From Rathayibacter sp. VKM Ac-2879 (GTDB lineage: Bacteria > Actinomycetota > Actinomycetes > Actinomycetales > Microbacteriaceae), in the NCBI RefSeq assembly GCF_015351245.1, contig NZ_JADKSO010000002.1, positions 248,001 through 312,000 of the forward strand: DNA of 64,000 nt. Reading direction: 5' to 3'. This document shows, in pieces, positions 1 to 64,000 of this stretch. Each line of letters begins with the position of its first letter. Within the stretch, counting starts at the first letter, position 1. A model generated the notes under the pieces. The model saw only the letters and a list, made by a program, of their open reading frames with translations. It had not been told where the DNA came from and did no database searches. Made by a program: the position numbers and the translations under genes.

Positions 1-645
1 CCGCTCGCCCGCCTCACCCGCATCAGGATCGGGATGGAGCACCCGGAGCACGGCGAGCTCGCCCTACACTTCGTCGACCAGCGGATCTTCGGCTCGATGG
101 CCGTCGACGAGCTGCTGCCGACCGCCGACGGGGCGCCCGGAGGCTACGCGGGTGAGGATGCACGCGAAGGCGACTGGCTGCGGACCGTCCCCTCGCAGGT
201 GGCGCACATCGCGCGCGATCCGCTCGACCCCTCCTTCGACCTCGGCGGTGTCGTGGCAGCGCTGGCGCGGCGGGGCAGCGGGATCAAGCGGGCATTGCTC
301 GACCAGACGCTGGTGAGCGGGATCGGCAACATCTATGCGGACGAGTCGCTGTGGGCGGCGGAGCTGCACCCGGAGCGACGGAGTTCGTCGTTGGGGGAGG
401 CGCGGATCCGCCGGCTCTTCGCGGAGGTGCGGTCGGTGCTCGACCGAGCCCTTGCCGAGGGCGGCACGAGCTTCGACGCGCAGTACGTCAACGTCAACGG
501 CGCCTCGGGGTACTTCTCGCACAACCTGAACGCCTATGGGCAGACGGGCCGACCGTGCCCGCGCTGCGGGACGGAGATCGTGCGTGTGCCGTTCATGAAC
601 CGGTCCTCGCACCTCTGCCCGCGGTGTCAAAAGCTGCCGCGCTGA
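1..645 (+). CDS. mutM: Formamidopyrimidine-DNA glycosylase, C-terminal part (5' end outside window)
   Basis: Base-excision repair enzyme that removes oxidised purines such as 8-oxoguanine and nicks the abasic site. The frame is open from base 1, so the N-terminal catalytic Pro-Glu and part of the beta-sandwich are missing. The helix-two-turn-helix DNA-binding segment is visible around QTLVSGIGNIYADESLW, and the protein ends in the family's zinc finger (CPRC, then about 16 residues, then CPRC). In actinobacteria mutM normally lies next to smc; here smc starts some 26 kb downstream, after the purine and molybdenum cofactor block. The product is certain; only the start is unknown. Confidence 0.95.
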   Translation, partial: PLARLTRIRIGMEHPEHGELALHFVDQRIFGSMAVDELLPTADGAPGGYAGEDAREGDWLRTVPSQVAHIARDPLDPSFDLGGVVAALARRGSGIKRALLDQTLVSGIGNIYADESLWAAELHPERRSSSLGEARIRRLFAEVRSVLDRALAEGGTSFDAQYVNVNGASGYFSHNLNAYGQTGRPCPRCGTEIVRVPFMNRSSHLCPRCQKLPR

Positions 646-753
646 GTGGTGCGGTTCACTATTCAGGAAGGACGTTGCGTCGGCGACGTCTTCATGCGGA
701 TCCGCGGCGCTGGACGAGGGATTGATCCTGCGTTGTGAACGGGACCGTGCCCG

Positions 754-1470
754 TCAGAGGGCGGCGGAGGCCTTCTCTGCCGGGGCGTGGCGGGTGTGGA
801 CGGCCAGATCGCCGATCAGGGTGGCGATCAGGGTGATCGCCGCCGCGATCGCGAGGCCGAGCCAGAGGCCGACAAGGAGCGCGAGCGCGCCGACGCCCGC
901 ACCGGCGGCGATCAGCACGATGGCGGCGGCGCGGCGGAACCACGGCTGACCCGAGCCGCCCGCCAGGCGCGAGTCCGCGGCGAGTCCGGTGATGGTGGAG
1001 GTGACGACGACGGTGGTGACGTCCTTGACCCCGAGGTGGCGAGCGGTCGCGGCCTGCAGTCCCATCGTGCCGCCGAGCACACCGGTGACGGTCAGCGCGA
1101 GCCACTCGGGGTGCTCGGGGGCGAGGCCGAGCACCAGGGCGAGCACGCCGAGCAGGAGCCCGACTGCCGTGAGAAGCGACGTCGTGCGGGTCGTCCAGCC
1201 CTTCGCGACCGGCCGCAGCACTCGGCCGCCGACCACGGCGCCGAGCATGAAGGCGCCGAGCGCGATTGCCGGACCCACGACCGGGAGATTGGCGACTCCC
1301 GAGAGCGCCATGCCCAGGATGACGACGTTGCCCGTCATGTTGCCGGCGAAGACGCGATCGAGGCCGAGGTAGCCGATGGCGTCGACGATCCCGGTCGAGA
1401 AGGTGAGGGCGAGCATGAGGCCGAGGGTGGCGGCGTCGGTGCGGGAGCGCAGGCGTCGGAACACGGTCAT
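754..1470 (-). CDS. DUF1275 (YoaK-like) family membrane protein
   Basis: Integral membrane protein of about 238 residues with roughly six hydrophobic segments. The opening segment (LALTFSTGIVDAIGYLGL, then FAGNMTGNVV) is the recognisable DUF1275/YoaK signature. Function in this family is poorly defined, and transport has been suggested. The ATG at 1470 is preferred: the frame stays open upstream to 1545, but that extension would translate straight through a palindromic repeat (1499-1557). It is transcribed away from the formamidase-like gene that begins the purine block, with about 200 bp between the two starts. I see no link to purine metabolism beyond position. Confidence 0.8.
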   Translation of the reverse strand: MTVFRRLRSRTDAATLGLMLALTFSTGIVDAIGYLGLDRVFAGNMTGNVVILGMALSGVANLPVVGPAIALGAFMLGAVVGGRVLRPVAKGWTTRTTSLLTAVGLLLGVLALVLGLAPEHPEWLALTVTGVLGGTMGLQAATARHLGVKDVTTVVVTSTITGLAADSRLAGGSGQPWFRRAAAIVLIAAGAGVGALALLVGLWLGLAIAAAITLIATLIGDLAVHTRHAPAEKASAAL

Positions 1471-1498
1471 CCTGTCGTCGAAGGGCGGGGCTGGCGTC

Positions 1499-1557
1499 GC
1501 GAGATGCCACTTATGCGTGCCTCCGCCGGCGTGTCGCCCGCACAAGTGGCATCTCGC
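1499..1557. repeat. Palindromic intergenic repeat, copy 1
   Basis: Arms 1499-1517 and 1539-1557 are 19 bp inverted repeats with one mismatch, and the core is GAGATGCCACTT. The 21-base loop contains CCGGCGTGTCG, which recurs in the other two copies. It lies between two divergently transcribed genes, so termination is not its obvious role here. Confidence 0.85.
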
Positions 1558-1608
1558 GGGGAGGTTGGCGGGTGCGCCGCCGATCCTGCCACGGATGTGC
1601 CACGTGGT

Positions 1609-1630
1609 CGAAACACGGCGGCGCTACTGT
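1609..1630 (+). promoter_or_regulatory. Predicted promoter of the purine operon (CGAAAC-N10-TACTGT)
   Basis: CGAAAC at 1609-1614 is followed after exactly 10 bases by the -10-like TACTGT at 1625-1630, about 38 bases before the ATG at 1669. The same arrangement precedes four other purine genes in the window. The -10 assignment and any bound regulator are inferred. Confidence 0.5.
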
Positions 1631-1668
1631 CGGAGCGGCGCGGGCGGTCCGCGAGAGAGCGGGGACGC

Positions 1669-2760
1669 ATGCAGCAAGCGGAAGGGGCGCTCCAGCCCGG
1701 CGAGGGAGTGCCGGACGGCGTGGACTACCTGGCGGCGGAGCCGGGCTCGGTGCTGTGGGGGCGGCTCCCGTGTGCGAGCGACCGGGCGGTGCTGACGATC
1801 GACTCCGGCGCGGAGGTCGTGATCGACACCCTGAGCCACGAGGGCGTGCTGGAGGACCAGGGCCGCGACCCGCTCGCGTACTTCGGCGCGCACGGGGTCC
1901 GACCCGAGGGCGTGTTGCGCGATGCGATCGCGCTCGCCGAGGCCGGCCCCTTCCGCGATACCGCGGTCGACGGCCCGCACGTGGTCACCGGTCCCATCGC
2001 CGTGCGCGGCGCAGAGCCGGGCGACCTGCTGCGGATGACCCTTCTCGAGGCCATCCCGCGGGTGCCCTACGGCGTGATTTCGAACCGGCACGGGCGCGGA
2101 GCGCTGCCGGGCGAGTACCCGCTGCAGGAGGGACCGTTCAGCGTCTTCGCGCGAGCCGAGACGGGGTCGGACGGCGTGCGACGTGGCGTCATCCCGCTCG
2201 TCCCGGGAGGCGAGCGGGCGGCCCGGTTCGAGCTGCGGCCGTTCCTCGGGATCATGGGAGTCGCGGTCGCGGGCGATGAGCGGCCGCACTCGGTGCCGCC
2301 GGGCTCCCACGGGGGCAACATCGACATCGCGCTGCTCTCGGTGGGCACCAGCCTGTACCTGCCGGTGCAGGTTCCGGGTGCGCTCGCGTACGTCGGCGAT
2401 CCGCACTTCGCGCAGGGCGACGGCGAGGTCGCGCTGACCGCGATGGAGGCGAGCCTTCGGGTGCGCGTGCGCTTCGAGGTCGTGCCGCGGGCGGAGGCGC
2501 TCGCCGCGTTCGGCGAGCTGGCCGGCCCCCTCGGCGAGACGGCCGAGTTCCTGGTGCCCACGGGCATGGACGAGGACCTCGATGTGGCCGTGCAGAAGTG
2601 CGTGCGTGCGGCGATCGCATTGCTGGAGGCGCGGTACGGGATGGACGCGAGTCATGCTTACGCCTACCTCAGCGCCGCGACCGACTTCGACATCTCGCAG
2701 GTGGTCGACCTGGTGAAGGGCGTGCACGCCCGCGTGCGGACGGCGGACTTCGATGAGTGA
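1669..2760 (+). CDS. Acetamidase/formamidase family protein
   Basis: Protein of about 363 residues of the FmdA/AmdA family, metal-dependent hydrolases that split simple amides into acid and ammonia. Family features are HxVTGPIAVRGAEPGD near residue 105, a GIMGVA stretch, and SVPPGSHGGNIDI near residue 210. The frame is open far upstream, but family similarity starts after the ATG at 1669, which lies just behind a purine-type promoter box. The stop overlaps the next amidase gene by 8 bases. Given its neighbours, a product of ureide breakdown such as oxamate or another small amide is a plausible substrate, but this is inference. No signal peptide is seen, so it is probably cytoplasmic. Confidence 0.85.
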   Translation: MQQAEGALQPGEGVPDGVDYLAAEPGSVLWGRLPCASDRAVLTIDSGAEVVIDTLSHEGVLEDQGRDPLAYFGAHGVRPEGVLRDAIALAEAGPFRDTAVDGPHVVTGPIAVRGAEPGDLLRMTLLEAIPRVPYGVISNRHGRGALPGEYPLQEGPFSVFARAETGSDGVRRGVIPLVPGGERAARFELRPFLGIMGVAVAGDERPHSVPPGSHGGNIDIALLSVGTSLYLPVQVPGALAYVGDPHFAQGDGEVALTAMEASLRVRVRFEVVPRAEALAAFGELAGPLGETAEFLVPTGMDEDLDVAVQKCVRAAIALLEARYGMDASHAYAYLSAATDFDISQVVDLVKGVHARVRTADFDE

Positions 2761-4315
2761 CGCGCGGGTGACCTCGCTCGAGGGCGAGCTGCCGGAGGGC
2801 CTCGTGGACGCCGTCGAGGCGTACGAGGCGGCGCTCGCGGCCGACGACGTCCCGGCGCTGGCCGAGGCCTTCGTGCGCGCGCCGACGACGCTGCGCGGCG
2901 ACGCCTCCGGACTGCTCGTGGGGCATGAGGCGATCACGGGATTCCGCGGGAGGCGCGGCGGTGCGCCCGCGCGCTCGCTCGCCGAGGTGCACGTCAGGGC
3001 GCTCGATGCCGACACGGCGCTCGTCGTCAGCGTGAACGTCCCGTCGGGGGGTGGGCGTGGGCTCGTCACGCAGCTGTGGTCCCGGCAGGCGGGGGTATGG
3101 CGGGTGCGGGCGGCCCAGGTGCAGGCTCCGGCGCCCGCGGTCGACGTGCGGGTCTGGCGGGCGGTGGGGGCTCCGCTCGTGCCCCCCGTCGCCTCCGGGC
3201 AGCTCGACGGGCTCGACGTCGCGGTCAAGGACCTGTTCGCCATCGAGGGTCAGCGCATCGGGGCGGGCGTGCCCGCATACCTCGCGGAGGCGCCAGTGCA
3301 GCGGTCGACTGCTCCCGCGGTCGCGATGCTGCTGGAGGCGGGGGCGGCCGTGCGGGGAATCGCCCAGACCGACGAGTTCGCCTACAGCATCGCTGGGCGC
3401 AACTCCGGCTACGGGACCCCGCCGAATCCGGCGGTCCCCGGGGCGATACCCGGAGGCTCCTCCAGCGGACCGGCGACGGCCGTCTCGCTCGGGCAGGCTG
3501 CCGTGGGCCTCGCGACCGACACCGCCGGCTCCATCCGGGTGCCGGCGTCGTACCAGGGCCTGTGGGGACTGCGGACCACGCACGGCGCGGTGCCGGTCGA
3601 GGGGCTCCTGCCGCTCGCGCCGAGCTTCGACACCGTCGGCTGGCTGACGCGCGACGCGGCGACGCTCGCGCGAGTGGCGCGCGTCGCTCTGCCGCAGTCG
3701 GCGCTCGAGCCCCGGTTCGCCGTGTCGGAGGCGCTGCTCGCGGGGGTGGACCCGGGGGTGCGCGCGGCGTTCGAGGCCGCGATCGACGCGCTGGTCGCCT
3801 CCGGGACGACGCCGGTGGAGGTCGAGCTGCCACCGGTCGCGGCGATGGTGGACGCGTTCCGTCTGGTGCAGGCGGCGGAGGCGTGGGCCGCGGACGGCGA
3901 GTGGGTTGCGGCGCATCCCGGTGCCCTCGCGGCGGACGTGCAGGGACGCTTCGACACGGCGGCCCGGGTGGACGCCGTGACCGCCGCCTCGGCCCGTGAG
4001 CGGGTTGCCGCCCATCGCGAGGCGCTCGACGACGCGCTCGGCGGGCGGGTGCTCCTGATGCCGAGCACCTCCTCGGTCGCGCCGGCGCTCGACGCCTCCG
4101 CCGAGGATCTGGACGCGGCCCGCACGGCGACGCTCGGCCTGACGTGCCTCGCGGGTATCGGCGGCTATCCGGCGCTCTCGGCGCCGCTGCTCGCGGTGGC
4201 GGGCGCACCGGTGGGGTTGTGCCTGGTCGGCCCGCGGGGCAGTGACCGCGCGCTGATCGAGTGGGGAGCGCGGCTGGGCCTCGCGCGAAACAGCGGCGAA
4301 ACATCTGTTGCGTAG
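2753..4315 (+). CDS. Amidase with N-terminal AtzH/HpxZ-like domain
   Basis: Two-domain protein of 520 residues. Residues 1 to about 125 resemble the AtzH-like/DUF3225 fold (SnoaL-type, as in HpxZ). The rest is an amidase-signature enzyme: catalytic Lys in VAVKDLF (about 160), GGSSSGP with the cis-Ser (about 237), and the nucleophile in DTAGSIRVPAS (about 262). In Klebsiella, separate hpxY (amidase) and hpxZ (DUF3225) genes belong to the hpxWXYZ operon linked to oxalurate/oxamate use, so this looks like a natural HpxZ-HpxY fusion. It directly precedes the aminotransferase whose known product is oxalurate. The substrate is inferred; an allophanate-type ureido acid is the main alternative. Confidence 0.8.
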   Translation: MSDARVTSLEGELPEGLVDAVEAYEAALAADDVPALAEAFVRAPTTLRGDASGLLVGHEAITGFRGRRGGAPARSLAEVHVRALDADTALVVSVNVPSGGGRGLVTQLWSRQAGVWRVRAAQVQAPAPAVDVRVWRAVGAPLVPPVASGQLDGLDVAVKDLFAIEGQRIGAGVPAYLAEAPVQRSTAPAVAMLLEAGAAVRGIAQTDEFAYSIAGRNSGYGTPPNPAVPGAIPGGSSSGPATAVSLGQAAVGLATDTAGSIRVPASYQGLWGLRTTHGAVPVEGLLPLAPSFDTVGWLTRDAATLARVARVALPQSALEPRFAVSEALLAGVDPGVRAAFEAAIDALVASGTTPVEVELPPVAAMVDAFRLVQAAEAWAADGEWVAAHPGALAADVQGRFDTAARVDAVTAASARERVAAHREALDDALGGRVLLMPSTSSVAPALDASAEDLDAARTATLGLTCLAGIGGYPALSAPLLAVAGAPVGLCLVGPRGSDRALIEWGARLGLARNSGETSVA

Positions 4316-4318
4316 ACT
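4285..4318 (+). promoter_or_regulatory. Predicted pucG promoter with 11-bp-spaced GCGAAAC repeats
   Basis: GCGAAAC occurs at 4285-4291 and again at 4296-4302, one helical turn apart. The second copy is followed after 10 bases by TAGACT (4313-4318), a good -10. The same double element precedes the 8-oxoguanine deaminase gene. It lies at the very end of the amidase gene, so pucG probably has its own promoter besides read-through. Confidence 0.5.
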
Positions 4319-4326
4319 CGTCCACT

Positions 4327-4340
4327 GAAACAGCTTTTTC
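4327..4340. promoter_or_regulatory. Candidate operator palindrome GAAACAGCTTTTTC
   Basis: A 14-bp dyad with a single symmetric mismatch, lying just after the predicted transcription start and before the pucG start codon at 4365. A repressor bound here would block transcription. The MurR/RpiR gene 2.5 kb downstream is the natural candidate, but no binding evidence is available from sequence. Confidence 0.4.
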
Positions 4341-4364
4341 GCCCCGCTTCCGAAGAGGACGACC

Positions 4365-5594
4365 ATGACCGCGCCCCTCCTCCCGATCGACCCGCCCGCG
4401 CGTCTGCTGATGGGTCCCGGCCCCATCAACGCCGATCCGCGGGTACTGCGCGCGATGTCTGCGCAGCTCGTCGGCCAGTACGACCCGTTCATGACCGCCG
4501 CGATGAACGAGACCCAAGAGCTGTATCGCCAGGTCTTCCGCACCCGCAACGAGAAGACGATGCTCGTCGACGGCACGAGTCGCGCCGGCATCGAGGCGGC
4601 CCTGGTCTCGATGCTCGAACCGGGCGACCGCGTGCTGGTGCCGGTGTTCGGGCGCTTCGGCCACCTCCTGCGCGAGATCGCCGAGCGCTGTGGCGCCGAG
4701 GTGCACGTGATCGAGGCGGAGTGGGGCCAGGTGTTCCCGGTCTCGGCGATCGCCGAGGCGCTCGCTCGGGTGAAGCCGAAGATGCTCGCCGTCGTGCACG
4801 GCGACACCTCCACGACGATGGCGCAGCCGTTGGAGGAACTCGGTGCGCTGTGCGAGAGGCACGGCGCGCTGTTCTACACCGACGTGACGGCCTCGCTCGC
4901 CGGCAATCCCTTCGGGGCCGACGAGCTCGGGCTCGACGCGGTCTCTGCGGGGCTGCAGAAGTGCCTGGGCGGTCCCTCCGGCTCCGCGCCGGTGACTTTC
5001 TCTGAGCGTGCCGTCGCGGTGATCGAGGGGCGTAAGAGCATCGAGGCGGGCATCCGCGACGAGGGCGACGCGGTGAGCACGCGGGCGGTCCGCTCGAACT
5101 ACTTCGACCTCGGCATGATCTTCGACTACTGGGGCCCGCGCCGCCTCAACCACCACACGGAGGCGACGACAATGCTCTACGGGGCACGCGAGTGCGCCCG
5201 CATCGTCATCGAGGACGGGCTCGAGGCGACGATCGCCCGGCACGAGCTGCACGGCGCTGCGATGCTCGCGGGCGTCCGCGGCCTCGACCTCGAGGTGTTC
5301 GGCGACATCGCGCACAAGATGGCCAACGTGGTCGCCGTCCACATCCCCCAGGGCGTGGACGGCGATGCGGTGCGCGGGGCGATGCTGGCCGACTTCGGGA
5401 TCGAGATCGGCACCTCCTTCGGCCCGCTGCACGGCCGGGTGTGGCGCATCGGGACCATGGGCTATAACGCCCGGAAGGACACGGTGCTCACCACGCTCTC
5501 CGCGCTGGAGTCGGTGCTGCGGCGGGCGGGCGCCTCCGTGCCGGTCGGCGGCGGCGTCGCGGCCGCGTACGAGGTGTACGGGGGCGCGCAGTGA
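4365..5594 (+). CDS. pucG: (S)-ureidoglycine--glyoxylate aminotransferase
   Basis: PLP enzyme of 409 residues of the alanine-glyoxylate/serine-pyruvate aminotransferase class. The LLMGPGPINADPRVL start, the PLP lysine in GLQKCLGGPSG (about K199), YTDVTASL and the RSNYFDLGMIFDYW segment match PucG-type enzymes. These move the amino group of ureidoglycine to glyoxylate, giving oxalurate and glycine. The next gene starts on a GTG that overlaps this stop, so it is translationally linked to the amidohydrolase that would make ureidoglycine. Ordinary serine-glyoxylate aminotransferase is the alternative, but context favours purine use. Confidence 0.85.
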   Translation: MTAPLLPIDPPARLLMGPGPINADPRVLRAMSAQLVGQYDPFMTAAMNETQELYRQVFRTRNEKTMLVDGTSRAGIEAALVSMLEPGDRVLVPVFGRFGHLLREIAERCGAEVHVIEAEWGQVFPVSAIAEALARVKPKMLAVVHGDTSTTMAQPLEELGALCERHGALFYTDVTASLAGNPFGADELGLDAVSAGLQKCLGGPSGSAPVTFSERAVAVIEGRKSIEAGIRDEGDAVSTRAVRSNYFDLGMIFDYWGPRRLNHHTEATTMLYGARECARIVIEDGLEATIARHELHGAAMLAGVRGLDLEVFGDIAHKMANVVAVHIPQGVDGDAVRGAMLADFGIEIGTSFGPLHGRVWRIGTMGYNARKDTVLTTLSALESVLRRAGASVPVGGGVAAAYEVYGGAQ

Positions 5595-6832
5595 GCCTCG
5601 ACGCCGCCGTCGTCATGGCCCGCTGCGACGAGCTGGCCGCCGTCTCGAGCACGCCCGGCGCGATCGAGCGCGTCTACCTCTCTGCCGAGCACGCGCGCGT
5701 CAACGCGATGGCGGCGCGGTGGATGGAGGAGGCGGGGATGCGCACGTGGCAGGACGCCGCCGGCAACCAGTGCGGTCGGTACGAAGGCGTACGGCCGGGC
5801 CTGCCGGCGCTGCTCCTGGGCTCGCACCTCGACACGGTGCCCGACGCAGGACGCTACGACGGGATCCTCGGGGTGATGCTCTCGATCGCGGTCGTCGCGC
5901 GTCTGCACGCCACCGGCCGCCGCCTCCCGTTCGCGGTCGAGGTGATCGCCTTCGGCGATGAGGAGGGGACCCGCTTCGGCACGGCGCTCCTGGGCTCCCG
6001 CGCGGTCGCCGGCACCTGGGACGAGCGCTGGTGGGAACTCGAGGACGCACACGGCACGACCCTGATGGAGGCGTTCCACGCCTTCGGTCTCGACCCCTCG
6101 CGCATCGGTGCCGCCGCGCGCACCTCTGACGAGGTGCTCGCCTATCTCGAGGCGCACATCGAGCAGGGGCCGTATCTCGAGGAGGCGGACCGCGCGCTCG
6201 CCGTCGTCTCGTCGATCGCCGGGGCGCGCCGCTTCGCCCTGACCCTCACCGGCAAGGCCGGGCACGCCGGAGGAGTTCCGCTCGACCGCCGCCGCGACGC
6301 GCTGCCCGGGGCCGCTGAGGCCGTGCTCGCCGTCGAGCGGGTCGCCCGCGAGCACGGCGTCATCGCGACCGTCGGCCGGCTCGAGACGTTTCCCGGGGCG
6401 GTCAACGTCATCCCGGGGCGGGTGGAGTTCAGCCTCGACCTGCGCGCGGAGTTCGACGAGGACCGCGACCGGGCGTGGGAAGCGATCGAGCGCGCGATGT
6501 CGGAGTCGGCGCGCCGGAGACACCTCGCGCTCACGGTCGAGGAGACCCACTCGGCTCCCGCGGTCGCCGCGGCCGGCCACCTCCAGGACGTCGTGCGCGC
6601 GGGTATTCGGGCGACCGGGGACGCCGAGCCGATGGTGCTGTTCTCGAAGGCCGGGCACGACGCGATGGCGATCGCCGAGCTGGCCGACTACGCGATGCTC
6701 TTCCTCCGCTGCGAGGGCGGGGTCAGCCACCACCCCGCCGAGAACGTGACCGAGGCCGACGTGGCGAGTGCGCTCGACGCGTTCGAGGCCGCGGTGCTTG
6801 CTTTCGCCGAGAGCCGGGCGACGGGGGCGTGA
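5591..6832 (+). CDS. allC: Allantoate amidohydrolase / M20 ureido-acid hydrolase
   Basis: Protein of 413 residues of the M20 metallopeptidase-like amidohydrolases (allantoate, ureidoglycolate and carbamoyl-amino acid hydrolases). Metal ligands are visible in GSHLDTVPDAGRYDG (H79, D90), DEEGTRF (E124/E125) and HIEQGPYLE, with a final GGVSHHPAENV. It should release ammonia and CO2 from allantoate to give ureidoglycine, the substrate of the aminotransferase encoded just before. The GTG start at 5591 overlaps the pucG stop. Sequence alone cannot separate allantoate from N-carbamoyl amino acid specificity, so the assignment rests on context. Confidence 0.85.
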   Translation: MSLDAAVVMARCDELAAVSSTPGAIERVYLSAEHARVNAMAARWMEEAGMRTWQDAAGNQCGRYEGVRPGLPALLLGSHLDTVPDAGRYDGILGVMLSIAVVARLHATGRRLPFAVEVIAFGDEEGTRFGTALLGSRAVAGTWDERWWELEDAHGTTLMEAFHAFGLDPSRIGAAARTSDEVLAYLEAHIEQGPYLEEADRALAVVSSIAGARRFALTLTGKAGHAGGVPLDRRRDALPGAAEAVLAVERVAREHGVIATVGRLETFPGAVNVIPGRVEFSLDLRAEFDEDRDRAWEAIERAMSESARRRHLALTVEETHSAPAVAAAGHLQDVVRAGIRATGDAEPMVLFSKAGHDAMAIAELADYAMLFLRCEGGVSHHPAENVTEADVASALDAFEAAVLAFAESRATGA

Positions 6833-6834
6833 CG

Positions 6835-7680
6835 ATGGTCGCCGAGACCGCGAGCATCGGCCACCGCATCGATGCCGGCTACGCGACACTCTCTCGCCAG
6901 GAGCAGCGGGCCGCCGACTTCATCCTCGATCATCTCGGCGACCTCGCGGTGTACACGGCCACAGAGCTCGCGCAGCACAGCGGCGTCTCGAAGGCGACGG
7001 TCTCACGGCTGTTCCGTCGCCTGGGCTTCTCGAACTCGCAGGAGGTGCGCGAGCACGCCAGGGCCCTGCGCAGCTCCGGCGTGCCGGTGGGCCCGGCACA
7101 CGGTCCCGGGGAGGCGCTTGCGGTGCACCTCGTGAGCGAGCGCGCGAACCTGGAGCGGCTCGCCACGGCGCTCGGCGGCGGCCGGCTCGAGCAGGCGGTC
7201 GAGCTGCTGGCCCGGGCGCGCGACGTCGTCGTGATCGGCTTGCGCAACAGCTACCCCGTGGCATTGCACCTGCGCCAGCAGCTCGCGCAGGCTCGGGGCG
7301 GCGTGCGCCTCGCACCTCAGCCCGGCCAGTCGCTCGGGGAGGAGCTCGTGGGGCTCGGGGCCGAGGACGTGGTGGTGCTCGTCGGATTCCGTCGCCGGCC
7401 CGCCTCCTTCGCGGCCCTCGTGGAGGCGCTGGCCGCGCGCGCGGTGCCGGTGGTCCTGCTCGCCGATCCTCCGGCGCGCCGCCACGCCGAGCACGCGACG
7501 GTGTGGCTCGAGTGCCCCGTGGACAGCGAGGCCGCGTTCGACAGCTACGCGGCGGCGATGAGCGCGGTCGCGCTGCTCGCCTCCGGGGTGCTCGGCGCGC
7601 AGCCGCGCGAGTCGCGCGAGCGCATCGCCGGCATCAGTACCGCCTACGCCGAGCTCGGCGAGCTCGAGGAGCGGCCGTGA
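6835..7680 (+). CDS. MurR/RpiR family transcriptional regulator
   Basis: Regulator of about 281 residues. An N-terminal helix-turn-helix (about 1-75, ATELAQHSGVSKATVSRLFRRLGF) is followed by a SIS domain (about 110-260, VVVIGLRNSYPVALHL). SIS domains usually bind phosphosugars, but RpiR-type regulators also occur in purine gene clusters. The ATG at 6835 has a GGGGGCG stretch 6 bases upstream; a GTG at 6829 would overlap the previous stop and is a close alternative. It sits inside the catabolic operon and is probably its local repressor. The candidate operator is the palindrome at 4327-4340. Confidence 0.85.
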   Translation: MVAETASIGHRIDAGYATLSRQEQRAADFILDHLGDLAVYTATELAQHSGVSKATVSRLFRRLGFSNSQEVREHARALRSSGVPVGPAHGPGEALAVHLVSERANLERLATALGGGRLEQAVELLARARDVVVIGLRNSYPVALHLRQQLAQARGGVRLAPQPGQSLGEELVGLGAEDVVVLVGFRRRPASFAALVEALAARAVPVVLLADPPARRHAEHATVWLECPVDSEAAFDSYAAAMSAVALLASGVLGAQPRESRERIAGISTAYAELGELEERP

Positions 7681-8090
7681 GCGCGGCGGCGGAGCTGATC
7701 CGCGCGCACGCGAAGGACCCGGTCGGCTTCTCGGAGAACGCGGCGACGGCGCTCGGGCGGGCCGAGCTGATCACTCCGAGCTGCGGTGACCGGCTCGAGG
7801 TGCGGGTCGACGGAGACGCCGACCGCCTCCGGCTCGGGTGGAGCGGGCGCGGCTGCGAGGTCGCGCGCGGCTCCGCCTCCGTGCTCGTCGACGAGCTCGA
7901 TGGCCTCGGGGTGGCCGAGGTGCGCTCTCGGCGCGAGGAGTTCCTCGCGGCGATGGGGCGCCGGGAGGGGCCTCTCGCGGGTCAGGAGTCGGCGCTGCTC
8001 GCGGTCGCGGGCAACCCGGTGCGCGCGGTGTGCGCCACCCTCGCGTGGCGGGCGCTCGGGGCTGCGCTCGACGAGGCGAGGCTGGGGTGA
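7677..8090 (+). CDS. NifU/SufU-like iron-sulfur scaffold protein
   Basis: Small protein of about 137 residues with the SufU/NifU N-terminal fold. All three cysteines are present, with the usual Asp: SCGDRLEV (C and D, about 37-39), GRGCEVARGSAS (about 60) and AVCATLAWRAL (about 123). SufU-type proteins bind zinc and relay sulfur to Fe-S assembly. The GTG start overlaps the regulator stop, so the gene belongs to the purine operon and not to a suf operon. No other suf genes are nearby. It may serve the two 2Fe-2S clusters of xanthine dehydrogenase; this is inference from position. Confidence 0.8.
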   Translation: MSAAAELIRAHAKDPVGFSENAATALGRAELITPSCGDRLEVRVDGDADRLRLGWSGRGCEVARGSASVLVDELDGLGVAEVRSRREEFLAAMGRREGPLAGQESALLAVAGNPVRAVCATLAWRALGAALDEARLG

Positions 8091-8125
8091 GCGGGGCCGG
8101 GGCGAGGCGCGCTGTCCCGCTCGAC

Positions 8126-8680
8126 TCAGCGCGGACCGTCGCGGTCGACCCCCGACCACAGATCCCCGCACTCGATCTCGCGGGCTCCGGCCATGCGCAG
8201 CAGCTCGCGTGCACCGGAGTCGCCTCCCGCTCCGCCCACGAGCGCCGCCCAGTGCGCGCGGCCGAGCAGCACCGGGTGGCCGGGGCGCCCGCCGAAGACG
8301 GCACGGGCCAGGGCCCAGGGCTCCGGGGAAACGGCCGAGAGGAGGCGCGCGCCGACCGCCGCGGGCTCGTCCGGCAGATCGACGAGCGTCACGAGCGCCG
8401 CAGAGCCCACAGCGCCCGCGAGTCCGGCGCGCAGCGACGCCGACAGGCCCTCGTGCCAGTCGGCGGCGACGACGACCGTGGCGCTCGGAGGCACGAGGAG
8501 GCGCGCGCGCTCGGCCTGCGCGCCCACCACCACGAGCACGGGCGCGCAGCCGACGGCCTCGAGCCTCCGCACGGCGAGCTCGACCCAGGCGATCCCGGAG
8601 GCATCGCGTCGCAACGCCTTGGGCCCACCCGCCCGCCGGCCCGCGCCCGCCGCGAGCACGACACCGGTGACCGTCTCCAT
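8126..8680 (-). CDS. MocA-like molybdenum cofactor nucleotidyltransferase
   Basis: Protein of 184 residues of the MobA/MocA NTP-transferase family. The nucleotide-binding start VVLAAGAGRRAGGPKAL, the metal-binding DLPDEP and the late GHPVLL...GDSGAR motif fit MocA (CTP to molybdopterin-cytosine dinucleotide) better than MobA. Xanthine dehydrogenase family enzymes need such a cofactor form or its sulfurated variant, so the position is sensible. It is transcribed opposite to both flanking operons, converging on the NifU-like gene and diverging from uraD. PucB-type proteins belong to the same group. Confidence 0.75.
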   Translation of the reverse strand: METVTGVVLAAGAGRRAGGPKALRRDASGIAWVELAVRRLEAVGCAPVLVVVGAQAERARLLVPPSATVVVAADWHEGLSASLRAGLAGAVGSAALVTLVDLPDEPAAVGARLLSAVSPEPWALARAVFGGRPGHPVLLGRAHWAALVGGAGGDSGARELLRMAGAREIECGDLWSGVDRDGPR

Positions 8681-8748
8681 CGGACCATCGTGCCGCAGCT
8701 CGCGGCCAAGCCGCTCACACCTCCGCTCCGCCCGACGAAGGAGACCGC

Positions 8749-9252
8749 ATGACCACCCCCACCGAGACGCCCCGCGAGATCCTGCTCGCCTGCCTCGCTG
8801 TGCCGCGCTGGGCCGAGGAGGTCGCCGCGGGTGCCCCCTACGCCTCCGCCGACGCGCTGGCCGAGGCGGCCGACCGCGTGGCCCGCACCCTCACGCCGGG
8901 CGAGGTGGAGGCGGCACTCGCCGACCACCCGCGAATCGGCGAGCGACACGCGGGCACGGGTCGCTCCTCCGCGTTCTCGGCGGCGGAGCAGGCGGCGAGC
9001 CTCTCGCCGGACGAGGCGCTGGCTGAGCGGCTGCGCGCGGGCAACCGCGCGTACGAGGAGCGGTTCGGCCGCGTGTTCCTGATTCGCGCGGCAGGCCGGG
9101 ACCGCGCCGAGATCGTCGCCGAGCTCGAAAGGCGCCTCCGCCTCGACGCCGAGGCGGAGGCTCGCGTCGTCGCTGCGGAACTCCGCGAGATCACCGTGCT
9201 GCGGGTGCGAGGCGTCGCCTCCGCCCTCGTCTCCCCGGAGATGGCACGATGA
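8749..9252 (+). CDS. uraD: 2-oxo-4-hydroxy-4-carboxy-5-ureidoimidazoline (OHCU) decarboxylase
   Basis: Protein of 167 residues of the OHCU decarboxylase family, which converts OHCU to S-allantoin after uricase and HIU hydrolase. HPRIGE (H60, E64) is the active-site motif, and NRAYEERFGRVFLIRAAGR is the other family block. The ATG at 8749 has AAGGAG about 6 bases upstream. Its stop overlaps the HIU hydrolase start (ATGA), so the last two urate-ring steps are translationally coupled. No purine-type GAAAC box was found in the 68-base upstream gap. Confidence 0.93.
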   Translation: MTTPTETPREILLACLAVPRWAEEVAAGAPYASADALAEAADRVARTLTPGEVEAALADHPRIGERHAGTGRSSAFSAAEQAASLSPDEALAERLRAGNRAYEERFGRVFLIRAAGRDRAEIVAELERRLRLDAEAEARVVAAELREITVLRVRGVASALVSPEMAR

Positions 9253-9596
9253 GCGCCCACGTCAGCCACGTCACCACCCACGTGCTCGACGCCGTGCGCG
9301 GCCGCCCGGCGGAGGGCGTGCCGGTCGCGCTCGAGGCGAGCCACGAGTCGGGCTGGGAACGGCTCGTCGAGGCGCGCACCGACGCCGACGGCCGCGTGAG
9401 CGCCTTCGGCCCGGAGGCGCTGCCCGCCGGCGTCTACCGCGTCGTCTTCGACACCGGCGCCTGGTTCGCGGCCGCGGGGACGGAGTCGTTCTACCCCGAG
9501 ATCGTCGTCGCCTTCCGCCTCGACGCCGAGGCGGCGCATGTCCACGTCCCGCTGCTGCTCAGCCCGTTCGCCTACTCGACCTACCGGGGCAGCTGA
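9249..9596 (+). CDS. pucM: 5-hydroxyisourate hydrolase (transthyretin-like)
   Basis: Protein of 115 residues, the usual length for the family. It hydrolyses the unstable uricase product 5-hydroxyisourate to OHCU. The start carries VTTHVLDAVRGRPAEGV with the catalytic histidine (H11), and the protein ends in the diagnostic C-terminal tetrapeptide YRGS. It overlaps uraD at its start and the PucR gene at its stop (TGATG). No peroxisomal or secretion signal is present, so it is cytoplasmic. Confidence 0.95.
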   Translation: MSAHVSHVTTHVLDAVRGRPAEGVPVALEASHESGWERLVEARTDADGRVSAFGPEALPAGVYRVVFDTGAWFAAAGTESFYPEIVVAFRLDAEAAHVHVPLLLSPFAYSTYRGS

Positions 9597-11149
9597 TGCA
9601 GCTCCAGGACGTCCTCGACGCGCCGCAACTCCGCCTGCGTGTGCTGGTCGCCGACGACGGCGCCCTCGCGCGCGTCGTCGACGGGATCTTCACGACCGAC
9701 CTGCTCGACCCGCGCCGCTACCTCGCCCGCGACCAGCTCGTGCTCACCGGAATGGTGTGGCGCCGCACCCCGCGCGACAGCGAGGCGTTCGTGTCGGCAG
9801 TCGCCGACTCCGGCGCCAGCGCCCTGCTGGCAGGCGAGGGGCTCTACGGCTTCGTGCCGGACGATCTCGTCGTGGCCTGCCGCGCCCACGAGGTCCCGCT
9901 GATCGCCGTGCCCGCCGACGTCTCCTTCGGCGCGATCACGGCCCACCTCTCGAACGCGCTCGCCGGCGAGCGCGTCGCCCGCCTGACCGCGGGCCTCGTG
10001 CGCCAACGGGAGCTGCTCACCGAGGTCTACCGCGGGCAGCAGCTCGACGAGGTGGTGGCGCGCACCGCGACCGAGCTGCGCCTCACGGTGCGTGTGCTCA
10101 CCGCGACCGGCCGCAGCGCCGCCTCCGCCTCGCCGCTCGGACCGGGCGAGGTCGAGCGCATCGTGCGCGCCGGACTGACCGCACGCCGCAGCCCCGTCGT
10201 CATCGCCGACGCCGAGGGCGACGCTCTCTCGGTCTTCGCCGTCGCCGGACCCGACGAGCACCGCGCCACCTCGTGGCTCGTGGTCGTCGGCGGAGACTGG
10301 AACGAGTGGCCGCCCTCTGTGCTCGACGCGGTCGGCGAGCTGGTCGGCGTGGTGGGGATCTACCGACTGCAGCGCGAGGCGGCCATGGCCGCCGACTCCG
10401 CCCTCGCCGACCGCCTCCTCGAGCTCGTGGAGGAGGACAGCGAGCAGCCTGAGACGGCCGTGTACCTCCGCCAGCTCGGGCTCGCCGGAGCGGGACGCTG
10501 CCAGGTCGTCGCGGCGGAGTTCGAGGGGGAGGCGCCGCCCGAGCTGGCGCGGAGGGTGCTGGCCGACGCCGCCGCCCACCTCGGTCGTGCCGTGGTCGGC
10601 CGTGACGTTCAGGGCTGCGCGGTCGCGCTGCTCCCGGTGGAGGCGAGCGCCCCGGGGGCGGATCCGCTCGCCGCCGTGGTCGCGGCCCTCCGGCGCGCGG
10701 GTGCCGCGTGGCCGGGCGCCGTGCTGCGGGTGGGGGCGAGCGCCGCGACTCCGTTGGCCGCTCTCGGAGGAGCGCTGCGCTCGGCGCGCTACGGGATGCT
10801 CCTGCCCGGCGTGCCCGGCGACGACAACCGCGTGCGCCTCAGCGACTCCGGCGAGGTGACGTCGGCGGTACAGCTGCTCAGCGCGGTGCCCGATCACCTC
10901 CGCACGGTGTTCGTCGAGCTGGTGCTCGGCCCCCTCGCCGAGCACGACGCGCGCTACAACTCCCAGCTCGTGGCGACGCTCACGGCGTTCCTCGACTGCG
11001 GCGGCTCGTGGGTGCGCACGGCGGAGCAGACCCACCTGCACCTCAACACCGTCCGCTACCGCATCGCGCGGGTGGAGGAGCTGACGCAGCGCGACCTGTC
11101 GGACACGGCCGACCGCGCGGACTTGTTCCTGGCGTTGCGGCTGCGCTGA
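9596..11149 (+). CDS. pucR: PucR family transcriptional regulator
   Basis: Regulator of 517 residues. The N-terminal PucR domain (about 1-125), a middle CdaR/GGDEF-like region (about 270-400) and a C-terminal helix-turn-helix (about 455-515, with TAEQTHLHLNTVRYRIARVEELT) match the PucR/CdaR family. In Bacillus subtilis PucR controls purine catabolism in response to pathway intermediates such as allantoin. Here it is the last gene of the uraD-pucM-pucR operon. It could be the factor that recognises the GAAAC element shared by five promoters; this needs testing. Confidence 0.85.
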   Translation: MQLQDVLDAPQLRLRVLVADDGALARVVDGIFTTDLLDPRRYLARDQLVLTGMVWRRTPRDSEAFVSAVADSGASALLAGEGLYGFVPDDLVVACRAHEVPLIAVPADVSFGAITAHLSNALAGERVARLTAGLVRQRELLTEVYRGQQLDEVVARTATELRLTVRVLTATGRSAASASPLGPGEVERIVRAGLTARRSPVVIADAEGDALSVFAVAGPDEHRATSWLVVVGGDWNEWPPSVLDAVGELVGVVGIYRLQREAAMAADSALADRLLELVEEDSEQPETAVYLRQLGLAGAGRCQVVAAEFEGEAPPELARRVLADAAAHLGRAVVGRDVQGCAVALLPVEASAPGADPLAAVVAALRRAGAAWPGAVLRVGASAATPLAALGGALRSARYGMLLPGVPGDDNRVRLSDSGEVTSAVQLLSAVPDHLRTVFVELVLGPLAEHDARYNSQLVATLTAFLDCGGSWVRTAEQTHLHLNTVRYRIARVEELTQRDLSDTADRADLFLALRLR

Positions 11150-11167
11150 CGGCGCGGCCGGCTGTCG

Positions 11168-12583
11168 CTACTCCGGAGCCGCGACCGCCCGCCCCTGCAC
11201 GTGCACCGCCGCGATGGCCGGCTCTCGCAGTGTCATCAGCAGCGCGAAGAGCAGCTGCGCCGTCGCTTCCGCGTCGTCGTCTGCGCGGATGCCGTGCTCG
11301 AGCACCTCCGCCAGCGGCTCCCAGCGGGAGGGCTCGATGCGCACGAGGTCCGCGTCCTTGCCGAGGTCGAAGTTGCCGAACCGCGCCTCCATGTCGAGAG
11401 CGCGCGCTCCCGCGAGTGTTGCGGTGAACAGCAGCTCGGCGGGGTGCAGCGCCACGGAGGCGTCCCCCGGCTCCGACAGGTGCACCTTGAACGCGTCGTT
11501 CGCCACCCGGGGGAGCAGCCACTCGTCGCCCGCGCCGACATCGGTTCCGAGGGCGACCGTCACACCCGCGGCGAGAGTGCGGCGCCACGGCATGGTGCCC
11601 GAGCCGAGGAACTGCTGCGAGGTCGGGCAATGCGCGATCGAGGTGCCGGTCTCGGCCATCCGTCGCAGTTCGTCGTCCTGGCAGTGCACCGCGTGGGCGA
11701 GGACGGTCCGAGGGCCGAGCAGCGACGAGCCTCCGCGGGCGGACCCGGGCAGGAACAGCCCATCGTACGTGTCGAGGTAGCTGCGAGTGCCGTAGGAGCC
11801 GAGCACGGCCGCGATCTCGCCGTCGCCCGGTCGGTCGTTCTCGTTGAGGTGGCTGTGCACATACACGCCGCTGCCCCGGACCCCGTCGTAGAGCTCCCCG
11901 AGCGCGCCGAGCGTCGACGGCGTCACGGAGAGCGAGAAGCGCGGCACGATCGCGACCTGAAGCAGCGCGGTGGCCGCGTCTCCCGTGTCGGCCGCGTGCC
12001 AGCGGCCGATCTCGTCGGCGACCAGCGCGAGCGCCTCCTCCTCGGAGGTCAGCAGCGGGGTGGCGGAGGCGGGGCCGACCGTCTGGATCCCGCGGCCCGA
12101 CACGATCCTCAGGCCGGCCTCGCGGGTGTGCTCGAAGAGCGCGTCCTGCGCGGCGGGGAACGCCGAGCCGAACACCATCGCCGCCGTGGTGCCCGCCCGC
12201 ACCCTGCGGCGCGTGAAGGCGCGGGCGATCATGTCCGCGAACTCCGGGTCGGCGAGACGCGCCTCCGCCGGGAATACCGTGCGGTCGAGCCACTCGAGCA
12301 GCTGGCCGCCGCCGAAGCCGTCGGTCGAGAACGTCTGCGGGAAGTGCACGTGCGCGTCCACGAACCCGGGGAGGAGGAACGCGGAGGCGTCTCCCGTCAC
12401 CGGCCACTCCGCGTACTGCGCGGGCAGCTCGCGGTGAGGGCCTACCCACGCGATCGTGCCGGCATCGTTGACGACGAGCGCGCCGTCCGCGATCGAGACG
12501 AGCGACTCCGCCGCCGTCTCGTGCGTGGCCCGGCCGGCGATGTGCAGGATGTGACCGCGGTGGACGGCTCGCCGCCCGCTCAC
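11168..12583 (-). CDS. guaD: Guanine deaminase
   Basis: Amidohydrolase of about 471 residues that converts guanine to xanthine and ammonia. Metal-site motifs are PGFVDAHVHFPQT (H78, H80), VHSHLNEN, LAHAVHCQDDEL and ALGTDVGAG, which together match bacterial GuaD. The GTG start at 12583 overlaps the uricase TGA (GTGA). The frame continues open upstream through the uricase gene, but that part is a shadow. Together with xanthine dehydrogenase and uricase it feeds guanine into the pathway. It converges with pucR, with only 18 bases between stops. Confidence 0.9.
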   Translation of the reverse strand: MSGRRAVHRGHILHIAGRATHETAAESLVSIADGALVVNDAGTIAWVGPHRELPAQYAEWPVTGDASAFLLPGFVDAHVHFPQTFSTDGFGGGQLLEWLDRTVFPAEARLADPEFADMIARAFTRRRVRAGTTAAMVFGSAFPAAQDALFEHTREAGLRIVSGRGIQTVGPASATPLLTSEEEALALVADEIGRWHAADTGDAATALLQVAIVPRFSLSVTPSTLGALGELYDGVRGSGVYVHSHLNENDRPGDGEIAAVLGSYGTRSYLDTYDGLFLPGSARGGSSLLGPRTVLAHAVHCQDDELRRMAETGTSIAHCPTSQQFLGSGTMPWRRTLAAGVTVALGTDVGAGDEWLLPRVANDAFKVHLSEPGDASVALHPAELLFTATLAGARALDMEARFGNFDLGKDADLVRIEPSRWEPLAEVLEHGIRADDDAEATAQLLFALLMTLREPAIAAVHVQGRAVAAPE

Positions 12584-13500
12584 ACCAGGCCCGTGTACGT
12601 CGTCCACGCGGGGCCGGGCGGAGGCGCGTCGTCGCGGGTCACGCTCGCCTGGATGAGCCCGTAAGGGCGGTCGTCGGCGTGGAAGACCTCGTTGGCGTTC
12701 TCGACGCCGAAGGGAGAGAGGTCGTAGACGAAATGGTGCTTGTTGGGCGCAGACAGGCGGATCTCGACGATCTGCGGATACGCCTCCAGCACGGCCTTGC
12801 CCATCTCGAAGAGCGTCTGCTGGAGGGCCAGGGAGTGCACGGTCGCGAAGCGGCTGGTCATCAGGGCTTTCACGCCGGAGTAGAGGGCCTCCCAGTCCGT
12901 CGCCGCGATCTCGTCCTCGGTGAGGGAAAAGCGCCACTTCGCGATGAGGGAGGTGGCCATCACCCGGTCGTTCGTGGGTTGGAGCACCGTGTAGGGGTCG
13001 GTGAGGAAGCCGTGGAACTCCGAGCCGGTGGACTTGAGGAGGGTGAGGTCTTTGAAGCCGCCGGTGATCCAGATCGACCGTTCGGCACCGGTGCCCTCGA
13101 CCGTGACCGAGGCGATGCGGACCTCCTGGCCCTTGCGGACCCACGTGTGGTCGTGCTCGGAGCCGTCGACGACGACGCGCTCCCAGGCGAACTCCTCGAT
13201 CTCGATGCGGGCGCCGTGCACCGGTGCGTAGCCGTCGACGAAGTGGCGGGCGAGCTCGAGGCCGTACGGCTCGATCGAGCGCAGGCCCTTCTCCTTCGCG
13301 AACGAGTACGCGGTCTGCTTCTGGGTGTCGGTCGGCAGCACCGAGGACTGGTCGCCGGCGAGGTGCGCCGCGTCGAAGTCGCCGCGCAGGGCGGTCGACA
13401 CGTTGACGTCGTGGATCTCGTGGCGAGGGCTCTCGCGGTAGATCCGCACGATGCGGTTCTCGGCCTTCCCGTACTGGTGGTCTCCGAGGATGATCGTCAT
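12580..13500 (-). CDS. pucL: Urate oxidase (uricase)
   Basis: Cofactor-free uricase of 306 residues, oxidising urate to 5-hydroxyisourate with release of hydrogen peroxide. Family motifs are LGDHQYGKAENRIVRIYR (catalytic Lys about K12), VLPTDTQKQT (about T57) and APNKHHFVYDL (catalytic His). AGGAG lies 6 bases before the ATG at 13500. It is co-transcribed with guaD through an overlapping GTGA. Unlike B. subtilis PucL it is not fused to OHCU decarboxylase, which is encoded separately at 8749. No purine-type GAAAC box points toward this gene. Confidence 0.95.
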   Translation of the reverse strand: MTIILGDHQYGKAENRIVRIYRESPRHEIHDVNVSTALRGDFDAAHLAGDQSSVLPTDTQKQTAYSFAKEKGLRSIEPYGLELARHFVDGYAPVHGARIEIEEFAWERVVVDGSEHDHTWVRKGQEVRIASVTVEGTGAERSIWITGGFKDLTLLKSTGSEFHGFLTDPYTVLQPTNDRVMATSLIAKWRFSLTEDEIAATDWEALYSGVKALMTSRFATVHSLALQQTLFEMGKAVLEAYPQIVEIRLSAPNKHHFVYDLSPFGVENANEVFHADDRPYGLIQASVTRDDAPPPGPAWTTYTGLV

Positions 13501-13686
13501 GTCCGCTCCTGTTCGTGCCGGGCCGTTCTGCCACGGGTGCCGCTGCCGCGCGTGCCCGTCTGCCAGACTCTCGCGCGGACCGGGCCGCTCGCATCCGCGA
13601 AGCGCTCAGTCTCCGCGCCGCGCCGCTCCTGAGTGTTGTGTGATCCGCCCGCCCCCGCGCGCCGCCGCGCCCCCGTTCACACACCC

Positions 13687-13706
13687 GAAACGTCCCGGGA
13701 ACATTC
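13687..13706. promoter_or_regulatory. Candidate operator dyad GAA-N3-TCCCGGGA-N3-TTC
   Basis: A 20-bp dyad centred on TCCCGGGA, with matching GAA/TTC ends, in the spacer upstream of uricase. The plus strand here also reads CGAAAC-N10-CATTCC, which resembles the purine promoter box but has no gene in front of it. It touches the left edge of palindromic repeat copy 2. A regulator role is inferred only from symmetry and place. Confidence 0.3.
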
Positions 13707-13768
13707 CGCGAGATGCCACTTGTGCGCGGATTCGTCGGCGTGTCGTGCGCATAAGTGGCATCTCGCGG
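13706..13768. repeat. Palindromic intergenic repeat, copy 2
   Basis: Arms 13706-13727 and 13747-13768 are 22 bp inverted repeats with one mismatch. The loop contains TCGGCGTGTCG, in the same orientation as copy 1. It lies between the allantoinase stop and the uricase start, both on the minus strand. The rest of the 286-base gap is GC-rich and shows no gene. Confidence 0.88.
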
Positions 13769-13786
13769 AGGGGGGGCGGGCGCGGG

Positions 13787-15136
13787 TCAGGGGCGGGTGA
13801 GGAGGCGGCCGGTGGGGGCCGGGGTGTCCGGAGTCACGAGGCGGCCGCCGACCCAGGTGGCGGCGACGGAGCCGCGCAGCAGGCGACCCTCGTACGCCGA
13901 GACGGGATTCTTGTGGGCGAGGGCATGCGGATCGACGCGCCACTCCGCCTCCGGATCGAACGCGATCAGATCGGCGTCGGCTCCTGCCCGCAGCAAGCCC
14001 TTCTGTCCCAGCCCTGCGAAGGCGGCGGTCCCTGTCGACATCCACGCGACCACCTGCTCGAGCGGGATGCCGCGCTCGTGCGCCCCCGTCCACACGGCGC
14101 GGAAGCTCAGCTCGAGTCCCGAGATACCGCCCCACGCCGCCTCGAAGTCGCCGCCGTGCGCGAACTTCAGCTCCGCCGTCGCAGGGGAATGGTCAGAGGC
14201 GATGATGTCGATCGTCCCGTCCAGAAGCCCCGCCCACAGCAGCTCGCGATGGCGGACGTCGCGGATCGGCGGGCAGCACTTGAACTGGGTCGCGCCGTCG
14301 GGGATGGAGCCGGCGTCGAAGGTGAGGTAGTGCGGGCAGGTCTCGACGGTGAGCCGCAGCCCCTCCGCCTTCGCCTCGCGCACCAGGGGCAGCGCGTCGG
14401 CAGACGAGAGGTGCAGGATGTGCGCGCGGCCGCCCGTCTCGCGAAGCGCCTCGATCACGTGCAGGATCGCGCTGTTCTCGGAGGCAGGCGGGCGGGAGTC
14501 GACGAAGGCGCCGTAGGAGGTGCCCGGCGCGTTCGTGCTCGCCTCCAGCTCGGCCGGGTCTTCGGCGTGCACGATGAGCAGTCCGTCGAAGGCCGCGATC
14601 TCCTGCATCGCCGCGAAGAGCTGCTCCGTGCTCAGGTGCGGGAACTCGTCCACTCCGCTCGGCGAGAGGAAGCACTTGAAACCGAAGACCCCCGCGTCGT
14701 GCAGCTCGCGAAGCGTGCCGAGGTTGGACGGGATGGCTCCGCCCCAGAAGCCCACGTCGACCTGCGCCTGGGGCGAGGCCGCGGCGCGCTTGACCTCGAG
14801 CCCCGCCACGGTCGTCGTCGGCGGGATCGAGTTCAGCGGCATGTCGATGATCGTCGTGGCTCCTCCCGCGGCGGCGGCGCGGGTGGCGGAGGCGAACCCC
14901 TCCCACTCGGTACGGCCCGGCTCGTTGACGTGCACGTGCGTGTCGACGATGCCCGGCAGCAACACGTGGCCATCGGGGACGACTACCTCGGCCGCGGTGT
15001 GCCACGGCGCGTCGACCTCGCCGACCGCGACGATGAGCCCCTCGGCGATCGCGACGCTGGCGGGGCGCCGACCGTTCTCGGTGAGCACATCGGAGGAGCG
15101 GATCACCAGGTCGAGGAGGGGAGCGTCGTCGGGCAT
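13787..15136 (-). CDS. allB: Allantoinase
   Basis: Cyclic amidohydrolase of 449 residues that opens allantoin to allantoate. The metal centre is visible as DTHVHVNEPGRTEWEG (H67, H69) and the carboxylated lysine in FGFKCFLSPSG (about K154). GGATTIIDMPLNS and the later ASDHSP motif are typical of AllB and not of dihydropyrimidinases. The ATG at 15136 is preceded by GGAAAC-N10-TAGGGT-N6, so the mRNA is predicted to be leaderless and under the shared purine box. It is divergent from xdhC. Confidence 0.93.
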   Translation of the reverse strand: MPDDAPLLDLVIRSSDVLTENGRRPASVAIAEGLIVAVGEVDAPWHTAAEVVVPDGHVLLPGIVDTHVHVNEPGRTEWEGFASATRAAAAGGATTIIDMPLNSIPPTTTVAGLEVKRAAASPQAQVDVGFWGGAIPSNLGTLRELHDAGVFGFKCFLSPSGVDEFPHLSTEQLFAAMQEIAAFDGLLIVHAEDPAELEASTNAPGTSYGAFVDSRPPASENSAILHVIEALRETGGRAHILHLSSADALPLVREAKAEGLRLTVETCPHYLTFDAGSIPDGATQFKCCPPIRDVRHRELLWAGLLDGTIDIIASDHSPATAELKFAHGGDFEAAWGGISGLELSFRAVWTGAHERGIPLEQVVAWMSTGTAAFAGLGQKGLLRAGADADLIAFDPEAEWRVDPHALAHKNPVSAYEGRLLRGSVAATWVGGRLVTPDTPAPTGRLLTRP

Positions 15137-15142
15137 GGATCG

Positions 15143-15164
15143 ACCCTATACTCGGCATGTTTCC
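15143..15164 (-). promoter_or_regulatory. Predicted allB promoter (GGAAAC-N10-TAGGGT, leaderless)
   Basis: Read on the minus strand: GGAAAC (15164-15159), 10 bases, TAGGGT (15148-15143), 6 bases, ATG at 15136. On the plus strand the same bases contain TATACT (15147-15152), a good -10 for the divergent xdhC gene, so the two promoters overlap. Confidence 0.5.
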
Positions 15165-15225
15165 TGCGTGTGAGCGCCCGCACGCCCCGGCAGTGCCGCC
15201 TCCCGACCGCCCCGAGGAGGCCACC

Positions 15226-16332
15226 GTGCTCGAACTCGCCGCCCCGCTGCTCGAGCGTCTCGACGCCGGCGAGCGCGTCGCCGTCGTGACCGTCACGCAC
15301 GTCTTCGGCTCGGCTCCGCGCGCCCTCGGCTCGTCGATGGCGGTCGACGCGGGCGGCCGGGCGATCGGCTCGATCTCGGGAGGCTGCGTCGAGGCCCAGG
15401 CGTACGCGCTGGCCCACCAGGTGCTCGGGACGGACGACGCGGAGTCGGGCGCCTGGGCGAGCGAGCACTTCGGATTCGACGACGAGTCGGCCTTCGCCGC
15501 CGGCCTCTCCTGCGGCGGACAGCTGCGGGTGGTCGGGCAGGTGGTCGACCCCGGATCCACGGCGGTGATCGCCGAACTGCGCGCCGCCCGAGCCGGGCGC
15601 GCCGCGGGGCTCGCGATGATCGTCGGCGGCCCGGAGGCGCTCGTCGGCCGGGTGCTCACGGGCGCGACCCGCGCGCACGACGTCGTCGGGCCCGGGCTCG
15701 ACGAGGAGGCGGTGCGCCGGATCCTCGCCGAGCGCGAGGCTCGGATGCGGTCGGGTCGCTCGGCGACGATCGAGATCGCGTGCCAGGGGAGCGAGCTGGA
15801 GGTCGCCTACGTGGTGAACGCCTCGCGGCCTCGGCTGATCGTGTTCGGCGCGGTCGATTTCTCGGCCGCGCTGTGCTCGGCGGGAGCCCTTCTCGGATAC
15901 CGCGTCACGATCTGCGACGCCCGCCCCCTGTTCGCGACGGCCGAGCGTTTCCCGGGGGCCGACGAGGTCGTCGTCGCCTGGCCCTCCGACTACCTGGCGT
16001 CGACCGAGGTGGACGACCGCACGGTCCTGGCGATCCTCACCCACGACGAGAAGTTCGACATCCCGCTGCTCTCGGTCGCGCTGACCCTCCCGGTCGCCTA
16101 CGTCGGGGCGATGGGCTCCCGTCGGACGCACGAGCGGCGACGGGGCCTCCTGCGCGAGGCGGGGGTGACGGACGAGGCGCTCGGCCGCCTCCACTCGCCG
16201 ATCGGGCTGGACATCGGCGCGTCGACACCCGAGGAGACGGCGGTCTCGATCCTCGCGGAGGTGCTCGCGGTGCGGGCTGCCGCGTCCGGCGAGTCGCTGC
16301 GGAGGCGGACCGGGCCGATCCACGCGGGCTGA
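15226..16332 (+). CDS. xdhC: XdhC-type xanthine dehydrogenase accessory protein
   Basis: Protein of about 368 residues of the XdhC/CoxI family, which binds and inserts sulfurated molybdenum cofactor into xanthine dehydrogenase. The N-terminal block FGSAPRALGSSMAVDAGG plus GSISGGCVEA and the C-terminal Rossmann part (VFGAVDFSAALC, YVGAMGSRRTHERR, SPIGLDIGASTPEE) are diagnostic. The GTG at 15226 is chosen for its GAGGAGG six bases upstream and because homology starts there. An ATG at 15157 would add 23 poorly conserved residues. It lies beside the 8-oxoguanine deaminase gene and near the XDH genes. Confidence 0.88.
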   Translation: MLELAAPLLERLDAGERVAVVTVTHVFGSAPRALGSSMAVDAGGRAIGSISGGCVEAQAYALAHQVLGTDDAESGAWASEHFGFDDESAFAAGLSCGGQLRVVGQVVDPGSTAVIAELRAARAGRAAGLAMIVGGPEALVGRVLTGATRAHDVVGPGLDEEAVRRILAEREARMRSGRSATIEIACQGSELEVAYVVNASRPRLIVFGAVDFSAALCSAGALLGYRVTICDARPLFATAERFPGADEVVVAWPSDYLASTEVDDRTVLAILTHDEKFDIPLLSVALTLPVAYVGAMGSRRTHERRRGLLREAGVTDEALGRLHSPIGLDIGASTPEETAVSILAEVLAVRAAASGESLRRRTGPIHAG

Positions 16333-16347
16333 AGGCTCCTCCCTCCC

Positions 16348-16381
16348 GCGAAACCCTCGCGAAACACCGTGCTGCCATGCT
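16348..16381 (+). promoter_or_regulatory. Predicted promoter of 8-oxoguanine deaminase gene
   Basis: GCGAAAC at 16348-16354 and 16359-16365 (11-bp spacing, as upstream of pucG), then 10 bases, then CATGCT (16376-16381), then 6 bases and the ATG at 16388. The mRNA is predicted to be leaderless. Confidence 0.5.
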
Positions 16382-16387
16382 CGAGCG

Positions 16388-17785
16388 ATGCAGCGCCACG
16401 TCATCACCGGAGCCCACGTCGCGACGGTCGACGGGGCAGGCGCCGAGTACCCTGGCGGACACGTCGTCGTCGACGACAGCCGGATCGTCGCGGTCGGCGC
16501 CGGCGTGCCTCCGGCCTGGGCGCTCGACGGGCGTGCCCCCACCGGCCTGCCCGCTCAGGAGCCGGTCGTCACCACGCGCTTCGACGGCCGTGGCCATCTG
16601 CTCACCCCCGGGCTCGTCAACACGCACCACCACCTCTACCAGTGGCTCACCCGCGGCTGGGCGCAGGACTCGATCCTCTTCGACTGGCTCGTCGCCCTCT
16701 ATCCGGCCTGGTCGCGGATCGACGCCGAGCTGACCCGCACCGCCTCCCTCGGCGCGATGGGGGTGCTCGCCCGCTCCGGCTGCACGACCGTCGCCGACCA
16801 CCACTATGTGTTCCCTCGCGGCTCCGGCGACATCGTCGGCGGGATCGTCGACGCCGCCGGCATCCTCGGCCTCCGCCTGCATGCGACACGCGGCTCGATG
16901 GACCTCGGGGCCTCGCAGGGCGGCCTCCCGCCCGACTTCGCCGTCGAGACCACCGCCGCGGCGATGGAGGCGAGCGCCACGGCGGTCTCGCGCTACCACG
17001 ACGCCTCCGCCGGCTCGATGGTGCAGATCGCCCTCGCGCCGTGCTCGCCGTTCTCGGTGACCCCCGATCTGCTGCGGGAGTCGGCCGTGCTCGCCCGCCA
17101 GCTCGGCGTGCGCCTGCACACCCACGGTTCCGAGACCCTCGAGGAGGACGCCTACACGCGCGAGGTGTTCGGCATGACTCCCACCGACTACCTGGAGTCG
17201 CTGGGCTGGCTCGGCGACGACGTCTGGATGGCGCACGGCGTGCACCTCGACGACGCGGCGATCGCGAAGTTCGCGGCTACGGGCACGGGAGTCGCGCACT
17301 GCCCCTCCTCGAACGGTCGGCTCGCGGCGGGGATCGCGCCGATCCCGCAGCTGCTCGCGGCCGGGGCGCCCGTGGGGCTCGGCGTCGACGGCGCGGCCTC
17401 GAACGAGTCCGGCCAGCTCGGCTCCGAGATCCGCGCGGCGGTGCTGATGAACCGGCTCCGCGCGGGGGCGGACCGGATGAGCGTCCGCCAGGCGCTCTCG
17501 GTCGCCACGATCGGAGGCGCGCGCGTCCTCGGTCGGCAGGACGAGATCGGCTCGATCGAGGTGGGCAAGCTGGCCGACCTCGCCCTCTGGCGCATCGACG
17601 GCATCGAGCACGCGGGAATCGCGGACCCGGTTGCCGCGCTGGCGCTGGGGGCACAGCCTCCGCTCACGCTGCTGCTGGTGCACGGGAGGCCGGTGGTGTC
17701 GGAGGGGCGCCTCGTGACCGCCGACGAGCACGCGATCGCGGGCGAGGTTGCCCAGGCGAGCGCCGATCTCGCGTCGCGGATCTGA
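16388..17785 (+). CDS. 8-oxoguanine deaminase
   Basis: Amidohydrolase of 465 residues. The metal motif NTHHHLYQWLTRGWAQD (H80-H82) and the later HTHGSETLEED, HGVHLDD and GVDGAASNES blocks match the bacterial 8-oxoguanine deaminase group within the ATZ/TRZ-like family. The enzyme makes uric acid from 8-oxoguanine, feeding oxidised guanine directly into the uricase branch without XDH. Isoxanthopterin or another purine is possible within this family. It is co-directional with xdhC, and it converges with the XDH gene across an inverted repeat. Confidence 0.82.
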   Translation: MQRHVITGAHVATVDGAGAEYPGGHVVVDDSRIVAVGAGVPPAWALDGRAPTGLPAQEPVVTTRFDGRGHLLTPGLVNTHHHLYQWLTRGWAQDSILFDWLVALYPAWSRIDAELTRTASLGAMGVLARSGCTTVADHHYVFPRGSGDIVGGIVDAAGILGLRLHATRGSMDLGASQGGLPPDFAVETTAAAMEASATAVSRYHDASAGSMVQIALAPCSPFSVTPDLLRESAVLARQLGVRLHTHGSETLEEDAYTREVFGMTPTDYLESLGWLGDDVWMAHGVHLDDAAIAKFAATGTGVAHCPSSNGRLAAGIAPIPQLLAAGAPVGLGVDGAASNESGQLGSEIRAAVLMNRLRAGADRMSVRQALSVATIGGARVLGRQDEIGSIEVGKLADLALWRIDGIEHAGIADPVAALALGAQPPLTLLLVHGRPVVSEGRLVTADEHAIAGEVAQASADLASRI

Positions 17786-17795
17786 CCGCCCGCGA

Positions 17796-17863
17796 CACAA
17801 CGTCAGCTCAGGCGCCTCGTCGTGCGTGATCGTGCGCGAGAGCCCGTCTCAGCTGACGTTGTG
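17796..17863. terminator. Inverted repeat between convergent genes, probable bidirectional terminator
   Basis: CACAACGTCAGCT (17796-17808) is matched perfectly by AGCTGACGTTGTG (17851-17863), with a 42-base centre. It lies in the 82-base gap between two convergent stops. The long loop and absence of a T-tract leave open that it is another palindromic repeat type. Confidence 0.5.
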
Positions 17864-17867
17864 CACG

Positions 17868-20660
17868 TCATCCGGGAGGAGCGTCCACCGCGACCGTCGC
17901 GACGGGCACCGCGGAGGGGTGCAGCATCCGCCACACGCGGTCGCGCGACAGCGGCAGTTCGCGCGGCCTGACGCCGATCGCGTCACGCACCGCGTTGGCG
18001 AGGGCTGGGGCGACGGGGTTGTACGGCGCCTCGCTCATCGACTTCGCACCGAACGGCCCGAGCGCATCGGCGGTGTCGGCGAAGTACACCTCGGTCTCGG
18101 GCAGATCAGCCAGCTGCGGGATGTGGTAATTGCGGAGGATCGCCGTGGTGACCGTCCCCTCGCCGTCGAGGATCACCTCCTCGTAGAGCGCGGAGCCGAT
18201 CGCCTGTGCCACGCCTCCCTCGATCTGCCCCCGGCACTGCGCCGGGTTCAGGACGAAGCCCGCGTCGGCCGACTGCACCGACTGCAGGATGCGCACCTCG
18301 CCCGTCGGCTCGTGCACCGCGACGCGGAAGCCCTGCACGTTGAACGCGAGCGAGCGCTGCGCGCCGTCCTCACTCGCCGTCGCCGTCAGAGGGCCGCCTG
18401 CAGCGCGCGTCAGTTCGTCGAAGCCCACGCGGGTGCCGTCGGCCGAGAGCAGGCCGGAGTCGTCCGGCTCGAACTCGCTGCCGTCGTGCCCGGTCAGCCG
18501 CTTCGCGATGGAGCGCGCCTCGGCCAGCAGTCGCGTCGCCGCCGCGTACACCGCCTTGCCGGCCACGACCGTTCCGGCGCTGCCGAAGGCGCCGGTGTCG
18601 TACCGCGCGGCGGCCGTGTCGGAGTGGCGCAGGCGCACCCGGTCGGCGGAGGCGCCGAATGCGCTCGCGACGAGTTGCGTGTGCACCGTGGTGGTCCCGT
18701 TGCCGAACTCGGTGGTGCCGACCCCGACGGTGAGCAGGCCCTCGGCGTCGAGGGTGACGGTCGCCTCCGAGAAGTGCCCGCGCGGGGGGATCGTGGCGAT
18801 CATGGCGACCGCCATGCCCTGCCCGGTGCGCCAGCCCGGTCCCGCGGGAGGCTCGGAGCCGGCTCCGCGGGCGAGCGCCGTCTGGGTGAGGTCGAGGCAC
18901 TGGTCGAGCCCGTACGAGGCGAAGCCGATGTCGTCGCCCTCGACGTGCGTGACGACGAGAGGTTCGCCGGGGCGGACGGCGTTGATCCGTCGCAGCTCGA
19001 AGGGGTCGATGTCGAGCGTGCGGGCCAGGTCGTCCATCGCCGACTCGATCCCGAAGATCACCTGCCCGAGCCCGTAGCCGCGGAACGCCCCCGAGGGCAG
19101 GTTGTTCGTGTAGACGGCCTGGGCGTCGACCCGCTTGTTGGGGGCCGAGTAGACGGCCACCGACTCCGAGGTGCCGTGGAACAGGACGCCCGGGCCGTGG
19201 TTGCCGTAGGCGCCCGTGTCCGAGAGTACGTCGACCGCGAGCGCGGTGAGGCGTCCGTCGTGGCGGGCTCCGAGGGTGACGTCGACGCGCATCGGGTGAC
19301 GGCACGGCGCCATCGTGAACTCGTCGCTGCGGGTGAACTCGAACTGCACCGGCCTCCCCGTGGCGAGCACCGCGAGGGCGACCACGTCCTCCGTGAGGAT
19401 CTCCTGCTTGCCGCCGAAGCCTCCGCCCACGCGTGCCGTGAACACGCGCACGCTCGCGGGATCGCGCGAGAAGAGCCGGGCGATCTCGTCGCGCACGAGG
19501 AACGGCACCTGCGTCGAGGTCCGCAGCACGAGGGCGTCGCCCTCGAGCCAGCCGATCGTGCCGTGCGTCTCGAGCGAGACGTGGGCGACACGGGAGGTCC
19601 GGTAGCGTCCCTCGACGACCACATCGGCCTCGGCGAGGCCCGCGGCGACGTCGCCGTGCTCGCCGTGCAGCTCGGCGACGACGTTCCCCTCGGGCCGTGC
19701 GATCCGGGACGCGATCGGGTCCTTCTCGCCGTGAAGGAGGGGCGCGCCCGGCGTGCGCGCCTCCTCCGGGTCGAACACGGCCGGCAGCACCTCGTACTCG
19801 ACGTCGAGTGCGCGACAGCCCGCCTCGGCTTGCGCGACCGATTCGGCGACCACCACGGCGACGCGCTGCCCGCGGAACCGCACGACCGTGTCGAGCATCC
19901 GCGTGTCGTCCGGGTCGTCGAGCCGCGACTCGTGCCGGGCCGTCGAGTACAGCACGTCGGGCACGTCGGCCGCGGTGAGCACCGCCACCACTCCGGGGAG
20001 CGCTCGCGCCGCCGCGGTGTCGATCGAGTGCACGCGGGCGTGCGCGTGCGGGCTTTGTAGGACCTTCACGTGCAGGAGCCCCGGCACGGCGACGTCGAGG
20101 GTGAAGGGCTCGCGGCCCTGCACGATCCTCCGGCCGGCCGGCGCGCCGAGGGATCGGCCGACGTGCGAGTCGGCGGCGGAGGTGCCGGTGCGCCGGACGG
20201 GAGTGAGCCCCGCGGGAGGCGCCGTCTCTCCCGAGCGACCGCACGCGATCGCCTCACGGATCGCCCGGTATCCCGTGCATCGGCAGAGGTTGCCCTTGAG
20301 CAGCCGCGGCACATCCTCGGCACGAGCGCCCTCGAGGGCGGTGGCCGTGACGACCATGCCGGCCGTGCAGAACCCGCACTGGAAGGCGCCGGCCTCGACG
20401 AAGGCCTCCTGCATCGCGCTCGGCTCCTCGGGAGTGCCGAGGCCCGAGACCGTCGTGACCTCGCGGCCTTCGACGCGGTGGGCGGGGTAGAGGCAAGAGT
20501 GGAGGGGCGTTCCGTCGACCAGGACCGAGCAGGCGCCGCAGTCGCCCGCGTCGCAGCCCTTCTTGACCTCGAAGTGCTCGTGCTCGCGCAGCAGGGTGCG
20601 CAGCACTTGGCCGGGCCGGGGGGAGGCGTCGATCGCCTCGCCGTTGACGGTGAACCTCAC
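17868..20660 (-). CDS. Xanthine dehydrogenase, fused 2Fe-2S and molybdopterin subunit
   Basis: Protein of 930 residues joining two subunits that are often separate. Residues 1 to about 155 carry two 2Fe-2S clusters (C36, C41, C44, C56, then C95, C98, C126, C128). From about residue 180 comes the molybdopterin-binding part, with VGGGFGGKQE, AFRGYGLGQ and a terminal GAKSMSEAPYNP block whose Glu should be the catalytic base. It oxidises hypoxanthine and xanthine to urate. The ATG overlaps the stop of the FAD-subunit gene (ATGA). The FeS-Mo fusion differs from the FAD-FeS fusion of classical XdhA and from the three-subunit PucCDE layout. Confidence 0.9.
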   Translation of the reverse strand: MRFTVNGEAIDASPRPGQVLRTLLREHEHFEVKKGCDAGDCGACSVLVDGTPLHSCLYPAHRVEGREVTTVSGLGTPEEPSAMQEAFVEAGAFQCGFCTAGMVVTATALEGARAEDVPRLLKGNLCRCTGYRAIREAIACGRSGETAPPAGLTPVRRTGTSAADSHVGRSLGAPAGRRIVQGREPFTLDVAVPGLLHVKVLQSPHAHARVHSIDTAAARALPGVVAVLTAADVPDVLYSTARHESRLDDPDDTRMLDTVVRFRGQRVAVVVAESVAQAEAGCRALDVEYEVLPAVFDPEEARTPGAPLLHGEKDPIASRIARPEGNVVAELHGEHGDVAAGLAEADVVVEGRYRTSRVAHVSLETHGTIGWLEGDALVLRTSTQVPFLVRDEIARLFSRDPASVRVFTARVGGGFGGKQEILTEDVVALAVLATGRPVQFEFTRSDEFTMAPCRHPMRVDVTLGARHDGRLTALAVDVLSDTGAYGNHGPGVLFHGTSESVAVYSAPNKRVDAQAVYTNNLPSGAFRGYGLGQVIFGIESAMDDLARTLDIDPFELRRINAVRPGEPLVVTHVEGDDIGFASYGLDQCLDLTQTALARGAGSEPPAGPGWRTGQGMAVAMIATIPPRGHFSEATVTLDAEGLLTVGVGTTEFGNGTTTVHTQLVASAFGASADRVRLRHSDTAAARYDTGAFGSAGTVVAGKAVYAAATRLLAEARSIAKRLTGHDGSEFEPDDSGLLSADGTRVGFDELTRAAGGPLTATASEDGAQRSLAFNVQGFRVAVHEPTGEVRILQSVQSADAGFVLNPAQCRGQIEGGVAQAIGSALYEEVILDGEGTVTTAILRNYHIPQLADLPETEVYFADTADALGPFGAKSMSEAPYNPVAPALANAVRDAIGVRPRELPLSRDRVWRMLHPSAVPVATVAVDAPPG

Positions 20661-21469
20661 GAGGCGCCTCCGGAGAGCTCGGTGCGGATCTCTTCGGCGA
20701 GCACACGGACGACGGCGTGCCGCCAGTCGGCGGCGCCGTGCGGGTCGGTGAACCAGCTCGCGATGCCGTCGACGGCGTCAGCGAGTTCGTCGGCGGAGGG
20801 CACGGCGGCGAAGCGGAGCAGCTCGGGCCGGACCGTGGCCGCCGTCACCGTGACGGTGAGCGAGCCGTCGCTGTCGAGCCGTCCGATGACCACGGCGCCG
20901 GAGCGGCCGAGCGGCGAGAGGGCCGTCTTGCGGAACGCGGTGCGCGCCTCCAGGGCGTGCCGAGGCAGCTCGATCGAGCGGAGCACGTCGCCGTGCTCGA
21001 GCGTCGTCGTCATGTTTCCTGTGACGAGCTCGGCCACCGGCACGAGGGCGTCGCTGCCGTCGGGCCGCCAGATGAGCGCGGAGGCGTCGAGCGCCGCGGC
21101 GAGGCTGATCATCGGCCCGGCGGGCAGCGCGTTGGCGATGTTGCCGCCCACGGTCGCGACATTCCAGATCTTGAACGAGCCGAGCAGGGCCGTGCAGCAC
21201 TGGAAGAAGAGGGGGTGCGCGGCGTACCCGGTGTCGGGGAGGGCGGCGAGCTCGGCCAGCGTGCACGTCGCGGCGAGGGAGAGGCCCGCCTCGCTCACCC
21301 GGACGGGCTCCCACGCGAAACCCTGCAGGTCGAGGAGCTCGTCGAGGTGGTCGTGGGGGAGCGAGAACACCCAGGAGCCGCCTCCGATGACTGCCGTGCG
21401 CGGGCCCATGTCCGCGAGCTCGGCACGTTCGTGGACGACTCGCACCCGCTGAATCGTGTTCAGGTCCAT
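20657..21469 (-). CDS. Xanthine dehydrogenase FAD-binding subunit
   Basis: Protein of about 270 residues, the CoxM/XdhB-type FAD subunit that takes electrons from the 2Fe-2S clusters to the final acceptor. The FAD-binding turn TAVIGGGSWVFSLPHDH lies near the N-terminus, and the second flavin motif is NVATVGGNIANALPAGPM. The ATG at 21469 has GAGAGG six bases before it; an ATG at 21526 would add 19 residues. It is translationally coupled to the fused FeS-Mo gene. A purine-type promoter box lies at 21522-21543. Confidence 0.88.
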   Translation of the reverse strand: MDLNTIQRVRVVHERAELADMGPRTAVIGGGSWVFSLPHDHLDELLDLQGFAWEPVRVSEAGLSLAATCTLAELAALPDTGYAAHPLFFQCCTALLGSFKIWNVATVGGNIANALPAGPMISLAAALDASALIWRPDGSDALVPVAELVTGNMTTTLEHGDVLRSIELPRHALEARTAFRKTALSPLGRSGAVVIGRLDSDGSLTVTVTAATVRPELLRFAAVPSADELADAVDGIASWFTDPHGAADWRHAVVRVLAEEIRTELSGGAS

Positions 21470-21521
21470 GCTGTGCCTCTCGCCGATGTCCGCGGGGTGC
21501 GGGCTCCTCCAGTGAACCTCA

Positions 21522-21543
21522 GACATGTGACGCGCGTGTTTCC
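21522..21543 (-). promoter_or_regulatory. Predicted XDH operon promoter (GGAAAC-N10-CATGTC)
   Basis: Minus-strand GGAAAC at 21543-21538 is followed after 10 bases by CATGTC (21527-21522), about 52 bases before the preferred start at 21469. It matches the spacing of the other purine promoters, with a weaker -10. Confidence 0.42.
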
Positions 21544-21577
21544 CAGGCGCGGGGCACGGCGTGACGGGGCCGTCGGC

Positions 21578-22009
21578 TCAGCCGAGCGACGCGACCCACT
21601 CCGAGCTGCCGTCGACGAAGGACTGCTCCTTCCAGATCGGCACCGACGCCTTGATGTCGTCGACGAGGCGACCGCACGCCTCGAAAGCCGCGGCGCGATG
21701 GGGGGAGGCGACCGCGCACGCGAGCGCCAGGTCACCCACCACGAGCTCGCCCACACGGTGCACCGCGGCGATGCGCACCTCGGGGTAGCTCTCGGCGATG
21801 CGCGCCGCGGAGGCGAGGAGCGCGGCCTCGGCGTCGGGGTGCGCCTCGTACGAGAGCCGCAGCACTCCGCGGCCCTCGTCGTGGTCGCGGACGACTCCGG
21901 CGAACGTGACGACCGCGCCGTGTCGCGAGGACTCCACCGCCTGTTCGCACTCGTCGACGGTGATCGGCTCGGAGGCGAGGCGCGCGAGCGCGACGCGGTC
22001 AGCGGACAT
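21578..22009 (-). CDS. moaE: Molybdopterin synthase catalytic subunit MoaE
   Basis: Protein of 143 residues, the large subunit of molybdopterin synthase, which adds dithiolene sulfurs from MoaD thiocarboxylate to cPMP. The family blocks GAVVTFAGVVRDHDEG, AAVHRVGELVVGD, AVASPHRAAAFEAC and VPIWKEQ (with the active-site Lys) are all present. It overlaps the end of mogA by 11 bases. It is the last gene of the moeA-moaC-mogA-moaE operon on the minus strand. Confidence 0.93.
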   Translation of the reverse strand: MSADRVALARLASEPITVDECEQAVESSRHGAVVTFAGVVRDHDEGRGVLRLSYEAHPDAEAALLASAARIAESYPEVRIAAVHRVGELVVGDLALACAVASPHRAAAFEACGRLVDDIKASVPIWKEQSFVDGSSEWVASLG

Positions 22010-22517
22010 GGTCGCCGCCTCCCAGCTGGTCGAGCAGGTGGCCGATCACCGGATCGAGGACCTCGATGCCGTCGCGGACTCCGCCGGGGGAGCCGGGCAG
22101 GTTGACCACGACGCTGCGCCCGCTGACTCCCGCCAGTCCTCGGCTGAGCACCGCGGTCGGCACGTGGGAGGCGCCGCGCGCGCGTACGGCCTCCGCCAGG
22201 CCCGGCAGGGCCCGCTCGAGCAGGGGCAGGGTCTGCTCGGGCGTGACGTCGTTCGGTGCGACTCCGGTGCCGCCGGTGGTGATGACGATGTCGATCCCGA
22301 TGCCGATCGCGTCGGAGATCGCCTCGCCCACCGCGTCGCCGTCGGCCACGACCACGGCCTGACCCCTCCAGCCCCGGCTCTCGAACCAGGCGAGCAGCGC
22401 CGGTCCGGTGCGGTCCTCGTACACGCCCGACGCCGCGCGGGTGGAGGCGACCACGGCGACCGCGCGGCGCTGCGGCGCCCTCGTGTCCGCGTCCTCGGCG
22501 CCCTCGTGCCCGGTCAC
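21999..22517 (-). CDS. mogA: Molybdopterin adenylyltransferase (MogA/MoaB type)
   Basis: Protein of about 172 residues of the MogA/MoaB family, which adenylates molybdopterin before MoeA inserts molybdate. ITTGGTGVAPNDVTPEQT is the signature loop, and NLPGSPGGVRDG is the second family motif. The GTG start at 22517 overlaps the moaC stop (GTGA); the frame is open further upstream inside moaC, but this is shadow. All four reverse-strand moco genes have overlapping ends, so they form one operon. Confidence 0.88.
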   Translation of the reverse strand: MTGHEGAEDADTRAPQRRAVAVVASTRAASGVYEDRTGPALLAWFESRGWRGQAVVVADGDAVGEAISDAIGIGIDIVITTGGTGVAPNDVTPEQTLPLLERALPGLAEAVRARGASHVPTAVLSRGLAGVSGRSVVVNLPGSPGGVRDGIEVLDPVIGHLLDQLGGGDHVR

Positions 22518-22993
22518 TGGGCGCTCCAGGAGCCGCTGCGCCCGCCCGCCTTGGCGAGCACGCGGATACCCGTGACGACCGCCGAGCGGTCGACGGCCTT
22601 GATCATGTCGTACACGGTGAGTGCCGCGACGCTCACGGCGGTGAGCGCCTCCATCTCGACGCCCGTCCGCCCGCTTGTGCGCACGCGGGCTTCGATGCGC
22701 ACGCGGCCGTCCTGCGGCTCGAGGTCGATGTCGACACCGTCGAGCGCGAGCGGGTGGCACAACGGGATGAGCGTCGAGGTGGCCTTCGCGCCGAGGATGC
22801 CGGCGACGCGCGCGACGCCGAGCGCCTCGCCCTTGGGCAGCTCGCCCTGCGCGAGCAGGCGCACCACCTCGGGCGTCGTCTCGACGTACCCCTCCGCGAC
22901 CGCGGTACGTGCGGTCGCCTCCTTCGCGCTCACATCGACCATGTGCACGGCGCCGTCGCCGCGCACATGGGTGAGCTCGTGCCCCTCAGTCAT
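22514..22993 (-). CDS. moaC: Cyclic pyranopterin monophosphate synthase MoaC
   Basis: Protein of about 159 residues. With MoaA it turns GTP into cyclic pyranopterin monophosphate. Conserved stretches are MVDVSAKEATARTA, GGxx-type GILGAKATSTLIPLCHPL and TGVEMEALTAVSVAALTVYDMIKAVDR, including the active-site lysines. The ATG at 22993 lies inside the end of moeA (8-base overlap), consistent with coupled translation. Confidence 0.94.
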   Translation of the reverse strand: MTEGHELTHVRGDGAVHMVDVSAKEATARTAVAEGYVETTPEVVRLLAQGELPKGEALGVARVAGILGAKATSTLIPLCHPLALDGVDIDLEPQDGRVRIEARVRTSGRTGVEMEALTAVSVAALTVYDMIKAVDRSAVVTGIRVLAKAGGRSGSWSAQ

Positions 22994-24245
22994 CGATCCT
23001 CCAGATCTCGACCGTGTCGCCGGCCGCTGCGTGGTCCGTCCCGACGGGGACGTGGATGAGCACCGTCGATCGCGCGTAGGACGCGAGCAGGTGCGAGCTC
23101 GGGCCGCCGACGGGGTGCACGAGGCCCTCGTCGTCGAGCGCACCGCGGCGGATCTGATGCAGGTGCGCAGGGGAGTCGAGGGCCGTGCCGAGCCGGGCGC
23201 GCACGCGCGGTCGTTCGGCCGGTACTCGCCCGGCGAACGACCGCAGCAGGGGGCGGAGGAACACCTCGAACGAGATCAGCGCACTGACCGGGTTGCCTGG
23301 CAGCGACACGATCGGAAGGTGTGCGCCGTCGCCGATGCGCACCAGGCCGAGTCCCTGCGGTCCGCCCGGCTGCATCTCGACGTGCCCGAACTCGGAGCCG
23401 GCGGGCCCGAGCGCGTCGCGCACGACCTCGAAGGCGCCGGCGCTGACTCCGCCGACCGTGATGGCCAGATCGGCGGCGTCCGTGTGCTCGGCCAGCACCG
23501 CGAGCAGATCGTCGGCGCGGTCGCTCGTGCACGGGGCGACGAGGGGCAGCGCGCCGGCCTCGCGCACCGCCTCGGCCAGCAGAGCGCCGTTCGCGTCGTA
23601 GACCTGCGCGTCCTCGAGCGGCGTTCCCGCCGGGCGGATCTCGTGCCCCGTCGGCACGACGAGCACACGCAGCCGCGGCAGCACCTCGACCTCGGTCAGC
23701 CCGAGCGAGGCGAGCAGCCCGTAGTGCGCCGCACGGAGGGTCGTCCCGGCCGGCAGCGCGAGCTCGCCGGCGCGGGCGTCGCTGGCCCGCGCCCGCACGA
23801 AGCTCGACGGCACGACGGGGTGGGCGAAGGAGACCGTCCCTCCGCTCGTGAACCGTGGCGGCTCGACCCGTTCGACGGGGACGACCGCGTCCGCGCCGGC
23901 GGGCAGCGCCGAGCCGGTCATGATCGGAGTCGCGGTCCCCGCCTCGTGCCGCGGCGCCCGCTCCCCGGCAGGGATCGCCGCCGATACCGGCAGAGTCACG
24001 GGATGCTCGGGTGTGGCCGAGCCGAGGTCGGCGGCCCGCACCGCGAAGCCGTCCATCTGCGAGTTGTCGAAGCGCGGCAGATCGAGGGGGGAGTGGACCG
24101 ACCGGGCGAGAACGCGTCGGTCGTAGGAGCCCGGGTCGGCGGCGACCGCGGAGGGATCGAGCACCAGCGTCTCGTGCCCCGCGCGGGTGGCGAGAGGCGC
24201 GAGCAGCGCCCGCACGCGGGCGGCGTGGATGTCGATCGAGGTCAT
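22986..24245 (-). CDS. moeA: Molybdopterin molybdenumtransferase MoeA
   Basis: Protein of about 419 residues that inserts molybdate into adenylated molybdopterin. The family blocks LPRFDNSQMDGFAVRAADL, PIMTGSALPAGADAVVPVE, VVPTGHEI, ITVGGVSAGAFEVV and VSLPGNPVSALISFEVF are in the usual order (domains III, I, II and IV). The ATG at 24245 has GGAGAGG 7 bases before it. It heads the reverse-strand moco operon and is divergent from moaA, with 139 bases between starts. Confidence 0.93.
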   Translation of the reverse strand: MTSIDIHAARVRALLAPLATRAGHETLVLDPSAVAADPGSYDRRVLARSVHSPLDLPRFDNSQMDGFAVRAADLGSATPEHPVTLPVSAAIPAGERAPRHEAGTATPIMTGSALPAGADAVVPVERVEPPRFTSGGTVSFAHPVVPSSFVRARASDARAGELALPAGTTLRAAHYGLLASLGLTEVEVLPRLRVLVVPTGHEIRPAGTPLEDAQVYDANGALLAEAVREAGALPLVAPCTSDRADDLLAVLAEHTDAADLAITVGGVSAGAFEVVRDALGPAGSEFGHVEMQPGGPQGLGLVRIGDGAHLPIVSLPGNPVSALISFEVFLRPLLRSFAGRVPAERPRVRARLGTALDSPAHLHQIRRGALDDEGLVHPVGGPSSHLLASYARSTVLIHVPVGTDHAAAGDTVEIWRIDD

Positions 24246-24372
24246 CGGGTCCTCTCCGGCGAGCGGTCGGTCCCGCGGGAGGCGGAACCGATGTCCATCT
24301 TGCCGGGTCGCGCCCCTCCCGCGGGGGAACCGAGCATCAGCCGGTCCCGGGCCACGCCGCCTCCGTGCCGCG

Positions 24373-24378
24373 TAGTGT
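24373..24378 (+). promoter_or_regulatory. -10 box of moaA (TAGTGT), leaderless start
   Basis: TAGTGT is followed by six bases and the ATG at 24385, leaving no room for a ribosome-binding site. No GAAAC box is present, unlike the purine genes. Confidence 0.5.
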
Positions 24379-24384
24379 GAGTGG

Positions 24385-25467
24385 ATGACCACTGCACTGG
24401 GGATCCCCGGCCTCCGGGCCCGCGAGCGCGGCGCCGTCCTGCCGGCCGACCGCCCCGACACTCCGCTGCTCGTGGACACCTACGGCCGGGTCGCCGACGA
24501 CCTGCGGATCTCGTTGACCGACAAGTGCAACCTGCGCTGCACCTATTGCATGCCGGCCGAGGGGCTGCCGTTCCTTCCTCCGGCCTCGCTGCTCACCCGC
24601 GACGAGATCGTGCGCCTCGCGCGGATCGCCGTCGAACGGTTCGGAGTCCGTCAGATCCGGTTCACGGGCGGCGAGCCGCTGCTGCGCAAAGACCTGGTCG
24701 AGATCATCCGCGACGTCGCCGCGCTCGAGCCGCGCCCCGAGATCTCGCTGACCACCAACGCCATCGGCCTCGCGGGTCGGGCGGAGGCGCTCGCCGCAGC
24801 CGGCCTCGACCGCGTCAACGTCTCCCTCGACTCCATCTGCCCGGAGACGTTCGCCACGGTGACCCGGCGCCCGTTCCTTGATCGGGTCCTCGCCGGCATC
24901 GATGCCCTCGGCCCGGCCGGGCTGGCGCAGACCAAGATCAACGCCGTGCTCCTGCCCGGCATCAACGATCGGGAGGCGCCCGAGCTGCTCGCGTGGGCGC
25001 TCGCCGGCGGACACCAATTGCGCTTCATCGAGCAGATGGCCCTCGACGCCGACCACGGGTGGGATCGTTCGACCATGATCACGGCGGCCGACATCCGCGC
25101 TCTGCTGTCGGAGCGCTTCACGCTGAGTCCGCATGCCGCGCCGCGCGACGGCGCGCCGGCCGAGCTCTTCGATGTGCGCCTGATCGGCGGCGACGAGGTG
25201 CTCGGCCAGGTCGGCGTCATCGCCTCCGTCACCGAGAACTTCTGCGGCGACTGCCGCCGCACGCGCCTCACCGCCGAGGGAGGCGTGCGCAGCTGCCTGT
25301 TCTCGAACGACGAGACCGACCTGCTCGGCCCGATGCGCTCCGGCGCCTCCGACCTCGAGGTCGCGCAGCTGTGGCGCGGTGCGATGTGGGAGAAGCCCGC
25401 GGGACACGAGATGAACCGGCCCGGCTTCGTGCAGCCCGAGCGCACGATGAGCGCGATCGGCGGATGA
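24385..25467 (+). CDS. moaA: GTP 3',8-cyclase MoaA
   Basis: Radical SAM enzyme of 360 residues catalysing the first step of molybdenum cofactor synthesis. The SAM-cluster motif is CNLRCTYCM (C48, C52, C55). The C-terminal cluster is in NFCGDCRRTRLTAEGGVRSC. TGGEPLLRKD is the glycine-rich SAM motif. The usual C-terminal double glycine is present as AIGG. The ATG at 25464 of moaD overlaps its last codons, so moaA and moaD are coupled. The N-terminus is about 30 residues longer than minimal MoaA. Confidence 0.95.
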   Translation: MTTALGIPGLRARERGAVLPADRPDTPLLVDTYGRVADDLRISLTDKCNLRCTYCMPAEGLPFLPPASLLTRDEIVRLARIAVERFGVRQIRFTGGEPLLRKDLVEIIRDVAALEPRPEISLTTNAIGLAGRAEALAAAGLDRVNVSLDSICPETFATVTRRPFLDRVLAGIDALGPAGLAQTKINAVLLPGINDREAPELLAWALAGGHQLRFIEQMALDADHGWDRSTMITAADIRALLSERFTLSPHAAPRDGAPAELFDVRLIGGDEVLGQVGVIASVTENFCGDCRRTRLTAEGGVRSCLFSNDETDLLGPMRSGASDLEVAQLWRGAMWEKPAGHEMNRPGFVQPERTMSAIGG

Positions 25468-25706
25468 GCGTGCGGCTGCGCTATTTCGCTGCGGCGAAGG
25501 CCGCCCTCGGTCGAGGCGCCGACACGGTCGAGGGGGTGACCGACCTCGGGGGGCTGGAGGCGTGGCTGGTTGCCTCCGCTCCCGAGGCCGCCGGCGTGCT
25601 GGCGCGCTGCACCTACCTGATCGGCGGCGTCTCGACGACGGACCGCGCGACGCCGCTGACGCCGGACGCCTCCGTCGACGTGCTCCCGCCCTTCGCCGGC
25701 GGCTGA
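25464..25706 (+). CDS. moaD: Molybdopterin synthase sulfur carrier subunit MoaD
   Basis: Ubiquitin-like protein of about 80 residues ending in PPFAGG. The terminal Gly-Gly is adenylated by a MoeB-type enzyme and thiocarboxylated for molybdopterin synthase. The start at 25464 overlaps the moaA stop (ATGA). The MoeB-like gene converges on it from the other strand, with 19 bases between stops. Confidence 0.92.
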   Translation: MSVRLRYFAAAKAALGRGADTVEGVTDLGGLEAWLVASAPEAAGVLARCTYLIGGVSTTDRATPLTPDASVDVLPPFAGG

Positions 25707-25725
25707 CGGACGCGGAGGCCCGCGC

Positions 25726-26805
25726 TCAGCGCCCCCACGCCGCCGCGCCTCCCTCGAGCGACGCACACCGCACGCCGAGCCGAGCCGCCTGCGCCGCCGC
25801 CGCCCGCGAGCGCACGCCCGCCGCGCAGTACAGCACCACCGGCCCCTCCGGCAGCGCCCCGGGATCGAACCGCGACATCGGCATCCGCATCGTCCCCGGC
25901 ACGGCCACGGAGCGGTCCTCGTCGTCCTCCCGCAGATCCACCACGGTCGGCGGAGTCGGCCCCGACAGCCGCTCTCGCAGCTCGCCCGCGCTCAGCGACT
26001 CCGCGGCGACGGCCGCCGGCCCGCGCTCCGCGACCGCCGGGACCCCGCGCGCCAGCGGCACGTCGGCCCACGAGCCGTCGAGCGCGTCGTGTACCAGCAC
26101 GCGTCCGAACAGCGGGGTCCCCGCTCCCGTCACGAGCTTCACGACCTCGGCCGCCATCGCCGAGCCGATCACCGCGCACAGGGCGCCGAGCACGCCCACG
26201 GTCGCGCAGCTGTCTGCCGCATCGTGGGCCTCCGCATGCAGTGCGCGCAGCGTGACGCCTCCGCCTGGCGCGTGCGCCCAGAACGTCGACAGCTGCCCGT
26301 CGAAGCCGAGCGCCGAGCCCCACACGTGCGGCACGCCCGCCCGGGTCGTGGCGTCGGAGGCGAGGTAGCGCGCGCCGAAGGTGTCGAAGCCGTCGACGAC
26401 CACGTCCCAGTCCTCCACGAGCGCGTCGGCGTTCTCTTCGGTCATCGCGACCGGGTAGGCCCTCGCGTCGATGCCCGGCGAGATCCGCCGCGCGGTCGCG
26501 ACTGCCGACTCCGCCTTCGACCGGCCGAGGGAGCCGTCGTCGTGCGCGGTCTGCCGCGCCAGGTTCGAGAGCTCGACGACGTCTGCGTCCACGATGCCCA
26601 GGCGGCCGACGCCCGCGGCGGCGAGCGCCGTGATGACCGGCGAGCCGATGCCTCCCGCCCCGAGCACGAGCACGCGCGCGTTCGCGAGCCGGCGCTGACC
26701 CTGCTCCCCGATCGGCGAGAGCCGGATCTGCCGCGCATACCGCTCGGGATCGGCCAGTGGGGGGCCCGGTTCGACCAGGGGGATCACTCGCGCACCGTCG
26801 CCCAT
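25726..26805 (-). CDS. MoeB/ThiF-type adenylyltransferase with C-terminal rhodanese domain
   Basis: Protein of about 359 residues. Residues about 20-245 are an E1-like adenylating domain: RQIRLSPIGEQGQRRL, VLVLGAGGIGSPV, GIVDADVVELSNLARQ, and SCATVGVLG carrying a conserved Cys. Residues about 260-358 are a rhodanese domain with VVLYCAAGVRSR (active-site Cys). It should activate MoaD and may supply its sulfur. Both zinc CxxC pairs of E. coli MoeB are missing: the first region reads TLRALH and the second ARGVPAVA. ThiS or another carrier could also be a partner. Confidence 0.85.
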   Translation of the reverse strand: MGDGARVIPLVEPGPPLADPERYARQIRLSPIGEQGQRRLANARVLVLGAGGIGSPVITALAAAGVGRLGIVDADVVELSNLARQTAHDDGSLGRSKAESAVATARRISPGIDARAYPVAMTEENADALVEDWDVVVDGFDTFGARYLASDATTRAGVPHVWGSALGFDGQLSTFWAHAPGGGVTLRALHAEAHDAADSCATVGVLGALCAVIGSAMAAEVVKLVTGAGTPLFGRVLVHDALDGSWADVPLARGVPAVAERGPAAVAAESLSAGELRERLSGPTPPTVVDLREDDEDRSVAVPGTMRMPMSRFDPGALPEGPVVLYCAAGVRSRAAAAQAARLGVRCASLEGGAAAWGR

Positions 26806-26918
26806 GTCGCTGCCGTCCGCATCACCCCAGTGTGCACCCGAGCGGGCGCCTCCGCCCCGCCTCCCTGGCCGGGCGGGAGCCATCGGCTACCGTATGAGCG
26901 TCGGAGACGGGAGCGAGG

Positions 26919-29900
26919 GTGTACCTGAAGAGCCTGACCCTCAAGGGGTTCAAGTCCTTCGCTCAGCCGACCACCTTCGCGTTCGAGCCGGGCGTCACCT
27001 GCGTCGTCGGCCCCAACGGCTCGGGCAAGAGCAACGTCGTCGACGCGCTCGCCTGGGTGATGGGCGAGCAGGGTGCGAAGACCCTCCGCGGCGGCAAGAT
27101 GGAGGACGTCATCTTCGCCGGCACGTCCACCCGCGGTCCTCTCGGTCGCGCGGAGGTCGCGCTCACGATCGACAACTCCGACGGTGCGCTGCCGATCGAG
27201 TACACCGAGGTGACGATCACGCGCACTCTGTTCCGCAACGGCGGCAGCGAGTACGCGATCAACGGGAGCGCCTGTCGCCTGCTCGATGTGCAGGAGCTGT
27301 TGAGCGACTCCGGCCTGGGCCGCGAGATGCACGTGATCGTCGGCCAAGGGCAGCTCGACGCCGTGTTGCACGCGACGCCGGAGGAGCGTCGCGGCTTCAT
27401 CGAGGAGGCCGCGGGCATCCTCAAGCATCGCCGTCGCAAAGAGAAGACCCTCCGCAAGCTGGAGGCGATGCAGGCCAACCTCACTCGCCTCTCGGATCTC
27501 GCGGGAGAGATCCGCCGTCAGCTCAAGCCGCTGGGGCGTCAGGCAGAGGTCGCCCGGCAGGCGCAGACCATCGCCGCCGTGGTCCGCGATGCCCGGGCGC
27601 GTCTGCTCGCCGACGAGGTCGTCGGCCTCCGCGCCGCTCTGGAGGGGTTCGCGCGGTCCGAGAGCGAGCGGCACGGCGAGCGCGTGGTGGCGCAGGAGTC
27701 GCTGGAGCAGGCCACGCAGCGGATCGCGCGCCTCGAGGCCGCGATGGTCGGCGACGCCGTCGACGAGGCCCGTCGCACGACCTTCGAGCTCGAATCGGTC
27801 CAGGAACGTCTGCGCAACCTCTCGGCGCTCGCCGGGCAACGTCTCGCGCTGCTCCGTCAGGAGTCCGAGCAGGTCTCGATCCAGCCTCGCGTCTCCCCGC
27901 GTGACGTCGAGGAGGCGGGCGAGGAGGTGCTCCGGCTGCGTCAGGCCGTCCTCGATGCCGAGGCCGGCTGGGCGGCTGCGCAGAAGGCGACCGCCGTGTC
28001 TCGCGCGGCCCTGGACGCCCTCGACGACGAGATCGCCGCTCAGGCCGCCCTCGTCTCGCGCCATGACCTCGAGCTGTCCCAGCTCAGCGGACAGGCCGAC
28101 ACGGCGGCGTCCCGCCTGGCCGCGGTCCGCGGGGAGGTGCTCCGGGCGCAGAACGCGCTCGACGCCGCCGTGCAGCGTCGGGAGGCGGCCCAGCACGGCC
28201 TCGACGCGCTCGAGACGGAGATCGGCGATCTCCGAGGAGGCAGCGACGGCACTCTCGACGAGGGCTACGACATCGCGCAGACGTCGGTTGTCGAGGCGGA
28301 GTCCGAGATCGAACGACGGCGCGAGGAGCTGCACGCCCTCGAACGGGAGCGCGAGGCGCTCGCCGCGCGCACGAGCGCCCTCTCGCTCGCCCTCGACGCC
28401 TCCGACGGCTCGGCCGAGCTGATCGCGGCGCGCCCCGACGGCGTCCTGGGCCGGGTCGCCGAGCGCATCCAGGTGCGCGGCGGCTACGAGGCGGCCGTCG
28501 CCGCGGCGCTCGGAACGCTCGCCGACGCTGTCCTGGCCGAGACCCGGCGCCAGGCGGAGGCGGCGCTCGACGAGGCGCTCCGCCGCGATCTCGGCCGGGT
28601 CGAGCTGGTCATCGCCGAGGCCAGTCAGGCTCCGCTCCCGATGTCTCTGCCGGAGGGGGCGGTCGCCGCGTGCGAGCTCGTCACCGCCCCGGGCGGCATC
28701 CTCGCCCTGCTCGAGCACGTCGTGGTCGTCGACGACCTCGCCACCGCGCGTCGCGTCCGCTCGCAGCTCGCGATGTCCGCCCTCACCGTCGTCACGCGCG
28801 AGGGCGCCGTGGTGTCGGAGGTCGTCATGAGCGCGGGCAGCGGCGGGGAGCGCAGCCGCATCGAGCTCGTCTCCGAGCGCGACGCCGCCTCGCGCCGTCT
28901 GGACGACGTCGTGGCGGGCATCGACAACCTCCGCGTCGAGCTCGCCGAGCACACCGGGGTGCTGCGCGCCGCGAAGGAGCAGTCGCGTCTCGCCCTCGCC
29001 GCGCTCCGCGAGCACGATGCTGCCCGCGCGACGCACACCGAGCGGCTCGGTCGGGTCCGCGCGCAACTGGAGGCGGCCACCGCCGAGCACGGTCGCGCCG
29101 AGAGGGCGCTTGCCGTCGCGTCCGAACGGGTCGGCGAGGCGGAGCGCGCGGCCCAGGAGGCGAGGAGCGCCCTCGACGCGGCCCGCTCGCGGCCCCGTCC
29201 CCTTCTCGACGCGAGCGGCCGCGACGCGCTGCACCAGGAGGTGGAGGCGGCGCGCGAGCGGGAGATCGAGGCGCGACTCGGGGTCGAGACGGCCAAGGAG
29301 CGTGTACGCGCCGAGCAATCGCGCGGCGAGGCTCTCGTACGGCAGCTGGCCGCCGATCGCGCCGCCGCCGAGGAGGCCGCGCGGCGGGCCGTGATCCGCC
29401 GTCGACAGCTCGACGCGACCGCCGAGGTGGCCGCTGCCCTGCCGGCCGTGCTCTCCTCCGTCGACCGCTCGGTGCAGGAGGCGCGCGCTGCGCTCGTGCG
29501 GGCGGAGGCGGCTCGGGCGCAGCAGAACGACGAGCTCCAGCGGGTGCGTCGCGAGGAGGCGGTCCTGCGCGACCGCCTCCGATCGGTCACCGAGAGCGTG
29601 CACGGTCTGGAGCTGCAGAGTTACGAGAAGCGCGTCCAGCTGACCGCGTTGCTCGAGCGCGCCGGCTCCGAGCTCGGTCTGGACGAGGAGGTGCTCGTCG
29701 CCGAGTACGGTCCGCTCGTCGAGGTCCCCGACGAGACGGGCGAAGGGGAGCCGCGCCCCTACGTCCGCGAGGAGCAGCGACGCCGATTCGAGAAGGCCGA
29801 GAGGCAGCTCGGGCAGCTCGGCCGCGTGAACCCGCTCGCCCTCGAGGAGTTCGCCGCGCTCGAGCAGCGGCACGCGTTCCTCACCGAGCAGCTCGCCGAC

Positions 29901-30422
29901 CTCACCGGTACCCGCCGCGATCTGCTGACGATCATCGAGGAGCTCGACGAGACCATGCAGACGGTCTTCGCGGCCGCGTTCGCCGACACCCAGGCGGCGT
30001 TTGCGGAGGTGTTCCCCGTGCTCTTCCCGGGCGGCACGGGCAGCATCCGTCTGACCGACCCCGATGATCTGCTCGCCACGGGCATCGAGGTCGCGGTGCG
30101 GCCGGCGGGCAAGAAGATCGAACGGCTCTCGCTGCTCTCGGGAGGCGAGCGCTCGCTGGCCGCCATCGCCTTCATGGTGGCGATCTTCATGTCGCGGCCG
30201 AGCCCGTTCTACATCATGGACGAGGTCGAGGCCGCGCTCGACGACGCGAACCTCGGTCGCCTCCTGAGCATCTTCCAGCAGCTTCGCACCTCCAGTCAGC
30301 TGATCGTCATCACGCACCAGAAGCGCACGATGGAGATCGCCGACGCCCTCTACGGCGTCTCGATGCGCCAGGACGGCGTCTCGGCGGTCGTCGGCCAGCG
30401 GGTGGAGGCGCCGCCCGCCTGA
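26919..30422 (+). CDS. smc: Chromosome segregation protein SMC
   Basis: Condensin ATPase of 1167 residues. Walker A GPNGSGKS is at about 31-38. Two long coiled coils flank a hinge (about 500-640), and the C-terminal half-ATPase carries LSGGERSLAAIAFMVA and the Walker B stretch YIMDEVEAALDD. With ScpA/ScpB it loads near the origin and organises the chromosome. The GTG at 26919 follows GGGAGCGAGG; TACCGT at 26888-26893 may be its -10. It resumes the conserved backbone after the purine block. A very long open antisense frame is a codon-bias shadow. Confidence 0.97.
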   Translation: MYLKSLTLKGFKSFAQPTTFAFEPGVTCVVGPNGSGKSNVVDALAWVMGEQGAKTLRGGKMEDVIFAGTSTRGPLGRAEVALTIDNSDGALPIEYTEVTITRTLFRNGGSEYAINGSACRLLDVQELLSDSGLGREMHVIVGQGQLDAVLHATPEERRGFIEEAAGILKHRRRKEKTLRKLEAMQANLTRLSDLAGEIRRQLKPLGRQAEVARQAQTIAAVVRDARARLLADEVVGLRAALEGFARSESERHGERVVAQESLEQATQRIARLEAAMVGDAVDEARRTTFELESVQERLRNLSALAGQRLALLRQESEQVSIQPRVSPRDVEEAGEEVLRLRQAVLDAEAGWAAAQKATAVSRAALDALDDEIAAQAALVSRHDLELSQLSGQADTAASRLAAVRGEVLRAQNALDAAVQRREAAQHGLDALETEIGDLRGGSDGTLDEGYDIAQTSVVEAESEIERRREELHALEREREALAARTSALSLALDASDGSAELIAARPDGVLGRVAERIQVRGGYEAAVAAALGTLADAVLAETRRQAEAALDEALRRDLGRVELVIAEASQAPLPMSLPEGAVAACELVTAPGGILALLEHVVVVDDLATARRVRSQLAMSALTVVTREGAVVSEVVMSAGSGGERSRIELVSERDAASRRLDDVVAGIDNLRVELAEHTGVLRAAKEQSRLALAALREHDAARATHTERLGRVRAQLEAATAEHGRAERALAVASERVGEAERAAQEARSALDAARSRPRPLLDASGRDALHQEVEAAREREIEARLGVETAKERVRAEQSRGEALVRQLAADRAAAEEAARRAVIRRRQLDATAEVAAALPAVLSSVDRSVQEARAALVRAEAARAQQNDELQRVRREEAVLRDRLRSVTESVHGLELQSYEKRVQLTALLERAGSELGLDEEVLVAEYGPLVEVPDETGEGEPRPYVREEQRRRFEKAERQLGQLGRVNPLALEEFAALEQRHAFLTEQLADLTGTRRDLLTIIEELDETMQTVFAAAFADTQAAFAEVFPVLFPGGTGSIRLTDPDDLLATGIEVAVRPAGKKIERLSLLSGGERSLAAIAFMVAIFMSRPSPFYIMDEVEAALDDANLGRLLSIFQQLRTSSQLIVITHQKRTMEIADALYGVSMRQDGVSAVVGQRVEAPPA

Positions 30423-30445
30423 GCGGCCCGCTCGGTCTGCGCCGG

Positions 30446-30451
30446 TAGCCT
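30446..30451 (+). promoter_or_regulatory. -10 box of ftsY (TAGCCT), leaderless start
   Basis: TAGCCT, six bases, then the ATG at 30458, in the 35-base gap after smc. ftsY can therefore be transcribed independently of smc. Confidence 0.45.
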
Positions 30452-30457
30452 GGGCCT

Positions 30458-31333
30458 ATGGCAGAACGCACCTCCTGGTCGCTCGGTCGCGCTCTGCGCG
30501 GCCTCTTCGAGAAGCGCACGATCGACGATCAGACCTGGGACGATCTCGAGACTGCTCTCCTCACGGCCGACTTCGGCCCCGACATCACCGAGGAGATCGT
30601 CGCCGACCTCCGTGCCAAGGTCGCCCGCTATGCGACGACCGACCCGCGCGACCTCCAGCGGATGCTCCGCGAGTCGCTCGAGGAACGCCTCTCGAGGTAC
30701 GACACGACTCTCACGCTCAGCGAGCGACCCTCCGTGATCCTCGTGGTCGGCGTGAACGGAGTCGGCAAGACGACCACGATCGGCAAGTTCGCCAAGTTCC
30801 TCCGCAACTACGGCCGGAGCGTCGTGGTCGGTGCTGCCGACACGTTCCGCGCCGCGGCGGTCGACCAGCTCGCTACGTGGGCCCAGCGCGCCGACGCGCA
30901 GATCGTGCGTCCGCAGCAGGAGCGCCAGGATCCCGCGTCGGTCGCCTTCCAGACCGTGCAGTTCGCCCAGGAGAACGGCATCGAGATGGTCATCATCGAC
31001 ACGGCCGGGCGCCTGCATACCAAGGGCGGCCTGATGGACGAGCTCACCAAGATCAAGCGCGTCGTCGAGAAGCTGGCGCCGATTTCCGAGATCCTGCTGG
31101 TCCTCGACGCCACGACCGGTCAGAACGGCGTCAACCAGGTGGAGGCCTTCATCGAGCACGCGGGCGTCACCGGCCTGGTCATCACCAAGCTGGACGGCTC
31201 CGCGAAGGGCGGTTTCGTCCTCGCCGTGCAGGAGCGCACCGGCATCCCGATCAAGCTCGTCGGCCAGGGCGAGGGCATCGGCGACCTCACCGGCTTCACC
31301 CCCCACGTCTTCGCGCAACAGCTCGTCGCCTGA
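30458..31333 (+). CDS. ftsY: Signal recognition particle receptor FtsY
   Basis: SRP receptor GTPase of 291 residues. The NG domain is complete: G1 GVNGVGKT (about 98-105), DTFRAAAVDQL, G3 DTAGRLHTKGGLMDEL and G4 TKLDGSAKGG. The acidic membrane-binding A domain of E. coli FtsY is absent, which is usual for short actinobacterial forms; the N-terminal helix (about 5-20) probably provides membrane contact. It works with Ffh, encoded 1.9 kb downstream. It converges with lipA across a palindromic repeat. Confidence 0.97.
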   Translation: MAERTSWSLGRALRGLFEKRTIDDQTWDDLETALLTADFGPDITEEIVADLRAKVARYATTDPRDLQRMLRESLEERLSRYDTTLTLSERPSVILVVGVNGVGKTTTIGKFAKFLRNYGRSVVVGAADTFRAAAVDQLATWAQRADAQIVRPQQERQDPASVAFQTVQFAQENGIEMVIIDTAGRLHTKGGLMDELTKIKRVVEKLAPISEILLVLDATTGQNGVNQVEAFIEHAGVTGLVITKLDGSAKGGFVLAVQERTGIPIKLVGQGEGIGDLTGFTPHVFAQQLVA

Positions 31334-31351
31334 CCCGCCCCCCTTTCTTCT

Positions 31352-31412
31352 CGCGAGATGCCACTTATGAGGGCGACACGCCGACGCGAGCGCTCATAAG
31401 TGGCATCTCGCG
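31352..31412. repeat. Palindromic intergenic repeat, copy 3 (inverted orientation)
   Basis: Perfect 20-bp arms at 31352-31371 and 31393-31412. The loop contains CGACACGCCGA, the reverse complement of the loop core in copies 1 and 2, so this copy is inserted in the opposite orientation. It lies between the convergent ftsY and lipA stops and may also act as a terminator. Confidence 0.9.
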
Positions 31413-31440
31413 CGAAGGCGGGGCGGGGCGGGGCGGGGCG

Positions 31441-32427
31441 TCAGACGGCCTGCGAGAAGCCGAGCGCGGCGTCGGCCAGGTGGCGCAGGTGCTCCGGCAC
31501 CGGCCGGCCCTTCGACTCCATCGAGCGCGCCCACAGGCGGCCCGCACGGTAAGAGGAGCGCACCAGCGGCCCGGCGAGCACGCCGAGGAACCCGATGTCC
31601 TCCGCCTCCTCCTTGATCGCCACGAACTCCTCCGGGTGCACCCAGCGGTCGACCGGGAGGTGGCGCGGAGTCGGCCGGAGGTATTGCGTGATCGTCACGA
31701 TGTCGGTGCCCGCGTCGTACAGGTCTTGCAGCGCCTGCGAGATCTCCTCGCGCTCCTCGCCCATCCCGAGGATGAGGTTCGACTTGGTGATCAGGCCCGC
31801 CTCGCGCCCCTGGGTGAGCACGTCGAGCGAGCGCTCGTAGCGGAAGGCCGGACGGATCCGTTTGAAGATGCGCGGCACCGTCTCCACGTTATGCGCGAAT
31901 ACCTCGGGCTGCGCCTCGAAGACCCGCCGGAGGTGCTCGGTGCGCCCGGTGAAGTCGGGCACCAGGATCTCGACTCCCGTACCGGGAGCCTGGGCGTGGA
32001 TCTGCCGGATCGTCTCGGCGTAGAGCCATGAGCCTTCGTCGGGCAGGTCGTCGCGCGCGACTCCGGTCACGGTCGCGTAGCGGAGGTTCATCCGCGCGAC
32101 CGACTCGCCCACGCGGCGCGGCTCGTCGATGTCGTAGTCCGCGGGCTTGCCCGTGTCGATCTGGCAGAAGTCGCAGCGTCGCGTGCACTGCGCGCCGCCG
32201 ATGAGGAAGGTCGCCTCGCGGTCCTCCCAGCACTCGAAGATGTTGGGACAGCCCGCCTCCTGGCAGACCGTGTGCAGCTCCTCGCTCTTCACGAGCGACT
32301 GCAGCTGGCGGTACTCGGGGCCCATCGTGGCCTTCGTGCGGATCCACTCGGGCTTGCGCTCGATGGGCGTCTCGGCGTTGCGGATCTCGAGGCGCAGGAG
32401 CTTGCGACCGCCGACCTCGGCGCTCAC
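31441..32427 (-). CDS. lipA: Lipoyl synthase
   Basis: Radical SAM enzyme of about 328 residues that inserts two sulfurs into octanoyl groups on lipoyl domains. The auxiliary cluster cysteines are C55, C60 and C66 ([12 protein letters not shown]), and the SAM cluster is C81, C85, C88 (CTRRCDFC). The terminal RSSYRAG supplies the serine ligand of the auxiliary cluster. The GTG start at 32427 overlaps the lipB stop (GTGA). A short GGCGGGGC repeat run precedes the stop region (31417-31440). Confidence 0.96.
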
Positions 32428-33086
32428 GCGGCCACCTCCGCCGAGACCGCCGCCGAGAAGGCGGGCGCCGCCTCTGCGAACCTCGCCACCACTCGGTCTC
32501 GCACGACCTCCATCGCCGGCGCCTCGCCGCGCTCGCGCTCGATGGTCGTCATTCCGGCGTCCGAGATGCCGCAGGCGACGATGCGGGAGTAGGGCTCGAG
32601 GCTGTTCGAGACGTTGAGGGCGAAGCCGTGCATGGTGACGCCCGAGGCCACGCGGATGCCGATGGCCGCGATCTTGTCGGTCCCGCTCGCCCGGCGCAGC
32701 CACACGCCCGAGCGGCCTTCGACGCGCTCGCCGCGCACGCCCAGGTCGTCGAGGACGTCGATCAGCGCACCCTCGAGCGAGCGGACGTACGCCACCACGT
32801 CGACGGGCTCGCTCAGTCGCACGATCGGATAGCCGACCAGCTGGCCTGGCCCATGCCAGGTGAGGCGCCCGCCGCGGTCGACCTCGACCACGGGCGTGCC
32901 GTCGACCGGCCGCTCGTGCGCCTCCGTGCGCTTGCCTGCGGTGTAGACGGAGGCGTGCTCGCAGAGCACGAGCGTGTTCGGCCGTTCTCCGCTCGCTACC
33001 TCGGCGTGGAGGCGGCGTTGCAGCTCCCAGCCGTCGCGGTAGTCCAGGGGATGCGCGGAGTCGCCCGCGACGAGTGTCTCGATCAC
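32424..33086 (-). CDS. lipB: Octanoyltransferase
   Basis: Protein of about 220 residues that moves octanoyl from acyl-carrier protein to lipoyl domains, the step before LipA. Family motifs are [31 protein letters not shown] and a catalytic Lys/Cys region near KIAAIGIRV and ACGISD. The GTG at 33086 is preferred because TAAGGT (33099-33094, minus strand) lies 7 bases before it; a GTG at 33095 would add three residues but would overlap that box. Together with lipA it forms a reverse-strand pair inserted between ftsY and ffh. Confidence 0.92.
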
Positions 33087-33093
33087 CCGCACC

Positions 33094-33099
33094 ACCTTA
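33094..33099 (-). promoter_or_regulatory. -10 box of lipB (TAAGGT), leaderless start
   Basis: Minus-strand TAAGGT ends 7 bases before the GTG at 33086. It supports the shorter lipB start. Confidence 0.4.
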
Positions 33100-33199
33100 G
33101 CCGCGTTGTTGGACCGCGACCACTAAAGGCGCGAACGCTGTGCGACGTGGCCCCACGCGCGATCGCGCGCGACCCGTGGGAGCCCTTCCGCGCCTCCGG

Positions 33200-33205
33200 T
33201 AGAAT
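33200..33205 (+). promoter_or_regulatory. -10 box of ffh (TAGAAT)
   Basis: TAGAAT lies ten bases before the ATG at 33216, giving an expected leader of only a few bases. No clear TTGACA-type -35 is seen at normal spacing. Confidence 0.45.
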
Positions 33206-33215
33206 TCCCCGCATC

Positions 33216-34769
33216 ATGGCTACTTTCGGCACGCTCTCCGATCGACTCGTCGAGACCTTCAAGAACCTCCGCACGAAGGGCAAGCTCTCGGCCTCGGACG
33301 TCGACGGCACCGTCCGCGAGATCCGACGCGCGCTCCTCGACGCCGACGTCGCGCTCGAGGTCGTGAAGGAGTTCACCGGCAAGGTGCGCGACCGTGCCCT
33401 CGGCGATGAGGTCAACAAGGCCCTCAACCCGGCGCAGCAGGTCGTCCAGATCGTCAACGAGGAGCTGGTCGGTATCCTCGGCGGGCAGACGCGCCGCCTC
33501 GAGTTCGCCAAGCGCCCGCCGACGGTCATCATGCTCGCCGGCCTCCAGGGCGCCGGAAAGACGACCCTCGCCGGCAAGCTCGGCAAGTACCTGGGCAAGG
33601 ACGGCCACACGCCGCTCCTGGTCGCGGCCGACCTCCAGCGCCCCAACGCGGTGCAGCAGCTCCAGGTCGTCGGCGAGCAGGCTGGAGTCGCGGTGTACGC
33701 GCCCGAGCCCGGCAATGGAGTCGGCGACCCGGTCGCGGTCGCGCGGGACGCGATCCGCTTCGCCACCGACAAGCAGTACGACACCGTCATCATCGACACG
33801 GCTGGACGCTTGGGCGTCGATGCCGACATGATGAAGCAGGCCGCCGACATCCGCCGCGTCACGGACCCCGACGAGGTGCTCTTCGTCATCGACGCGATGA
33901 TCGGCCAGGACGCGGTCGCGACGGCGAAGGCGTTCCAGGAGGGCGTCGACTTCACGGGCGTCGTGCTCTCGAAGCTCGACGGCGACGCCCGCGGAGGCGC
34001 TGCGCTCTCGGTCGCGTCGCTCACCGGCCGCCCGATCCTCTTCGCCTCCACCGGCGAGTCGCTCGACGACTTCGAGCAGTTCCACCCCGACCGCATGGCG
34101 AGTCGGATCCTCGACCTCGGCGATGTGCTGACCCTCATCGAGCAGGCGCAGGCCGCGTTCGACGAGGACGAGGCGCGCAAGGTCGCCGAGAAGATCATGA
34201 GCGACTCGTTCACGCTCGACGACTTCCTCGGGCAGATGCAGCAGCTGCGCAACATGGGCTCTCTCAAGAAGATGATCGGCATGCTGCCCGGCGCGAAGGG
34301 CATGCGCGAGCAGCTCGACCAGTTCGACGAGCGCGAGATCGTCCGCACCGAGGCGATCATCCAGTCGATGACGAAGGCCGAGCGGCAGAACCCCAAGCTG
34401 CTCAACGGCTCGCGTCGACTGCGCATCGCCCGCGGCTCGGGCATGACGGTCACCGACGTCAATCAGCTGGTTCAGCGTTTCGAGCAGGCCGCCAAGATGA
34501 TGAAGACCGTGGCCAAGGGAGGCGTCCCGAACGTGCCCGGCATGGGCCCGGTGCCCGGCGCCGGCTACAACGGTCGGCCCAAGCCGCAGAAGAAGAAGAG
34601 CTCGAAGTCGGGCAACCCGGCCAAGCGCGCCGCCGAGAACGCGGCACTGACGTCACCCCGCGCCTCCGACGCGGGCGGTTCGGGCTTCGGTCTCGGAGGC
34701 GGCGCCGCCAAGGGCGCGCAGCCCACGCCCGAAGAGCTCGAGCAGCTGCAGAAGCTCCTCGGGCGATGA
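33216..34769 (+). CDS. ffh: Signal recognition particle protein Ffh
   Basis: SRP54 homologue of about 517 residues. The NG GTPase domain has G1 GLQGAGKT (about 109-116), G3 DTAGRLGVDADMM and G4 SKLDGDARGG. The methionine-rich M domain follows (about 325-440, with MLPGAKGMREQ and RIARGSGMTVTDVNQL). The C-terminal tail (about 445-517) is rich in Gly, Pro and Lys. It binds 4.5S RNA and signal peptides and docks on FtsY. The frame is open upstream, but the domain starts at MATFGTLSDRL. The stop overlaps the next lipoprotein gene (ATGA). Confidence 0.97.
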   Translation: MATFGTLSDRLVETFKNLRTKGKLSASDVDGTVREIRRALLDADVALEVVKEFTGKVRDRALGDEVNKALNPAQQVVQIVNEELVGILGGQTRRLEFAKRPPTVIMLAGLQGAGKTTLAGKLGKYLGKDGHTPLLVAADLQRPNAVQQLQVVGEQAGVAVYAPEPGNGVGDPVAVARDAIRFATDKQYDTVIIDTAGRLGVDADMMKQAADIRRVTDPDEVLFVIDAMIGQDAVATAKAFQEGVDFTGVVLSKLDGDARGGAALSVASLTGRPILFASTGESLDDFEQFHPDRMASRILDLGDVLTLIEQAQAAFDEDEARKVAEKIMSDSFTLDDFLGQMQQLRNMGSLKKMIGMLPGAKGMREQLDQFDEREIVRTEAIIQSMTKAERQNPKLLNGSRRLRIARGSGMTVTDVNQLVQRFEQAAKMMKTVAKGGVPNVPGMGPVPGAGYNGRPKPQKKKSSKSGNPAKRAAENAALTSPRASDAGGSGFGLGGGAAKGAQPTPEELEQLQKLLGR

Positions 34770-35233
34770 GGAGGCGGCGCGGCACCGTCGCGGCGGCCGT
34801 CGCGCTTCTCGTCGTCCTCGGCGTGAGCGGGTGCGCCGAAAGCTCCGGCATCGACGCCGCGTCGGCTCCCGCTCCCGAGGAGCTGGTCGGCCGCTGGGTG
34901 ACCGGCCTCTCGTACTCCTCGCCCGGCGTCCCGTTCCTCCTCCTCGCGGCGGACGGCACGTGGACGGGCTCCGACGGCTGCAGCGGCGCTCAGGGCGAGT
35001 GGTCGATCGGCGTGGGCGGCGAGCTGTCGATCGAGTCGGGCCGGCACACGGAGATCGGGTGTTCGGGTGTCGATCTGCCGGCGTTCTTCGCGGAGGCGGC
35101 GCGGGCGTCGATCGACGGCGGACGCCTCCGCCTCTTCGATGAGGCCGGCGCGACCGTCGTGAAGCTCGCCCGTTCGACGAGCGACGAGCCTCCGGCGTCG
35201 CCCGAGGCGCCCGGCGGCGATCCCGTCGCCTGA
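34766..35233 (+). CDS. Predicted lipoprotein with META/HslJ-like domain
   Basis: Protein of 155 residues. An N-terminal arginine-rich signal peptide ends in a lipobox LGVSGC (Cys23), so it should be anchored outside the membrane. Residues about 38-140 resemble a META/HslJ-type fold: LVGRWVTGLSY, then FLLLAADGTWTGSDGCSG and GELSIESGRHTEIGC. The tail is proline-rich. The start overlaps the ffh stop, so its expression follows ffh. The function is unknown; the META call is moderate. Confidence 0.7.
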   Translation: MRRRRGTVAAAVALLVVLGVSGCAESSGIDAASAPAPEELVGRWVTGLSYSSPGVPFLLLAADGTWTGSDGCSGAQGEWSIGVGGELSIESGRHTEIGCSGVDLPAFFAEAARASIDGGRLRLFDEAGATVVKLARSTSDEPPASPEAPGGDPVA

Positions 35234-35305
35234 GAGCTGCGGTCGCGAGGCTCCATCGCGGCTGGAGGATCCCCGCAGGCCGTCCCCACCGGCGACTCCG
35301 CTCGC

Positions 35306-35311
35306 TAGCGT
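35306..35311 (+). promoter_or_regulatory. -10 box of LLM oxidoreductase gene (TAGCGT), leaderless start
   Basis: TAGCGT, six bases, then the ATG at 35318. Confidence 0.45.
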
Positions 35312-35317
35312 GAGGGA

Positions 35318-36145
35318 ATGACAACCGTTCTCTCTCGTCCCGTCCGCATCGGCGTTCAGATCGCTCCCCAGCACGTGCCCTACGAGGTCATCCGTGACAC
35401 CCTGACCGAGCTCGAAGACCTCGGCGTCGATGTCGCCTTCAACTGGGACCACTTCTACCCGCTCTCGGGCGAGCCCGACGGTCTGCACTTCGAGGGCTGG
35501 AGCATGCTCGCCGCCTGGGCCGAGCAGACCAGTCGCATCGAGTTCGGCCCGCTCGTCACCTGCAACAGCTACCGCAACCCCGACCTGCTCGCCGACATGG
35601 CCCGCACTGTCGACCACATCAGCGCCAAGGGTGCGGAGGGCCGCCTGATCTTCGGCATCGGCTCCGGCTGGTTCGAGCGCGACTACCAGGAGTACGGCTA
35701 CGAGTTCGGCACGGCCGGCTCGCGCCTCGACGAGCTCTCGGAGGCGATGCCGCGCATCCGGAGCCGCTGGACCAGGCTCAACCCGGCTCCCACCCGCGAC
35801 ATCCCCGTGATGATCGGCGGCGGAGGCGAGAAGAAGACCCTGCGTATCGTGGCGCAGCACGCCGACATCTGGCACAGCTTCTCGGACGTCCCCACGCTCG
35901 AGCGCAAGCTCGGCGTGCTGAACGACTGGTGCGCGCGTGTCGAACGCGATCCGGCGGCGATCGAGATCTCGACCGGAGCGAGCGTGCGCGGGGGAGTGGG
36001 GGACGCCTCCTTCGAGGTGCTCGACCAGCAGCACGACCTCGGTGCGCGCCTGTTCACACTCGGGATCACGGGGCCGGACATCGATCTCGCGCCGGTGCGC
36101 GAACTGCTCTCGTGGCGTGACGGGAAGAACGTCTCCCCGCGCTGA
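35318..36145 (+). CDS. LLM-class F420-dependent oxidoreductase
   Basis: Protein of 275 residues with the luciferase-like monooxygenase barrel. Visible family stretches are RIGVQIAPQHVPYEVI, VAFNWDHFYPLSG, RIEFGPLVTCNSYRNPDLLADMARTVDHIS and RLIFGIGSGWFERDYQEYGYEF. Actinobacterial members of this subgroup usually use deazaflavin F420, but FMN use cannot be excluded from sequence. The substrate is unknown. The neighbouring genes give no pathway clue. It converges with the SGNH lipoprotein gene. Confidence 0.82.
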   Translation: MTTVLSRPVRIGVQIAPQHVPYEVIRDTLTELEDLGVDVAFNWDHFYPLSGEPDGLHFEGWSMLAAWAEQTSRIEFGPLVTCNSYRNPDLLADMARTVDHISAKGAEGRLIFGIGSGWFERDYQEYGYEFGTAGSRLDELSEAMPRIRSRWTRLNPAPTRDIPVMIGGGGEKKTLRIVAQHADIWHSFSDVPTLERKLGVLNDWCARVERDPAAIEISTGASVRGGVGDASFEVLDQQHDLGARLFTLGITGPDIDLAPVRELLSWRDGKNVSPR

Positions 36146-36155
36146 CCGCGCCTCC

Positions 36156-36180
36156 GCCGGCCGAGATCGCCTCGGTCGGT
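36156..36180. terminator. Bidirectional terminator-like hairpin
   Basis: Stem of 10 pairs (36156-36165 with 36171-36180, two G-U pairs) and a 5-base loop, in the 46-base gap between convergent genes. Confidence 0.5.
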
Positions 36181-36191
36181 CGGGGCAGCTC

Positions 36192-37070
36192 TCAGTTCGG
36201 GGCGTCCGCTCCGTCTACCGCGTCGGTCCCGTCCGAGTTCTCGGTCCCGTCGGTTCCGTCCGTCCCGTCTGAGTTCTCGGTCCCGTCGGTTCCGTCCGTC
36301 CCGTCTGGGGCGTGTGTCGCGCGTTGGTCGGTCTGCACCGGCGCGGCGAGTCCGACCTTCTCGGCGGCGAGCTCGAAGGCGGCGGCCAGCGCCTCCTGTC
36401 CCTCGACTGTCGGATGCACGCCGTCGTCGCCGAGCAGGTCACCGGCCTCCAAGGGGTCGGGGTACTGCAGCGCGACGCCTCCGGCGTCAGTGACGGCGGT
36501 TGCGAGGGCCGCATCGTAGTCGTTGAGGTCTGTCGGCCGCGGGTCGGGACCCCACACGGAGTCGATCGAGAGGAGGCGGGCCGAGGGAGAGGCGGCGGCG
36601 ATGGCGTCGACCGCCGGGGCGATCGCCTCGTCGACGGTGTCCGACGGCCAGCCGAGATCGTTGCTGCTGGCGATCAGCACGATGGCGTCGGGATGCGTGT
36701 CGGCGATCTCTGCGGCACGGTCGCCGATCGCCGCGTCGCAGTCGCCCGGCTCGACGAACCCGCCGCCGTCGCAACCGAGGTTGGTGACGTCCCAGCCGAA
36801 GTCGTTGCCGACGAGAGCGGGCCAGGCTTGCTCCGGCTCGACGTTCAGGCCTCGCACGATGCTGTCGCCGACGACGGCGACGCGTGAGCCGGCGGGAAGC
36901 GCAGCCACGTTGATCCAAGTGTCTGGGGGAGTCGCGGTCGCGGAGTCCGTGGCCGGCTCGCCCGCGGGCCCCGGCACCTGCTGCGTGACCGAGAGCGAGG
37001 CGCACCCCGCGAGCGCGAGCGCGCCCACCGCGAGCGCTGCCGGCGCGGTGTAAAGTCTGCGCGCCCTCAT
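36192..37070 (-). CDS. SGNH/GDSL-family lipoprotein hydrolase
   Basis: Protein of about 292 residues. The signal peptide ends in lipobox LALAGC (Cys23), followed by a proline/threonine linker. The SGNH hydrolase domain has block I VAVVGDSIVRG (nucleophile Ser), the block III Asn in SSNDLGW and DDGVHPT with the final Asp-His. It is probably an extracytoplasmic esterase, perhaps acting on polysaccharide acetyl groups. The C-terminus is low complexity, with DGTDGTENS repeats encoded by 36-bp DNA repeats. Its ATG overlaps the GCS2 gene's stop region, so the pair is coupled. Confidence 0.83.
   Translation of the reverse strand: MRARRLYTAPAALAVGALALAGCASLSVTQQVPGPAGEPATDSATATPPDTWINVAALPAGSRVAVVGDSIVRGLNVEPEQAWPALVGNDFGWDVTNLGCDGGGFVEPGDCDAAIGDRAAEIADTHPDAIVLIASSNDLGWPSDTVDEAIAPAVDAIAAASPSARLLSIDSVWGPDPRPTDLNDYDAALATAVTDAGGVALQYPDPLEAGDLLGDDGVHPTVEGQEALAAAFELAAEKVGLAAPVQTDQRATHAPDGTDGTDGTENSDGTDGTDGTENSDGTDAVDGADAPN
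36231..36302. repeat. 36-bp tandem repeat, two copies
   Basis: Copies 36231-36266 and 36267-36302 differ at one base, and a partial third unit follows. They encode Asp-Gly-Thr/Glu-Asn-Ser repeats in the C-terminal tail of the SGNH lipoprotein. Copy number may vary between strains. Confidence 0.85.
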
Positions 37071-38209
37071 CGTGGGTCCCTCAGCCCGTCGCGCAGCTCT
37101 CCCGCGAGCGCCCGGACGACGGCCGTGAGGTCGCCGTCGTGTGCCGCAGCGGTGCGCAGCTGGCGCTGGTAGCTGGCCCCGCCCACGAGGATCAGCTCGA
37201 CGTCGGCCAGCTGGGCGCTGCAGCCGAGACGCTCGGCGACCGGCGCGAGCGTCACCATCAGGTCGCGGAGGTCGTCGGTGACGAGGCGTTCGTTGCCGGC
37301 GGCGTCGAGGATGATCTCGGCGTCCAGTCCGTAGCGTGCCGCACGCCACTTGTTCTCGCGCACGTACCAGGGCTGCATGGTCGGGAGGTCCTCGCCGGCG
37401 TCGAGCCGCGAGGAGAGGTACTCGACGAGGCACTGGATGAGCGCCGCCACCGCTCCGATCTCCTCGGCCGAAGAGAGGCCGTCGCATGCGCGCATCTCGA
37501 GCGTCCCCCACTGCGGGGAGGGGCGGATGTCCCAGCGCACTTCCGTGTGGTCGTCGATGACTCCCGTGCGCATCATGTCGTCGACGTACTCCTCGTAGTT
37601 CGCCCACGCGCCGAACTGCGGCGGCAGCCCCGCGGTCGGAAGCTGCTGGAACATCAGCGCGCGGTTGGAGGCGTAACCCGTGTCGACTCCGCCCCAGAAC
37701 GGACTCGAGGCCGAGAGCGCCTGGAGGTGCGGGTAGTAGTCGAGCAGGGAGTTGAGGATCGGCAGCACCTTCTCGCGGTCCTCGATTCCGACGTGCACGT
37801 GGATGCCCCAGATCATCATGTTGCGTCCCCACCATTGGGTGCGGTCGATGAGGCGGTGGTAACGCTCCTTGTCGGTGATGGTCTGGTCGTACCACTGAGC
37901 GAACGGATGCGTGCCCGCGCACACGAGGTCCAGGCCCATCGGATCGGTGATCTCGCGCACCTGGCGCAGCTGGTCTCGGAGGTCGATCACCGCGTCGCCG
38001 ACGGTGTGGTGCACGCTCGAGACGAGTTCGACGGTGTTGCGCAGAAGCTCTCCGGTGATGTGCGGATGCGGGGTGCCGTCGTCGTTGCGCAGCGCGTCGA
38101 GGACGACATCGGCGACGTTGGCGAGGTCACCGGTCTGCCGATCGACGATGGCGACCTCCCACTCGATCCCGAGGGTCGACCGCTCGGAAGCGGCGAAGCT
38201 GATCTGCAT
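37067..38209 (-). CDS. GCS2-type glutamate--cysteine ligase / carboxylate-amine ligase
   Basis: Protein of about 380 residues of the YbdK/GCS2 family. TLGIEWEVAIVDRQTGDLAN (ATP/metal-binding), GELLRNTVELVSSVHHTVG, GTHPFAQWYDQ, WGRNMMIWGIHVHVGIED and GTLEMRACDGLSS are the family blocks. The reaction would be ATP-dependent gamma-glutamyl-cysteine or a similar amide bond. Actinobacteria mostly use mycothiol, so the real product is uncertain. The ATG at 38209 is taken because homology starts there and GGGGACG lies upstream. It is followed by the overlapping SGNH gene. Confidence 0.85.
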   Translation of the reverse strand: MQISFAASERSTLGIEWEVAIVDRQTGDLANVADVVLDALRNDDGTPHPHITGELLRNTVELVSSVHHTVGDAVIDLRDQLRQVREITDPMGLDLVCAGTHPFAQWYDQTITDKERYHRLIDRTQWWGRNMMIWGIHVHVGIEDREKVLPILNSLLDYYPHLQALSASSPFWGGVDTGYASNRALMFQQLPTAGLPPQFGAWANYEEYVDDMMRTGVIDDHTEVRWDIRPSPQWGTLEMRACDGLSSAEEIGAVAALIQCLVEYLSSRLDAGEDLPTMQPWYVRENKWRAARYGLDAEIILDAAGNERLVTDDLRDLMVTLAPVAERLGCSAQLADVELILVGGASYQRQLRTAAAHDGDLTAVVRALAGELRDGLRDPR

Positions 38210-38422
38210 GACATCGTCCCCGTCGGGTCCGGCGTCCCCCGAATCGGGACGCTCGATATCAAATCCTCCCACTCGCTGCCGGGGTGGTGGCCGAGGGGCA
38301 CAGGAGTGGCGTTCAGGGAGTCGGCGGGCAGGCAGCGGCCGGGTGTGAGGTGTACGGCCGGGCTCGCGGGCGGAGGCGCGCACGACTCGCTGCGGAGTCG
38401 GCCCGCAGACCAGCCTTTTTTC

Positions 38423-38431
38423 TGGCAGAAT
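38423..38431 (+). promoter_or_regulatory. Extended -10 promoter of the rpsP operon (TGGCAGAAT)
   Basis: TGG-CAGAAT after a T-rich run, about 140 bases before rpsP. The same TGGCAGAAT precedes rplS and the DivIVA-repeat gene. No convincing -35 box is seen. Confidence 0.5.
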
Positions 38432-38571
38432 GATCCGTCGGGTCCGAGGCGGTCGACCCTCTACTCACCGCCGACGAAACCCCCTCGAGCTTCCGCCGAG
38501 TGTGCCCCCACGCTCACGGCGATGTTCATCCATCCTCGACCGAACTCGGTCAACGACCACACAGGAGAATT

Positions 38572-38982
38572 GTGGCTGTCAAGATTCGTCTCAAGCGCCT
38601 CGGCAAGATCCGCGCGCCCTACTACCGCATCGTCGTCGCCGACTCGCGCACCAAGCGCGATGGTCGCGTGATCGAGGAGATCGGCAAGTACCACCCCACC
38701 GAGCAGCCCTCCTTCATCCAGGTCGACTCGGAGCGCGCGCAGTACTGGCTCGGAGTCGGCGCGCAGCCGACCGAGCAGGTTGCCGCGATCCTCAAGCTGA
38801 CCGGTGACTGGGGCCGCTTCCAGGGCGATGCCGACGCCGTCAGCACCGTCCAGGTGAAGGAGCCCAAGGCTCCGTTCGTCATCGACGCCAAGAAGAAGCC
38901 CGTCCTCAAGCCGAAGACCGAGGCTCCGGCCAAGGCCGCCGAGCCCGAGGCCGCCGCCGACGAGACCTCCCCCGAGGCCTAG
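38572..38982 (+). CDS. rpsP: 30S ribosomal protein S16
   Basis: Small-subunit protein of about 136 residues. The conserved start [19 protein letters not shown] and the block [29 protein letters not shown] identify S16. The GTG at 38572 has AGGAGA just upstream. The C-terminal extension (about 100-136) is rich in Lys, Ala and Glu, common in actinobacteria. It heads the rpsP-KH-rimM-trmD operon with very short gaps. Confidence 0.97.
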
Positions 38983-38985
38983 TCC

Positions 38986-39222
38986 ATGCTCGCTCCCGCC
39001 GTCGAACACCTCGTCAAGGGGATCGTTGAGAACCCCGACGAGGTCCGTGTCGTGGCGACGAGCTCCCCGCGCGGCGAGGTCCTCGAGGTGCGTGTGCACC
39101 CCGAGGACCTCGGTCGCGTGATCGGACGCTCCGGTCGCACCGCCAAGGCCGTCCGCACCCTGGTCGCCGCCCTCGCCGACGGTCGCCGCGTCCGGGTCGA
39201 CGTCGTCGACACCGACAAGTAG
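38986..39222 (+). CDS. KH-domain RNA-binding protein (KhpA/YlqC type)
   Basis: Protein of 78 residues consisting of one KH domain. The GXXG-type motif lies in HPEDLGRVIGRSGRTAKAVRTL. Members bind RNA and partner with KhpB in Gram-positive bacteria. It follows rpsP after three bases and precedes rimM after two, the standard place in this operon. Confidence 0.93.
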   Translation: MLAPAVEHLVKGIVENPDEVRVVATSSPRGEVLEVRVHPEDLGRVIGRSGRTAKAVRTLVAALADGRRVRVDVVDTDK

Positions 39223-39224
39223 AG

Positions 39225-39917
39225 GTGTCGCTCTCCGACACGGGCACGACGCAACTCCGCGTCGCCCGGCTCACCAAGGCCCACGGGCTCAAGGGCGCGA
39301 TCAAGCTCGAGCTCTACACCGACGAGCCCGACAGGCGCTTCACCCCCGGCTCCACGTTCACGTTGCAGGTGCCCCGCACCTCCGAGTGGCACGGGAAGAC
39401 GCTCGAGCTCGTCGAGCTGCGCTGGTACAACAGCCATCCGGTCGCGTTCTTCAAGGGCGTCGCCGACCGTAGCGCGGCCGAGACCCTCCTCAAGGCGATC
39501 CTCTGGATCGACGAGGAGGTGCAGACCCAGCCCGGCGAGGACGACTCCTGGTACGACTACCAGCTGGTCGGCATGAAGGTCGTCCGCGACGGTATCGAGG
39601 TCGGCACCGTGCGCCGCGTCGACCACTTCCCCGCGCAAGACCTGCTCATCGTCGCCACGCCCGCGGGCGAGGTGATGGTGCCGTTCGTGAAGGCGATCGT
39701 CCCCTCCATCGACCCGGTCGCGGGAGTCGTCACGGTGACGCCTCCGATCGGCCTGTTCGAGGAGGCGCCCGAGGAGGAGCCTGCCGCCATCGACCTGTCG
39801 GGCATCGACCTCGCCGACCCGTCGCTCAGCACGCCCGCCGAGGCCGACGCGGCGCCCGGCCCCGCCGATGCGGATCCCGCTGCGACTCCCGCCTCCGAGG
39901 AGGAGCCGCGGTCGTGA
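39225..39917 (+). CDS. rimM: Ribosome maturation factor RimM
   Basis: 16S rRNA processing and 30S assembly factor of 230 residues. The N-terminal RimM domain starts at [23 protein letters not shown]. The PRC-barrel part follows (about 100-170), with [13 protein letters not shown] and [16 protein letters not shown]. The last 50 residues are acidic and Ala-rich, longer than in E. coli RimM. The start is GTG, and the stop overlaps the trmD GTG. Confidence 0.95.
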
Positions 39918-40603
39918 AGATCGACATCGTCACGATCTTCCCCGAGTTCTTCGGAGTGCTCGACATCAGCCTGCTCGGGCGCGCGCGCCGGAGCGGAGTG
40001 ATCGAGCTGGGCGTGCACGATCTGCGCGACTTCACCCACGACCGGCATCGCACTGTCGACGACACGCCCTACGGAGGCGGCGCCGGCATGGTCATGCGTC
40101 CCGAGCCGTGGGGCGAGGCGCTCGACGCGATCCTCGCGCGCGCCGAGGACCCGGTGGTGGTCTTCCCGTCGCCCGCGGGCGAGCTGTTCACCCAGGCGAC
40201 CGCCCGCGAGCTCGCCGAGGAGTCGTCGCTCGTCTTCGGCTGCGGTCGTTACGAGGGCATCGACCAGCGCGTGATCGACCACGCCGCCCAACGTTCCCGG
40301 GTGCGGATGATCAGCCTCGGCGACTACGTGCTCAACGGGGGAGAGGTCGCGGCGATGGCGATGATCGAGGCCGTCGGCCGCCTCGTGCCCGGGGTGGTCG
40401 GCAACCCGGCGAGCCTCGTCGAGGAGAGCCATTCCGACGGGCTGCTCGAGTACCCGAGCTATACCAAGCCCGCGTCGTGGCGCGGCCTCGACGTGCCTCC
40501 CGTGCTGCTGAGCGGCAATCACGGAGCCATCGCCGCGTGGCGCCACGAGCAGAGCGTCGAGCGCACCCGCCGCGTCCGTCCCGAGTTGCTGCCTGAGCGG
40601 TGA
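39914..40603 (+). CDS. trmD: tRNA (guanine-N1)-methyltransferase
   Basis: SPOUT methyltransferase of 229 residues that forms m1G37 in tRNA and so prevents frameshifting. The knot motifs are complete: [59 protein letters not shown] and [15 protein letters not shown]. The GTG start overlaps the rimM stop. It is the last gene of the operon; a reverse-strand AraC-type remnant follows. Confidence 0.97.
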
Positions 40604-40675
40604 CGTCCGCGGAGGGCGTGGCGTGACCCGTGGGGTGAGGGCCTGACTCCGGTCCGCGTTCCTGGAACGACCTTG

Positions 40676-41573
40676 TCATCGACGAGGCGCTGTGTCGGTT
40701 TCTGACCCCGGCCCGCCGAGCGCCCTGAAGGCGTCCCGCAGCGCCCGTGAAGAGGGAAAGCCGGCTCGTCGGGCGACGTCATCGATGGCGAGAGGTCGAT
40801 GGGTCTCGACGAGCTGGAGGGCGATGCGGGTCCGCTCCAGGCGGATCGCCTGACGGGGAGTGAGTCCCCGTTCGGCGAATGCCGCCTGCAGCCATCGCGT
40901 CGTCATCCGCTGGCTGGCGGCGAGGGCGGCGACGTCGAACGACGGATCCCGGCACGAGAGGCGGATCTCGGCGAGCGCGCGGTCCGCGATCGAGTCGGCC
41001 GTCGGCTCGTTCGTCTCGATCAGGACCGGCGCGACCAGGTTCTCGAGGGAGGCACGGGTGAAAGCCCAGGTCACGGTGCGCCCCCCCCCGCGAGGCAAGC
41101 GTCGCATTCGCGAGGGTGAGGAGCTTGGGCAGCGAGTCGAGGTCCGGCCCCAGCCACTGCACTCCCTCCGTCGGCGAGACGCCGTAACGCTGAGCGAAGG
41201 AGGCGTTTACCCGCAGCTCGATCGAGCCGACCGAGTTCTCCACCTCGACCCCGGTCGGGCTGTCGAGGGTGTCGACGAAGCCCTCGCCCTTCCCCACCTC
41301 GATCGACGTGGTTCCGCAGGTCACGCGGATCGTGCCCTCGACCACCAGGCTGACGGCGGTCCCTCCCGCTGGTCGACGGGTGACGGAGGCGGCGTCGTGC
41401 CACAGCCGTGCGACGGCGAAGCTGCCACCTCGGATGACGTCGCCTCCCGCCCGCATCCGTGGGGAATCGCTCGTGACCTCGTACCCGAGGTCTGCCATCC
41501 ACCGGATGGCGGGTTCTCCTTGCAGGGCGACCCGGTGGTCGACTGAATCCGCCTCCCCGATACCGCGTAGCAT
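40676..41573 (-). pseudogene. AraC family regulator, frameshifted in a G9 tract
   Basis: Two adjoining reverse-strand frames together make one AraC-type regulator of about 298 residues. The upstream frame (from ATG at 41573) has an AraC-type ligand-binding domain (SFAVARLWHDAASVTRRPAGG to LPKLLTLANATLASR). The downstream frame (to 40676) carries the helix-turn-helix pair (FDVAALAASQRMTTRWLQAAFAERGLTP, then AIDDVARRAGFPSSRALRDAF). They meet at nine Gs (plus-strand C9 at 41081-41089). With eight, the reading would run through as RGGRTVTWAF. Loss of function, a phase switch or a sequencing error are all possible. Confidence is that of the gene being present. Confidence 0.8.
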
Positions 41574-41698
41574 CCGGTTCCCCGTTCTCGGACGCCACGT
41601 CGGTCGATAGCGCCCGCTTGATCTTCTCCAGATCGCTGTCGCGAGCGGACGCCTCGCGCGAAGGCGAACTGACCGCTACGTCAACACGAACCTCGTGA

Positions 41699-42349
41699 GC
41701 GGTTGCGCCGAGCCTCCTGTTCGCCGTCCCCGACGGCTACACCTTCGCTGATGGCTCCACCACCTACTCGGGCACGACCGACTCGAACGGGCTCATCACC
41801 CTGCCGGACATCACGGTTCCCGCGAAGGGCGGCGACTCTGCCTTCAGCGCAAGCTCGACGACACTGTCCGCCTCCGCTGTCGTCTCGGGAACCAGCAAGC
41901 CTTCTGCCTTCCGGCGTGACGGCGACGGTAATATGAGTTCGTATGCCAGTGTCCCTTCGGGCTCGAAGGCGATCGGCGACAGCTCTTTCCTTGCTCCGAA
42001 CGGTGATATCTACCACGGAAACACGGTTGTCGCGACCGGCGCGAGCAGTGCTTACTGGACATACAACCGCTTCGCTGGTGGTACGTCCGGATACAGCATC
42101 GTCACATATGTGAAGGGTACGACAGGATATCGTCGGGACAACGACGGGACGGTCACCACTTATACGGTGTCTTCGAACTCGACTGCGATCGGGGATCGTA
42201 TCTTCTTGGCTCCGAACGGAGACGTGCACCAGTGGGACACCAAGGTGCTCTCTGGCACAGATTCCGCTTACTGGTACTTCAATCAGGCTAATAGAGGCAC
42301 GGCCAGCCAGAATGTTTACACCTATGCCGTAGAGCCCACCTGCCCCTGA
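41699..42349 (+). pseudogene. Remnant of a repeat-bearing surface or secreted protein
   Basis: An open frame follows a TGA at 41696 and runs to the TGA at 42347, with no good start codon before an internal ATG at 41933. It has an Ala/Ser/Thr-rich section (SGTTDSNGLITLPDITVPAKGG) and then two repeats of about 57 residues sharing AIGD..FLAPNGD....T.V..G..SAYW..N....GT. Composition is less GC-rich than the surroundings, especially after 41930. The N-terminus and any secretion signal are missing, so it looks like the C-terminal end of a larger protein. A short gene from 41933 is the alternative. Function unknown. Confidence 0.55.
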
Positions 42350-42353
42350 AGTG

Positions 42354-42376
42354 GCCCGCTGGCTATGTCAGCGGGC
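42354..42376 (+). terminator. Hairpin after the surface-protein remnant
   Basis: GCCCGCTG (42354-42361) pairs perfectly with CAGCGGGC (42369-42376), loop of 7, five bases after the stop. Only a weak T-rich tail follows. Confidence 0.5.
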
Positions 42377-42673
42377 GCTATCTTCGGTGTCTGAGGAGCG
42401 AAAAACTTAACTCTTCGATCTCGGAGATCTATTTCATATTTTATCCGTTGTCACCTCGGCACGTCACGCGTACGCAGGATATAAGCGCCAGAGAATGACG
42501 GGAAAGAAATATACATCGGGGGAGTTGGGTATGCGCTCAGCTCCCCCGATATCATTGCCGAATCCCGGATACTATCTGAATGATAGCGAGTGGAGTCCAG
42601 CTTGATTCATGTGATTCGAGGTCAGGCGGTGCAGCGACCGGGGCACGCCGACGGCAGGGGGTGAGCCGTCTGC
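42377..42673. other. AT-rich spacer without a recognisable gene
   Basis: Roughly 300 bases with markedly more A and T than the rest of the window (for example 42400-42460). Apart from the terminator-like hairpin at 42515-42550 and a small CTATC/GATAG dyad near 42570, nothing was recognised. Together with the remnant upstream it marks foreign or decaying DNA. Confidence 0.6.
42515..42550 (-). terminator. Rho-independent terminator of map
   Basis: ATCGGGGGAG (42515-42524) and CTCCCCCGAT (42541-42550) form a 10-bp stem with a 16-base loop. Read on the minus strand it is followed by a T-rich stretch (GTATATTTCTTT), and it lies downstream of the reverse-strand map gene. Confidence 0.65.
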
Positions 42674-43441
42674 TCAGGCGCGCGCCGAGAGGACGATGTT
42701 GCCGGTCTCGGTGATCGCGACGGTGTGCTCCATGTGGGCTCCGCGCGAGCCGTCGCGGCTGCGGAGCGTCCACCCGTCCTTGTCCGTGTAGATCTTGTCG
42801 GTGCTCTGCAAGAACCACGGCTCGATGGCGATGACAAGTCCGGGGCGCAGCGGGTAGCCGCGGCCCGCTCGCCCGTCGTTCGCGATGTGTGGGTCGCCGT
42901 GCATCGTGCGGCCGACGCCGTGGCCGCCGAAGTCGGTGTTGATGCTGAGCCCGTCGGCCCGTGCGACCGCCGCGATGGCCGCGGAGATGTCGCCGATCCG
43001 TCCGCCGGGCTGTGCTGCGGCGATACCCGCCTCCAGGGCTCGCGTGGTCGTGTCGATGAGGGCGACGTCGTCGGGCCGCGGGGTGCCGACCACGACGCTG
43101 ATCGCCGAATCGGCCACCCACCCGCCGATGGAGGCGGCGAAATCGAGGGTCAGCAGGTCGCCGTCGCGCAGGCTGTAGTCGAAGGGCAGGCCGTGCAGCA
43201 CCGCGTCGTTGACGGAGGTGCAGATCACCTTGCCGAACGGGCTCGCACCGAACGAGGGGTGGTAGTCGATGTAGCACGACTCGGCGCCGGCCGCTCGAAT
43301 CATGTCGTGGGCGAGGCGGTCGAGCTCGAGCAGGTTGACTCCGACGGAGGCCGCGGCGGAGGTGGCCGTCAGGACCTCGCCGACGAAGCGGCCGGCGGGA
43401 CGCATCTCCTCGATCTCGGCGGGGGTGCGTAGCTCGATCAT
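42674..43441 (-). CDS. map: Type I methionine aminopeptidase
   Basis: Metalloprotease of about 255 residues that removes the initiator methionine. The metal ligands are seen in LTLDFAASIGGWVADSA (D, D), GHGVGRTMHGDPHI (H), AIEPWF (E) and HMEHTVAIT (E). CYIDYHPSFGASPFGKVICTSVNDAVLHGLP is the conserved substrate-side block. The ATG at 43441 is chosen since MIELRTPAEIEEMRPAGRF is the usual start; 22 further upstream codons are open but unconserved. It is divergent from a small membrane protein gene. Confidence 0.95.
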   Translation of the reverse strand: MIELRTPAEIEEMRPAGRFVGEVLTATSAAASVGVNLLELDRLAHDMIRAAGAESCYIDYHPSFGASPFGKVICTSVNDAVLHGLPFDYSLRDGDLLTLDFAASIGGWVADSAISVVVGTPRPDDVALIDTTTRALEAGIAAAQPGGRIGDISAAIAAVARADGLSINTDFGGHGVGRTMHGDPHIANDGRAGRGYPLRPGLVIAIEPWFLQSTDKIYTDKDGWTLRSRDGSRGAHMEHTVAITETGNIVLSARA

Positions 43442-43487
43442 CCTGATCCTCTCGGGGTCCGCTGAGGCCGTGCTCAGCGGTGGTGGG

Positions 43488-43493
43488 TACGGT
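43488..43493 (+). promoter_or_regulatory. -10 box (TACGGT), leaderless start
   Basis: TACGGT, six bases, then the ATG at 43500. Confidence 0.42.
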
Positions 43494-43499
43494 CGGTGC

Positions 43500-43985
43500 A
43501 TGCGCACGCGACGGGCATTCGGTTCTTGGCAGTATCCTGCGGCGATCGTGCTGCCCCTGTGGATCCTCCTCGGCTACGGCCTCTTCGGAGGATCAAGCGG
43601 CTGGACCGTGCTGGGTCTCGTGATCGCCCTTCCCATTCTGGCGGTCTGCCTCGTGGTCGTGGCGAGCATCGTCGCATTCCGGGTGACCGTGCGGCCGACG
43701 CGCACGCCCGCGTGGGGTGACGTGGCAGCGCTCGGCGCGTGGCACGCCTCCCTCGTGGTCTTCGGTTTCTTCCCGCCGGGCGCGTGGGCGATTGGTCTGC
43801 TGTCGGTGGTGCTCGGGCTGGTCGCCTTCTGGCACTCGGTCTGGCGTTTCTTCGGCGACGCGCGGGCGACCCTGCTCGCCTTCGCGGAGGCGTCGGCCGT
43901 GCGCGCCGAGGGCACGCCGCATCGAGTGGCGGGCGACGGCTTCGACCCGGAGCGTCCGCAGGACGGGCAGACGATCGTCCTCTGA
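43500..43985 (+). CDS. Small predicted membrane protein
   Basis: Protein of about 161 residues with four hydrophobic segments (about 12-30, 35-60, 75-95 and 98-115) and a charged C-terminal tail of about 45 residues. I do not recognise a family. The N-terminus MRTRRAFGSWQYPAAIVLPLW is typical of small actinobacterial membrane proteins. The ATG at 43500 is supported by the TACGGT box six bases upstream. The frame is open back to 43302 inside map, which is shadow. It lies just before the rplS promoter. Confidence 0.7.
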   Translation: MRTRRAFGSWQYPAAIVLPLWILLGYGLFGGSSGWTVLGLVIALPILAVCLVVVASIVAFRVTVRPTRTPAWGDVAALGAWHASLVVFGFFPPGAWAIGLLSVVLGLVAFWHSVWRFFGDARATLLAFAEASAVRAEGTPHRVAGDGFDPERPQDGQTIVL

Positions 43986-44030
43986 CGCGAGGACCCCGCG
44001 GGAGGCTGTGGCGCTCCTCCCGGGCCCGCT

Positions 44031-44060
44031 TTGACGGCGGTCGCTGCCGCATGGCAGAAT
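44031..44060 (+). promoter_or_regulatory. rplS promoter: TTGACG and extended -10 TGGCAGAAT
   Basis: -35 TTGACG at 44031-44036, 18-base spacer, -10 CAGAAT at 44055-44060 extended by TGG. It is the best-formed promoter in the window. It leaves a leader of about 110 bases before rplS. Confidence 0.7.
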
Positions 44061-44179
44061 GAGCGCTTGTGCCTCGCGCAGGCTCTGCCGCAGGGGAGCC
44101 GCGATGACGCGGGCGCACCAACCGACTTCCATCAACCAAACGGTGTTCGACCTGTGGCGGGCACGGAGAGCGATACAGC

Positions 44180-44527
44180 ATGCACATCCTCGATTCCGTC
44201 GATGCGGCGTCCCTCCGCAGCGACGTCCCCGACTTCCGCGCGGGCGACACCGTCAAGGTTCACGTCAACATCGTCGAGGGCACCCGCTCGCGCATCCAGG
44301 TCTTCCAGGGCGTCGTCATCGGTCGCTCCGGCGAGGGCGTCCGCGAGACCTTCACGGTCCGCAAGGTGAGCTTCCAGGTCGGCGTCGAGCGCACCTTCCC
44401 CGTGCACTCCCCGGTCATCGACCACATCGAGCTCGTCACCCGCGGTGACGTGCGTCGCGCGAAGCTCTACTACCTCCGCAACCTGCGCGGCAAGAAGGCC
44501 AAGATCAAGGAGAAGCGCGACGCCTGA
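44180..44527 (+). CDS. rplS: 50S ribosomal protein L19
   Basis: Large-subunit protein of 115 residues at the 30S-50S interface. Diagnostic stretches are [55 protein letters not shown] and [21 protein letters not shown]. It is a single-gene unit, with its own promoter upstream and a strong hairpin directly downstream. The signal peptidase gene lepB that usually follows rplS is not here. Confidence 0.97.
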
Positions 44528-44546
44528 TCGGCTCGCCAGCGACTCC

Positions 44547-44581
44547 CGAACCCCGGTCCACGCCTGATGGACCGGGGTTCG
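44547..44581 (+). terminator. Rho-independent terminator of rplS
   Basis: Perfect 14-bp stem (44547-44560 with 44568-44581; core GAACCCCGGTCCA) and a 7-base loop, 20 bases after the rplS stop. It occupies most of the gap before rnhB. Confidence 0.8.
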
Positions 44582-44679
44582 ACCTGTTTCCGGCGACCTT
44601 TCGCCACGCCGAAGGGAACGCGCGGCGTCGCCCGACGCAGGCGCCTCCCTCATCCCCTCGAGAGAACGGACGTGCCCCG

Positions 44680-45381
44680 ATGGTCGTCGCCGATCCGACG
44701 CTGACCTTCGAGCGTCGCCTGTTCCGCCAGGGGTACGAGAGCGTCATCGGGTGCGATGAGGTCGGGCGCGGTGCGATCGCGGGGCCGGTCTCCGTGGGCG
44801 TGGTGGCGATCCGCTCTCGCTGCGGGCGCTTCCCGGAGGGACTCCGCGACTCCAAGATGCTCGCCCCCGCCCGCCGGGAGGCCCTGCTGCCGGGCGTCGT
44901 GAAGTGGGTGTCAGGCTGGGCGATCGGGGAGTCGTCGGCCGACGAGATCGACGACACCGGTATCGTCGCGGGGCTGGGTCGAGCGGCCGCGCGGGGGATC
45001 GAACGGCTGGTCGATCAAGGCGTCGACCTCGCCACCGCCGTCGTCCTCCTCGACGGCTCGCACGACTGGCTCACTCCGGCGCTGGGCTCGTGGGCCGCAG
45101 AGCTGACCATCGTGACCCGGACGAAAGCCGACCGTGACTGCGCCTCTGTCTCGGCCGCCTCCGTACTGGCGAAGGTGGGACGGGACGGCCAGATGGTGCG
45201 GCACCACGACGATTTCGCCGACTATGCGTGGGACAGGAACAAGGGTTACGGGAGCGCTGCACACTGGGCGGGGATCGACCGTGTCGGGCCGTCTCCGCTG
45301 CACCGGGTGACGTGGCTGTCGCGAGCGCTCGCCCCCGACGTGGAGCCGCCTCCGGCGCCCGCGACCCCCGCGTCGGCGTAG
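44680..45381 (+). CDS. rnhB: Ribonuclease HII
   Basis: Protein of 233 residues that removes ribonucleotides and RNA primers from DNA. IGCDEVGRGAIAGPVSVGVVA holds the first Asp-Glu pair. VVLLDGSHDWL has the third acidic residue, and TKADRDCASVSAASVLAKVGRD the final block with its conserved Asp. The Pro/Ala-rich C-terminal tail (about 215-233) is unconserved. The ATG at 44680 is the only good start near the family N-terminus; a GAGAGAACGGA stretch upstream is a weak ribosome site. Confidence 0.95.
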   Translation: MVVADPTLTFERRLFRQGYESVIGCDEVGRGAIAGPVSVGVVAIRSRCGRFPEGLRDSKMLAPARREALLPGVVKWVSGWAIGESSADEIDDTGIVAGLGRAAARGIERLVDQGVDLATAVVLLDGSHDWLTPALGSWAAELTIVTRTKADRDCASVSAASVLAKVGRDGQMVRHHDDFADYAWDRNKGYGSAAHWAGIDRVGPSPLHRVTWLSRALAPDVEPPPAPATPASA

Positions 45382-45384
45382 GAT
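45379..45384 (+). promoter_or_regulatory. -10 box of DUF2469 gene (TAGGAT)
   Basis: TAGGAT overlaps the rnhB stop and lies nine bases before the ATG at 45394. Confidence 0.38.
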
Positions 45385-45393
45385 TGGCGGACG

Positions 45394-45717
45394 ATGGATG
45401 ACGACGAATTCGAGGACTACGACCGCGAGGTCGAGCTGGCACTGTACCGGGAGTACCGAGATGTCGTCTCGCAGTTCTCGTACGTCGTCGAGACCGAGCG
45501 TCGCTTCTACCTCGCCAACGAGGTCGATCTCGTGCGTCGAGACACCGAGCACGACTTCTACTTCGAGCTGACGATGCGCGACGTGTGGGTGTGGGATGTC
45601 TACCGCTCCGACCGCTTCGTGAAGTCGGTCCGGGTGCTCACGTTCAAGGACGTCAATGTCGAGGAGCTCTCCCGCAAGGAGTTCGAGCTGCCCAAGGAAC
45701 TCGCGCTCGACGAGTAG
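45394..45717 (+). CDS. DUF2469 family protein
   Basis: Protein of 109 residues, strongly acidic and conserved in actinobacteria directly after rnhB. The DDDEFEDYDREVELALYREYRDVV start and the YVVETERRFYLANEVDL block identify it. No catalytic motif or known function is apparent. It follows rnhB by 12 bases and ends in a nested hairpin. Confidence 0.92.
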   Translation: MDDDEFEDYDREVELALYREYRDVVSQFSYVVETERRFYLANEVDLVRRDTEHDFYFELTMRDVWVWDVYRSDRFVKSVRVLTFKDVNVEELSRKEFELPKELALDE

Positions 45718-45725
45718 CGCGCTGA

Positions 45726-45776
45726 GTCGAGAGGTTGCGCGCGTCGCTACAGCAGCGACGGACCTCGACTCTCGAC
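45726..45776 (+). terminator. Nested hairpin after DUF2469 gene
   Basis: Outer arms GTCGAGAG (45726-45733) and CTCTCGAC (45769-45776). Inner stem CGTCGCT (45742-45748) with AGCGACG (45754-45760). It begins 8 bases after the stop. The rest of the 168-base gap to yraN shows nothing else. Confidence 0.55.
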
Positions 45777-45885
45777 GAGCGGGCCTTCGTCCTCCACAGC
45801 TCCGGACTCGCGGAGTAGTCCACAGATTCCGTGACGCGGCCTCGACGCGGCACGCCGCCGCGGGAGCCTTCCTGCGGGAGGTCTC

Positions 45886-46239
45886 ATGGACAAGGACGAA
45901 CTGGGACGACGTGGCGAGGAGATCGCGGCGGCGCACCTGAGAGCGCACGGATTCGAGATCCTCGACCGCAACTGGCGGGTCCGCGAGGGCGAGCTCGACA
46001 TCGTCGCCCGCGAGGGAGCCGCGCTCGTCGTGGTCGAGGTCAAGACGCGCTCGTCGACGCGCTTCGGGCTGCCGGTCGAGGCGATCACGCGGGCCAAGGC
46101 GCAGCGGCTGCGGCGGCTCGCCTACGCCTGGGCGCGCGAGCACGGCGAACGGTCGCGGCACCTCCGAATCGACGCGGTGGGCATCGTCGCGCCGGGAGGC
46201 GTCACCGAGCAACTCCGCCACCATCGGGCGGTGGCGTGA
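45886..46239 (+). CDS. yraN: YraN family endonuclease-like protein
   Basis: Protein of 117 residues of UPF0102/YraN. The restriction-endonuclease-like core is visible: LGRRGEEIAAAHLRAHGFEILDRNWR, EGELDIVAREGAALVVVEVKTRSS (E/D..ExK) and ITRAKAQRLRRLAYAW. Its biological role is unsettled; DNA processing is likely given that comM and dprA follow. GGGAGG lies shortly before the ATG. The stop overlaps the comM ATG (TGATG). Confidence 0.93.
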   Translation: MDKDELGRRGEEIAAAHLRAHGFEILDRNWRVREGELDIVAREGAALVVVEVKTRSSTRFGLPVEAITRAKAQRLRRLAYAWAREHGERSRHLRIDAVGIVAPGGVTEQLRHHRAVA

Positions 46240-47774
46240 TGGGTCTCGGACGGACCTCCGCCGTGGGCCTCGTCGGCTTCGCCGGAGCAGTGGTGGGAGT
46301 CGAGGCGCACTCCGCCGACGGCACGCCCGGCATGGTGATCATCGGACTCCCCGACGCGGCGCTCTCGCAAGCGAAGGAGCGGGTGCGCTCGGCCGCGATC
46401 AACTCCGGAAGCGCCGTCGCCGAATACAAGATCACGGTGAACCTGTCGCCGGCCGCGATGCCGAAGCACGGCTCCGCCTTCGATCTCGCGATCGGGATGG
46501 CCGCATTGGCTGCGCTCGGCGAGGTCGACGCGGAGTCGGTCGCGTCGATCGTGCACGTCGGCGAGTTGGGACTCGACGGTCGCCTCCGCTCGGTGCCGGG
46601 CGTGCTGCCGGCGGTGCTCGCCGCCGCACGGGAGGGGCGTCGTCGGGTCATGGTCCCCGCCGAGGACCGTCTCGAGGCCGAACTCGTCGAGGGCGTGGAG
46701 GTGATCGCGGTGTCCTGCCTCGCCGCCGCGGCCGTCTGGCACGGCGCCGAGTGGGAGGTGCCCGTGCTGTCCGAGCGTCCTCCCGCGCCGAGCATCAGCT
46801 CCCCGCAGGCACCCCACCTCGACTTCTCGGACGTGGTGGGCAACGAGGAGGCGGCGGAGGCGATGATCATCGCTGCGGCCGGCGGCCACCACGTCTTCCT
46901 CCTGGGGCCGCCTGGCGCGGGCAAGACGATGCTCGCCTCCCGTCTGCCCGGGATCCTCCCCGACCTCGACGACGAGGCCGCGTTCGAGGCCACCTGCATG
47001 CGCTCGCTCGTGGGCGAGCCCACCGGTGGCGCTCTCGTGCGGCGCCCGCCGTTCGAGAGCCCGCATCACTCGGCGTCGCCTGCGGCGATCGTGGGAGGCG
47101 GCAGCGGGCGCATCCGCCCCGGTGCCGTCGCGCGCGCCACCCGCGGAGTGTTGTTCCTCGACGAGGCACCAGAATTCTCCTCTGTGGCACTCGACGCTCT
47201 GCGTCAGCCGCTCGAATCCGGAGTGATCCGCATCCATCGGGCGAACGCGGTCGCCGAGTTCCCCGCGCGCGTCCAGCTCGTGCTCGCGGCCAACCCGTGC
47301 CCGTGCGGTCGCTTCGGCATTCCCGGCGAGACGTGTACGTGCGCTCCGGTCCTGCGCCGTCGCTACCTCGCGAGGCTCAGTGGCCCGCTCCTCGACCGGG
47401 TCGACATCCGCCTGACGGTACGCCGGATCGGAGCAGCACAGCTCGCCGCCCGCCGTGATACTCCAGGCCTGACCAGCGCCCAGGCCCGAGCGAGGGTGAC
47501 CGCGGCTCGCGCTCGAGCAGCGGCTCGGCTGTCGGCGACTCCGTGGACCACGAACTCCGAGGTCGCCGGAACCTGGCTGCGGTCGCCCGACACCCGGCCG
47601 ACGCCGTCCGAATCGCGCTCGCTTGATCGTGCCCTCGAGCGAGGACTGGTGACGATGCGCGGCTACGACCGCGTACTGCGTCTCGGGTGGACCTTGGCCG
47701 ACCTCGACGGTGCTGAGCGGCCGACCGCCGACCATCTCGGACGCGCACTCGTCTTGCGGGGAGGAGCGTCATGA
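46239..47774 (+). CDS. comM: ComM/YifB-type AAA ATPase (Mg-chelatase-like)
   Basis: Protein of about 511 residues. The N-terminal Lon-protease-like domain (about 1-170) has GMVIIGLPDAALSQAKERVRSA and PAAMPKHGSAFDLAIG. The AAA core has Walker A GPPGAGKT (about 223-230), Walker B VLFLDEAPEF and a zinc-like NPCPCG..GETCTC segment. The C-terminal helical domain follows (SLDRALERGLVTMRGYDRVLRLGWTLADL). ComM is a branch-migration helicase aiding integration of transforming DNA. It lies between yraN and dprA with overlapping ends. Confidence 0.93.
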   Translation: MGLGRTSAVGLVGFAGAVVGVEAHSADGTPGMVIIGLPDAALSQAKERVRSAAINSGSAVAEYKITVNLSPAAMPKHGSAFDLAIGMAALAALGEVDAESVASIVHVGELGLDGRLRSVPGVLPAVLAAAREGRRRVMVPAEDRLEAELVEGVEVIAVSCLAAAAVWHGAEWEVPVLSERPPAPSISSPQAPHLDFSDVVGNEEAAEAMIIAAAGGHHVFLLGPPGAGKTMLASRLPGILPDLDDEAAFEATCMRSLVGEPTGGALVRRPPFESPHHSASPAAIVGGGSGRIRPGAVARATRGVLFLDEAPEFSSVALDALRQPLESGVIRIHRANAVAEFPARVQLVLAANPCPCGRFGIPGETCTCAPVLRRRYLARLSGPLLDRVDIRLTVRRIGAAQLAARRDTPGLTSAQARARVTAARARAAARLSATPWTTNSEVAGTWLRSPDTRPTPSESRSLDRALERGLVTMRGYDRVLRLGWTLADLDGAERPTADHLGRALVLRGGAS

Positions 47775-49021
47775 TCCCCGTCGCCCGCCTGTTCGACCAG
47801 GCCGAGCTAGGCGCTGTCCATCGTCTGATGACGGTGCCCGGCGATCCCGTCGCGGCTGCCGCTCGTGCCGCGTGGAGCTCGCTCACCGAACCGGGGGACT
47901 CGGTCGCCGCGGTCCTGATCGAGCGACTCGGTGCCGCGGAGGCGTTCGCCCGGGTCGTGTCGACGGCCTCGGCCGCCGAGATCTCCGCTCTGCGACCGGG
48001 GGAAGCCTCTCCGGCTGAGCCGGCTGATCCGGCTGAGCCTGCGCCCTCGGACGCCGAGGTCTCGGCCCTCGCTGCGGGACTCGAACGCTGGCGTCCGCGC
48101 CTCGATCGTCCGCTCCTGCTGCGTCGTCTAGAGATCGCCGAGCGGATCGACGTCCGACTCCTCGTGCCCGGCTCCGAGGGCTGGCTGGAGTCCCTGGACG
48201 ATCTCGGTTCGCACGCGCCGCTGCTCCTGTGGGTCCGCGGCGATCCGACCGCGTTCGCCGTGCCGCGCCTTCTCGCGCTCGTCGGCGCACGTGCCGCGAC
48301 CGGCTATGGCGAACACGTGGCCGCCGAGCTCTCTGCCGGCATCGCCGGCCGCGGCCTCTCGGTGGTCTCGGGAGGAGCTTTCGGCATCGACGCCGTCGCC
48401 CACCGCGCCGCGCTCGGTACCGGCGGCCGTACGATCGCCTTCCTCGCCGGGGGAGCCGACCGCCTGTATCCGACCGCTCACTCCGAGCTGCTGCAGCGTC
48501 TCATCGCCACCCCCGGCTGCGCCGTCGCAGCGGAGGTGCCGCCGGGCACCACCCCCACCCGCTGGCGGTTCCTTCAGCGCAACCGTCTCATTGCGGCGTC
48601 GACCGGGGCGACGGTCGTGGTCGAGGCGGGCGCGCGCTCAGGCTCGCTGAACACCGCCGGGCACGCGGCCGCCCTCGGTCGCCCGCTCGGGGCCGTCCCC
48701 GGTCCCGTGACGAGTGCGTCGTCCGCGGGCTGCCATCGCCTCTTCCGTGAATACGCGGCGAGTTGCGTGACGTCGGTGGCAGACGTCCTCGAACTCGCCG
48801 GCATCGAGGTACCCACTGCTGTTCCCTCCGAGGGGAGCGGCTCGGCGACTCGTGTCCTCGACGCGCTCCGCGGACGGACGGCGCATGACACCGAGGGTCT
48901 CGCCCGTCAGACGGGGCTGTCCGTCCGCGACGCCCTCGCCGTCCTCGGCGGCCTCCTCGGCGAGGGAGCGGTCAGTCGCCACGCCGACGGCACCTGGACC
49001 AAGGCAGCAGGCCCGCCATGA
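47771..49021 (+). CDS. dprA: DNA processing protein DprA
   Basis: Protein of 416 residues that loads RecA on incoming single-stranded DNA. The Rossmann core is clear: LVGARAATGYGEHVA, VVSGGAFGIDAVAHRAAL, GGADRLYPTAHSEL, RNRLIAASTGATVVVEAG, SGSLNTAGHAAALGRPLGAVPGP. The N-terminal 150 residues are variable. The C-terminal winged-helix DML1-like domain follows (about 350-410). The start overlaps comM (ATGA). No other competence genes are present in the window. Confidence 0.94.
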   Translation: MIPVARLFDQAELGAVHRLMTVPGDPVAAAARAAWSSLTEPGDSVAAVLIERLGAAEAFARVVSTASAAEISALRPGEASPAEPADPAEPAPSDAEVSALAAGLERWRPRLDRPLLLRRLEIAERIDVRLLVPGSEGWLESLDDLGSHAPLLLWVRGDPTAFAVPRLLALVGARAATGYGEHVAAELSAGIAGRGLSVVSGGAFGIDAVAHRAALGTGGRTIAFLAGGADRLYPTAHSELLQRLIATPGCAVAAEVPPGTTPTRWRFLQRNRLIAASTGATVVVEAGARSGSLNTAGHAAALGRPLGAVPGPVTSASSAGCHRLFREYAASCVTSVADVLELAGIEVPTAVPSEGSGSATRVLDALRGRTAHDTEGLARQTGLSVRDALAVLGGLLGEGAVSRHADGTWTKAAGPP

Positions 49022-49083
49022 GCAGAGGCCGAGGCGCGGCCATCCTCGCCTCGACCCCACCAGACCGCATGCAGGCCCGCCCA

Positions 49084-49113
49084 GGGTCCTCCGCGGGGAT
49101 GAGCCGAGGACCC
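49084..49113 (+). terminator. Hairpin after dprA
   Basis: GGGTCCTC (49084-49091) pairs with GAGGACCC (49106-49113) with a 14-base loop, about 60 bases after the dprA stop. Confidence 0.5.
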
Positions 49114-49147
49114 CCTTCGTGCGATGGGCGCGACGGATCCGACTTCG

Positions 49148-49153
49148 TAGCGT
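49148..49153 (+). promoter_or_regulatory. -10 box of ABC transporter operon (TAGCGT), leaderless start
   Basis: TAGCGT, seven bases, then the ATG at 49161. The same hexamer precedes the LLM oxidoreductase gene. Confidence 0.45.
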
Positions 49154-49160
49154 CGAGGAC

Positions 49161-49913
49161 ATGCAGAACAAAACCTCTTCCGTTGTGGCGCGCGTCGAGA
49201 ACGTGCGCAAGCTCTACGGCAGCACGCCTGCCGTCGTCGCCCTCGATGACGTATCTCTGTCGATCCAGCGCGGCGAATTCACGGCGATCATGGGTCCGAG
49301 CGGCTCCGGCAAATCGACGTTGATGCATGTGCTCGCCGGGCTCGACACCGTGTCATCCGGCCGAGCGTTCCTCGGCGACCTCGAGATCAGCGCGATGGAC
49401 GACGCTCAGCTGACCGTGCTGCGCCGCCGCAGGGTCGGCTTCGTGTTCCAAGCCTTCAACCTCGTGCCGACGCTGGATGTGCGCGGCAACATCCGCCTTC
49501 CCTTCGAGCTCGACGGCCGCAAGATCAGCGCCGAGGAGGCGAAGTGGATCGACGGACTCATCGACTCGCTCGGCCTGCGCGAGCGCCTCACGCACCGGCC
49601 CTACGAGCTCTCCGGCGGCCAGCAGCAGCGCGTCGCCATCGCTCGCGCCCTCGCGTCCCGCCCGGAGCTGATCTTCGCCGACGAACCCACCGGCAACCTC
49701 GACTCCCGAACCGGTCGAGAGGTGCTCACACTCCTCCGGGCCTCCACCCGCGAGTACGGACAGTCGATCGCCATGGTCACCCACGATCCCATCGCCGCGG
49801 CCTACGCGGATCGAATCTTGTTCCTCCGCGACGGAGCACTCGTCGACGACCGCCGCGGCATGAGCTCCGAGCAGATCTCGCGCACCATGCTCGCGATGGA
49901 GGACGTCGCATGA
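49161..49913 (+). CDS. MacB/LolD-type ABC transporter ATPase
   Basis: ATPase of about 250 residues. Walker [11 protein letters not shown] (about 44-53), the [15 protein letters not shown] signature, Walker [15 protein letters not shown] and the switch histidine in AMVTHDP are all intact. The [19 protein letters not shown] stretch is typical of the MacB/LolD/FtsE group. It pairs with the FtsX-like permease encoded immediately after (ATGA overlap). The likely role is export of a peptide, lipid or drug, or mechanical work on envelope proteins; the substrate is unknown. Confidence 0.92.
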
Positions 49914-51319
49914 GCGGCGTGCGGACGGGCTCGCGCCAGGGTGGCGGCGCCGTCGTCACCGTCGCCGCGCTCTCATCGATGTTCGGCGCCGTCCTCGTGC
50001 AGGTCACGGCGGTCCTGCAGCTCGCCGTCGAGGTCTCGACGAACCCCGTCGTCTCCCTCGTCGCCGGAATGCTCCAGTTCACGGGCGTCGCGTTCTTCGC
50101 CATTGCGGTCTACGTCGGCGGTGTCGTCACGGCGAACACCGTCTCGACGGTGATTGCGGGGCGCACCGCCGAGATCGCGCTGTTGCGCCTGCTGGGTGCC
50201 TCCGGATCGTCCCTGCGGAAAGACGTCGTGCGGACGGGCTTCACGCAGGGGATCGTCGGAGCCGCCCTCGGCCTCCTCGCAGGCTCGGCGTTGGTTGCGG
50301 CGGGAGCCCAGCTCGCCGTTCAGGCGCACCTCATCGAACCGGCCGACTACCCCCTGGCCTCGCCCGGCTTGCTCCTGCCGTTCGTCGCTGTCCTCCTCTC
50401 GACCGTGGTCGCCTCCTGGGCGGGTTCCCGAGGTGTGTTGAACGTGGCGCCCTCGCAGGCGACTGGCTCCGTGGCCGAACCGCGCTACGACGACCTCCGC
50501 CGCCGGCGCGGTCGTACCAGCGTGGCGATCCTTCTCCTCCTCCTCGGAGCTGCGCTGCTGGCCGTCGGGGTCGTGCTGGGTCACAAGACCCCCGAGGGCG
50601 TGCTCCCGGGTGTCCTGGGCGGGATGGTCTCCTTCACCGGTCTGATCCTCGTGGCACCTGTCCTGCTGCCTCCGCTGACCGCCCTCGTCGGCCGGGTCTT
50701 CGGGAGGGGAGCGGTCGCTCGTCTCGCCGCCGCGAACGCGATCCGAAACCCCGCTCGAAGCGCACGATCCGTGATCGGCCTGATGATCGGGACGACCCTC
50801 GTGACCACCTTCGCCGTCCTCGCGGCGATGTTCGACTCGATGGTCGGTGAGGCGGGAATCGAGCGCCCCGAAGTCTTCGAACAACTGAAGGGGTTCATCA
50901 CCTTCAGCATGGCGATCCTCAGCGTCCTGGTCTCCTTCTCGATCGTCATCGCGGCGGTCGGAATGGTCAACACGCTCTCTCAAAGCGTGCTGCAGCGCCG
51001 ACGGGAGCTCGGCCTCCTCCGCACCCTCGGTTTCACGGGCGCCCAGGTGCGGTGGATGGTGCTGCTCGAGGCGGCGCAGATGATCCTCGCCGCCGCGCTC
51101 GTCGGAGTCGTTCTGGGCATCGGCTACGGCTGGTGCGGCGCGGAGGCCGTGTTCGGCTCCCTGCCGGGGGCGCGCCACGGTCTCGTGCCGCCGGTGATCC
51201 CCGTCTCCCTCCTGCTGGAGGTTCTGCTGGCCGCCGTCGTGATCACCGGGGTCTCGGCCGTGATCCCGGCCCGCAGGGCGACCACAGTGTCGCCAATCGC
51301 TGCGCTTGCCATCACCTGA
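49910..51319 (+). CDS. FtsX-like (MacB-type) ABC transporter permease
   Basis: Membrane protein of about 469 residues with two FtsX-like segments. The first has a membrane core of four helices (about 12-170) with IAGRTAEIALLRLLGASGSSLRKDVV. The second (about 215-465) has QRRRELGLLRTLGFTGAQVRWMVLLEAAQM and ends in IPARRATTVSPIAALAI. The large extracytoplasmic domain usual in MacB is nearly absent, since the loops between helices are short. It is coupled to the ATPase gene. Confidence 0.88.
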   Translation: MSGVRTGSRQGGGAVVTVAALSSMFGAVLVQVTAVLQLAVEVSTNPVVSLVAGMLQFTGVAFFAIAVYVGGVVTANTVSTVIAGRTAEIALLRLLGASGSSLRKDVVRTGFTQGIVGAALGLLAGSALVAAGAQLAVQAHLIEPADYPLASPGLLLPFVAVLLSTVVASWAGSRGVLNVAPSQATGSVAEPRYDDLRRRRGRTSVAILLLLLGAALLAVGVVLGHKTPEGVLPGVLGGMVSFTGLILVAPVLLPPLTALVGRVFGRGAVARLAAANAIRNPARSARSVIGLMIGTTLVTTFAVLAAMFDSMVGEAGIERPEVFEQLKGFITFSMAILSVLVSFSIVIAAVGMVNTLSQSVLQRRRELGLLRTLGFTGAQVRWMVLLEAAQMILAAALVGVVLGIGYGWCGAEAVFGSLPGARHGLVPPVIPVSLLLEVLLAAVVITGVSAVIPARRATTVSPIAALAIT

Positions 51320-51420
51320 GAGGCTTTGACCGAGTGCGCTGCTCGCTCGCAGCGCGCTCGGTCAGCAGACGGTGTCGGTCGTCCGGCCTACTCTGGGAAC
51401 AAGCCCACGAGGGGAGCGGC

Positions 51421-52359
51421 ATGGACGACACGATGGCGGCCGGAGGGTCGGCTCGACCCCAGCTCGGCAGGTTCCGGCCGGCCGAGCGAGTCATCGCTCA
51501 CGTGAGCGACACGCACCTCCTGGCGGGAGGCGCGCCGCTCTACGGCAGCGTCGACACGGTCGCGCGGCTTCGGCAGGCGCTTGAGCGGCTCCTGCATCGG
51601 GGCGGCCGAGTCGACGCGATCCTCGTGACAGGCGACATCGCCGACCGTGGCGAGGAAGACGCCTATCGAAGGGTGCGGAGAGCGCTCGATCCGGTCGCCG
51701 AGCGCTTCGACTGCCCGATCGTCTGGGTCATGGGCAACCACGACGAACGCCGGGCGTTCCGCAGAGTCCTCCTCGACGAGGACGGCGGGTCCGACGCGCC
51801 GGTCTACCAGGTGGTCGATCTCGGCGGACTCCGCCTCGTCGCGCTCGACAGCGCGGTACCGGGCTTCCACCACGGCGAGCTCGGAGAGGAGCAGGTGGGC
51901 CGCCTCCGCGCGGAGCTCGAGCGACCGGCACCTCTCGGCACCGTGCTCGCTCTGCACCACCCGCCACTCCCGACGCCGCTCGGTGCCATGACGGTGCTCG
52001 AGCTGCGGGGCATGGACTTCCTCGAGGAGGCGGTCCGCGGCACCGACGTACGCGCGATCCTCGGTGGTCACCTCCACTACCCCACATCCGCCACCTTCGG
52101 GGGCGTCCCCGTGTTCGTTGCCGGTGCGACCAGCTACACGATGGACTTGGGCGCTCCGGAGCGTGAGCTCGCGGGCATCGATGGGGCGCAGAGCTTCTCG
52201 CTCGTCCATGTCCATCCCGAGACCGTCGCGACGGCTCTCGTCCCCTCCTCGACCGCACCGATCGCCACGCGCTTCGGCACCGAGCTGATCGAACAGCTCG
52301 AAGCGCTCGACGAGCAGGGACGCATCGACCTCTGGTCACGGATGCCGGACGGATCATGA
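51421..52359 (+). CDS. Calcineurin-like metallophosphoesterase (CpdA type)
   Basis: Protein of about 312 residues with the full two-metal motif set: IAHVSDTHL (D, H), LVTGDIADRG (D), VMGNHDE (N, H), LALHHPPLP (H) and LGGHLHYP (H, H). It is closest in layout to class III phosphodiesterases such as CpdA/Rv0805, which can cleave cyclic nucleotides or other phosphodiesters. GAGGGGAGC lies 6 bases before the ATG, with TACTCT upstream as a -10. The stop overlaps the xerC start (ATGA). Confidence 0.88.
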   Translation: MDDTMAAGGSARPQLGRFRPAERVIAHVSDTHLLAGGAPLYGSVDTVARLRQALERLLHRGGRVDAILVTGDIADRGEEDAYRRVRRALDPVAERFDCPIVWVMGNHDERRAFRRVLLDEDGGSDAPVYQVVDLGGLRLVALDSAVPGFHHGELGEEQVGRLRAELERPAPLGTVLALHHPPLPTPLGAMTVLELRGMDFLEEAVRGTDVRAILGGHLHYPTSATFGGVPVFVAGATSYTMDLGAPERELAGIDGAQSFSLVHVHPETVATALVPSSTAPIATRFGTELIEQLEALDEQGRIDLWSRMPDGS

Positions 52360-53270
52360 CCGAGGAGACGCTCGCCTCCTCGGTCGAGGGGTTCCTCTGC
52401 TATGTGCTCGACGAGCGTTCCCTCGCGTCCGCGACGGCCAAGGGCTACCGGGGCGACCTGATGCGGCTCGTCGCGTTCGCCGAGGCCCGCGAGAGCCGGT
52501 TGACCTCCGACCTCGATCTGGAGCTCTTGCGCGACTGGCTGTGGCAGGAGTCGGAGTCGGGTATCGCACGATCGACCCTGGCGCGACGCACGGCCGCCGT
52601 CCGATCGTTCTCGTCGTGGGCGCATCGGACCGAGCGCTTGGCGACCGACGTCGCGGCCCGGCTCAAGACGCCGAAGACCGGGCGGACCCTCCCTCGTGTG
52701 CTGACGAGGCCCCAGACGGAGCAGGTCATCGACGTCGTCGCGGCGCGCGGGGCGGAGGACGACCCCGTGGCGCTGCGCGACCTCGCCATCGTCGAGCTGC
52801 TGTACGCCTCAGGCATCCGAGTCTCCGAACTCGTCGCGGTCGACCTCGGCGACCTCGATCTCAGCCGCCTCACCGTGCTCGTCACCGGAAAGGGGTCGAA
52901 GCAACGGGTCGTCCCTTTCGGCGTGCCCGCGAAGGAGGCGCTCGTCGCCTACCTCGAGAAGGCCCGCCCCGCCCTCGCGACGGCCGACAGCGCCCGGTCC
53001 CTCCTGCTCGGCCGGCGCGGCGGTCGGCTCACCCCGCGCACGGTCTACGGAGTCGTGGCCCGGCTGCTCGGCGCGGGCGAGGGCTCCGGACCCTCCGGTC
53101 CGCACACCTTCCGCCACACGGCGGCGACCCACCTCCTCGACGGAGGAGCCGATCTGCGGGCCGTGCAGGAGCTGCTGGGACACGCCAGCCTGGGAACCAC
53201 GCAGATCTACACGCACGTCTCGACCGAGCGGATCCGGGAGGCCTATCGGCTCGCTCATCCGCGCGCGTGA
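52356..53270 (+). CDS. xerC: Tyrosine recombinase XerC
   Basis: Recombinase of 304 residues that resolves chromosome dimers at dif with its partner XerD. The N-terminal SAM-like core-binding domain (about 5-95) precedes the catalytic domain with R155 (YASGIRVSELV), K179 (GKGSKQR), H250/R253 (HTFRHTAATHLL), H276 (LGHASLGTTQIYTHV) and Y285. All catalytic residues are present. Its position between dprA and rpsB is conserved in actinobacteria. The last 460 bases are covered on the other strand by the extended M23 peptidase frame. Confidence 0.95.
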   Translation: MTEETLASSVEGFLCYVLDERSLASATAKGYRGDLMRLVAFAEARESRLTSDLDLELLRDWLWQESESGIARSTLARRTAAVRSFSSWAHRTERLATDVAARLKTPKTGRTLPRVLTRPQTEQVIDVVAARGAEDDPVALRDLAIVELLYASGIRVSELVAVDLGDLDLSRLTVLVTGKGSKQRVVPFGVPAKEALVAYLEKARPALATADSARSLLLGRRGGRLTPRTVYGVVARLLGAGEGSGPSGPHTFRHTAATHLLDGGADLRAVQELLGHASLGTTQIYTHVSTERIREAYRLAHPRA

Positions 53271-53798
53271 CGCGACCGCGCCCAGGGGAAGCAGCACGGC
53301 CCGCGGGATGCCTCCGAAGAAGCGTAGAGGCGAGATGTAGTCGCCGTGTTCGCGCACCCCGAGATGCACGCATCGTCCGTCACAGTGGCCTCCGGAGCCC
53401 ACGACGCCGAGGATCTCGCCGGCGACGACAAGCTGACCCTCCGTCACCGTCGCGTCGACCGGCTCCAGGCTCGACACCAGGCCGTCGGGATGCCTGAGGG
53501 AGACGACCCCCCGACCGGCGACCCTTCCCGCGAACGACACTGTGCCCGGGGCGGGCGCCACCACGCTGAGGCCGGGTGACGAGGCGAGATCGATGCCGCG
53601 GTGCCCCGCCGCATAGCGATGGGCGGGGGCCGCCCAGGGCGCGAGCACCGTGAATCCGGAGACGGGGGACACCCACGGCGCAGACGCGGACGTCTTTCGT
53701 GGAGGGGCCTCGGCCGGAGCGACGGGAACCGCCACGCCGAGCAGGAACGGGACGAGCAGGGCGAATACGCCCGGGCGGAGAAGGGAGAGCAGTGGCAT
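52809..53798 (-). CDS. M23 family metallopeptidase with unusual antisense C-terminal extension
   Basis: Secreted protein. The first 30 residues form a signal segment (VFALLVPFLLGVAVPVAPAEA). Residues about 40-165 are an M23/LytM domain with HRGIDLAS (H66, D70) and CVHLGVRE (H145), a likely cell-wall endopeptidase. The domain ends near YISPLRFFGGIP, where related proteins normally stop. Here no in-frame stop occurs until 52809, so about 150 extra residues would be read antisense to xerC. Those residues have shadow-like Arg/Gly-rich composition. The start at 53798 is supported by homology and the signal peptide. Confidence 0.72.
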   Translation of the reverse strand: MPLLSLLRPGVFALLVPFLLGVAVPVAPAEAPPRKTSASAPWVSPVSGFTVLAPWAAPAHRYAAGHRGIDLASSPGLSVVAPAPGTVSFAGRVAGRGVVSLRHPDGLVSSLEPVDATVTEGQLVVAGEILGVVGSGGHCDGRCVHLGVREHGDYISPLRFFGGIPRAVLLPLGAVASRARMSEPIGLPDPLGRDVRVDLRGSQAGVSQQLLHGPQIGSSVEEVGRRRVAEGVRTGGSGALARAEQPGHDSVDRARGEPTAAPAEQEGPGAVGRREGGAGLLEVGDERLLRGHAERDDPLLRPLSGDEHGEAAEIEVAEVDRDEFGDSDA

Positions 53799-54009
53799 GC
53801 GGTCACCCTCCCGTACCCGATGCGGTCCTGGTCGGGCCGCGTGTTGATCGGGGGAGAAAACAGCAGGATCACCTCGTGTGGAGGGGGCTTCAGCTGTCGC
53901 GCTCGAGCGCAAGCCGTCCCGGCGCATTCGCAGGGCGGAGTAACGTGCCTGTGATCCGGAGCGGGCGCGGCATCCTCGCGCCCACCGGCGGCGAGAATCG
54001 GAGACGACC

Positions 54010-55473
54010 ATGACCAGCGGACGATCTGACACCACCCCGAATCCCTCGGCGGCGAATCTACGGGCGAAGGTGATCTTCCTCGCCATCGCGGCGGCCGTCG
54101 GCGGCTTCCTCTTCGGATTCGACTCCTCGGTGGTGAACGGCGCCGTCGAGGCGGTGCAGGGCGAGTTCGAGCTGTCGGCAGCGCTGATCGGCTTCGCCGT
54201 CGCCTCCGCCCTGCTCGGCTGCGCCGTCGGCGCCTACGTCGCAGGACGCTTGGCCGACCGGTGGGGACGCATCAAGGTGATGTTGCTGGGCGCCGGTCTC
54301 TTCTTCATCTCCTCCATCGGCGCAGGAGCAGCCTTCGCGGTCTGGGACCTCGTGCTGTGGCGCGTCGTCGGCGGCCTCGGCATCGGCATCGCCTCGGTCA
54401 TCGCGCCGACCTACATCTCGGAGATCGCGCCGAAGGCGATCCGCGGCGCGCTCGCGTCGCTGCAGCAGCTCGCGATCACGCTCGGCATCTTCGCCGCCCT
54501 CCTCTCGGACACCCTCATTGCGAACGGCGCGAACGGCGCCTCCGAGCCGTACTGGTTCGGCGTCGCCGCCTGGCGGTGGATGTTCATCGCGTGCGCCGTG
54601 CCCGCGGTCGTCTACGGCCTCCTCGCGCTCACGCTGCCGGAGTCGCCCCGCTACCTCGCCACGCGCGGCCGGTCCGCCGACGCCCGCAAGGTGCTCGCGA
54701 CGGTCACCCCGCGCGACGAGGTCGACGAGGCCCTCGCCGATATCCAGAAGAGGATCGACGAGGACGCCGAGAACGCGAAGCGCTCGAGTCTGCGTGGTCC
54801 GGCGCTCGGCCTGCTCCCGGTGGTCTGGGTGGGCATTCTGCTCTCGGTGTTCCAGCAGTTCGTCGGCATCAACGTGATCTTCTACTACTCCACGTCGCTG
54901 TGGAGCGCCGTCGGTTTCGACGAGTCCAACTCCTTCGCGATCTCGGTCTTCACCTCGATCGTCAACGTCGTCGTGACCTTCGTGGCGATCTTCCTCGTCG
55001 ACAAGGTCGGCCGGAAGCCGCTGCTGCTCGTCGGCTCGGCCGGTATGGCGATCACGCTCGCGCTGATGGCCATCGCGTTCAGCCAGTCGACGATCAGCGG
55101 CGAGCAGGTGTCGCTGCCGGGTGCGTGGGGGCCGATCGCGCTGGTCTCTGCCAACGCCTTCGTCGTCTTCTTCGGAGCGACGTGGGGGCCGCTGGTCTGG
55201 GTACTGCTCGGCGAGATCTTCCCCAACCGAATCCGCGCCGCGGCGCTCGGCCTCGCGGCGTCCGCCCAGTGGATCGCGAACTTCCTCATCACCGTGACGT
55301 TCCCGATCCTCTCTCAGGACGTCTCCCTCACCCTCGCGTACGGCCTGTATGCGGCGTTCGCGGCGATCTCGTTCGTCTTCGTCTTCATGTTCGTGCCCGA
55401 GACCAAGGGGCGCTCGCTCGAAGAGATGGACACGCTCCACATCCGCACCGTGATGAAGTCCGCGCGCAAGTAG
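54010..55473 (+). CDS. MFS sugar porter
   Basis: Membrane transporter of 487 residues with about 12 helices. The sugar-porter signatures are complete: GGFLFGFDSSVVNGAVEAV, LADRWGRIKVM, LPESPRYLATRGR, QQFVGINVIFYYS, DKVGRKPLLLVGSAG and the final VPETKGRSLEEMD. It probably imports a hexose or inositol-like compound with protons; XylE, GalP and IolT types cannot be told apart here. It is a single-gene unit, ending in a 23-bp stem hairpin. It interrupts the backbone between xerC and rpsB. Confidence 0.93.
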   Translation: MTSGRSDTTPNPSAANLRAKVIFLAIAAAVGGFLFGFDSSVVNGAVEAVQGEFELSAALIGFAVASALLGCAVGAYVAGRLADRWGRIKVMLLGAGLFFISSIGAGAAFAVWDLVLWRVVGGLGIGIASVIAPTYISEIAPKAIRGALASLQQLAITLGIFAALLSDTLIANGANGASEPYWFGVAAWRWMFIACAVPAVVYGLLALTLPESPRYLATRGRSADARKVLATVTPRDEVDEALADIQKRIDEDAENAKRSSLRGPALGLLPVVWVGILLSVFQQFVGINVIFYYSTSLWSAVGFDESNSFAISVFTSIVNVVVTFVAIFLVDKVGRKPLLLVGSAGMAITLALMAIAFSQSTISGEQVSLPGAWGPIALVSANAFVVFFGATWGPLVWVLLGEIFPNRIRAAALGLAASAQWIANFLITVTFPILSQDVSLTLAYGLYAAFAAISFVFVFMFVPETKGRSLEEMDTLHIRTVMKSARK

Positions 55474-55483
55474 GCGACACGAC

Positions 55484-55538
55484 AGCACCACGACGGCCGC
55501 CCTCCCGCACGAGCGGGGAGGGCGGCCGTCGTGGTGCT
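55484..55538. terminator. Strong terminator with 23-bp perfect stem
   Basis: Arms 55484-55506 and 55516-55538 are perfect complements (core CACCACGACGGCCGCCCTCCC) around a 9-base loop, ten bases after the MFS stop. It insulates rpsB from the transporter gene. Of the remaining 200 bases before rpsB I can only say they form its leader. Confidence 0.8.
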
Positions 55539-55738
55539 AGCATTCTCGGAGCACCTCGCTCGTCGGGGTGACTACGCGCGCCCATTCGGCCTCCACTCCC
55601 CACGGTCCTCCTCCGCTCCTGCGGTCGAGGTGGGAGCGAGCCGGGCGCCAGGGCGACGTGCCGACCGGCCGTCGCAGACAACCGAACGGGAGTTCGGCGC
55701 CGTCGTGCGCTCGGACCCCGAGAGAAGGAGAACGACTC

Positions 55739-56671
55739 ATGGCAGTCGTCACCATGCGCCAGCTGCTCGACAGCGGCGTCCACTTCGGGCACCAGACCCG
55801 TCGCTGGAACCCGAAGATGAAGCGCTTCATCCTGACCGAGCGCTCCGGCAGCTACATCATCGACCTCCAGCAGTCGCTGGCCTACATCGACAAGACCTAC
55901 GACTTCGTCAAGGAGACGGTCGCCCACGGCGGCACGATCCTCTTCGTCGGCACGAAGAAGCAGGCGCAGAACGCGATCTCGGAGCAGGCGACCCGCGTGG
56001 GTCAGCCCTACGTCAACCAGCGCTGGCTCGGTGGCCTCCTGACCAACTTCCAGACGGTCTCCAAGCGCCTCGCGCGCATGAAGGAGCTCGAGGAGCTCGA
56101 CTTCGACGACACCTCGAAGAGCGGCTTCACGAAGAAGGAGCTCCTCATCAAGAAGCGCGAGCTCGACAAGCTGCACAAGTCGCTCGGTGGAATCCGCAAC
56201 CTCTCGAAGACGCCGTCGGCTCTCTGGGTCGTCGACACCAAGAAGGAGCACCTCGCGATCGACGAGGCGAAGAAGCTGGGCATCCCGGTCATCGGCATCC
56301 TCGACACCAACTGCGACCCGGACGAGGTGCAGTACCCGATCCCGGGCAACGACGACGCGATCCGCTCGGTGAGCCTGCTCACCCGCATCGTCGCCGACGC
56401 GGCGGCCGAGGGCCTCATCCAGCGTCACCAGAAGCCCGAGGCCGAGGGCAACGTCTCCGCCGTCGAGCCGCTGGCTGAGTGGGAGCAGGAGCTGCTCGCG
56501 ACGAGCACCCCCGCCACCGACGTCCAGGAGTCGGACGAGCAGGCCGGCGCGGAGACCGAGAAGGTCGCCGACGCCGAGGCCGAGACCGCCGATGAGGCCG
56601 TCGTCGAGGCCGAGACCGCTGACGAGGTTCCGGCTGCCGAGGCCTCGAACGACGAGACCGCCACCGTCTGA
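55739..56671 (+). CDS. rpsB: 30S ribosomal protein S2
   Basis: Small-subunit protein of about 310 residues. [54 protein letters not shown] and [27 protein letters not shown] are the S2 blocks. The C-terminal 65 residues are an Ala/Glu-rich acidic tail beyond the E. coli length. GAAGGAGA lies 7 bases before the ATG. It pairs with tsf downstream across a 174-base gap. Confidence 0.97.
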
Positions 56672-56673
56672 TA

Positions 56674-56691
56674 CCCCGTTCCGTGACGGGG
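56674..56691 (+). terminator. Small hairpin between rpsB and tsf (attenuator-like)
   Basis: CCCCGT (56674-56679) pairs with ACGGGG (56686-56691), immediately after the rpsB stop. It is too short to be a strong terminator; partial attenuation before tsf is possible. Confidence 0.4.
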
Positions 56692-56845
56692 GTCGGATGC
56701 GCCGCAGCAGCGGACGTCCGGCCCCCGCTCGGTCGGTGCACGTTCACCACGAGTCACAACAGCCGACATCTCGGTGTACTGGGATCCCTCCTGGCCCGGA
56801 GATCGGCACCGCAGAGTCTCAGAACCAAGAGGAGTTCGAAGAACC

Positions 56846-57673
56846 ATGGCAAATTTCAGCCTCGCTGACGTCAAGACGCTGCGTGAGCAGCTCGGTACCG
56901 GCATGGTCGACACGAAGAACGCGCTCGTCGAAGCGGACGGCGACCTGGACAAGGCGGTCGAGATCCTCCGCCTCAAGGGTGCCAAGGGCAACGCGAAGCG
57001 CGCCGACCGCTCCACGAGCGAGGGCCTCGTCGCCGCCGCCGAGAACGGTGGCGTCGCCACGATGATCGAGCTCGCGTGCGAGACCGACTTCGTCGCCAAG
57101 GGCACCAAGTTCATCGCTCTGGCCGACGCCGTGCTCGCCGCGGTCGTCGCCGCCGGCGCCACCACCGTCGAGGACGCGCTCGCCGCGTCCGCCAACGGCA
57201 AGACCGTCGCCGACCTCATCAACGACGAGGCCGCGATCCTCGGCGAGAAGGTCGAGCTGCGCCGCGTCGCCTCCGTCTCGGGCGAGCACTTCGCCATCTA
57301 CCTGCACAAGACCAATAAGGACCTGCCCCCGCAGGTCGGCGTGGTCGTCGGCTATGCAGGCGAGGACGCGGAAACGGCTCGCTCGGTCGCGCAGCACATC
57401 TCGTTCGCGAACCCCTCCTACCTCTCGCGCGAGGACGTGCCGCAGTCGGAGGTCGACAACGAGCGTCGCATCGTCGAGGAGATCTCGCGTGGCGAGGGCA
57501 AGCCGGAGGCCGCGCTGCCGAAGATCATCGAGGGTCGCGTCAACGCCTACTTCAAGCAGGTCGCGCTGCTCGACCAGGACTACGCGAAGGACAACAAGTT
57601 GTCCGTCAGCAAGGTTCTCGCCGACGCCGGACTGACCGTGTCGGGCTTCGCCCGCTTCAAGGTCGGCGCCTGA
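56846..57673 (+). CDS. tsf: Elongation factor Ts
   Basis: Nucleotide-exchange factor for EF-Tu, about 275 residues. The N-terminal UBA-like domain (ADVKTLREQLGTGMVDTKNALVEADGDLDKAVEILR) and the EF-Tu contact motif ACETDFVAKG are diagnostic. RVNAYFKQVALLDQDYAKDNKLSVSKVL is the C-terminal module. AGAGGAG lies upstream of the ATG at 56846, rather far (about 12 bases). Confidence 0.97.
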   Translation: MANFSLADVKTLREQLGTGMVDTKNALVEADGDLDKAVEILRLKGAKGNAKRADRSTSEGLVAAAENGGVATMIELACETDFVAKGTKFIALADAVLAAVVAAGATTVEDALAASANGKTVADLINDEAAILGEKVELRRVASVSGEHFAIYLHKTNKDLPPQVGVVVGYAGEDAETARSVAQHISFANPSYLSREDVPQSEVDNERRIVEEISRGEGKPEAALPKIIEGRVNAYFKQVALLDQDYAKDNKLSVSKVLADAGLTVSGFARFKVGA

Positions 57674-57680
57674 CAGCACG

Positions 57681-57722
57681 CGAAGGGAGTCCGGGTCGTT
57701 CCATCGACCCGGGCTCCCTTCG
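57681..57722 (+). terminator. Terminator between tsf and pyrH
   Basis: 18-bp stem (57681-57698 with 57705-57722, one G-T pair) and a 6-base loop, eight bases after the tsf stop, with a CT-rich tail. Confidence 0.7.
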
Positions 57723-57816
57723 CTCTGTCTCGGCTCCCGGTCCGGGACGCCGCGCGTGGTCGCGGGGCATGCTCCGCGCGGGATAAGTTTGTACGGGTCT
57801 ACGGGAGGAAACGTCG

Positions 57817-58548
57817 ATGACGGAGACGGATGCGATGACGACGGGCAAGCGCCGAAGGGTGCTTCTGAAACTGTCGGGGGAGGCATTCGGGGCCGGGACT
57901 CTCGGCGTGAATCCCGACGTGATTAGCGCCCTCGCGCGCGAGATCGCCGATGCCGCGACCGAGGTCGAGATCTCTGTCGTCGTCGGCGGGGGCAACTTCT
58001 TCCGCGGCGCCGAGCTCTCGCAGCGCGGAATGGATCGGGGCCGAGCCGACTACATGGGCATGCTGGGCACGGTGATGAACGCTCTCGCCCTGCAGGACTT
58101 CCTCGAGCAGGCCGGAGCCGAGACGCGTGTCCAGTCGGCGATCGCGATGACGCAGGTCGCCGAGCCGTACATCCCCCGCCGCGCCATCCGCCACATGGAG
58201 AAGGGTCGCGTCGTCATCTTCGGCGCGGGCGCCGGCCTGCCCTTCTTCTCGACCGACACGGTCGCCGCGCAGCGCGCCCTCGAAACGCACGCCGATGTCG
58301 TGCTCGTGGCCAAGAACGGCGTCGACGGTGTCTACGACGCCGACCCGCGCACCCATCCCGAGGCCAAGAAGCTCGACGCGCTCACCTATCAGGAGGCGCT
58401 GCAGCGTGGCCTCAAGGTCGTCGACTCCACCGCTTTCAGCCTCTGCATGGACAACGGCATGCCGATGCAGGTGTTCGGGATGGAGCCCGCCGGCAACGTC
58501 GCGGCGGCCATCCGGGGCGCCGATCTCGGCACCCTCGTCTCGAACTAG
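57817..58548 (+). CDS. pyrH: Uridylate kinase (UMP kinase)
   Basis: Bacterial hexameric UMP kinase of 243 residues, making UDP from [16 protein letters not shown] (phosphate-binding), [37 protein letters not shown] and [26 protein letters not shown] are the amino-acid-kinase blocks. GGGAGGA lies 7 bases before the ATG, and TAAGTT near 57784 could be its -10. It forms an operon with frr and cdsA. Confidence 0.97.
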
Positions 58549-58581
58549 ACTGACCACTCCACGTCTCTTAAGGAGCCCCCT

Positions 58582-59136
58582 GTGATCTCGGATGTACTTG
58601 CCGACGCGAAGACCAAGATGGGCAAGGCCGTCGAGGTCGCCAAGGAAGACTTCTCGACGGTCCGCACCGGACGCGCGAATCCCGCCATGTTCCAGAAGGT
58701 GCTGGTGAGCTACTACGGCACGCCGACGCCGCTCAGCCAGCTCGCGTCCCTGCAGAACCAGGAGGCGCGCACGCTCCTCGTCACGCCCTACGACAAGAGC
58801 TCGCTGCGCGACATCGAGCAGGCGATCCGCGATATGCCCAACCTCGGCGCCAACCCCACGAACGACGGCACGCTCATCCGCGTCACCCTGCCCGAGCTCA
58901 CCGCCGAGCGTCGCAAGGAGTTCGTGAAGATCGTCCGCACGAAGGCCGAGGACGCGAAGGTGGCTGTCCGCAACATTCGCCGGAAGGCGAAGGACGACCT
59001 CGACGCGTTGAAGGGTGAGCTCGGCGACGACGAGGTCGCTCGCGGCGAGAAGGAGCTGGAGTCGCTGACGAAGCACCACGTCGACGCGATCGACGAGGCG
59101 CTCAAGCGCAAGGAACACGAACTCACCGAGGTGTAG
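58582..59136 (+). CDS. frr: Ribosome recycling factor
   Basis: Protein of 184 residues that splits post-termination ribosomes with EF-G. The full-length RRF pattern is present: KTVEV-type [77 protein letters not shown] and the coiled C-terminal helix. The GTG start has AAGGAG 6 bases upstream, 33 bases after pyrH. Confidence 0.97.
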
Positions 59137-59139
59137 AGC

Positions 59140-60156
59140 GTGCCCGAGATCCCCGCTGGCCCCGACGACGGCGAGAAGAGACCGCTTCCGCACGTCCCGG
59201 GTGCCCGGGGATTGCGGATGGTCACGCGGGAGACGCTGCGCGCGAGAGCGCAGCAGGGGCGCGCCGATGTCGAGCGCCAGCTCGAGGCGACGCGGGCGCA
59301 GCTCGAAGCGACGAACGAGCGTCTGACGGCCCGTTCCGGTCGCAATCTGGTCTCGGCGACGGCCATCGGTCTCGTGGGCGGCGGCGCGATGGTCGTCAGC
59401 CTCCTCGTCGTCAAAGAGCTGTTCATGGTGCTCGCCGGCGTCCTGGTCCTCTTCGCGGCCCTCGAGCTCTCGAATGCACTCCGTCACGCAGGGCGTGACA
59501 TCCCGCGGATCCCCACGGGTGTCGTCGCGGTCGTCGCGGTCCCCGCCGCATACTACGGAGGCATCGCCGGCGCGTGGTTCGCCGTTCTCGGCGGATCGGC
59601 GCTGGTGGGTCTCTGGCGGCTCGGCGAGCAGCTCTTCCGGCAGACGACGTCGAGCCGTCGAGACCTGGTGCTCGATCTCGAACTCGGGGCCTTCGTGCAG
59701 AGCTACGTCACGTTCCTCGGTGCCTTCGCGATTCGCCTCGTCGCCGAGCCGGGCGGTCAGCTCTGGACGCTCTCGTTCCTCGTGCTCGTCATCGTGGTCG
59801 ACACGGGTGCCTACGCGAGCGGCCTGACCTGGGGCCGTCACCCGATGGCACCGCGGATCAGCCCGAAGAAGACCTGGGAGGGTTTCGCGGGGGCCGGCGC
59901 CGCTGGCATCGTGGCGGGCATCCTCCTCGCCGTGCTGCTCCTCGGGCAGCCGTGGTGGGTCGGCGCGGTGTTCGGAGCCGTGATCCTCCTCACGGCGACG
60001 CTCGGCGACCTCGCGGAATCGCTGATCAAGCGCGACATCGGTATCAAGGACATGAGTTCGTGGCTGCCCGGTCACGGGGGAGTGCTCGACCGTCTCGACT
60101 CGATCCTCCCCTCGGCGGCGGCCGCCTACGTGCTCTACTTCGTCTTCGCCCACTGA
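59140..60156 (+). CDS. cdsA: Phosphatidate cytidylyltransferase (CDP-diglyceride synthase)
   Basis: Membrane enzyme of 338 residues making CDP-diacylglycerol from phosphatidate and CTP. The catalytic signature lies near the C-terminus: SLIKRDIGIKDMSSWLPGHGGVLDRLDS. About eight hydrophobic helices span residues 65-335. The first 60 residues are hydrophilic with a short predicted coil (QQGRADVERQLEATRAQLEAT), longer than E. coli CdsA. The GTG start lies three bases after the frr stop. Confidence 0.94.
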   Translation: MPEIPAGPDDGEKRPLPHVPGARGLRMVTRETLRARAQQGRADVERQLEATRAQLEATNERLTARSGRNLVSATAIGLVGGGAMVVSLLVVKELFMVLAGVLVLFAALELSNALRHAGRDIPRIPTGVVAVVAVPAAYYGGIAGAWFAVLGGSALVGLWRLGEQLFRQTTSSRRDLVLDLELGAFVQSYVTFLGAFAIRLVAEPGGQLWTLSFLVLVIVVDTGAYASGLTWGRHPMAPRISPKKTWEGFAGAGAAGIVAGILLAVLLLGQPWWVGAVFGAVILLTATLGDLAESLIKRDIGIKDMSSWLPGHGGVLDRLDSILPSAAAAYVLYFVFAH

Positions 60157-60216
60157 GCTGGCTCTCCTTCGGAGTGCTCGCTCGGCCGGGTCGTGGTCGG
60201 CAGCGCCCGCAGCTCT

Positions 60217-60225
60217 TGGCAGAAT
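60217..60225 (+). promoter_or_regulatory. Extended -10 promoter (TGGCAGAAT), leaderless start
   Basis: TGGCAGAAT ends six bases before the ATG at 60232, so the mRNA probably begins at or near the start codon. Confidence 0.55.
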
Positions 60226-60231
60226 GACGGG

Positions 60232-60783
60232 ATGAACGCTCCCTTTCCCCGCGCGCGCGACTCCCGCCCTGGCTACGACATCGGCGAGGTCGACTCGTTC
60301 CTCGCCTCGGCTCGTGAGGCGTACGCGCAGCTCTCGGGGGGCCCCGCCGATCTGCGCGCGGCGGATCTGCGCCACACGGCGTTCTCTTTGCGCAAGGGCG
60401 GCTACTCGGCTCCGCATGTCGACGCGGCGCTCGAACGACTCGAGGATGCCTTCGCGCTACGCGAGCGGCAGTACGCCATCGCTGCGCGCGGCGAGGCGGC
60501 GTGGCTCGCCGACGCGCGCGCGACCGCTCAGGAGCTGGTCAACCGCCTCGCGCGTCCGGCGCGTGAGCGCTTCACTCGCGCGGGACTGCTCACCACCGGC
60601 TACAACATCCGGCAGGTCGATGCCTTCGCCGACCGGATCTCGGGCTATTTCCGTGACGGGTCGGTGCTGACCGTCGATGACGTGCGCACGGTCTCGTTCG
60701 CGCCGCAGCGGGGCGGCTACTCCGAGTCGCAGGTCGATCTCGTGCTCGACACGGTGATCGACGTCATGCTCGCGGTGCGCTGA
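60232..60783 (+). CDS. Protein with two DivIVA-like repeats
   Basis: Protein of about 183 residues built from a duplicated DivIVA N-terminal motif. GYDIGEVDSFLASAREAY (about 16-33) is echoed by GYNIRQVDAFADRISGYF (about 124-141). FSLRKGGYSAPHVDAALERL (about 54-73) is echoed by VSFAPQRGGYSESQVDLVLD. The long coiled coil of true DivIVA/Wag31 is absent. It may sense membrane curvature or bind the polar growth machinery, but its function is unknown. A TGGCAGAAT promoter allows leaderless translation from the ATG at 60232. Confidence 0.82.
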   Translation: MNAPFPRARDSRPGYDIGEVDSFLASAREAYAQLSGGPADLRAADLRHTAFSLRKGGYSAPHVDAALERLEDAFALRERQYAIAARGEAAWLADARATAQELVNRLARPARERFTRAGLLTTGYNIRQVDAFADRISGYFRDGSVLTVDDVRTVSFAPQRGGYSESQVDLVLDTVIDVMLAVR

Positions 60784-60838
60784 GAGGCGCCACGCCTCCG
60801 ATCTGCTGGCCGATCAGGCCATCGTCCGTTATGCTTTC

Positions 60839-61558
60839 GTGATCGTGGCTAAGCATTCCGAGTTCCCCGTTGCCCAGCCGCCCGTCGTCCGGTACTCCGC
60901 CGAGCGTCCGGCGGTCCCTCGTCAGACCCCGGTCCGGCGCTCATGGGCTCGAGTCCCGCTCACCGTGCTGGCCTTCGCGGCATCGATCGCCTTCGTTATG
61001 GTGAACGTCGTCGATCCGTCCAGCGGGGCGGTGGCCTCGCCGTACTACCAGGCGCCCGTTCGCTTTAACGGCGACTCGGCGCAACGACTCGTCGTCGCCG
61101 ACACCGTCGAGCGCACGGTCCAGCGCGACTCCTTCGGAGCCGAAGCGAAGCCCACGCCGACCCCGACCCCGACTCCTACTCCCACCCCGACGCAGAGCGG
61201 TGGCGACAAGTCCTCGTCCGCGGCGGCGCCCGTCGCGCGAGCCGCGGCCCCCGATCCCGGCTCGGCGAAGGCGATCGCGTACGACATGATCGTGCAGCGT
61301 GGCTGGGCCGACAGCGAGTACGACTGCCTCGTCCTCCTGTGGAACCGCGAATCGGGCTGGAACGTCTACGCCGAGAACACCTCGAGCGGCGCCTACGGCA
61401 TCCCCCAGGCCCTTCCCGGATCCAAGATGGCCACGGCGGGCGGCGACTGGGCGTCGAGCGCGAGCACCCAGATCACGTGGGGTCTCGGCTACATCACCGG
61501 CCGCTACGGCTCGCCGTGCGGCGCCTGGGCGCATTCCGAGGCCAACGGCTGGTACTGA
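60839..61558 (+). CDS. Secreted SLT-like (transglycosylase/lysozyme-like) protein
   Basis: Protein of about 239 residues. It has a membrane segment at about 40-58 (VPLTVLAFAASIAFVMVNVV), then a linker with (Pro-Thr)7 (about 104-117). The C-terminal domain has CLVLLWNRESGWNVYAENTSSGAYGIPQ and ends GAWAHSEANGWY, with the Glu of RESGW as likely catalytic residue. This is the lysozyme-like fold common in actinobacterial secreted proteins; wall remodelling is likely. TATGCT at 60830-60835 is a probable -10; if so, the second GTG at 60845 may be the real start. Confidence 0.8.
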   Translation: MIVAKHSEFPVAQPPVVRYSAERPAVPRQTPVRRSWARVPLTVLAFAASIAFVMVNVVDPSSGAVASPYYQAPVRFNGDSAQRLVVADTVERTVQRDSFGAEAKPTPTPTPTPTPTPTQSGGDKSSSAAAPVARAAAPDPGSAKAIAYDMIVQRGWADSEYDCLVLLWNRESGWNVYAENTSSGAYGIPQALPGSKMATAGGDWASSASTQITWGLGYITGRYGSPCGAWAHSEANGWY

Positions 61559-61641
61559 CGTCCCTGCGTCCCCAAGGCGTCCCGACGGGCTGATCCGCGC
61601 CTCCCGCCCGAGCGTCGCCGGGTAGGGAGGACCATCGTCGC

Positions 61642-61647
61642 TAGCCT
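61642..61647 (+). promoter_or_regulatory. -10 box of antiporter gene (TAGCCT), leaderless start
   Basis: TAGCCT, six bases, then the GTG at 61654. Confidence 0.45.
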
Positions 61648-61653
61648 GGTCCA

Positions 61654-63399
61654 GTGGATTACGCGCTGCTCGGGGTCGTCGGGATCATCACCGTCGTCAC
61701 CGTCGCGCGGTTCTCGAGCAAGCTGGGGATCGCGGCACCGCTCATCCTCGTGGTGGTGGGGATCGTCGCCTCCTATCTGCCCGGTGTGCCCGACATCGAG
61801 GTCGAGCCCGAGCTGATCCTGGCGGGCGTGCTGCCGCCGCTGCTCTACTCGGCCGCCATCCAGGTGCCGCTGACTGATTTCCGTCGCAATCTGCGCTCGA
61901 TCTTCGGGCTCTCGGTGCTCCTCGTGGTGGTCACGGCGCTCGTCGTCGGCGGCTTCCTCTGGCTGGTGTTCCCCGAGCTGAGCCTCCCCGCGGCGATCGC
62001 CCTGGGCGCGGTGGTGAGCCCGACGGACGCGGTGGCGGCGACCTCGATCGGAAAGAGACTCGGACTGCCTCCGCGACTCGTGACAGTGCTCGAGGGCGAG
62101 AGCCTCGTCAACGACGCGTCGGCGCTCGTGCTGCTGCGGGCCGCGACGGCCGCGGCAGCGGTGGTGGGCGCCTCCGTCACCACCGACGCACTTGACGTCG
62201 GCGAGGTCGGAGTGCTGTTCACCTACTCGGTCGTGATGGCGATCGCGGTCGGTCTGGCGATCGGAATGCTCACGGTCTTCGTGCGGTCGACCCTCCGCGA
62301 TCCCGTGCTCGACACGGCCGTCTCGTTCGTCGTCCCTTTCCTCGCCTACATTCCGGCCGAGGAGCTCGGCGCCTCCGGAGTGCTCGCGGTGGTCGTCACG
62401 GGGATCTACACCGGGCATAACAGCGCCCGGTTCCTCAGCTCGCAGTCGCGTATCAGCGAGCGGGTGAACTGGCGGACCGTGCAGTTCCTGCTCGAGAACG
62501 GCGTGTTCCTGGTGATGGGTGCCGAGATCAAGGCCATCGTCGGCGAGGTGGCCCCGGGGGAGTTCGGCACAGGGGCGGCGGTGCTGGTGGGCCTGATCGT
62601 CGTGGTGATTCTCATCGTCCTCCGGACCCTGTTCGTCTGGCCGCTCCTGCTGTGGTTGCGCGGCTCCGGTCGACGGGCGGAGCGGATCAACCGGCGGCTC
62701 GCCGTCGGGCTGATGCGGCTCCGCAACAGCGCGAGCAGCGACGAGCGCTTCGTCCGCCGTCACCAGCGCGCCGAGCGGCTGTATCAGCGGCGCGAGACCG
62801 ACCTGGCCGCGACGACGAACGAGGCTTTCGGCTGGCGCGGAGGCGTGATCCTCTCGTGGTCGGGCATGCGCGGCGTGGTGACGCTGGCGGCCGCGCAGTC
62901 GCTGCCGGAGGAGACTCCCTACCGCGGACAGCTGATCCTCATCGCCTTCACGGTCGCCGTCGCCACCCTCCTGCTCCAGGGTGCGACTCTGCCGGGGCTC
63001 ATCCGTCTGACCGGCATCCAGGGCAGCGACGGCGATGCCGACCGGCGCGAGCTCGCGACCCTGCTCGACGAGGTCGCCTCGACCGGCATCCAGTCGCTCG
63101 CGGAGGCGGAGGCGGGCCTTCCGGGGGGCCGTGCCGAGCCGCGGGTGCTCGAGCGCGTGCGCCGCGACACCCTGACCCGCTCTCAAGTCGCGTGGGAGCA
63201 GGTCGAGCGCGAGCCGGATGCTCCGCTCGGACCGCATGCGCAATACCTGCAGCTGCGTCGTGCCGTGCTGCTCTCGGAGCGGGAGGCGCTGTTGGAGGCG
63301 CGGGGCCGCGGCGTCTACTCCTCGCGCATCCTGCGCCGCGCGCAATCGATGCTCGACGCGGAGGAAGCCCGGCTCGACCTCGACGACAGCACACACTGA
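61654..63399 (+). CDS. CPA1 family Na+/H+ (cation/proton) antiporter
   Basis: Protein of 581 residues. The membrane part has 12 to 13 helices (about 1-440) with the ion-site motifs ALGAVVSPTDAVAATSIGKRLGLPPRLVTVLEGESLVNDASALVL and the later WSGMRGVVTLAAAQSLP. The last 140 residues are hydrophilic and helical. It exchanges Na+ or K+ for protons, so a role in pH and salt balance is expected. The start is GTG. Ion specificity cannot be read from sequence. Confidence 0.92.
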   Translation: MDYALLGVVGIITVVTVARFSSKLGIAAPLILVVVGIVASYLPGVPDIEVEPELILAGVLPPLLYSAAIQVPLTDFRRNLRSIFGLSVLLVVVTALVVGGFLWLVFPELSLPAAIALGAVVSPTDAVAATSIGKRLGLPPRLVTVLEGESLVNDASALVLLRAATAAAAVVGASVTTDALDVGEVGVLFTYSVVMAIAVGLAIGMLTVFVRSTLRDPVLDTAVSFVVPFLAYIPAEELGASGVLAVVVTGIYTGHNSARFLSSQSRISERVNWRTVQFLLENGVFLVMGAEIKAIVGEVAPGEFGTGAAVLVGLIVVVILIVLRTLFVWPLLLWLRGSGRRAERINRRLAVGLMRLRNSASSDERFVRRHQRAERLYQRRETDLAATTNEAFGWRGGVILSWSGMRGVVTLAAAQSLPEETPYRGQLILIAFTVAVATLLLQGATLPGLIRLTGIQGSDGDADRRELATLLDEVASTGIQSLAEAEAGLPGGRAEPRVLERVRRDTLTRSQVAWEQVEREPDAPLGPHAQYLQLRRAVLLSEREALLEARGRGVYSSRILRRAQSMLDAEEARLDLDDSTH

Positions 63400-63446
63400 T
63401 GCGCGCACGACCGTCCCTCGCCGGGCCGGACGGCTCGGGGCGCTCG

Positions 63447-63452
63447 TAGACT
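63447..63452 (+). promoter_or_regulatory. -10 box (TAGACT), leaderless start
   Basis: TAGACT, six bases, then the ATG at 63459. Confidence 0.45.
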
Positions 63453-63458
63453 GGAGCA

Positions 63459-63764
63459 ATGCCGCGCAGCAATCGACCCCGGGGGAGTCGCCGCGAGGAC
63501 GACGAGGGGCCTCGCGATCTCTCGCAGATGCTCGCCGGCTGGCGCCGCACTGAGCTGCACGCCGGCCGGGAGTGGAACGTGCAGCCCGTCTCCTCCGCCC
63601 GCGCGGTCAAGGACTACCTCTGCCCGGGCTGTGGTCTCACGATCGACATCGGCCAGGCGCACCTCGTCACCTGGCGGGCCGACGGTGCACTCGGCGACGC
63701 CGCCGACCTGGCCGGCCGCCGCCACTGGCACACCCACTGCTGGAGAATCCGAGGAGCACGATGA
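63459..63764 (+). CDS. Small protein with a probable zinc site
   Basis: Protein of 101 residues. The N-terminal third is Arg-rich and probably disordered. The centre has CPGCGLTIDIGQAHLVTW, and the end has RRHWHTHCW, so CxxC plus HxHC could bind zinc in an HNH-like or ribbon arrangement. Similar actinobacterial proteins carry an uninformative 'ATP/GTP-binding' label, for which no motif is visible here. The start is leaderless by the TAGACT box. It overlaps the following hydrolase gene (ATGA). Confidence 0.75.
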   Translation: MPRSNRPRGSRREDDEGPRDLSQMLAGWRRTELHAGREWNVQPVSSARAVKDYLCPGCGLTIDIGQAHLVTWRADGALGDAADLAGRRHWHTHCWRIRGAR

Positions 63765-64000
63765 CCCACGAGATCCGCGGAGGCATCACCCTCCCCGCCC
63801 GCCGCGAGGACGTTGAGCTGCGCACGTCCGACGGCCTGGTCCTCGTGGGCGAGCTCGCCCTGCCGCTCGACCGAGAGCCGACGGCGACGCTGGTGACCCT
63901 GCACCCGTTGCCCACACACGGCGGCTTCATGGACTCGCACGTGTTGCGCAAGGCGGCGGCTCGACTGCCGGCTCTCGCCGGTCTGGCCGTGCTGCGCTTC
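63761..64000 (+). CDS. Alpha/beta hydrolase, N-terminal part (3' end outside window)
   Basis: The first 80 residues of a hydrolase: VELRTSDGLVLVGELALPLD, then TLVTLHPLPTHGGFMDSHVLRKAAARLPALAGLAVLRF. This is the start of an alpha/beta-hydrolase fold, with the oxyanion-region HPLPTHGG. The nucleophile elbow lies beyond the window edge. GAGGAG precedes the ATG, which overlaps the previous stop. The function is unknown. Confidence 0.75.
   Translation, partial: MTHEIRGGITLPARREDVELRTSDGLVLVGELALPLDREPTATLVTLHPLPTHGGFMDSHVLRKAAARLPALAGLAVLRF

Follow-up and report, generated by a model that had tools for sequence, protein, structure and literature searches.

Purine-catabolism promoters of Rathayibacter carry probable GlnR boxes at a fixed distance from the -10 hexamer, with a proposed RpiR operator overlapping the box at pucG

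The promoter element shared by five purine genes of Rathayibacter very probably consists of GlnR boxes of the nitrogen-starvation regulon, and at one of these promoters, pucG, we propose that a local RpiR-type regulator acts on an overlapping palindrome. Our best reading places the downstream half-site of the GlnR box in the spacer between -35 and -10, and calls for neither a new sigma factor nor PucR. Binding, activation and sigma contact, as well as repression and its inducer, are what we infer from sequence comparison.

Results

The window, that is, the whole 64-kb stretch of DNA analysed, is Rathayibacter-like and contains the five strings reported by an earlier sequence-only reading at the positions and on the strands given there; in all five, GAAAC and the hexamer are separated by exactly 10 bases. 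The pattern [CG]GAAAC-N10-[TC]ANNN[TC] matches seven times in the window, at the five sites and at 13686(+) and 16349(+), and all seven matches fall within 1609-21543, the purine cluster. Order-3 Markov copies of the window held 0.43 matches on average and 4 at most (n=200), so the five sites are not due to chance. The match at 13686(+) is oriented away from uox, and that at 16349(+) is the upstream GAAAC of a tandem at 16350/16361. The hexamer had also been placed 6 bases from the ATG in two cases, which re-measurement of the gaps bears out for allB and 8-oxoguanine deaminase; the predicted transcription start falls at the ATG in both (15136 and 16388, respectively).

Overlooked at the time was a further half-site that precedes GAAAC by 11 bp. 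At this register AC is present in four of the five sites, against just 5/31 among all GAAAC of the window, and it was this half-site that identified GlnR as the likely regulator. Two half-sites with their AC 11 bp apart (AC-n9-AC) are present in 5/5 window sites, GAAAC being the downstream half in four and the upstream half at XDH. The downstream half has the GlnR b-site form GAAACA in 4/5; the XDH FAD subunit gene has GTCACA there. Published GlnR boxes read gTnAc-n6-GaAAc (PMC10704036) and, in M. smegmatis, Gn2AC-n6-GnAACA, whose conserved A residues are required for binding (PMC3662644). Four of the window sites are laid out as follows.

1599..1630, + strand: putative GlnR box and -10 of the formamidase-like gene (GCCAC 1599-1603, GAAAC 1610-1614, -10 TACTGT 1625-1630); matrix rank 3
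4287..4318, + strand: putative GlnR box and -10 of pucG (GAAAC 4287-4291, GAAAC 4298-4302, -10 TAGACT 4313-4318); matrix rank 1
15143..15174, - strand: putative GlnR box and -10 of allB (CTCAC 15174-15170, GAAAC 15163-15159, -10 TAGGGT 15148-15143); matrix rank 2
16350..16381, + strand: putative GlnR box and -10 of 8-oxoguanine deaminase (GAAAC 16350-16354, GAAAC 16361-16365, -10 CATGCT 16376-16381); matrix rank 4

The ranks come from a matrix built on 41 sites of other genes, with L210, L211, L233 and L238 excluded from training. That these four sites take window ranks 1-4, at a chance expectation of 0.05 per 64 kb for the fourth score (20 simulated windows), mostly restates the noted letters plus the upstream half-site, because the training sites contain GAAAC and TANNNT by construction.

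In the register first noted, the XDH FAD subunit site ranks 87 by the same matrix. Its letters are there and its gap is exact, but the spacing to CATGTC does not hold up as a conserved feature, as relatives keep another register: in four of five (L001, L002, L003 and L005) the box reads GAAAC/GTAAC-n6-GTCAC and is shifted onward by one 11-bp unit, and the fifth, L007, has GAAAC-n6-GTCAT.

21527..21542, - strand: putative GlnR box of the XDH FAD subunit gene in the conserved register (GAAAC 21542-21538, GTCAC 21531-21527; no confident -10)

Relatives with the same cluster conserve the element, and the XDH site only in this other register. The upstream AC is missing at fmdA in one of four relatives (s68) and at allB in one of eight (L006).

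Random scatter of the motif is not what the relatives show. Across six Rathayibacter genomes, GAAAC-N10-TANNNT occurs 9-20 times per genome compared with 0-2 for the reversed pattern (96 versus 5 matches in total); 91 of the 96 places were read, which leaves out four from G001 and the one at pucG in G003. When spacings from N6 to N16 were tallied in three genomes, 52 fell at N10 and 4-14 at each of the ten others. Upstream of GAAAC, in a set of 85 sites from which six copies of one conserved ORF-less match had been taken out beforehand, AC was found at 11 bp in 39, at 22 bp in 22 and at 33 bp in 16, with 0-12 at the other scanned offsets; the upstream-register AC is missing in 46/85 of these genome-wide matches. 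Some genome-wide matches resemble other promoters, for example that of a TetR-type gene, where TTGACT and TAGGTT lie 17 bp apart.

The same element precedes well-known nitrogen genes. In four Rathayibacter genomes the glnA promoter carries GTAAC (in one, GTTAACATGG; TTAAC in none), GAAAC, GACAC and GAAAC at 11-bp steps, followed by N10-TACCCT; G001 is a fifth genome with this promoter, but no ORF was called there by the script. The element also lies upstream of nirB and of nirD/CbiX, in five genomes each. Across the family Microbacteriaceae, the strict form GTNAC-n6-GAAAC-N10-TANNNT occurs in 28/60 genomes versus 4/60 for the reversed pattern, and 8 of the 30 strict-box loci read precede glnA-like genes, as judged by likeness to the GlnA of L134 (itself assigned by TIGR00653). 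Strict boxes are missing from 32/60 family genomes, though GlnR is encoded in 56/60, and from 24/58 pucG upstream regions. At 80 uricase loci (groups of 7, 37 and 36; L025 and L026 are from the same genome), spacings peak at 10 and again one 11-bp unit beyond, at 21, both in Rathayibacter (12 and 5) and in other Microbacteriaceae (26 and 25). The uricase loci of mycobacteria, Williamsia and Rhodococcus are without these peaks (2 and 1), their highest count being 5, at 14.

GlnR itself is encoded in 7/7 Rathayibacter relatives. The closest solved structures to the Rathayibacter protein include 8hih, 8hig and 4o1h ('Transcription regulator GlnR'), the first two of which we take to be GlnR-polymerase or GlnR-DNA structures; NCBIfam gave no GlnR match for this protein, just PhoB-type matches below cut-off.

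At pucG, GAAAC is in addition half of a palindrome like TGAAAC-N4-GTTTCA, which is repeated 29-31 bp downstream, and an RpiR-type regulator is encoded in the same gene run.

4297..4312, + strand: palindrome P1, CGAAACATCTGTTGCG, 9/12 matches to TGAAAC-N4-GTTTCA; shares letters with the GlnR half-site and the spacer, and is the candidate upstream operator for RpiR
4326..4341, + strand: palindrome P2, TGAAACAGCTTTTTCG, 10/12; lies in the pucG leader at 29 bp from P1 and is the candidate downstream operator for RpiR
6826..7680, + strand: RpiR-type regulator gene of the pucG-allC-rpiR run, HTH_6 and SIS (Pfam PF01418, PF01380)

Scored against this consensus in 58 pucG upstream regions from 57 genomes, the palindrome reached at least 9/12 matches in 36/38 promoters with rpiR and 2/20 without (shuffled, 3%), and 10/12 in 32/38 and 2/20, an association that is not wholly independent since the consensus was read from promoters partly among the 58. 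The promoters with rpiR below the 9/12 threshold are those of G040 and G081, and those keeping the palindrome without rpiR are those of G202 and G087. The G202 contig stops 1.6 kb past pucG, and an rpiR gene at that place would be cut away. The consensus score was used because 16-mer self-complementarity (L004, L031 and L036 dropped as incomplete) separated promoters poorly by rpiR, L005 and L020 scoring 4/8 at P1 like several that have the gene. Lineages without rpiR are mostly without the palindromes, and some keep the GlnR-type box: L020 and L025, which have no rpiR orthologue, carry GTAAC-n6-GAAAC-N10-TAAGCT at pucG.

Discussion

The sequence-only reading had recognized a shared regulatory element in front of purine genes, with GAAAC inside the -35/-10 spacer and hence not a -35, and had named a regulator as one explanation. 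These points stand, and a regulator is a better explanation than a sigma factor; the element matches the GlnR box and also precedes glnA and nirBD in relatives. GlnR, an OmpR/PhoB-type protein, would bind head to tail on half-sites every 11 bp (nnnAC-n6-GAAAC), the last of them 10 bp upstream of a TANNNT-like -10 and covering about -38 to -23. In that position it may replace the missing -35 and help sigma-A RNA polymerase to start, at some promoters with the first base of the start codon as the predicted first transcribed base. Nitrogen shortage would switch on the purine-breakdown genes through GlnR.

Much of this resembles the GlnR regulon of Streptomyces and M. smegmatis, with its gTnAc/GaAAc half-sites every 11 bp and with glnA and nirBD among its targets. 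The a2 site of Streptomyces coelicolor amtB lies at the -35 position, and the promoter-proximal box by itself is barely bound by GlnR (PMC5826061); a single box is sufficient at gdhA of the same species (PMC10704036). Three window promoters, pucG, allB and 8-oxoguanine deaminase, have one box only. In M. smegmatis, purine and formamidase genes and uricase rise under nitrogen starvation (PMC4222082, PMC4617892), and GlnR binds in front of purine permease genes (PMC3662644). What differs in Rathayibacter and other Microbacteriaceae is the strict GAAAC-N10-TANNNT register, with some predicted leaderless starts, and the fact that allB, pucG, 8-oxoguanine deaminase and XDH each have their own box.

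These findings bring degradation of the purine ring, gene by gene, under probable GlnR control. A full-text literature search on GlnR in Microbacteriaceae gave a single paper, on lake communities, and nnnAC-n6-GAAAC-N10-TANNNT offers a simple pattern pointing to probable GlnR promoters and likely transcription starts in this family; the puzzling motif thereby becomes a regulon that can be tested.

Several other readers of the element have to be weighed. In Bacillus subtilis, purine catabolism is under PucR control, and a PucR-domain regulator (PF07905, PF13556) is encoded inside the cluster (window 9596-11149); the sequence-only reading had named it, and it might bind the element as a purine-specific activator. 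Yet the same element, with its 11-bp repeats, precedes glnA and nirBD, and its letters match the GlnR consensus; we consider PucR as the common reader highly unlikely. An unusual sigma factor, for which GAAAC and the hexamer would serve as the pair of promoter elements, finds support in the fixed spacing and in the hexamer lying 6 bases from the ATG in two promoters. It meets the same objection from glnA, nirBD and the GlnR letters, and a sigma factor would have no need of additional AC half-sites 11, 22 and 33 bp further upstream. GAAAC begins 15 bases before the hexamer, too near for a -35, and the TANNNT-like hexamer is of the ordinary sigma-A type. We regard this explanation as scarcely credible; an odd fixed spacing need not imply a new sigma factor.

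A regulator of the SARP/AfsR or PhoP type would account for 11-bp direct repeats next to a -10. In promoters activated by SARP/AfsR proteins, such repeats cover part of the -35 region close before the -10, the last of them lying 8 bp from it (PMC10936776), and sites for PhoP and GlnR overlap in Streptomyces (PMC10704036). SARPs are, however, another regulator family with other letters, no BTAD-domain (SARP) protein was found at E<=0.001 in 3/3 Rathayibacter genomes, and the best-known targets of the element here are nitrogen genes, and its letters fit GlnR; we hold this reading to be extremely improbable. In window 1-30000, and likewise in L124 and L139, no Rfam family passed its gathering threshold. 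The RpiR-type protein, also named in the earlier reading, finds support at pucG only, where GAAAC is half of the palindrome that co-occurs with rpiR. As a cluster-specific reader of all five sites it is very unlikely: fmdA, allB, 8-oxoguanine deaminase and XDH have no GTTTC-like right half to their GAAAC, the element extends to glnA and nirBD, and the GlnR-type box persists at pucG in L020 and L025. Exact GAAAC-N4-GTTTC, searched for genome-wide as a sign of an RpiR regulon, matched in 7 of 11 genomes at just 0-4 places per genome, and controls matched in two; given so few places and the control matches, we claim no such regulon.

With GlnR as the preferred reader of the element, RpiR would be a local addition at pucG, most likely a repressor that binds P1 and P2 and is relieved by a pathway intermediate. 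As P1 contains the GlnR GAAAC, expression of the pucG-allC-rpiR run would depend on both nitrogen shortage and substrate. On balance we favour the view that the Microbacteriaceae pucG-allC-rpiR promoter is a compact two-signal gate, in which the GlnR GAAAC half-site doubles as the left arm of the upstream RpiR operator, and a tetramer that spans the -10 and the start site to join two palindromes 29-31 bp apart would exclude both GlnR and RNA polymerase. No RpiR regulator of pucG was found among the best-ranked matches of a literature search, and the gene is pointed out here as a candidate whose operator would overlap a GlnR site. NanR and GlaR are local regulators of the RpiR family, and as in such systems an HTH_6 and SIS regulator here adjoins its proposed target operon; the differences are that the pathway is purine/ureide catabolism and that one proposed operator shares GAAAC with a GlnR half-site.

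The element in the window and in related genomes

The sequence-only reading had proposed that [C/G]GAAAC-N10-[T/C]ANNN[T/C] precedes five purine genes, those of a formamidase-like protein (fmdA), pucG, allB, 8-oxoguanine deaminase and the XDH FAD subunit, and a direct check of the window confirmed all five strings where it had placed them. The pattern occurs seven times in the 64-kb window, against a mean of 0.43 and a maximum of 4 in 200 Markov copies of the window, and all seven matches fall in the purine cluster. Matches above NCBIfam cut-offs back the names allantoinase AllB, urate oxidase, 8-oxoguanine deaminase and allantoate amidohydrolase; for the formamidase, pucG and the XDH FAD subunit, the names come from sub-cut-off matches together with context, and the window uricase shares 90% identity with that of Rathayibacter tanaceti.

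Genome-wide tests, all done on relatives' genomes, showed that GAAAC-N10-TANNNT is a genome-wide and spacing-specific element. Six Rathayibacter genomes (G001-G006) hold 9, 19, 17, 15, 20 and 16 matches, and 0, 1, 2, 2, 0 and 0 to a backwards-read control pattern; in three genomes, spacings of N6 to N16 gave counts of 5, 14, 7, 6, 52, 8, 4, 8, 5, 5 and 9. Across 80 uricase loci the spacing peaks at 10 and 21 in Microbacteriaceae, and these peaks were not seen in mycobacteria, Williamsia or Rhodococcus. Of 91 sites, 11 have a start codon 27 bases from GAAAC and another 11 have one at 28 bases, with 0-7 sites at each remaining offset from 22 to 57; at 27 bases, transcription would begin on the start codon itself.

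GlnR as the predicted reader

That the shared motif marks new members of the regulon of GlnR, the actinobacterial nitrogen-shortage regulator, is well supported, and is the ordinary answer. Genes behind the element in relatives include glnA (whose promoter carries four half-sites), the divergent pair nirB and nirD/CbiX, a phosphorylase-family gene, a nucleoside hydrolase, formamidase, allB and pucG, together with some lacking a clear nitrogen link, such as a glycoside-hydrolase-like gene and a TetR-type gene. An AC stands 11 bp upstream of GAAAC at 39 of 85 sites, 22 bp upstream at 22 and 33 bp upstream at 16 (0-12 at other offsets). The GlnR box of Streptomyces and Mycobacterium is described as an 11-bp ladder ending in GAAAC (PMC10704036; PMC3662644), and the same ladder in Rathayibacter is a predicted GlnR box. 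A GlnR gene is present in 7/7 Rathayibacter and 56/60 family genomes; among the closest solved relatives of the Rathayibacter protein are 8hih and 4o1h, the latter a GlnR entry, and the protein's NCBIfam matches are of PhoB type alone, all below cut-off.

Within the window, an AC in the upstream register accompanies 5 of 31 GAAAC, four of the five being proposed sites. For a matrix test, 41 sites belonging to genes that lie outside the purine cluster served as training set, 15 of them from Rathayibacter glnA, nirB and nirD and 26 from other family genomes. The matrix ranked pucG (24.8), allB (24.3), fmdA (24.1) and 8-oxoguanine deaminase (16.8) first to fourth, followed by a tandem copy at 16350 (14.2) and a place scoring 11.0; 0.05 matches of at least 16.75 are expected per 64 kb (20 simulated windows). 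Since GAAAC and TANNNT were built into the training sites, the matrix gains only the upstream half-site over the original pattern.

Relatives retain GAAAC-N10-TANGGT at allB (8/8) and, at 8-oxoguanine deaminase, GTAAC, GAAAC or TTTAC followed by n6-GAAAC-N10-CANGCT (7/7 of those that have it, including locus L013 from a related genus). At pucG, four of the six relatives listed show a spacing of 10 and the other two a spacing of 11, and locus L005 has GACAC in the GAAAC position. The XDH FAD site fared worse, ranking 87th by matrix in the register first proposed. Its form in loci L001, L002, L003 and L005 is G[A/T]AAC-n6-GTCAC-N10-TT[C/G]ACT, and in L007 GAAAC-n6-GTCAT, again with TTCACT; GTAAC replaces GAAAC in two of these five, and L013 yielded no match. 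The comparison leaves out L004 (truncated there) and L006 (beginning inside xdhB).

Beyond the anatomy, conservation and co-occurrence documented here, we infer that GlnR would lie over about -38 to -23, standing in for a -35, and would recruit sigma-A polymerase when nitrogen is limiting. Nitrogen limitation is described as inducing purine catabolic genes in M. smegmatis (PMC4617892). At S. coelicolor amtB one GlnR half-site is reported at the -35 position (PMC5826061), so in an 11-bp register the next would fall in the spacer, as in the Rathayibacter sites. The same account has GlnR hardly binding the promoter-proximal amtB box alone, and pucG, allB and 8-oxoguanine deaminase each have a single box in the window; this counts against the GlnR mechanism.

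One TetR-type gene keeps GAAAC-N10-TAGGTT in five genomes (L129, L153, L169, L181, L202), but a TTGAC also precedes it, at a distance of 17 bp from the -10 in the cases counted; this is probably an ordinary sigma-A promoter, its GAAAC having another cause.

A proposed second layer at pucG

A modestly novel addition to the GlnR answer concerns the pucG promoter, which contains two palindromes that resemble TGAAAC-N4-GTTTCA and are spaced by 29-31 bp; the GAAAC of the predicted GlnR box falls within the first. Here the RpiR-type regulator would block pucG until relieved by a pathway intermediate. A search of 199 family genomes found pucG in 57 (E<=1e-120) and rpiR in 38 (E<=1e-40), each of these 38 also having pucG. 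A palindrome of at least 9/12 is found in 36/38 pucG upstream regions with rpiR versus 2/20 without, these being related and not independent genomes, and in 3% of shuffled sequences serving as control for the 58 regions; given this relatedness, the P value of the contrast is not to be read literally. In L020 and L025, from genomes without rpiR, both palindromes are missing and GTAAC-n6-GAAAC-N10-TAAGCT is retained; L005, likewise without rpiR, has GACAC instead of GAAAC in both palindromes. The three genomes behind these loci have no rpiR orthologue: nothing was found in G065 at E<=0.001, and in G067 and G069 partial matches alone (28% identity) appeared. A strict GlnR-type box occurs in 29/38 regions with rpiR, 5/20 without and 0/1160 simulated; absence of rpiR thus often accompanies absence of the box too, and the two signals are less cleanly separated.

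Other sequences

Between allB and uox, TTCAC-n6-GAAAC at 13676-13691 (+) points away from uox, ~180 bp from its start, and may be a chance match. The first ATG of an xdhC-like ORF, at 15157, lies within the GAAACAT of the allB site; the true start is probably downstream. A 67-nt intergenic inverted repeat, GAGATGCCACTT...AAGTGGCATCTC, has copies at 1498-1564 and 13707-13773 (84% identical) and looks like a dispersed REP-like element; L003 has a similar one upstream of 8-oxoguanine deaminase. GAAACCGTAGGGGTTTACTTT, at 1501-1521 of locus L124, is identical across the six Rathayibacter genomes; no ORF was called downstream of it, and Rfam matched nothing in L124 or L139. It is possibly an RNA element and not a GlnR site. 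The uox promoters of L011, L014 and L016 carry an 11-bp direct repeat of CGTAAATT, unlike the GlnR consensus and perhaps the site of another regulator.
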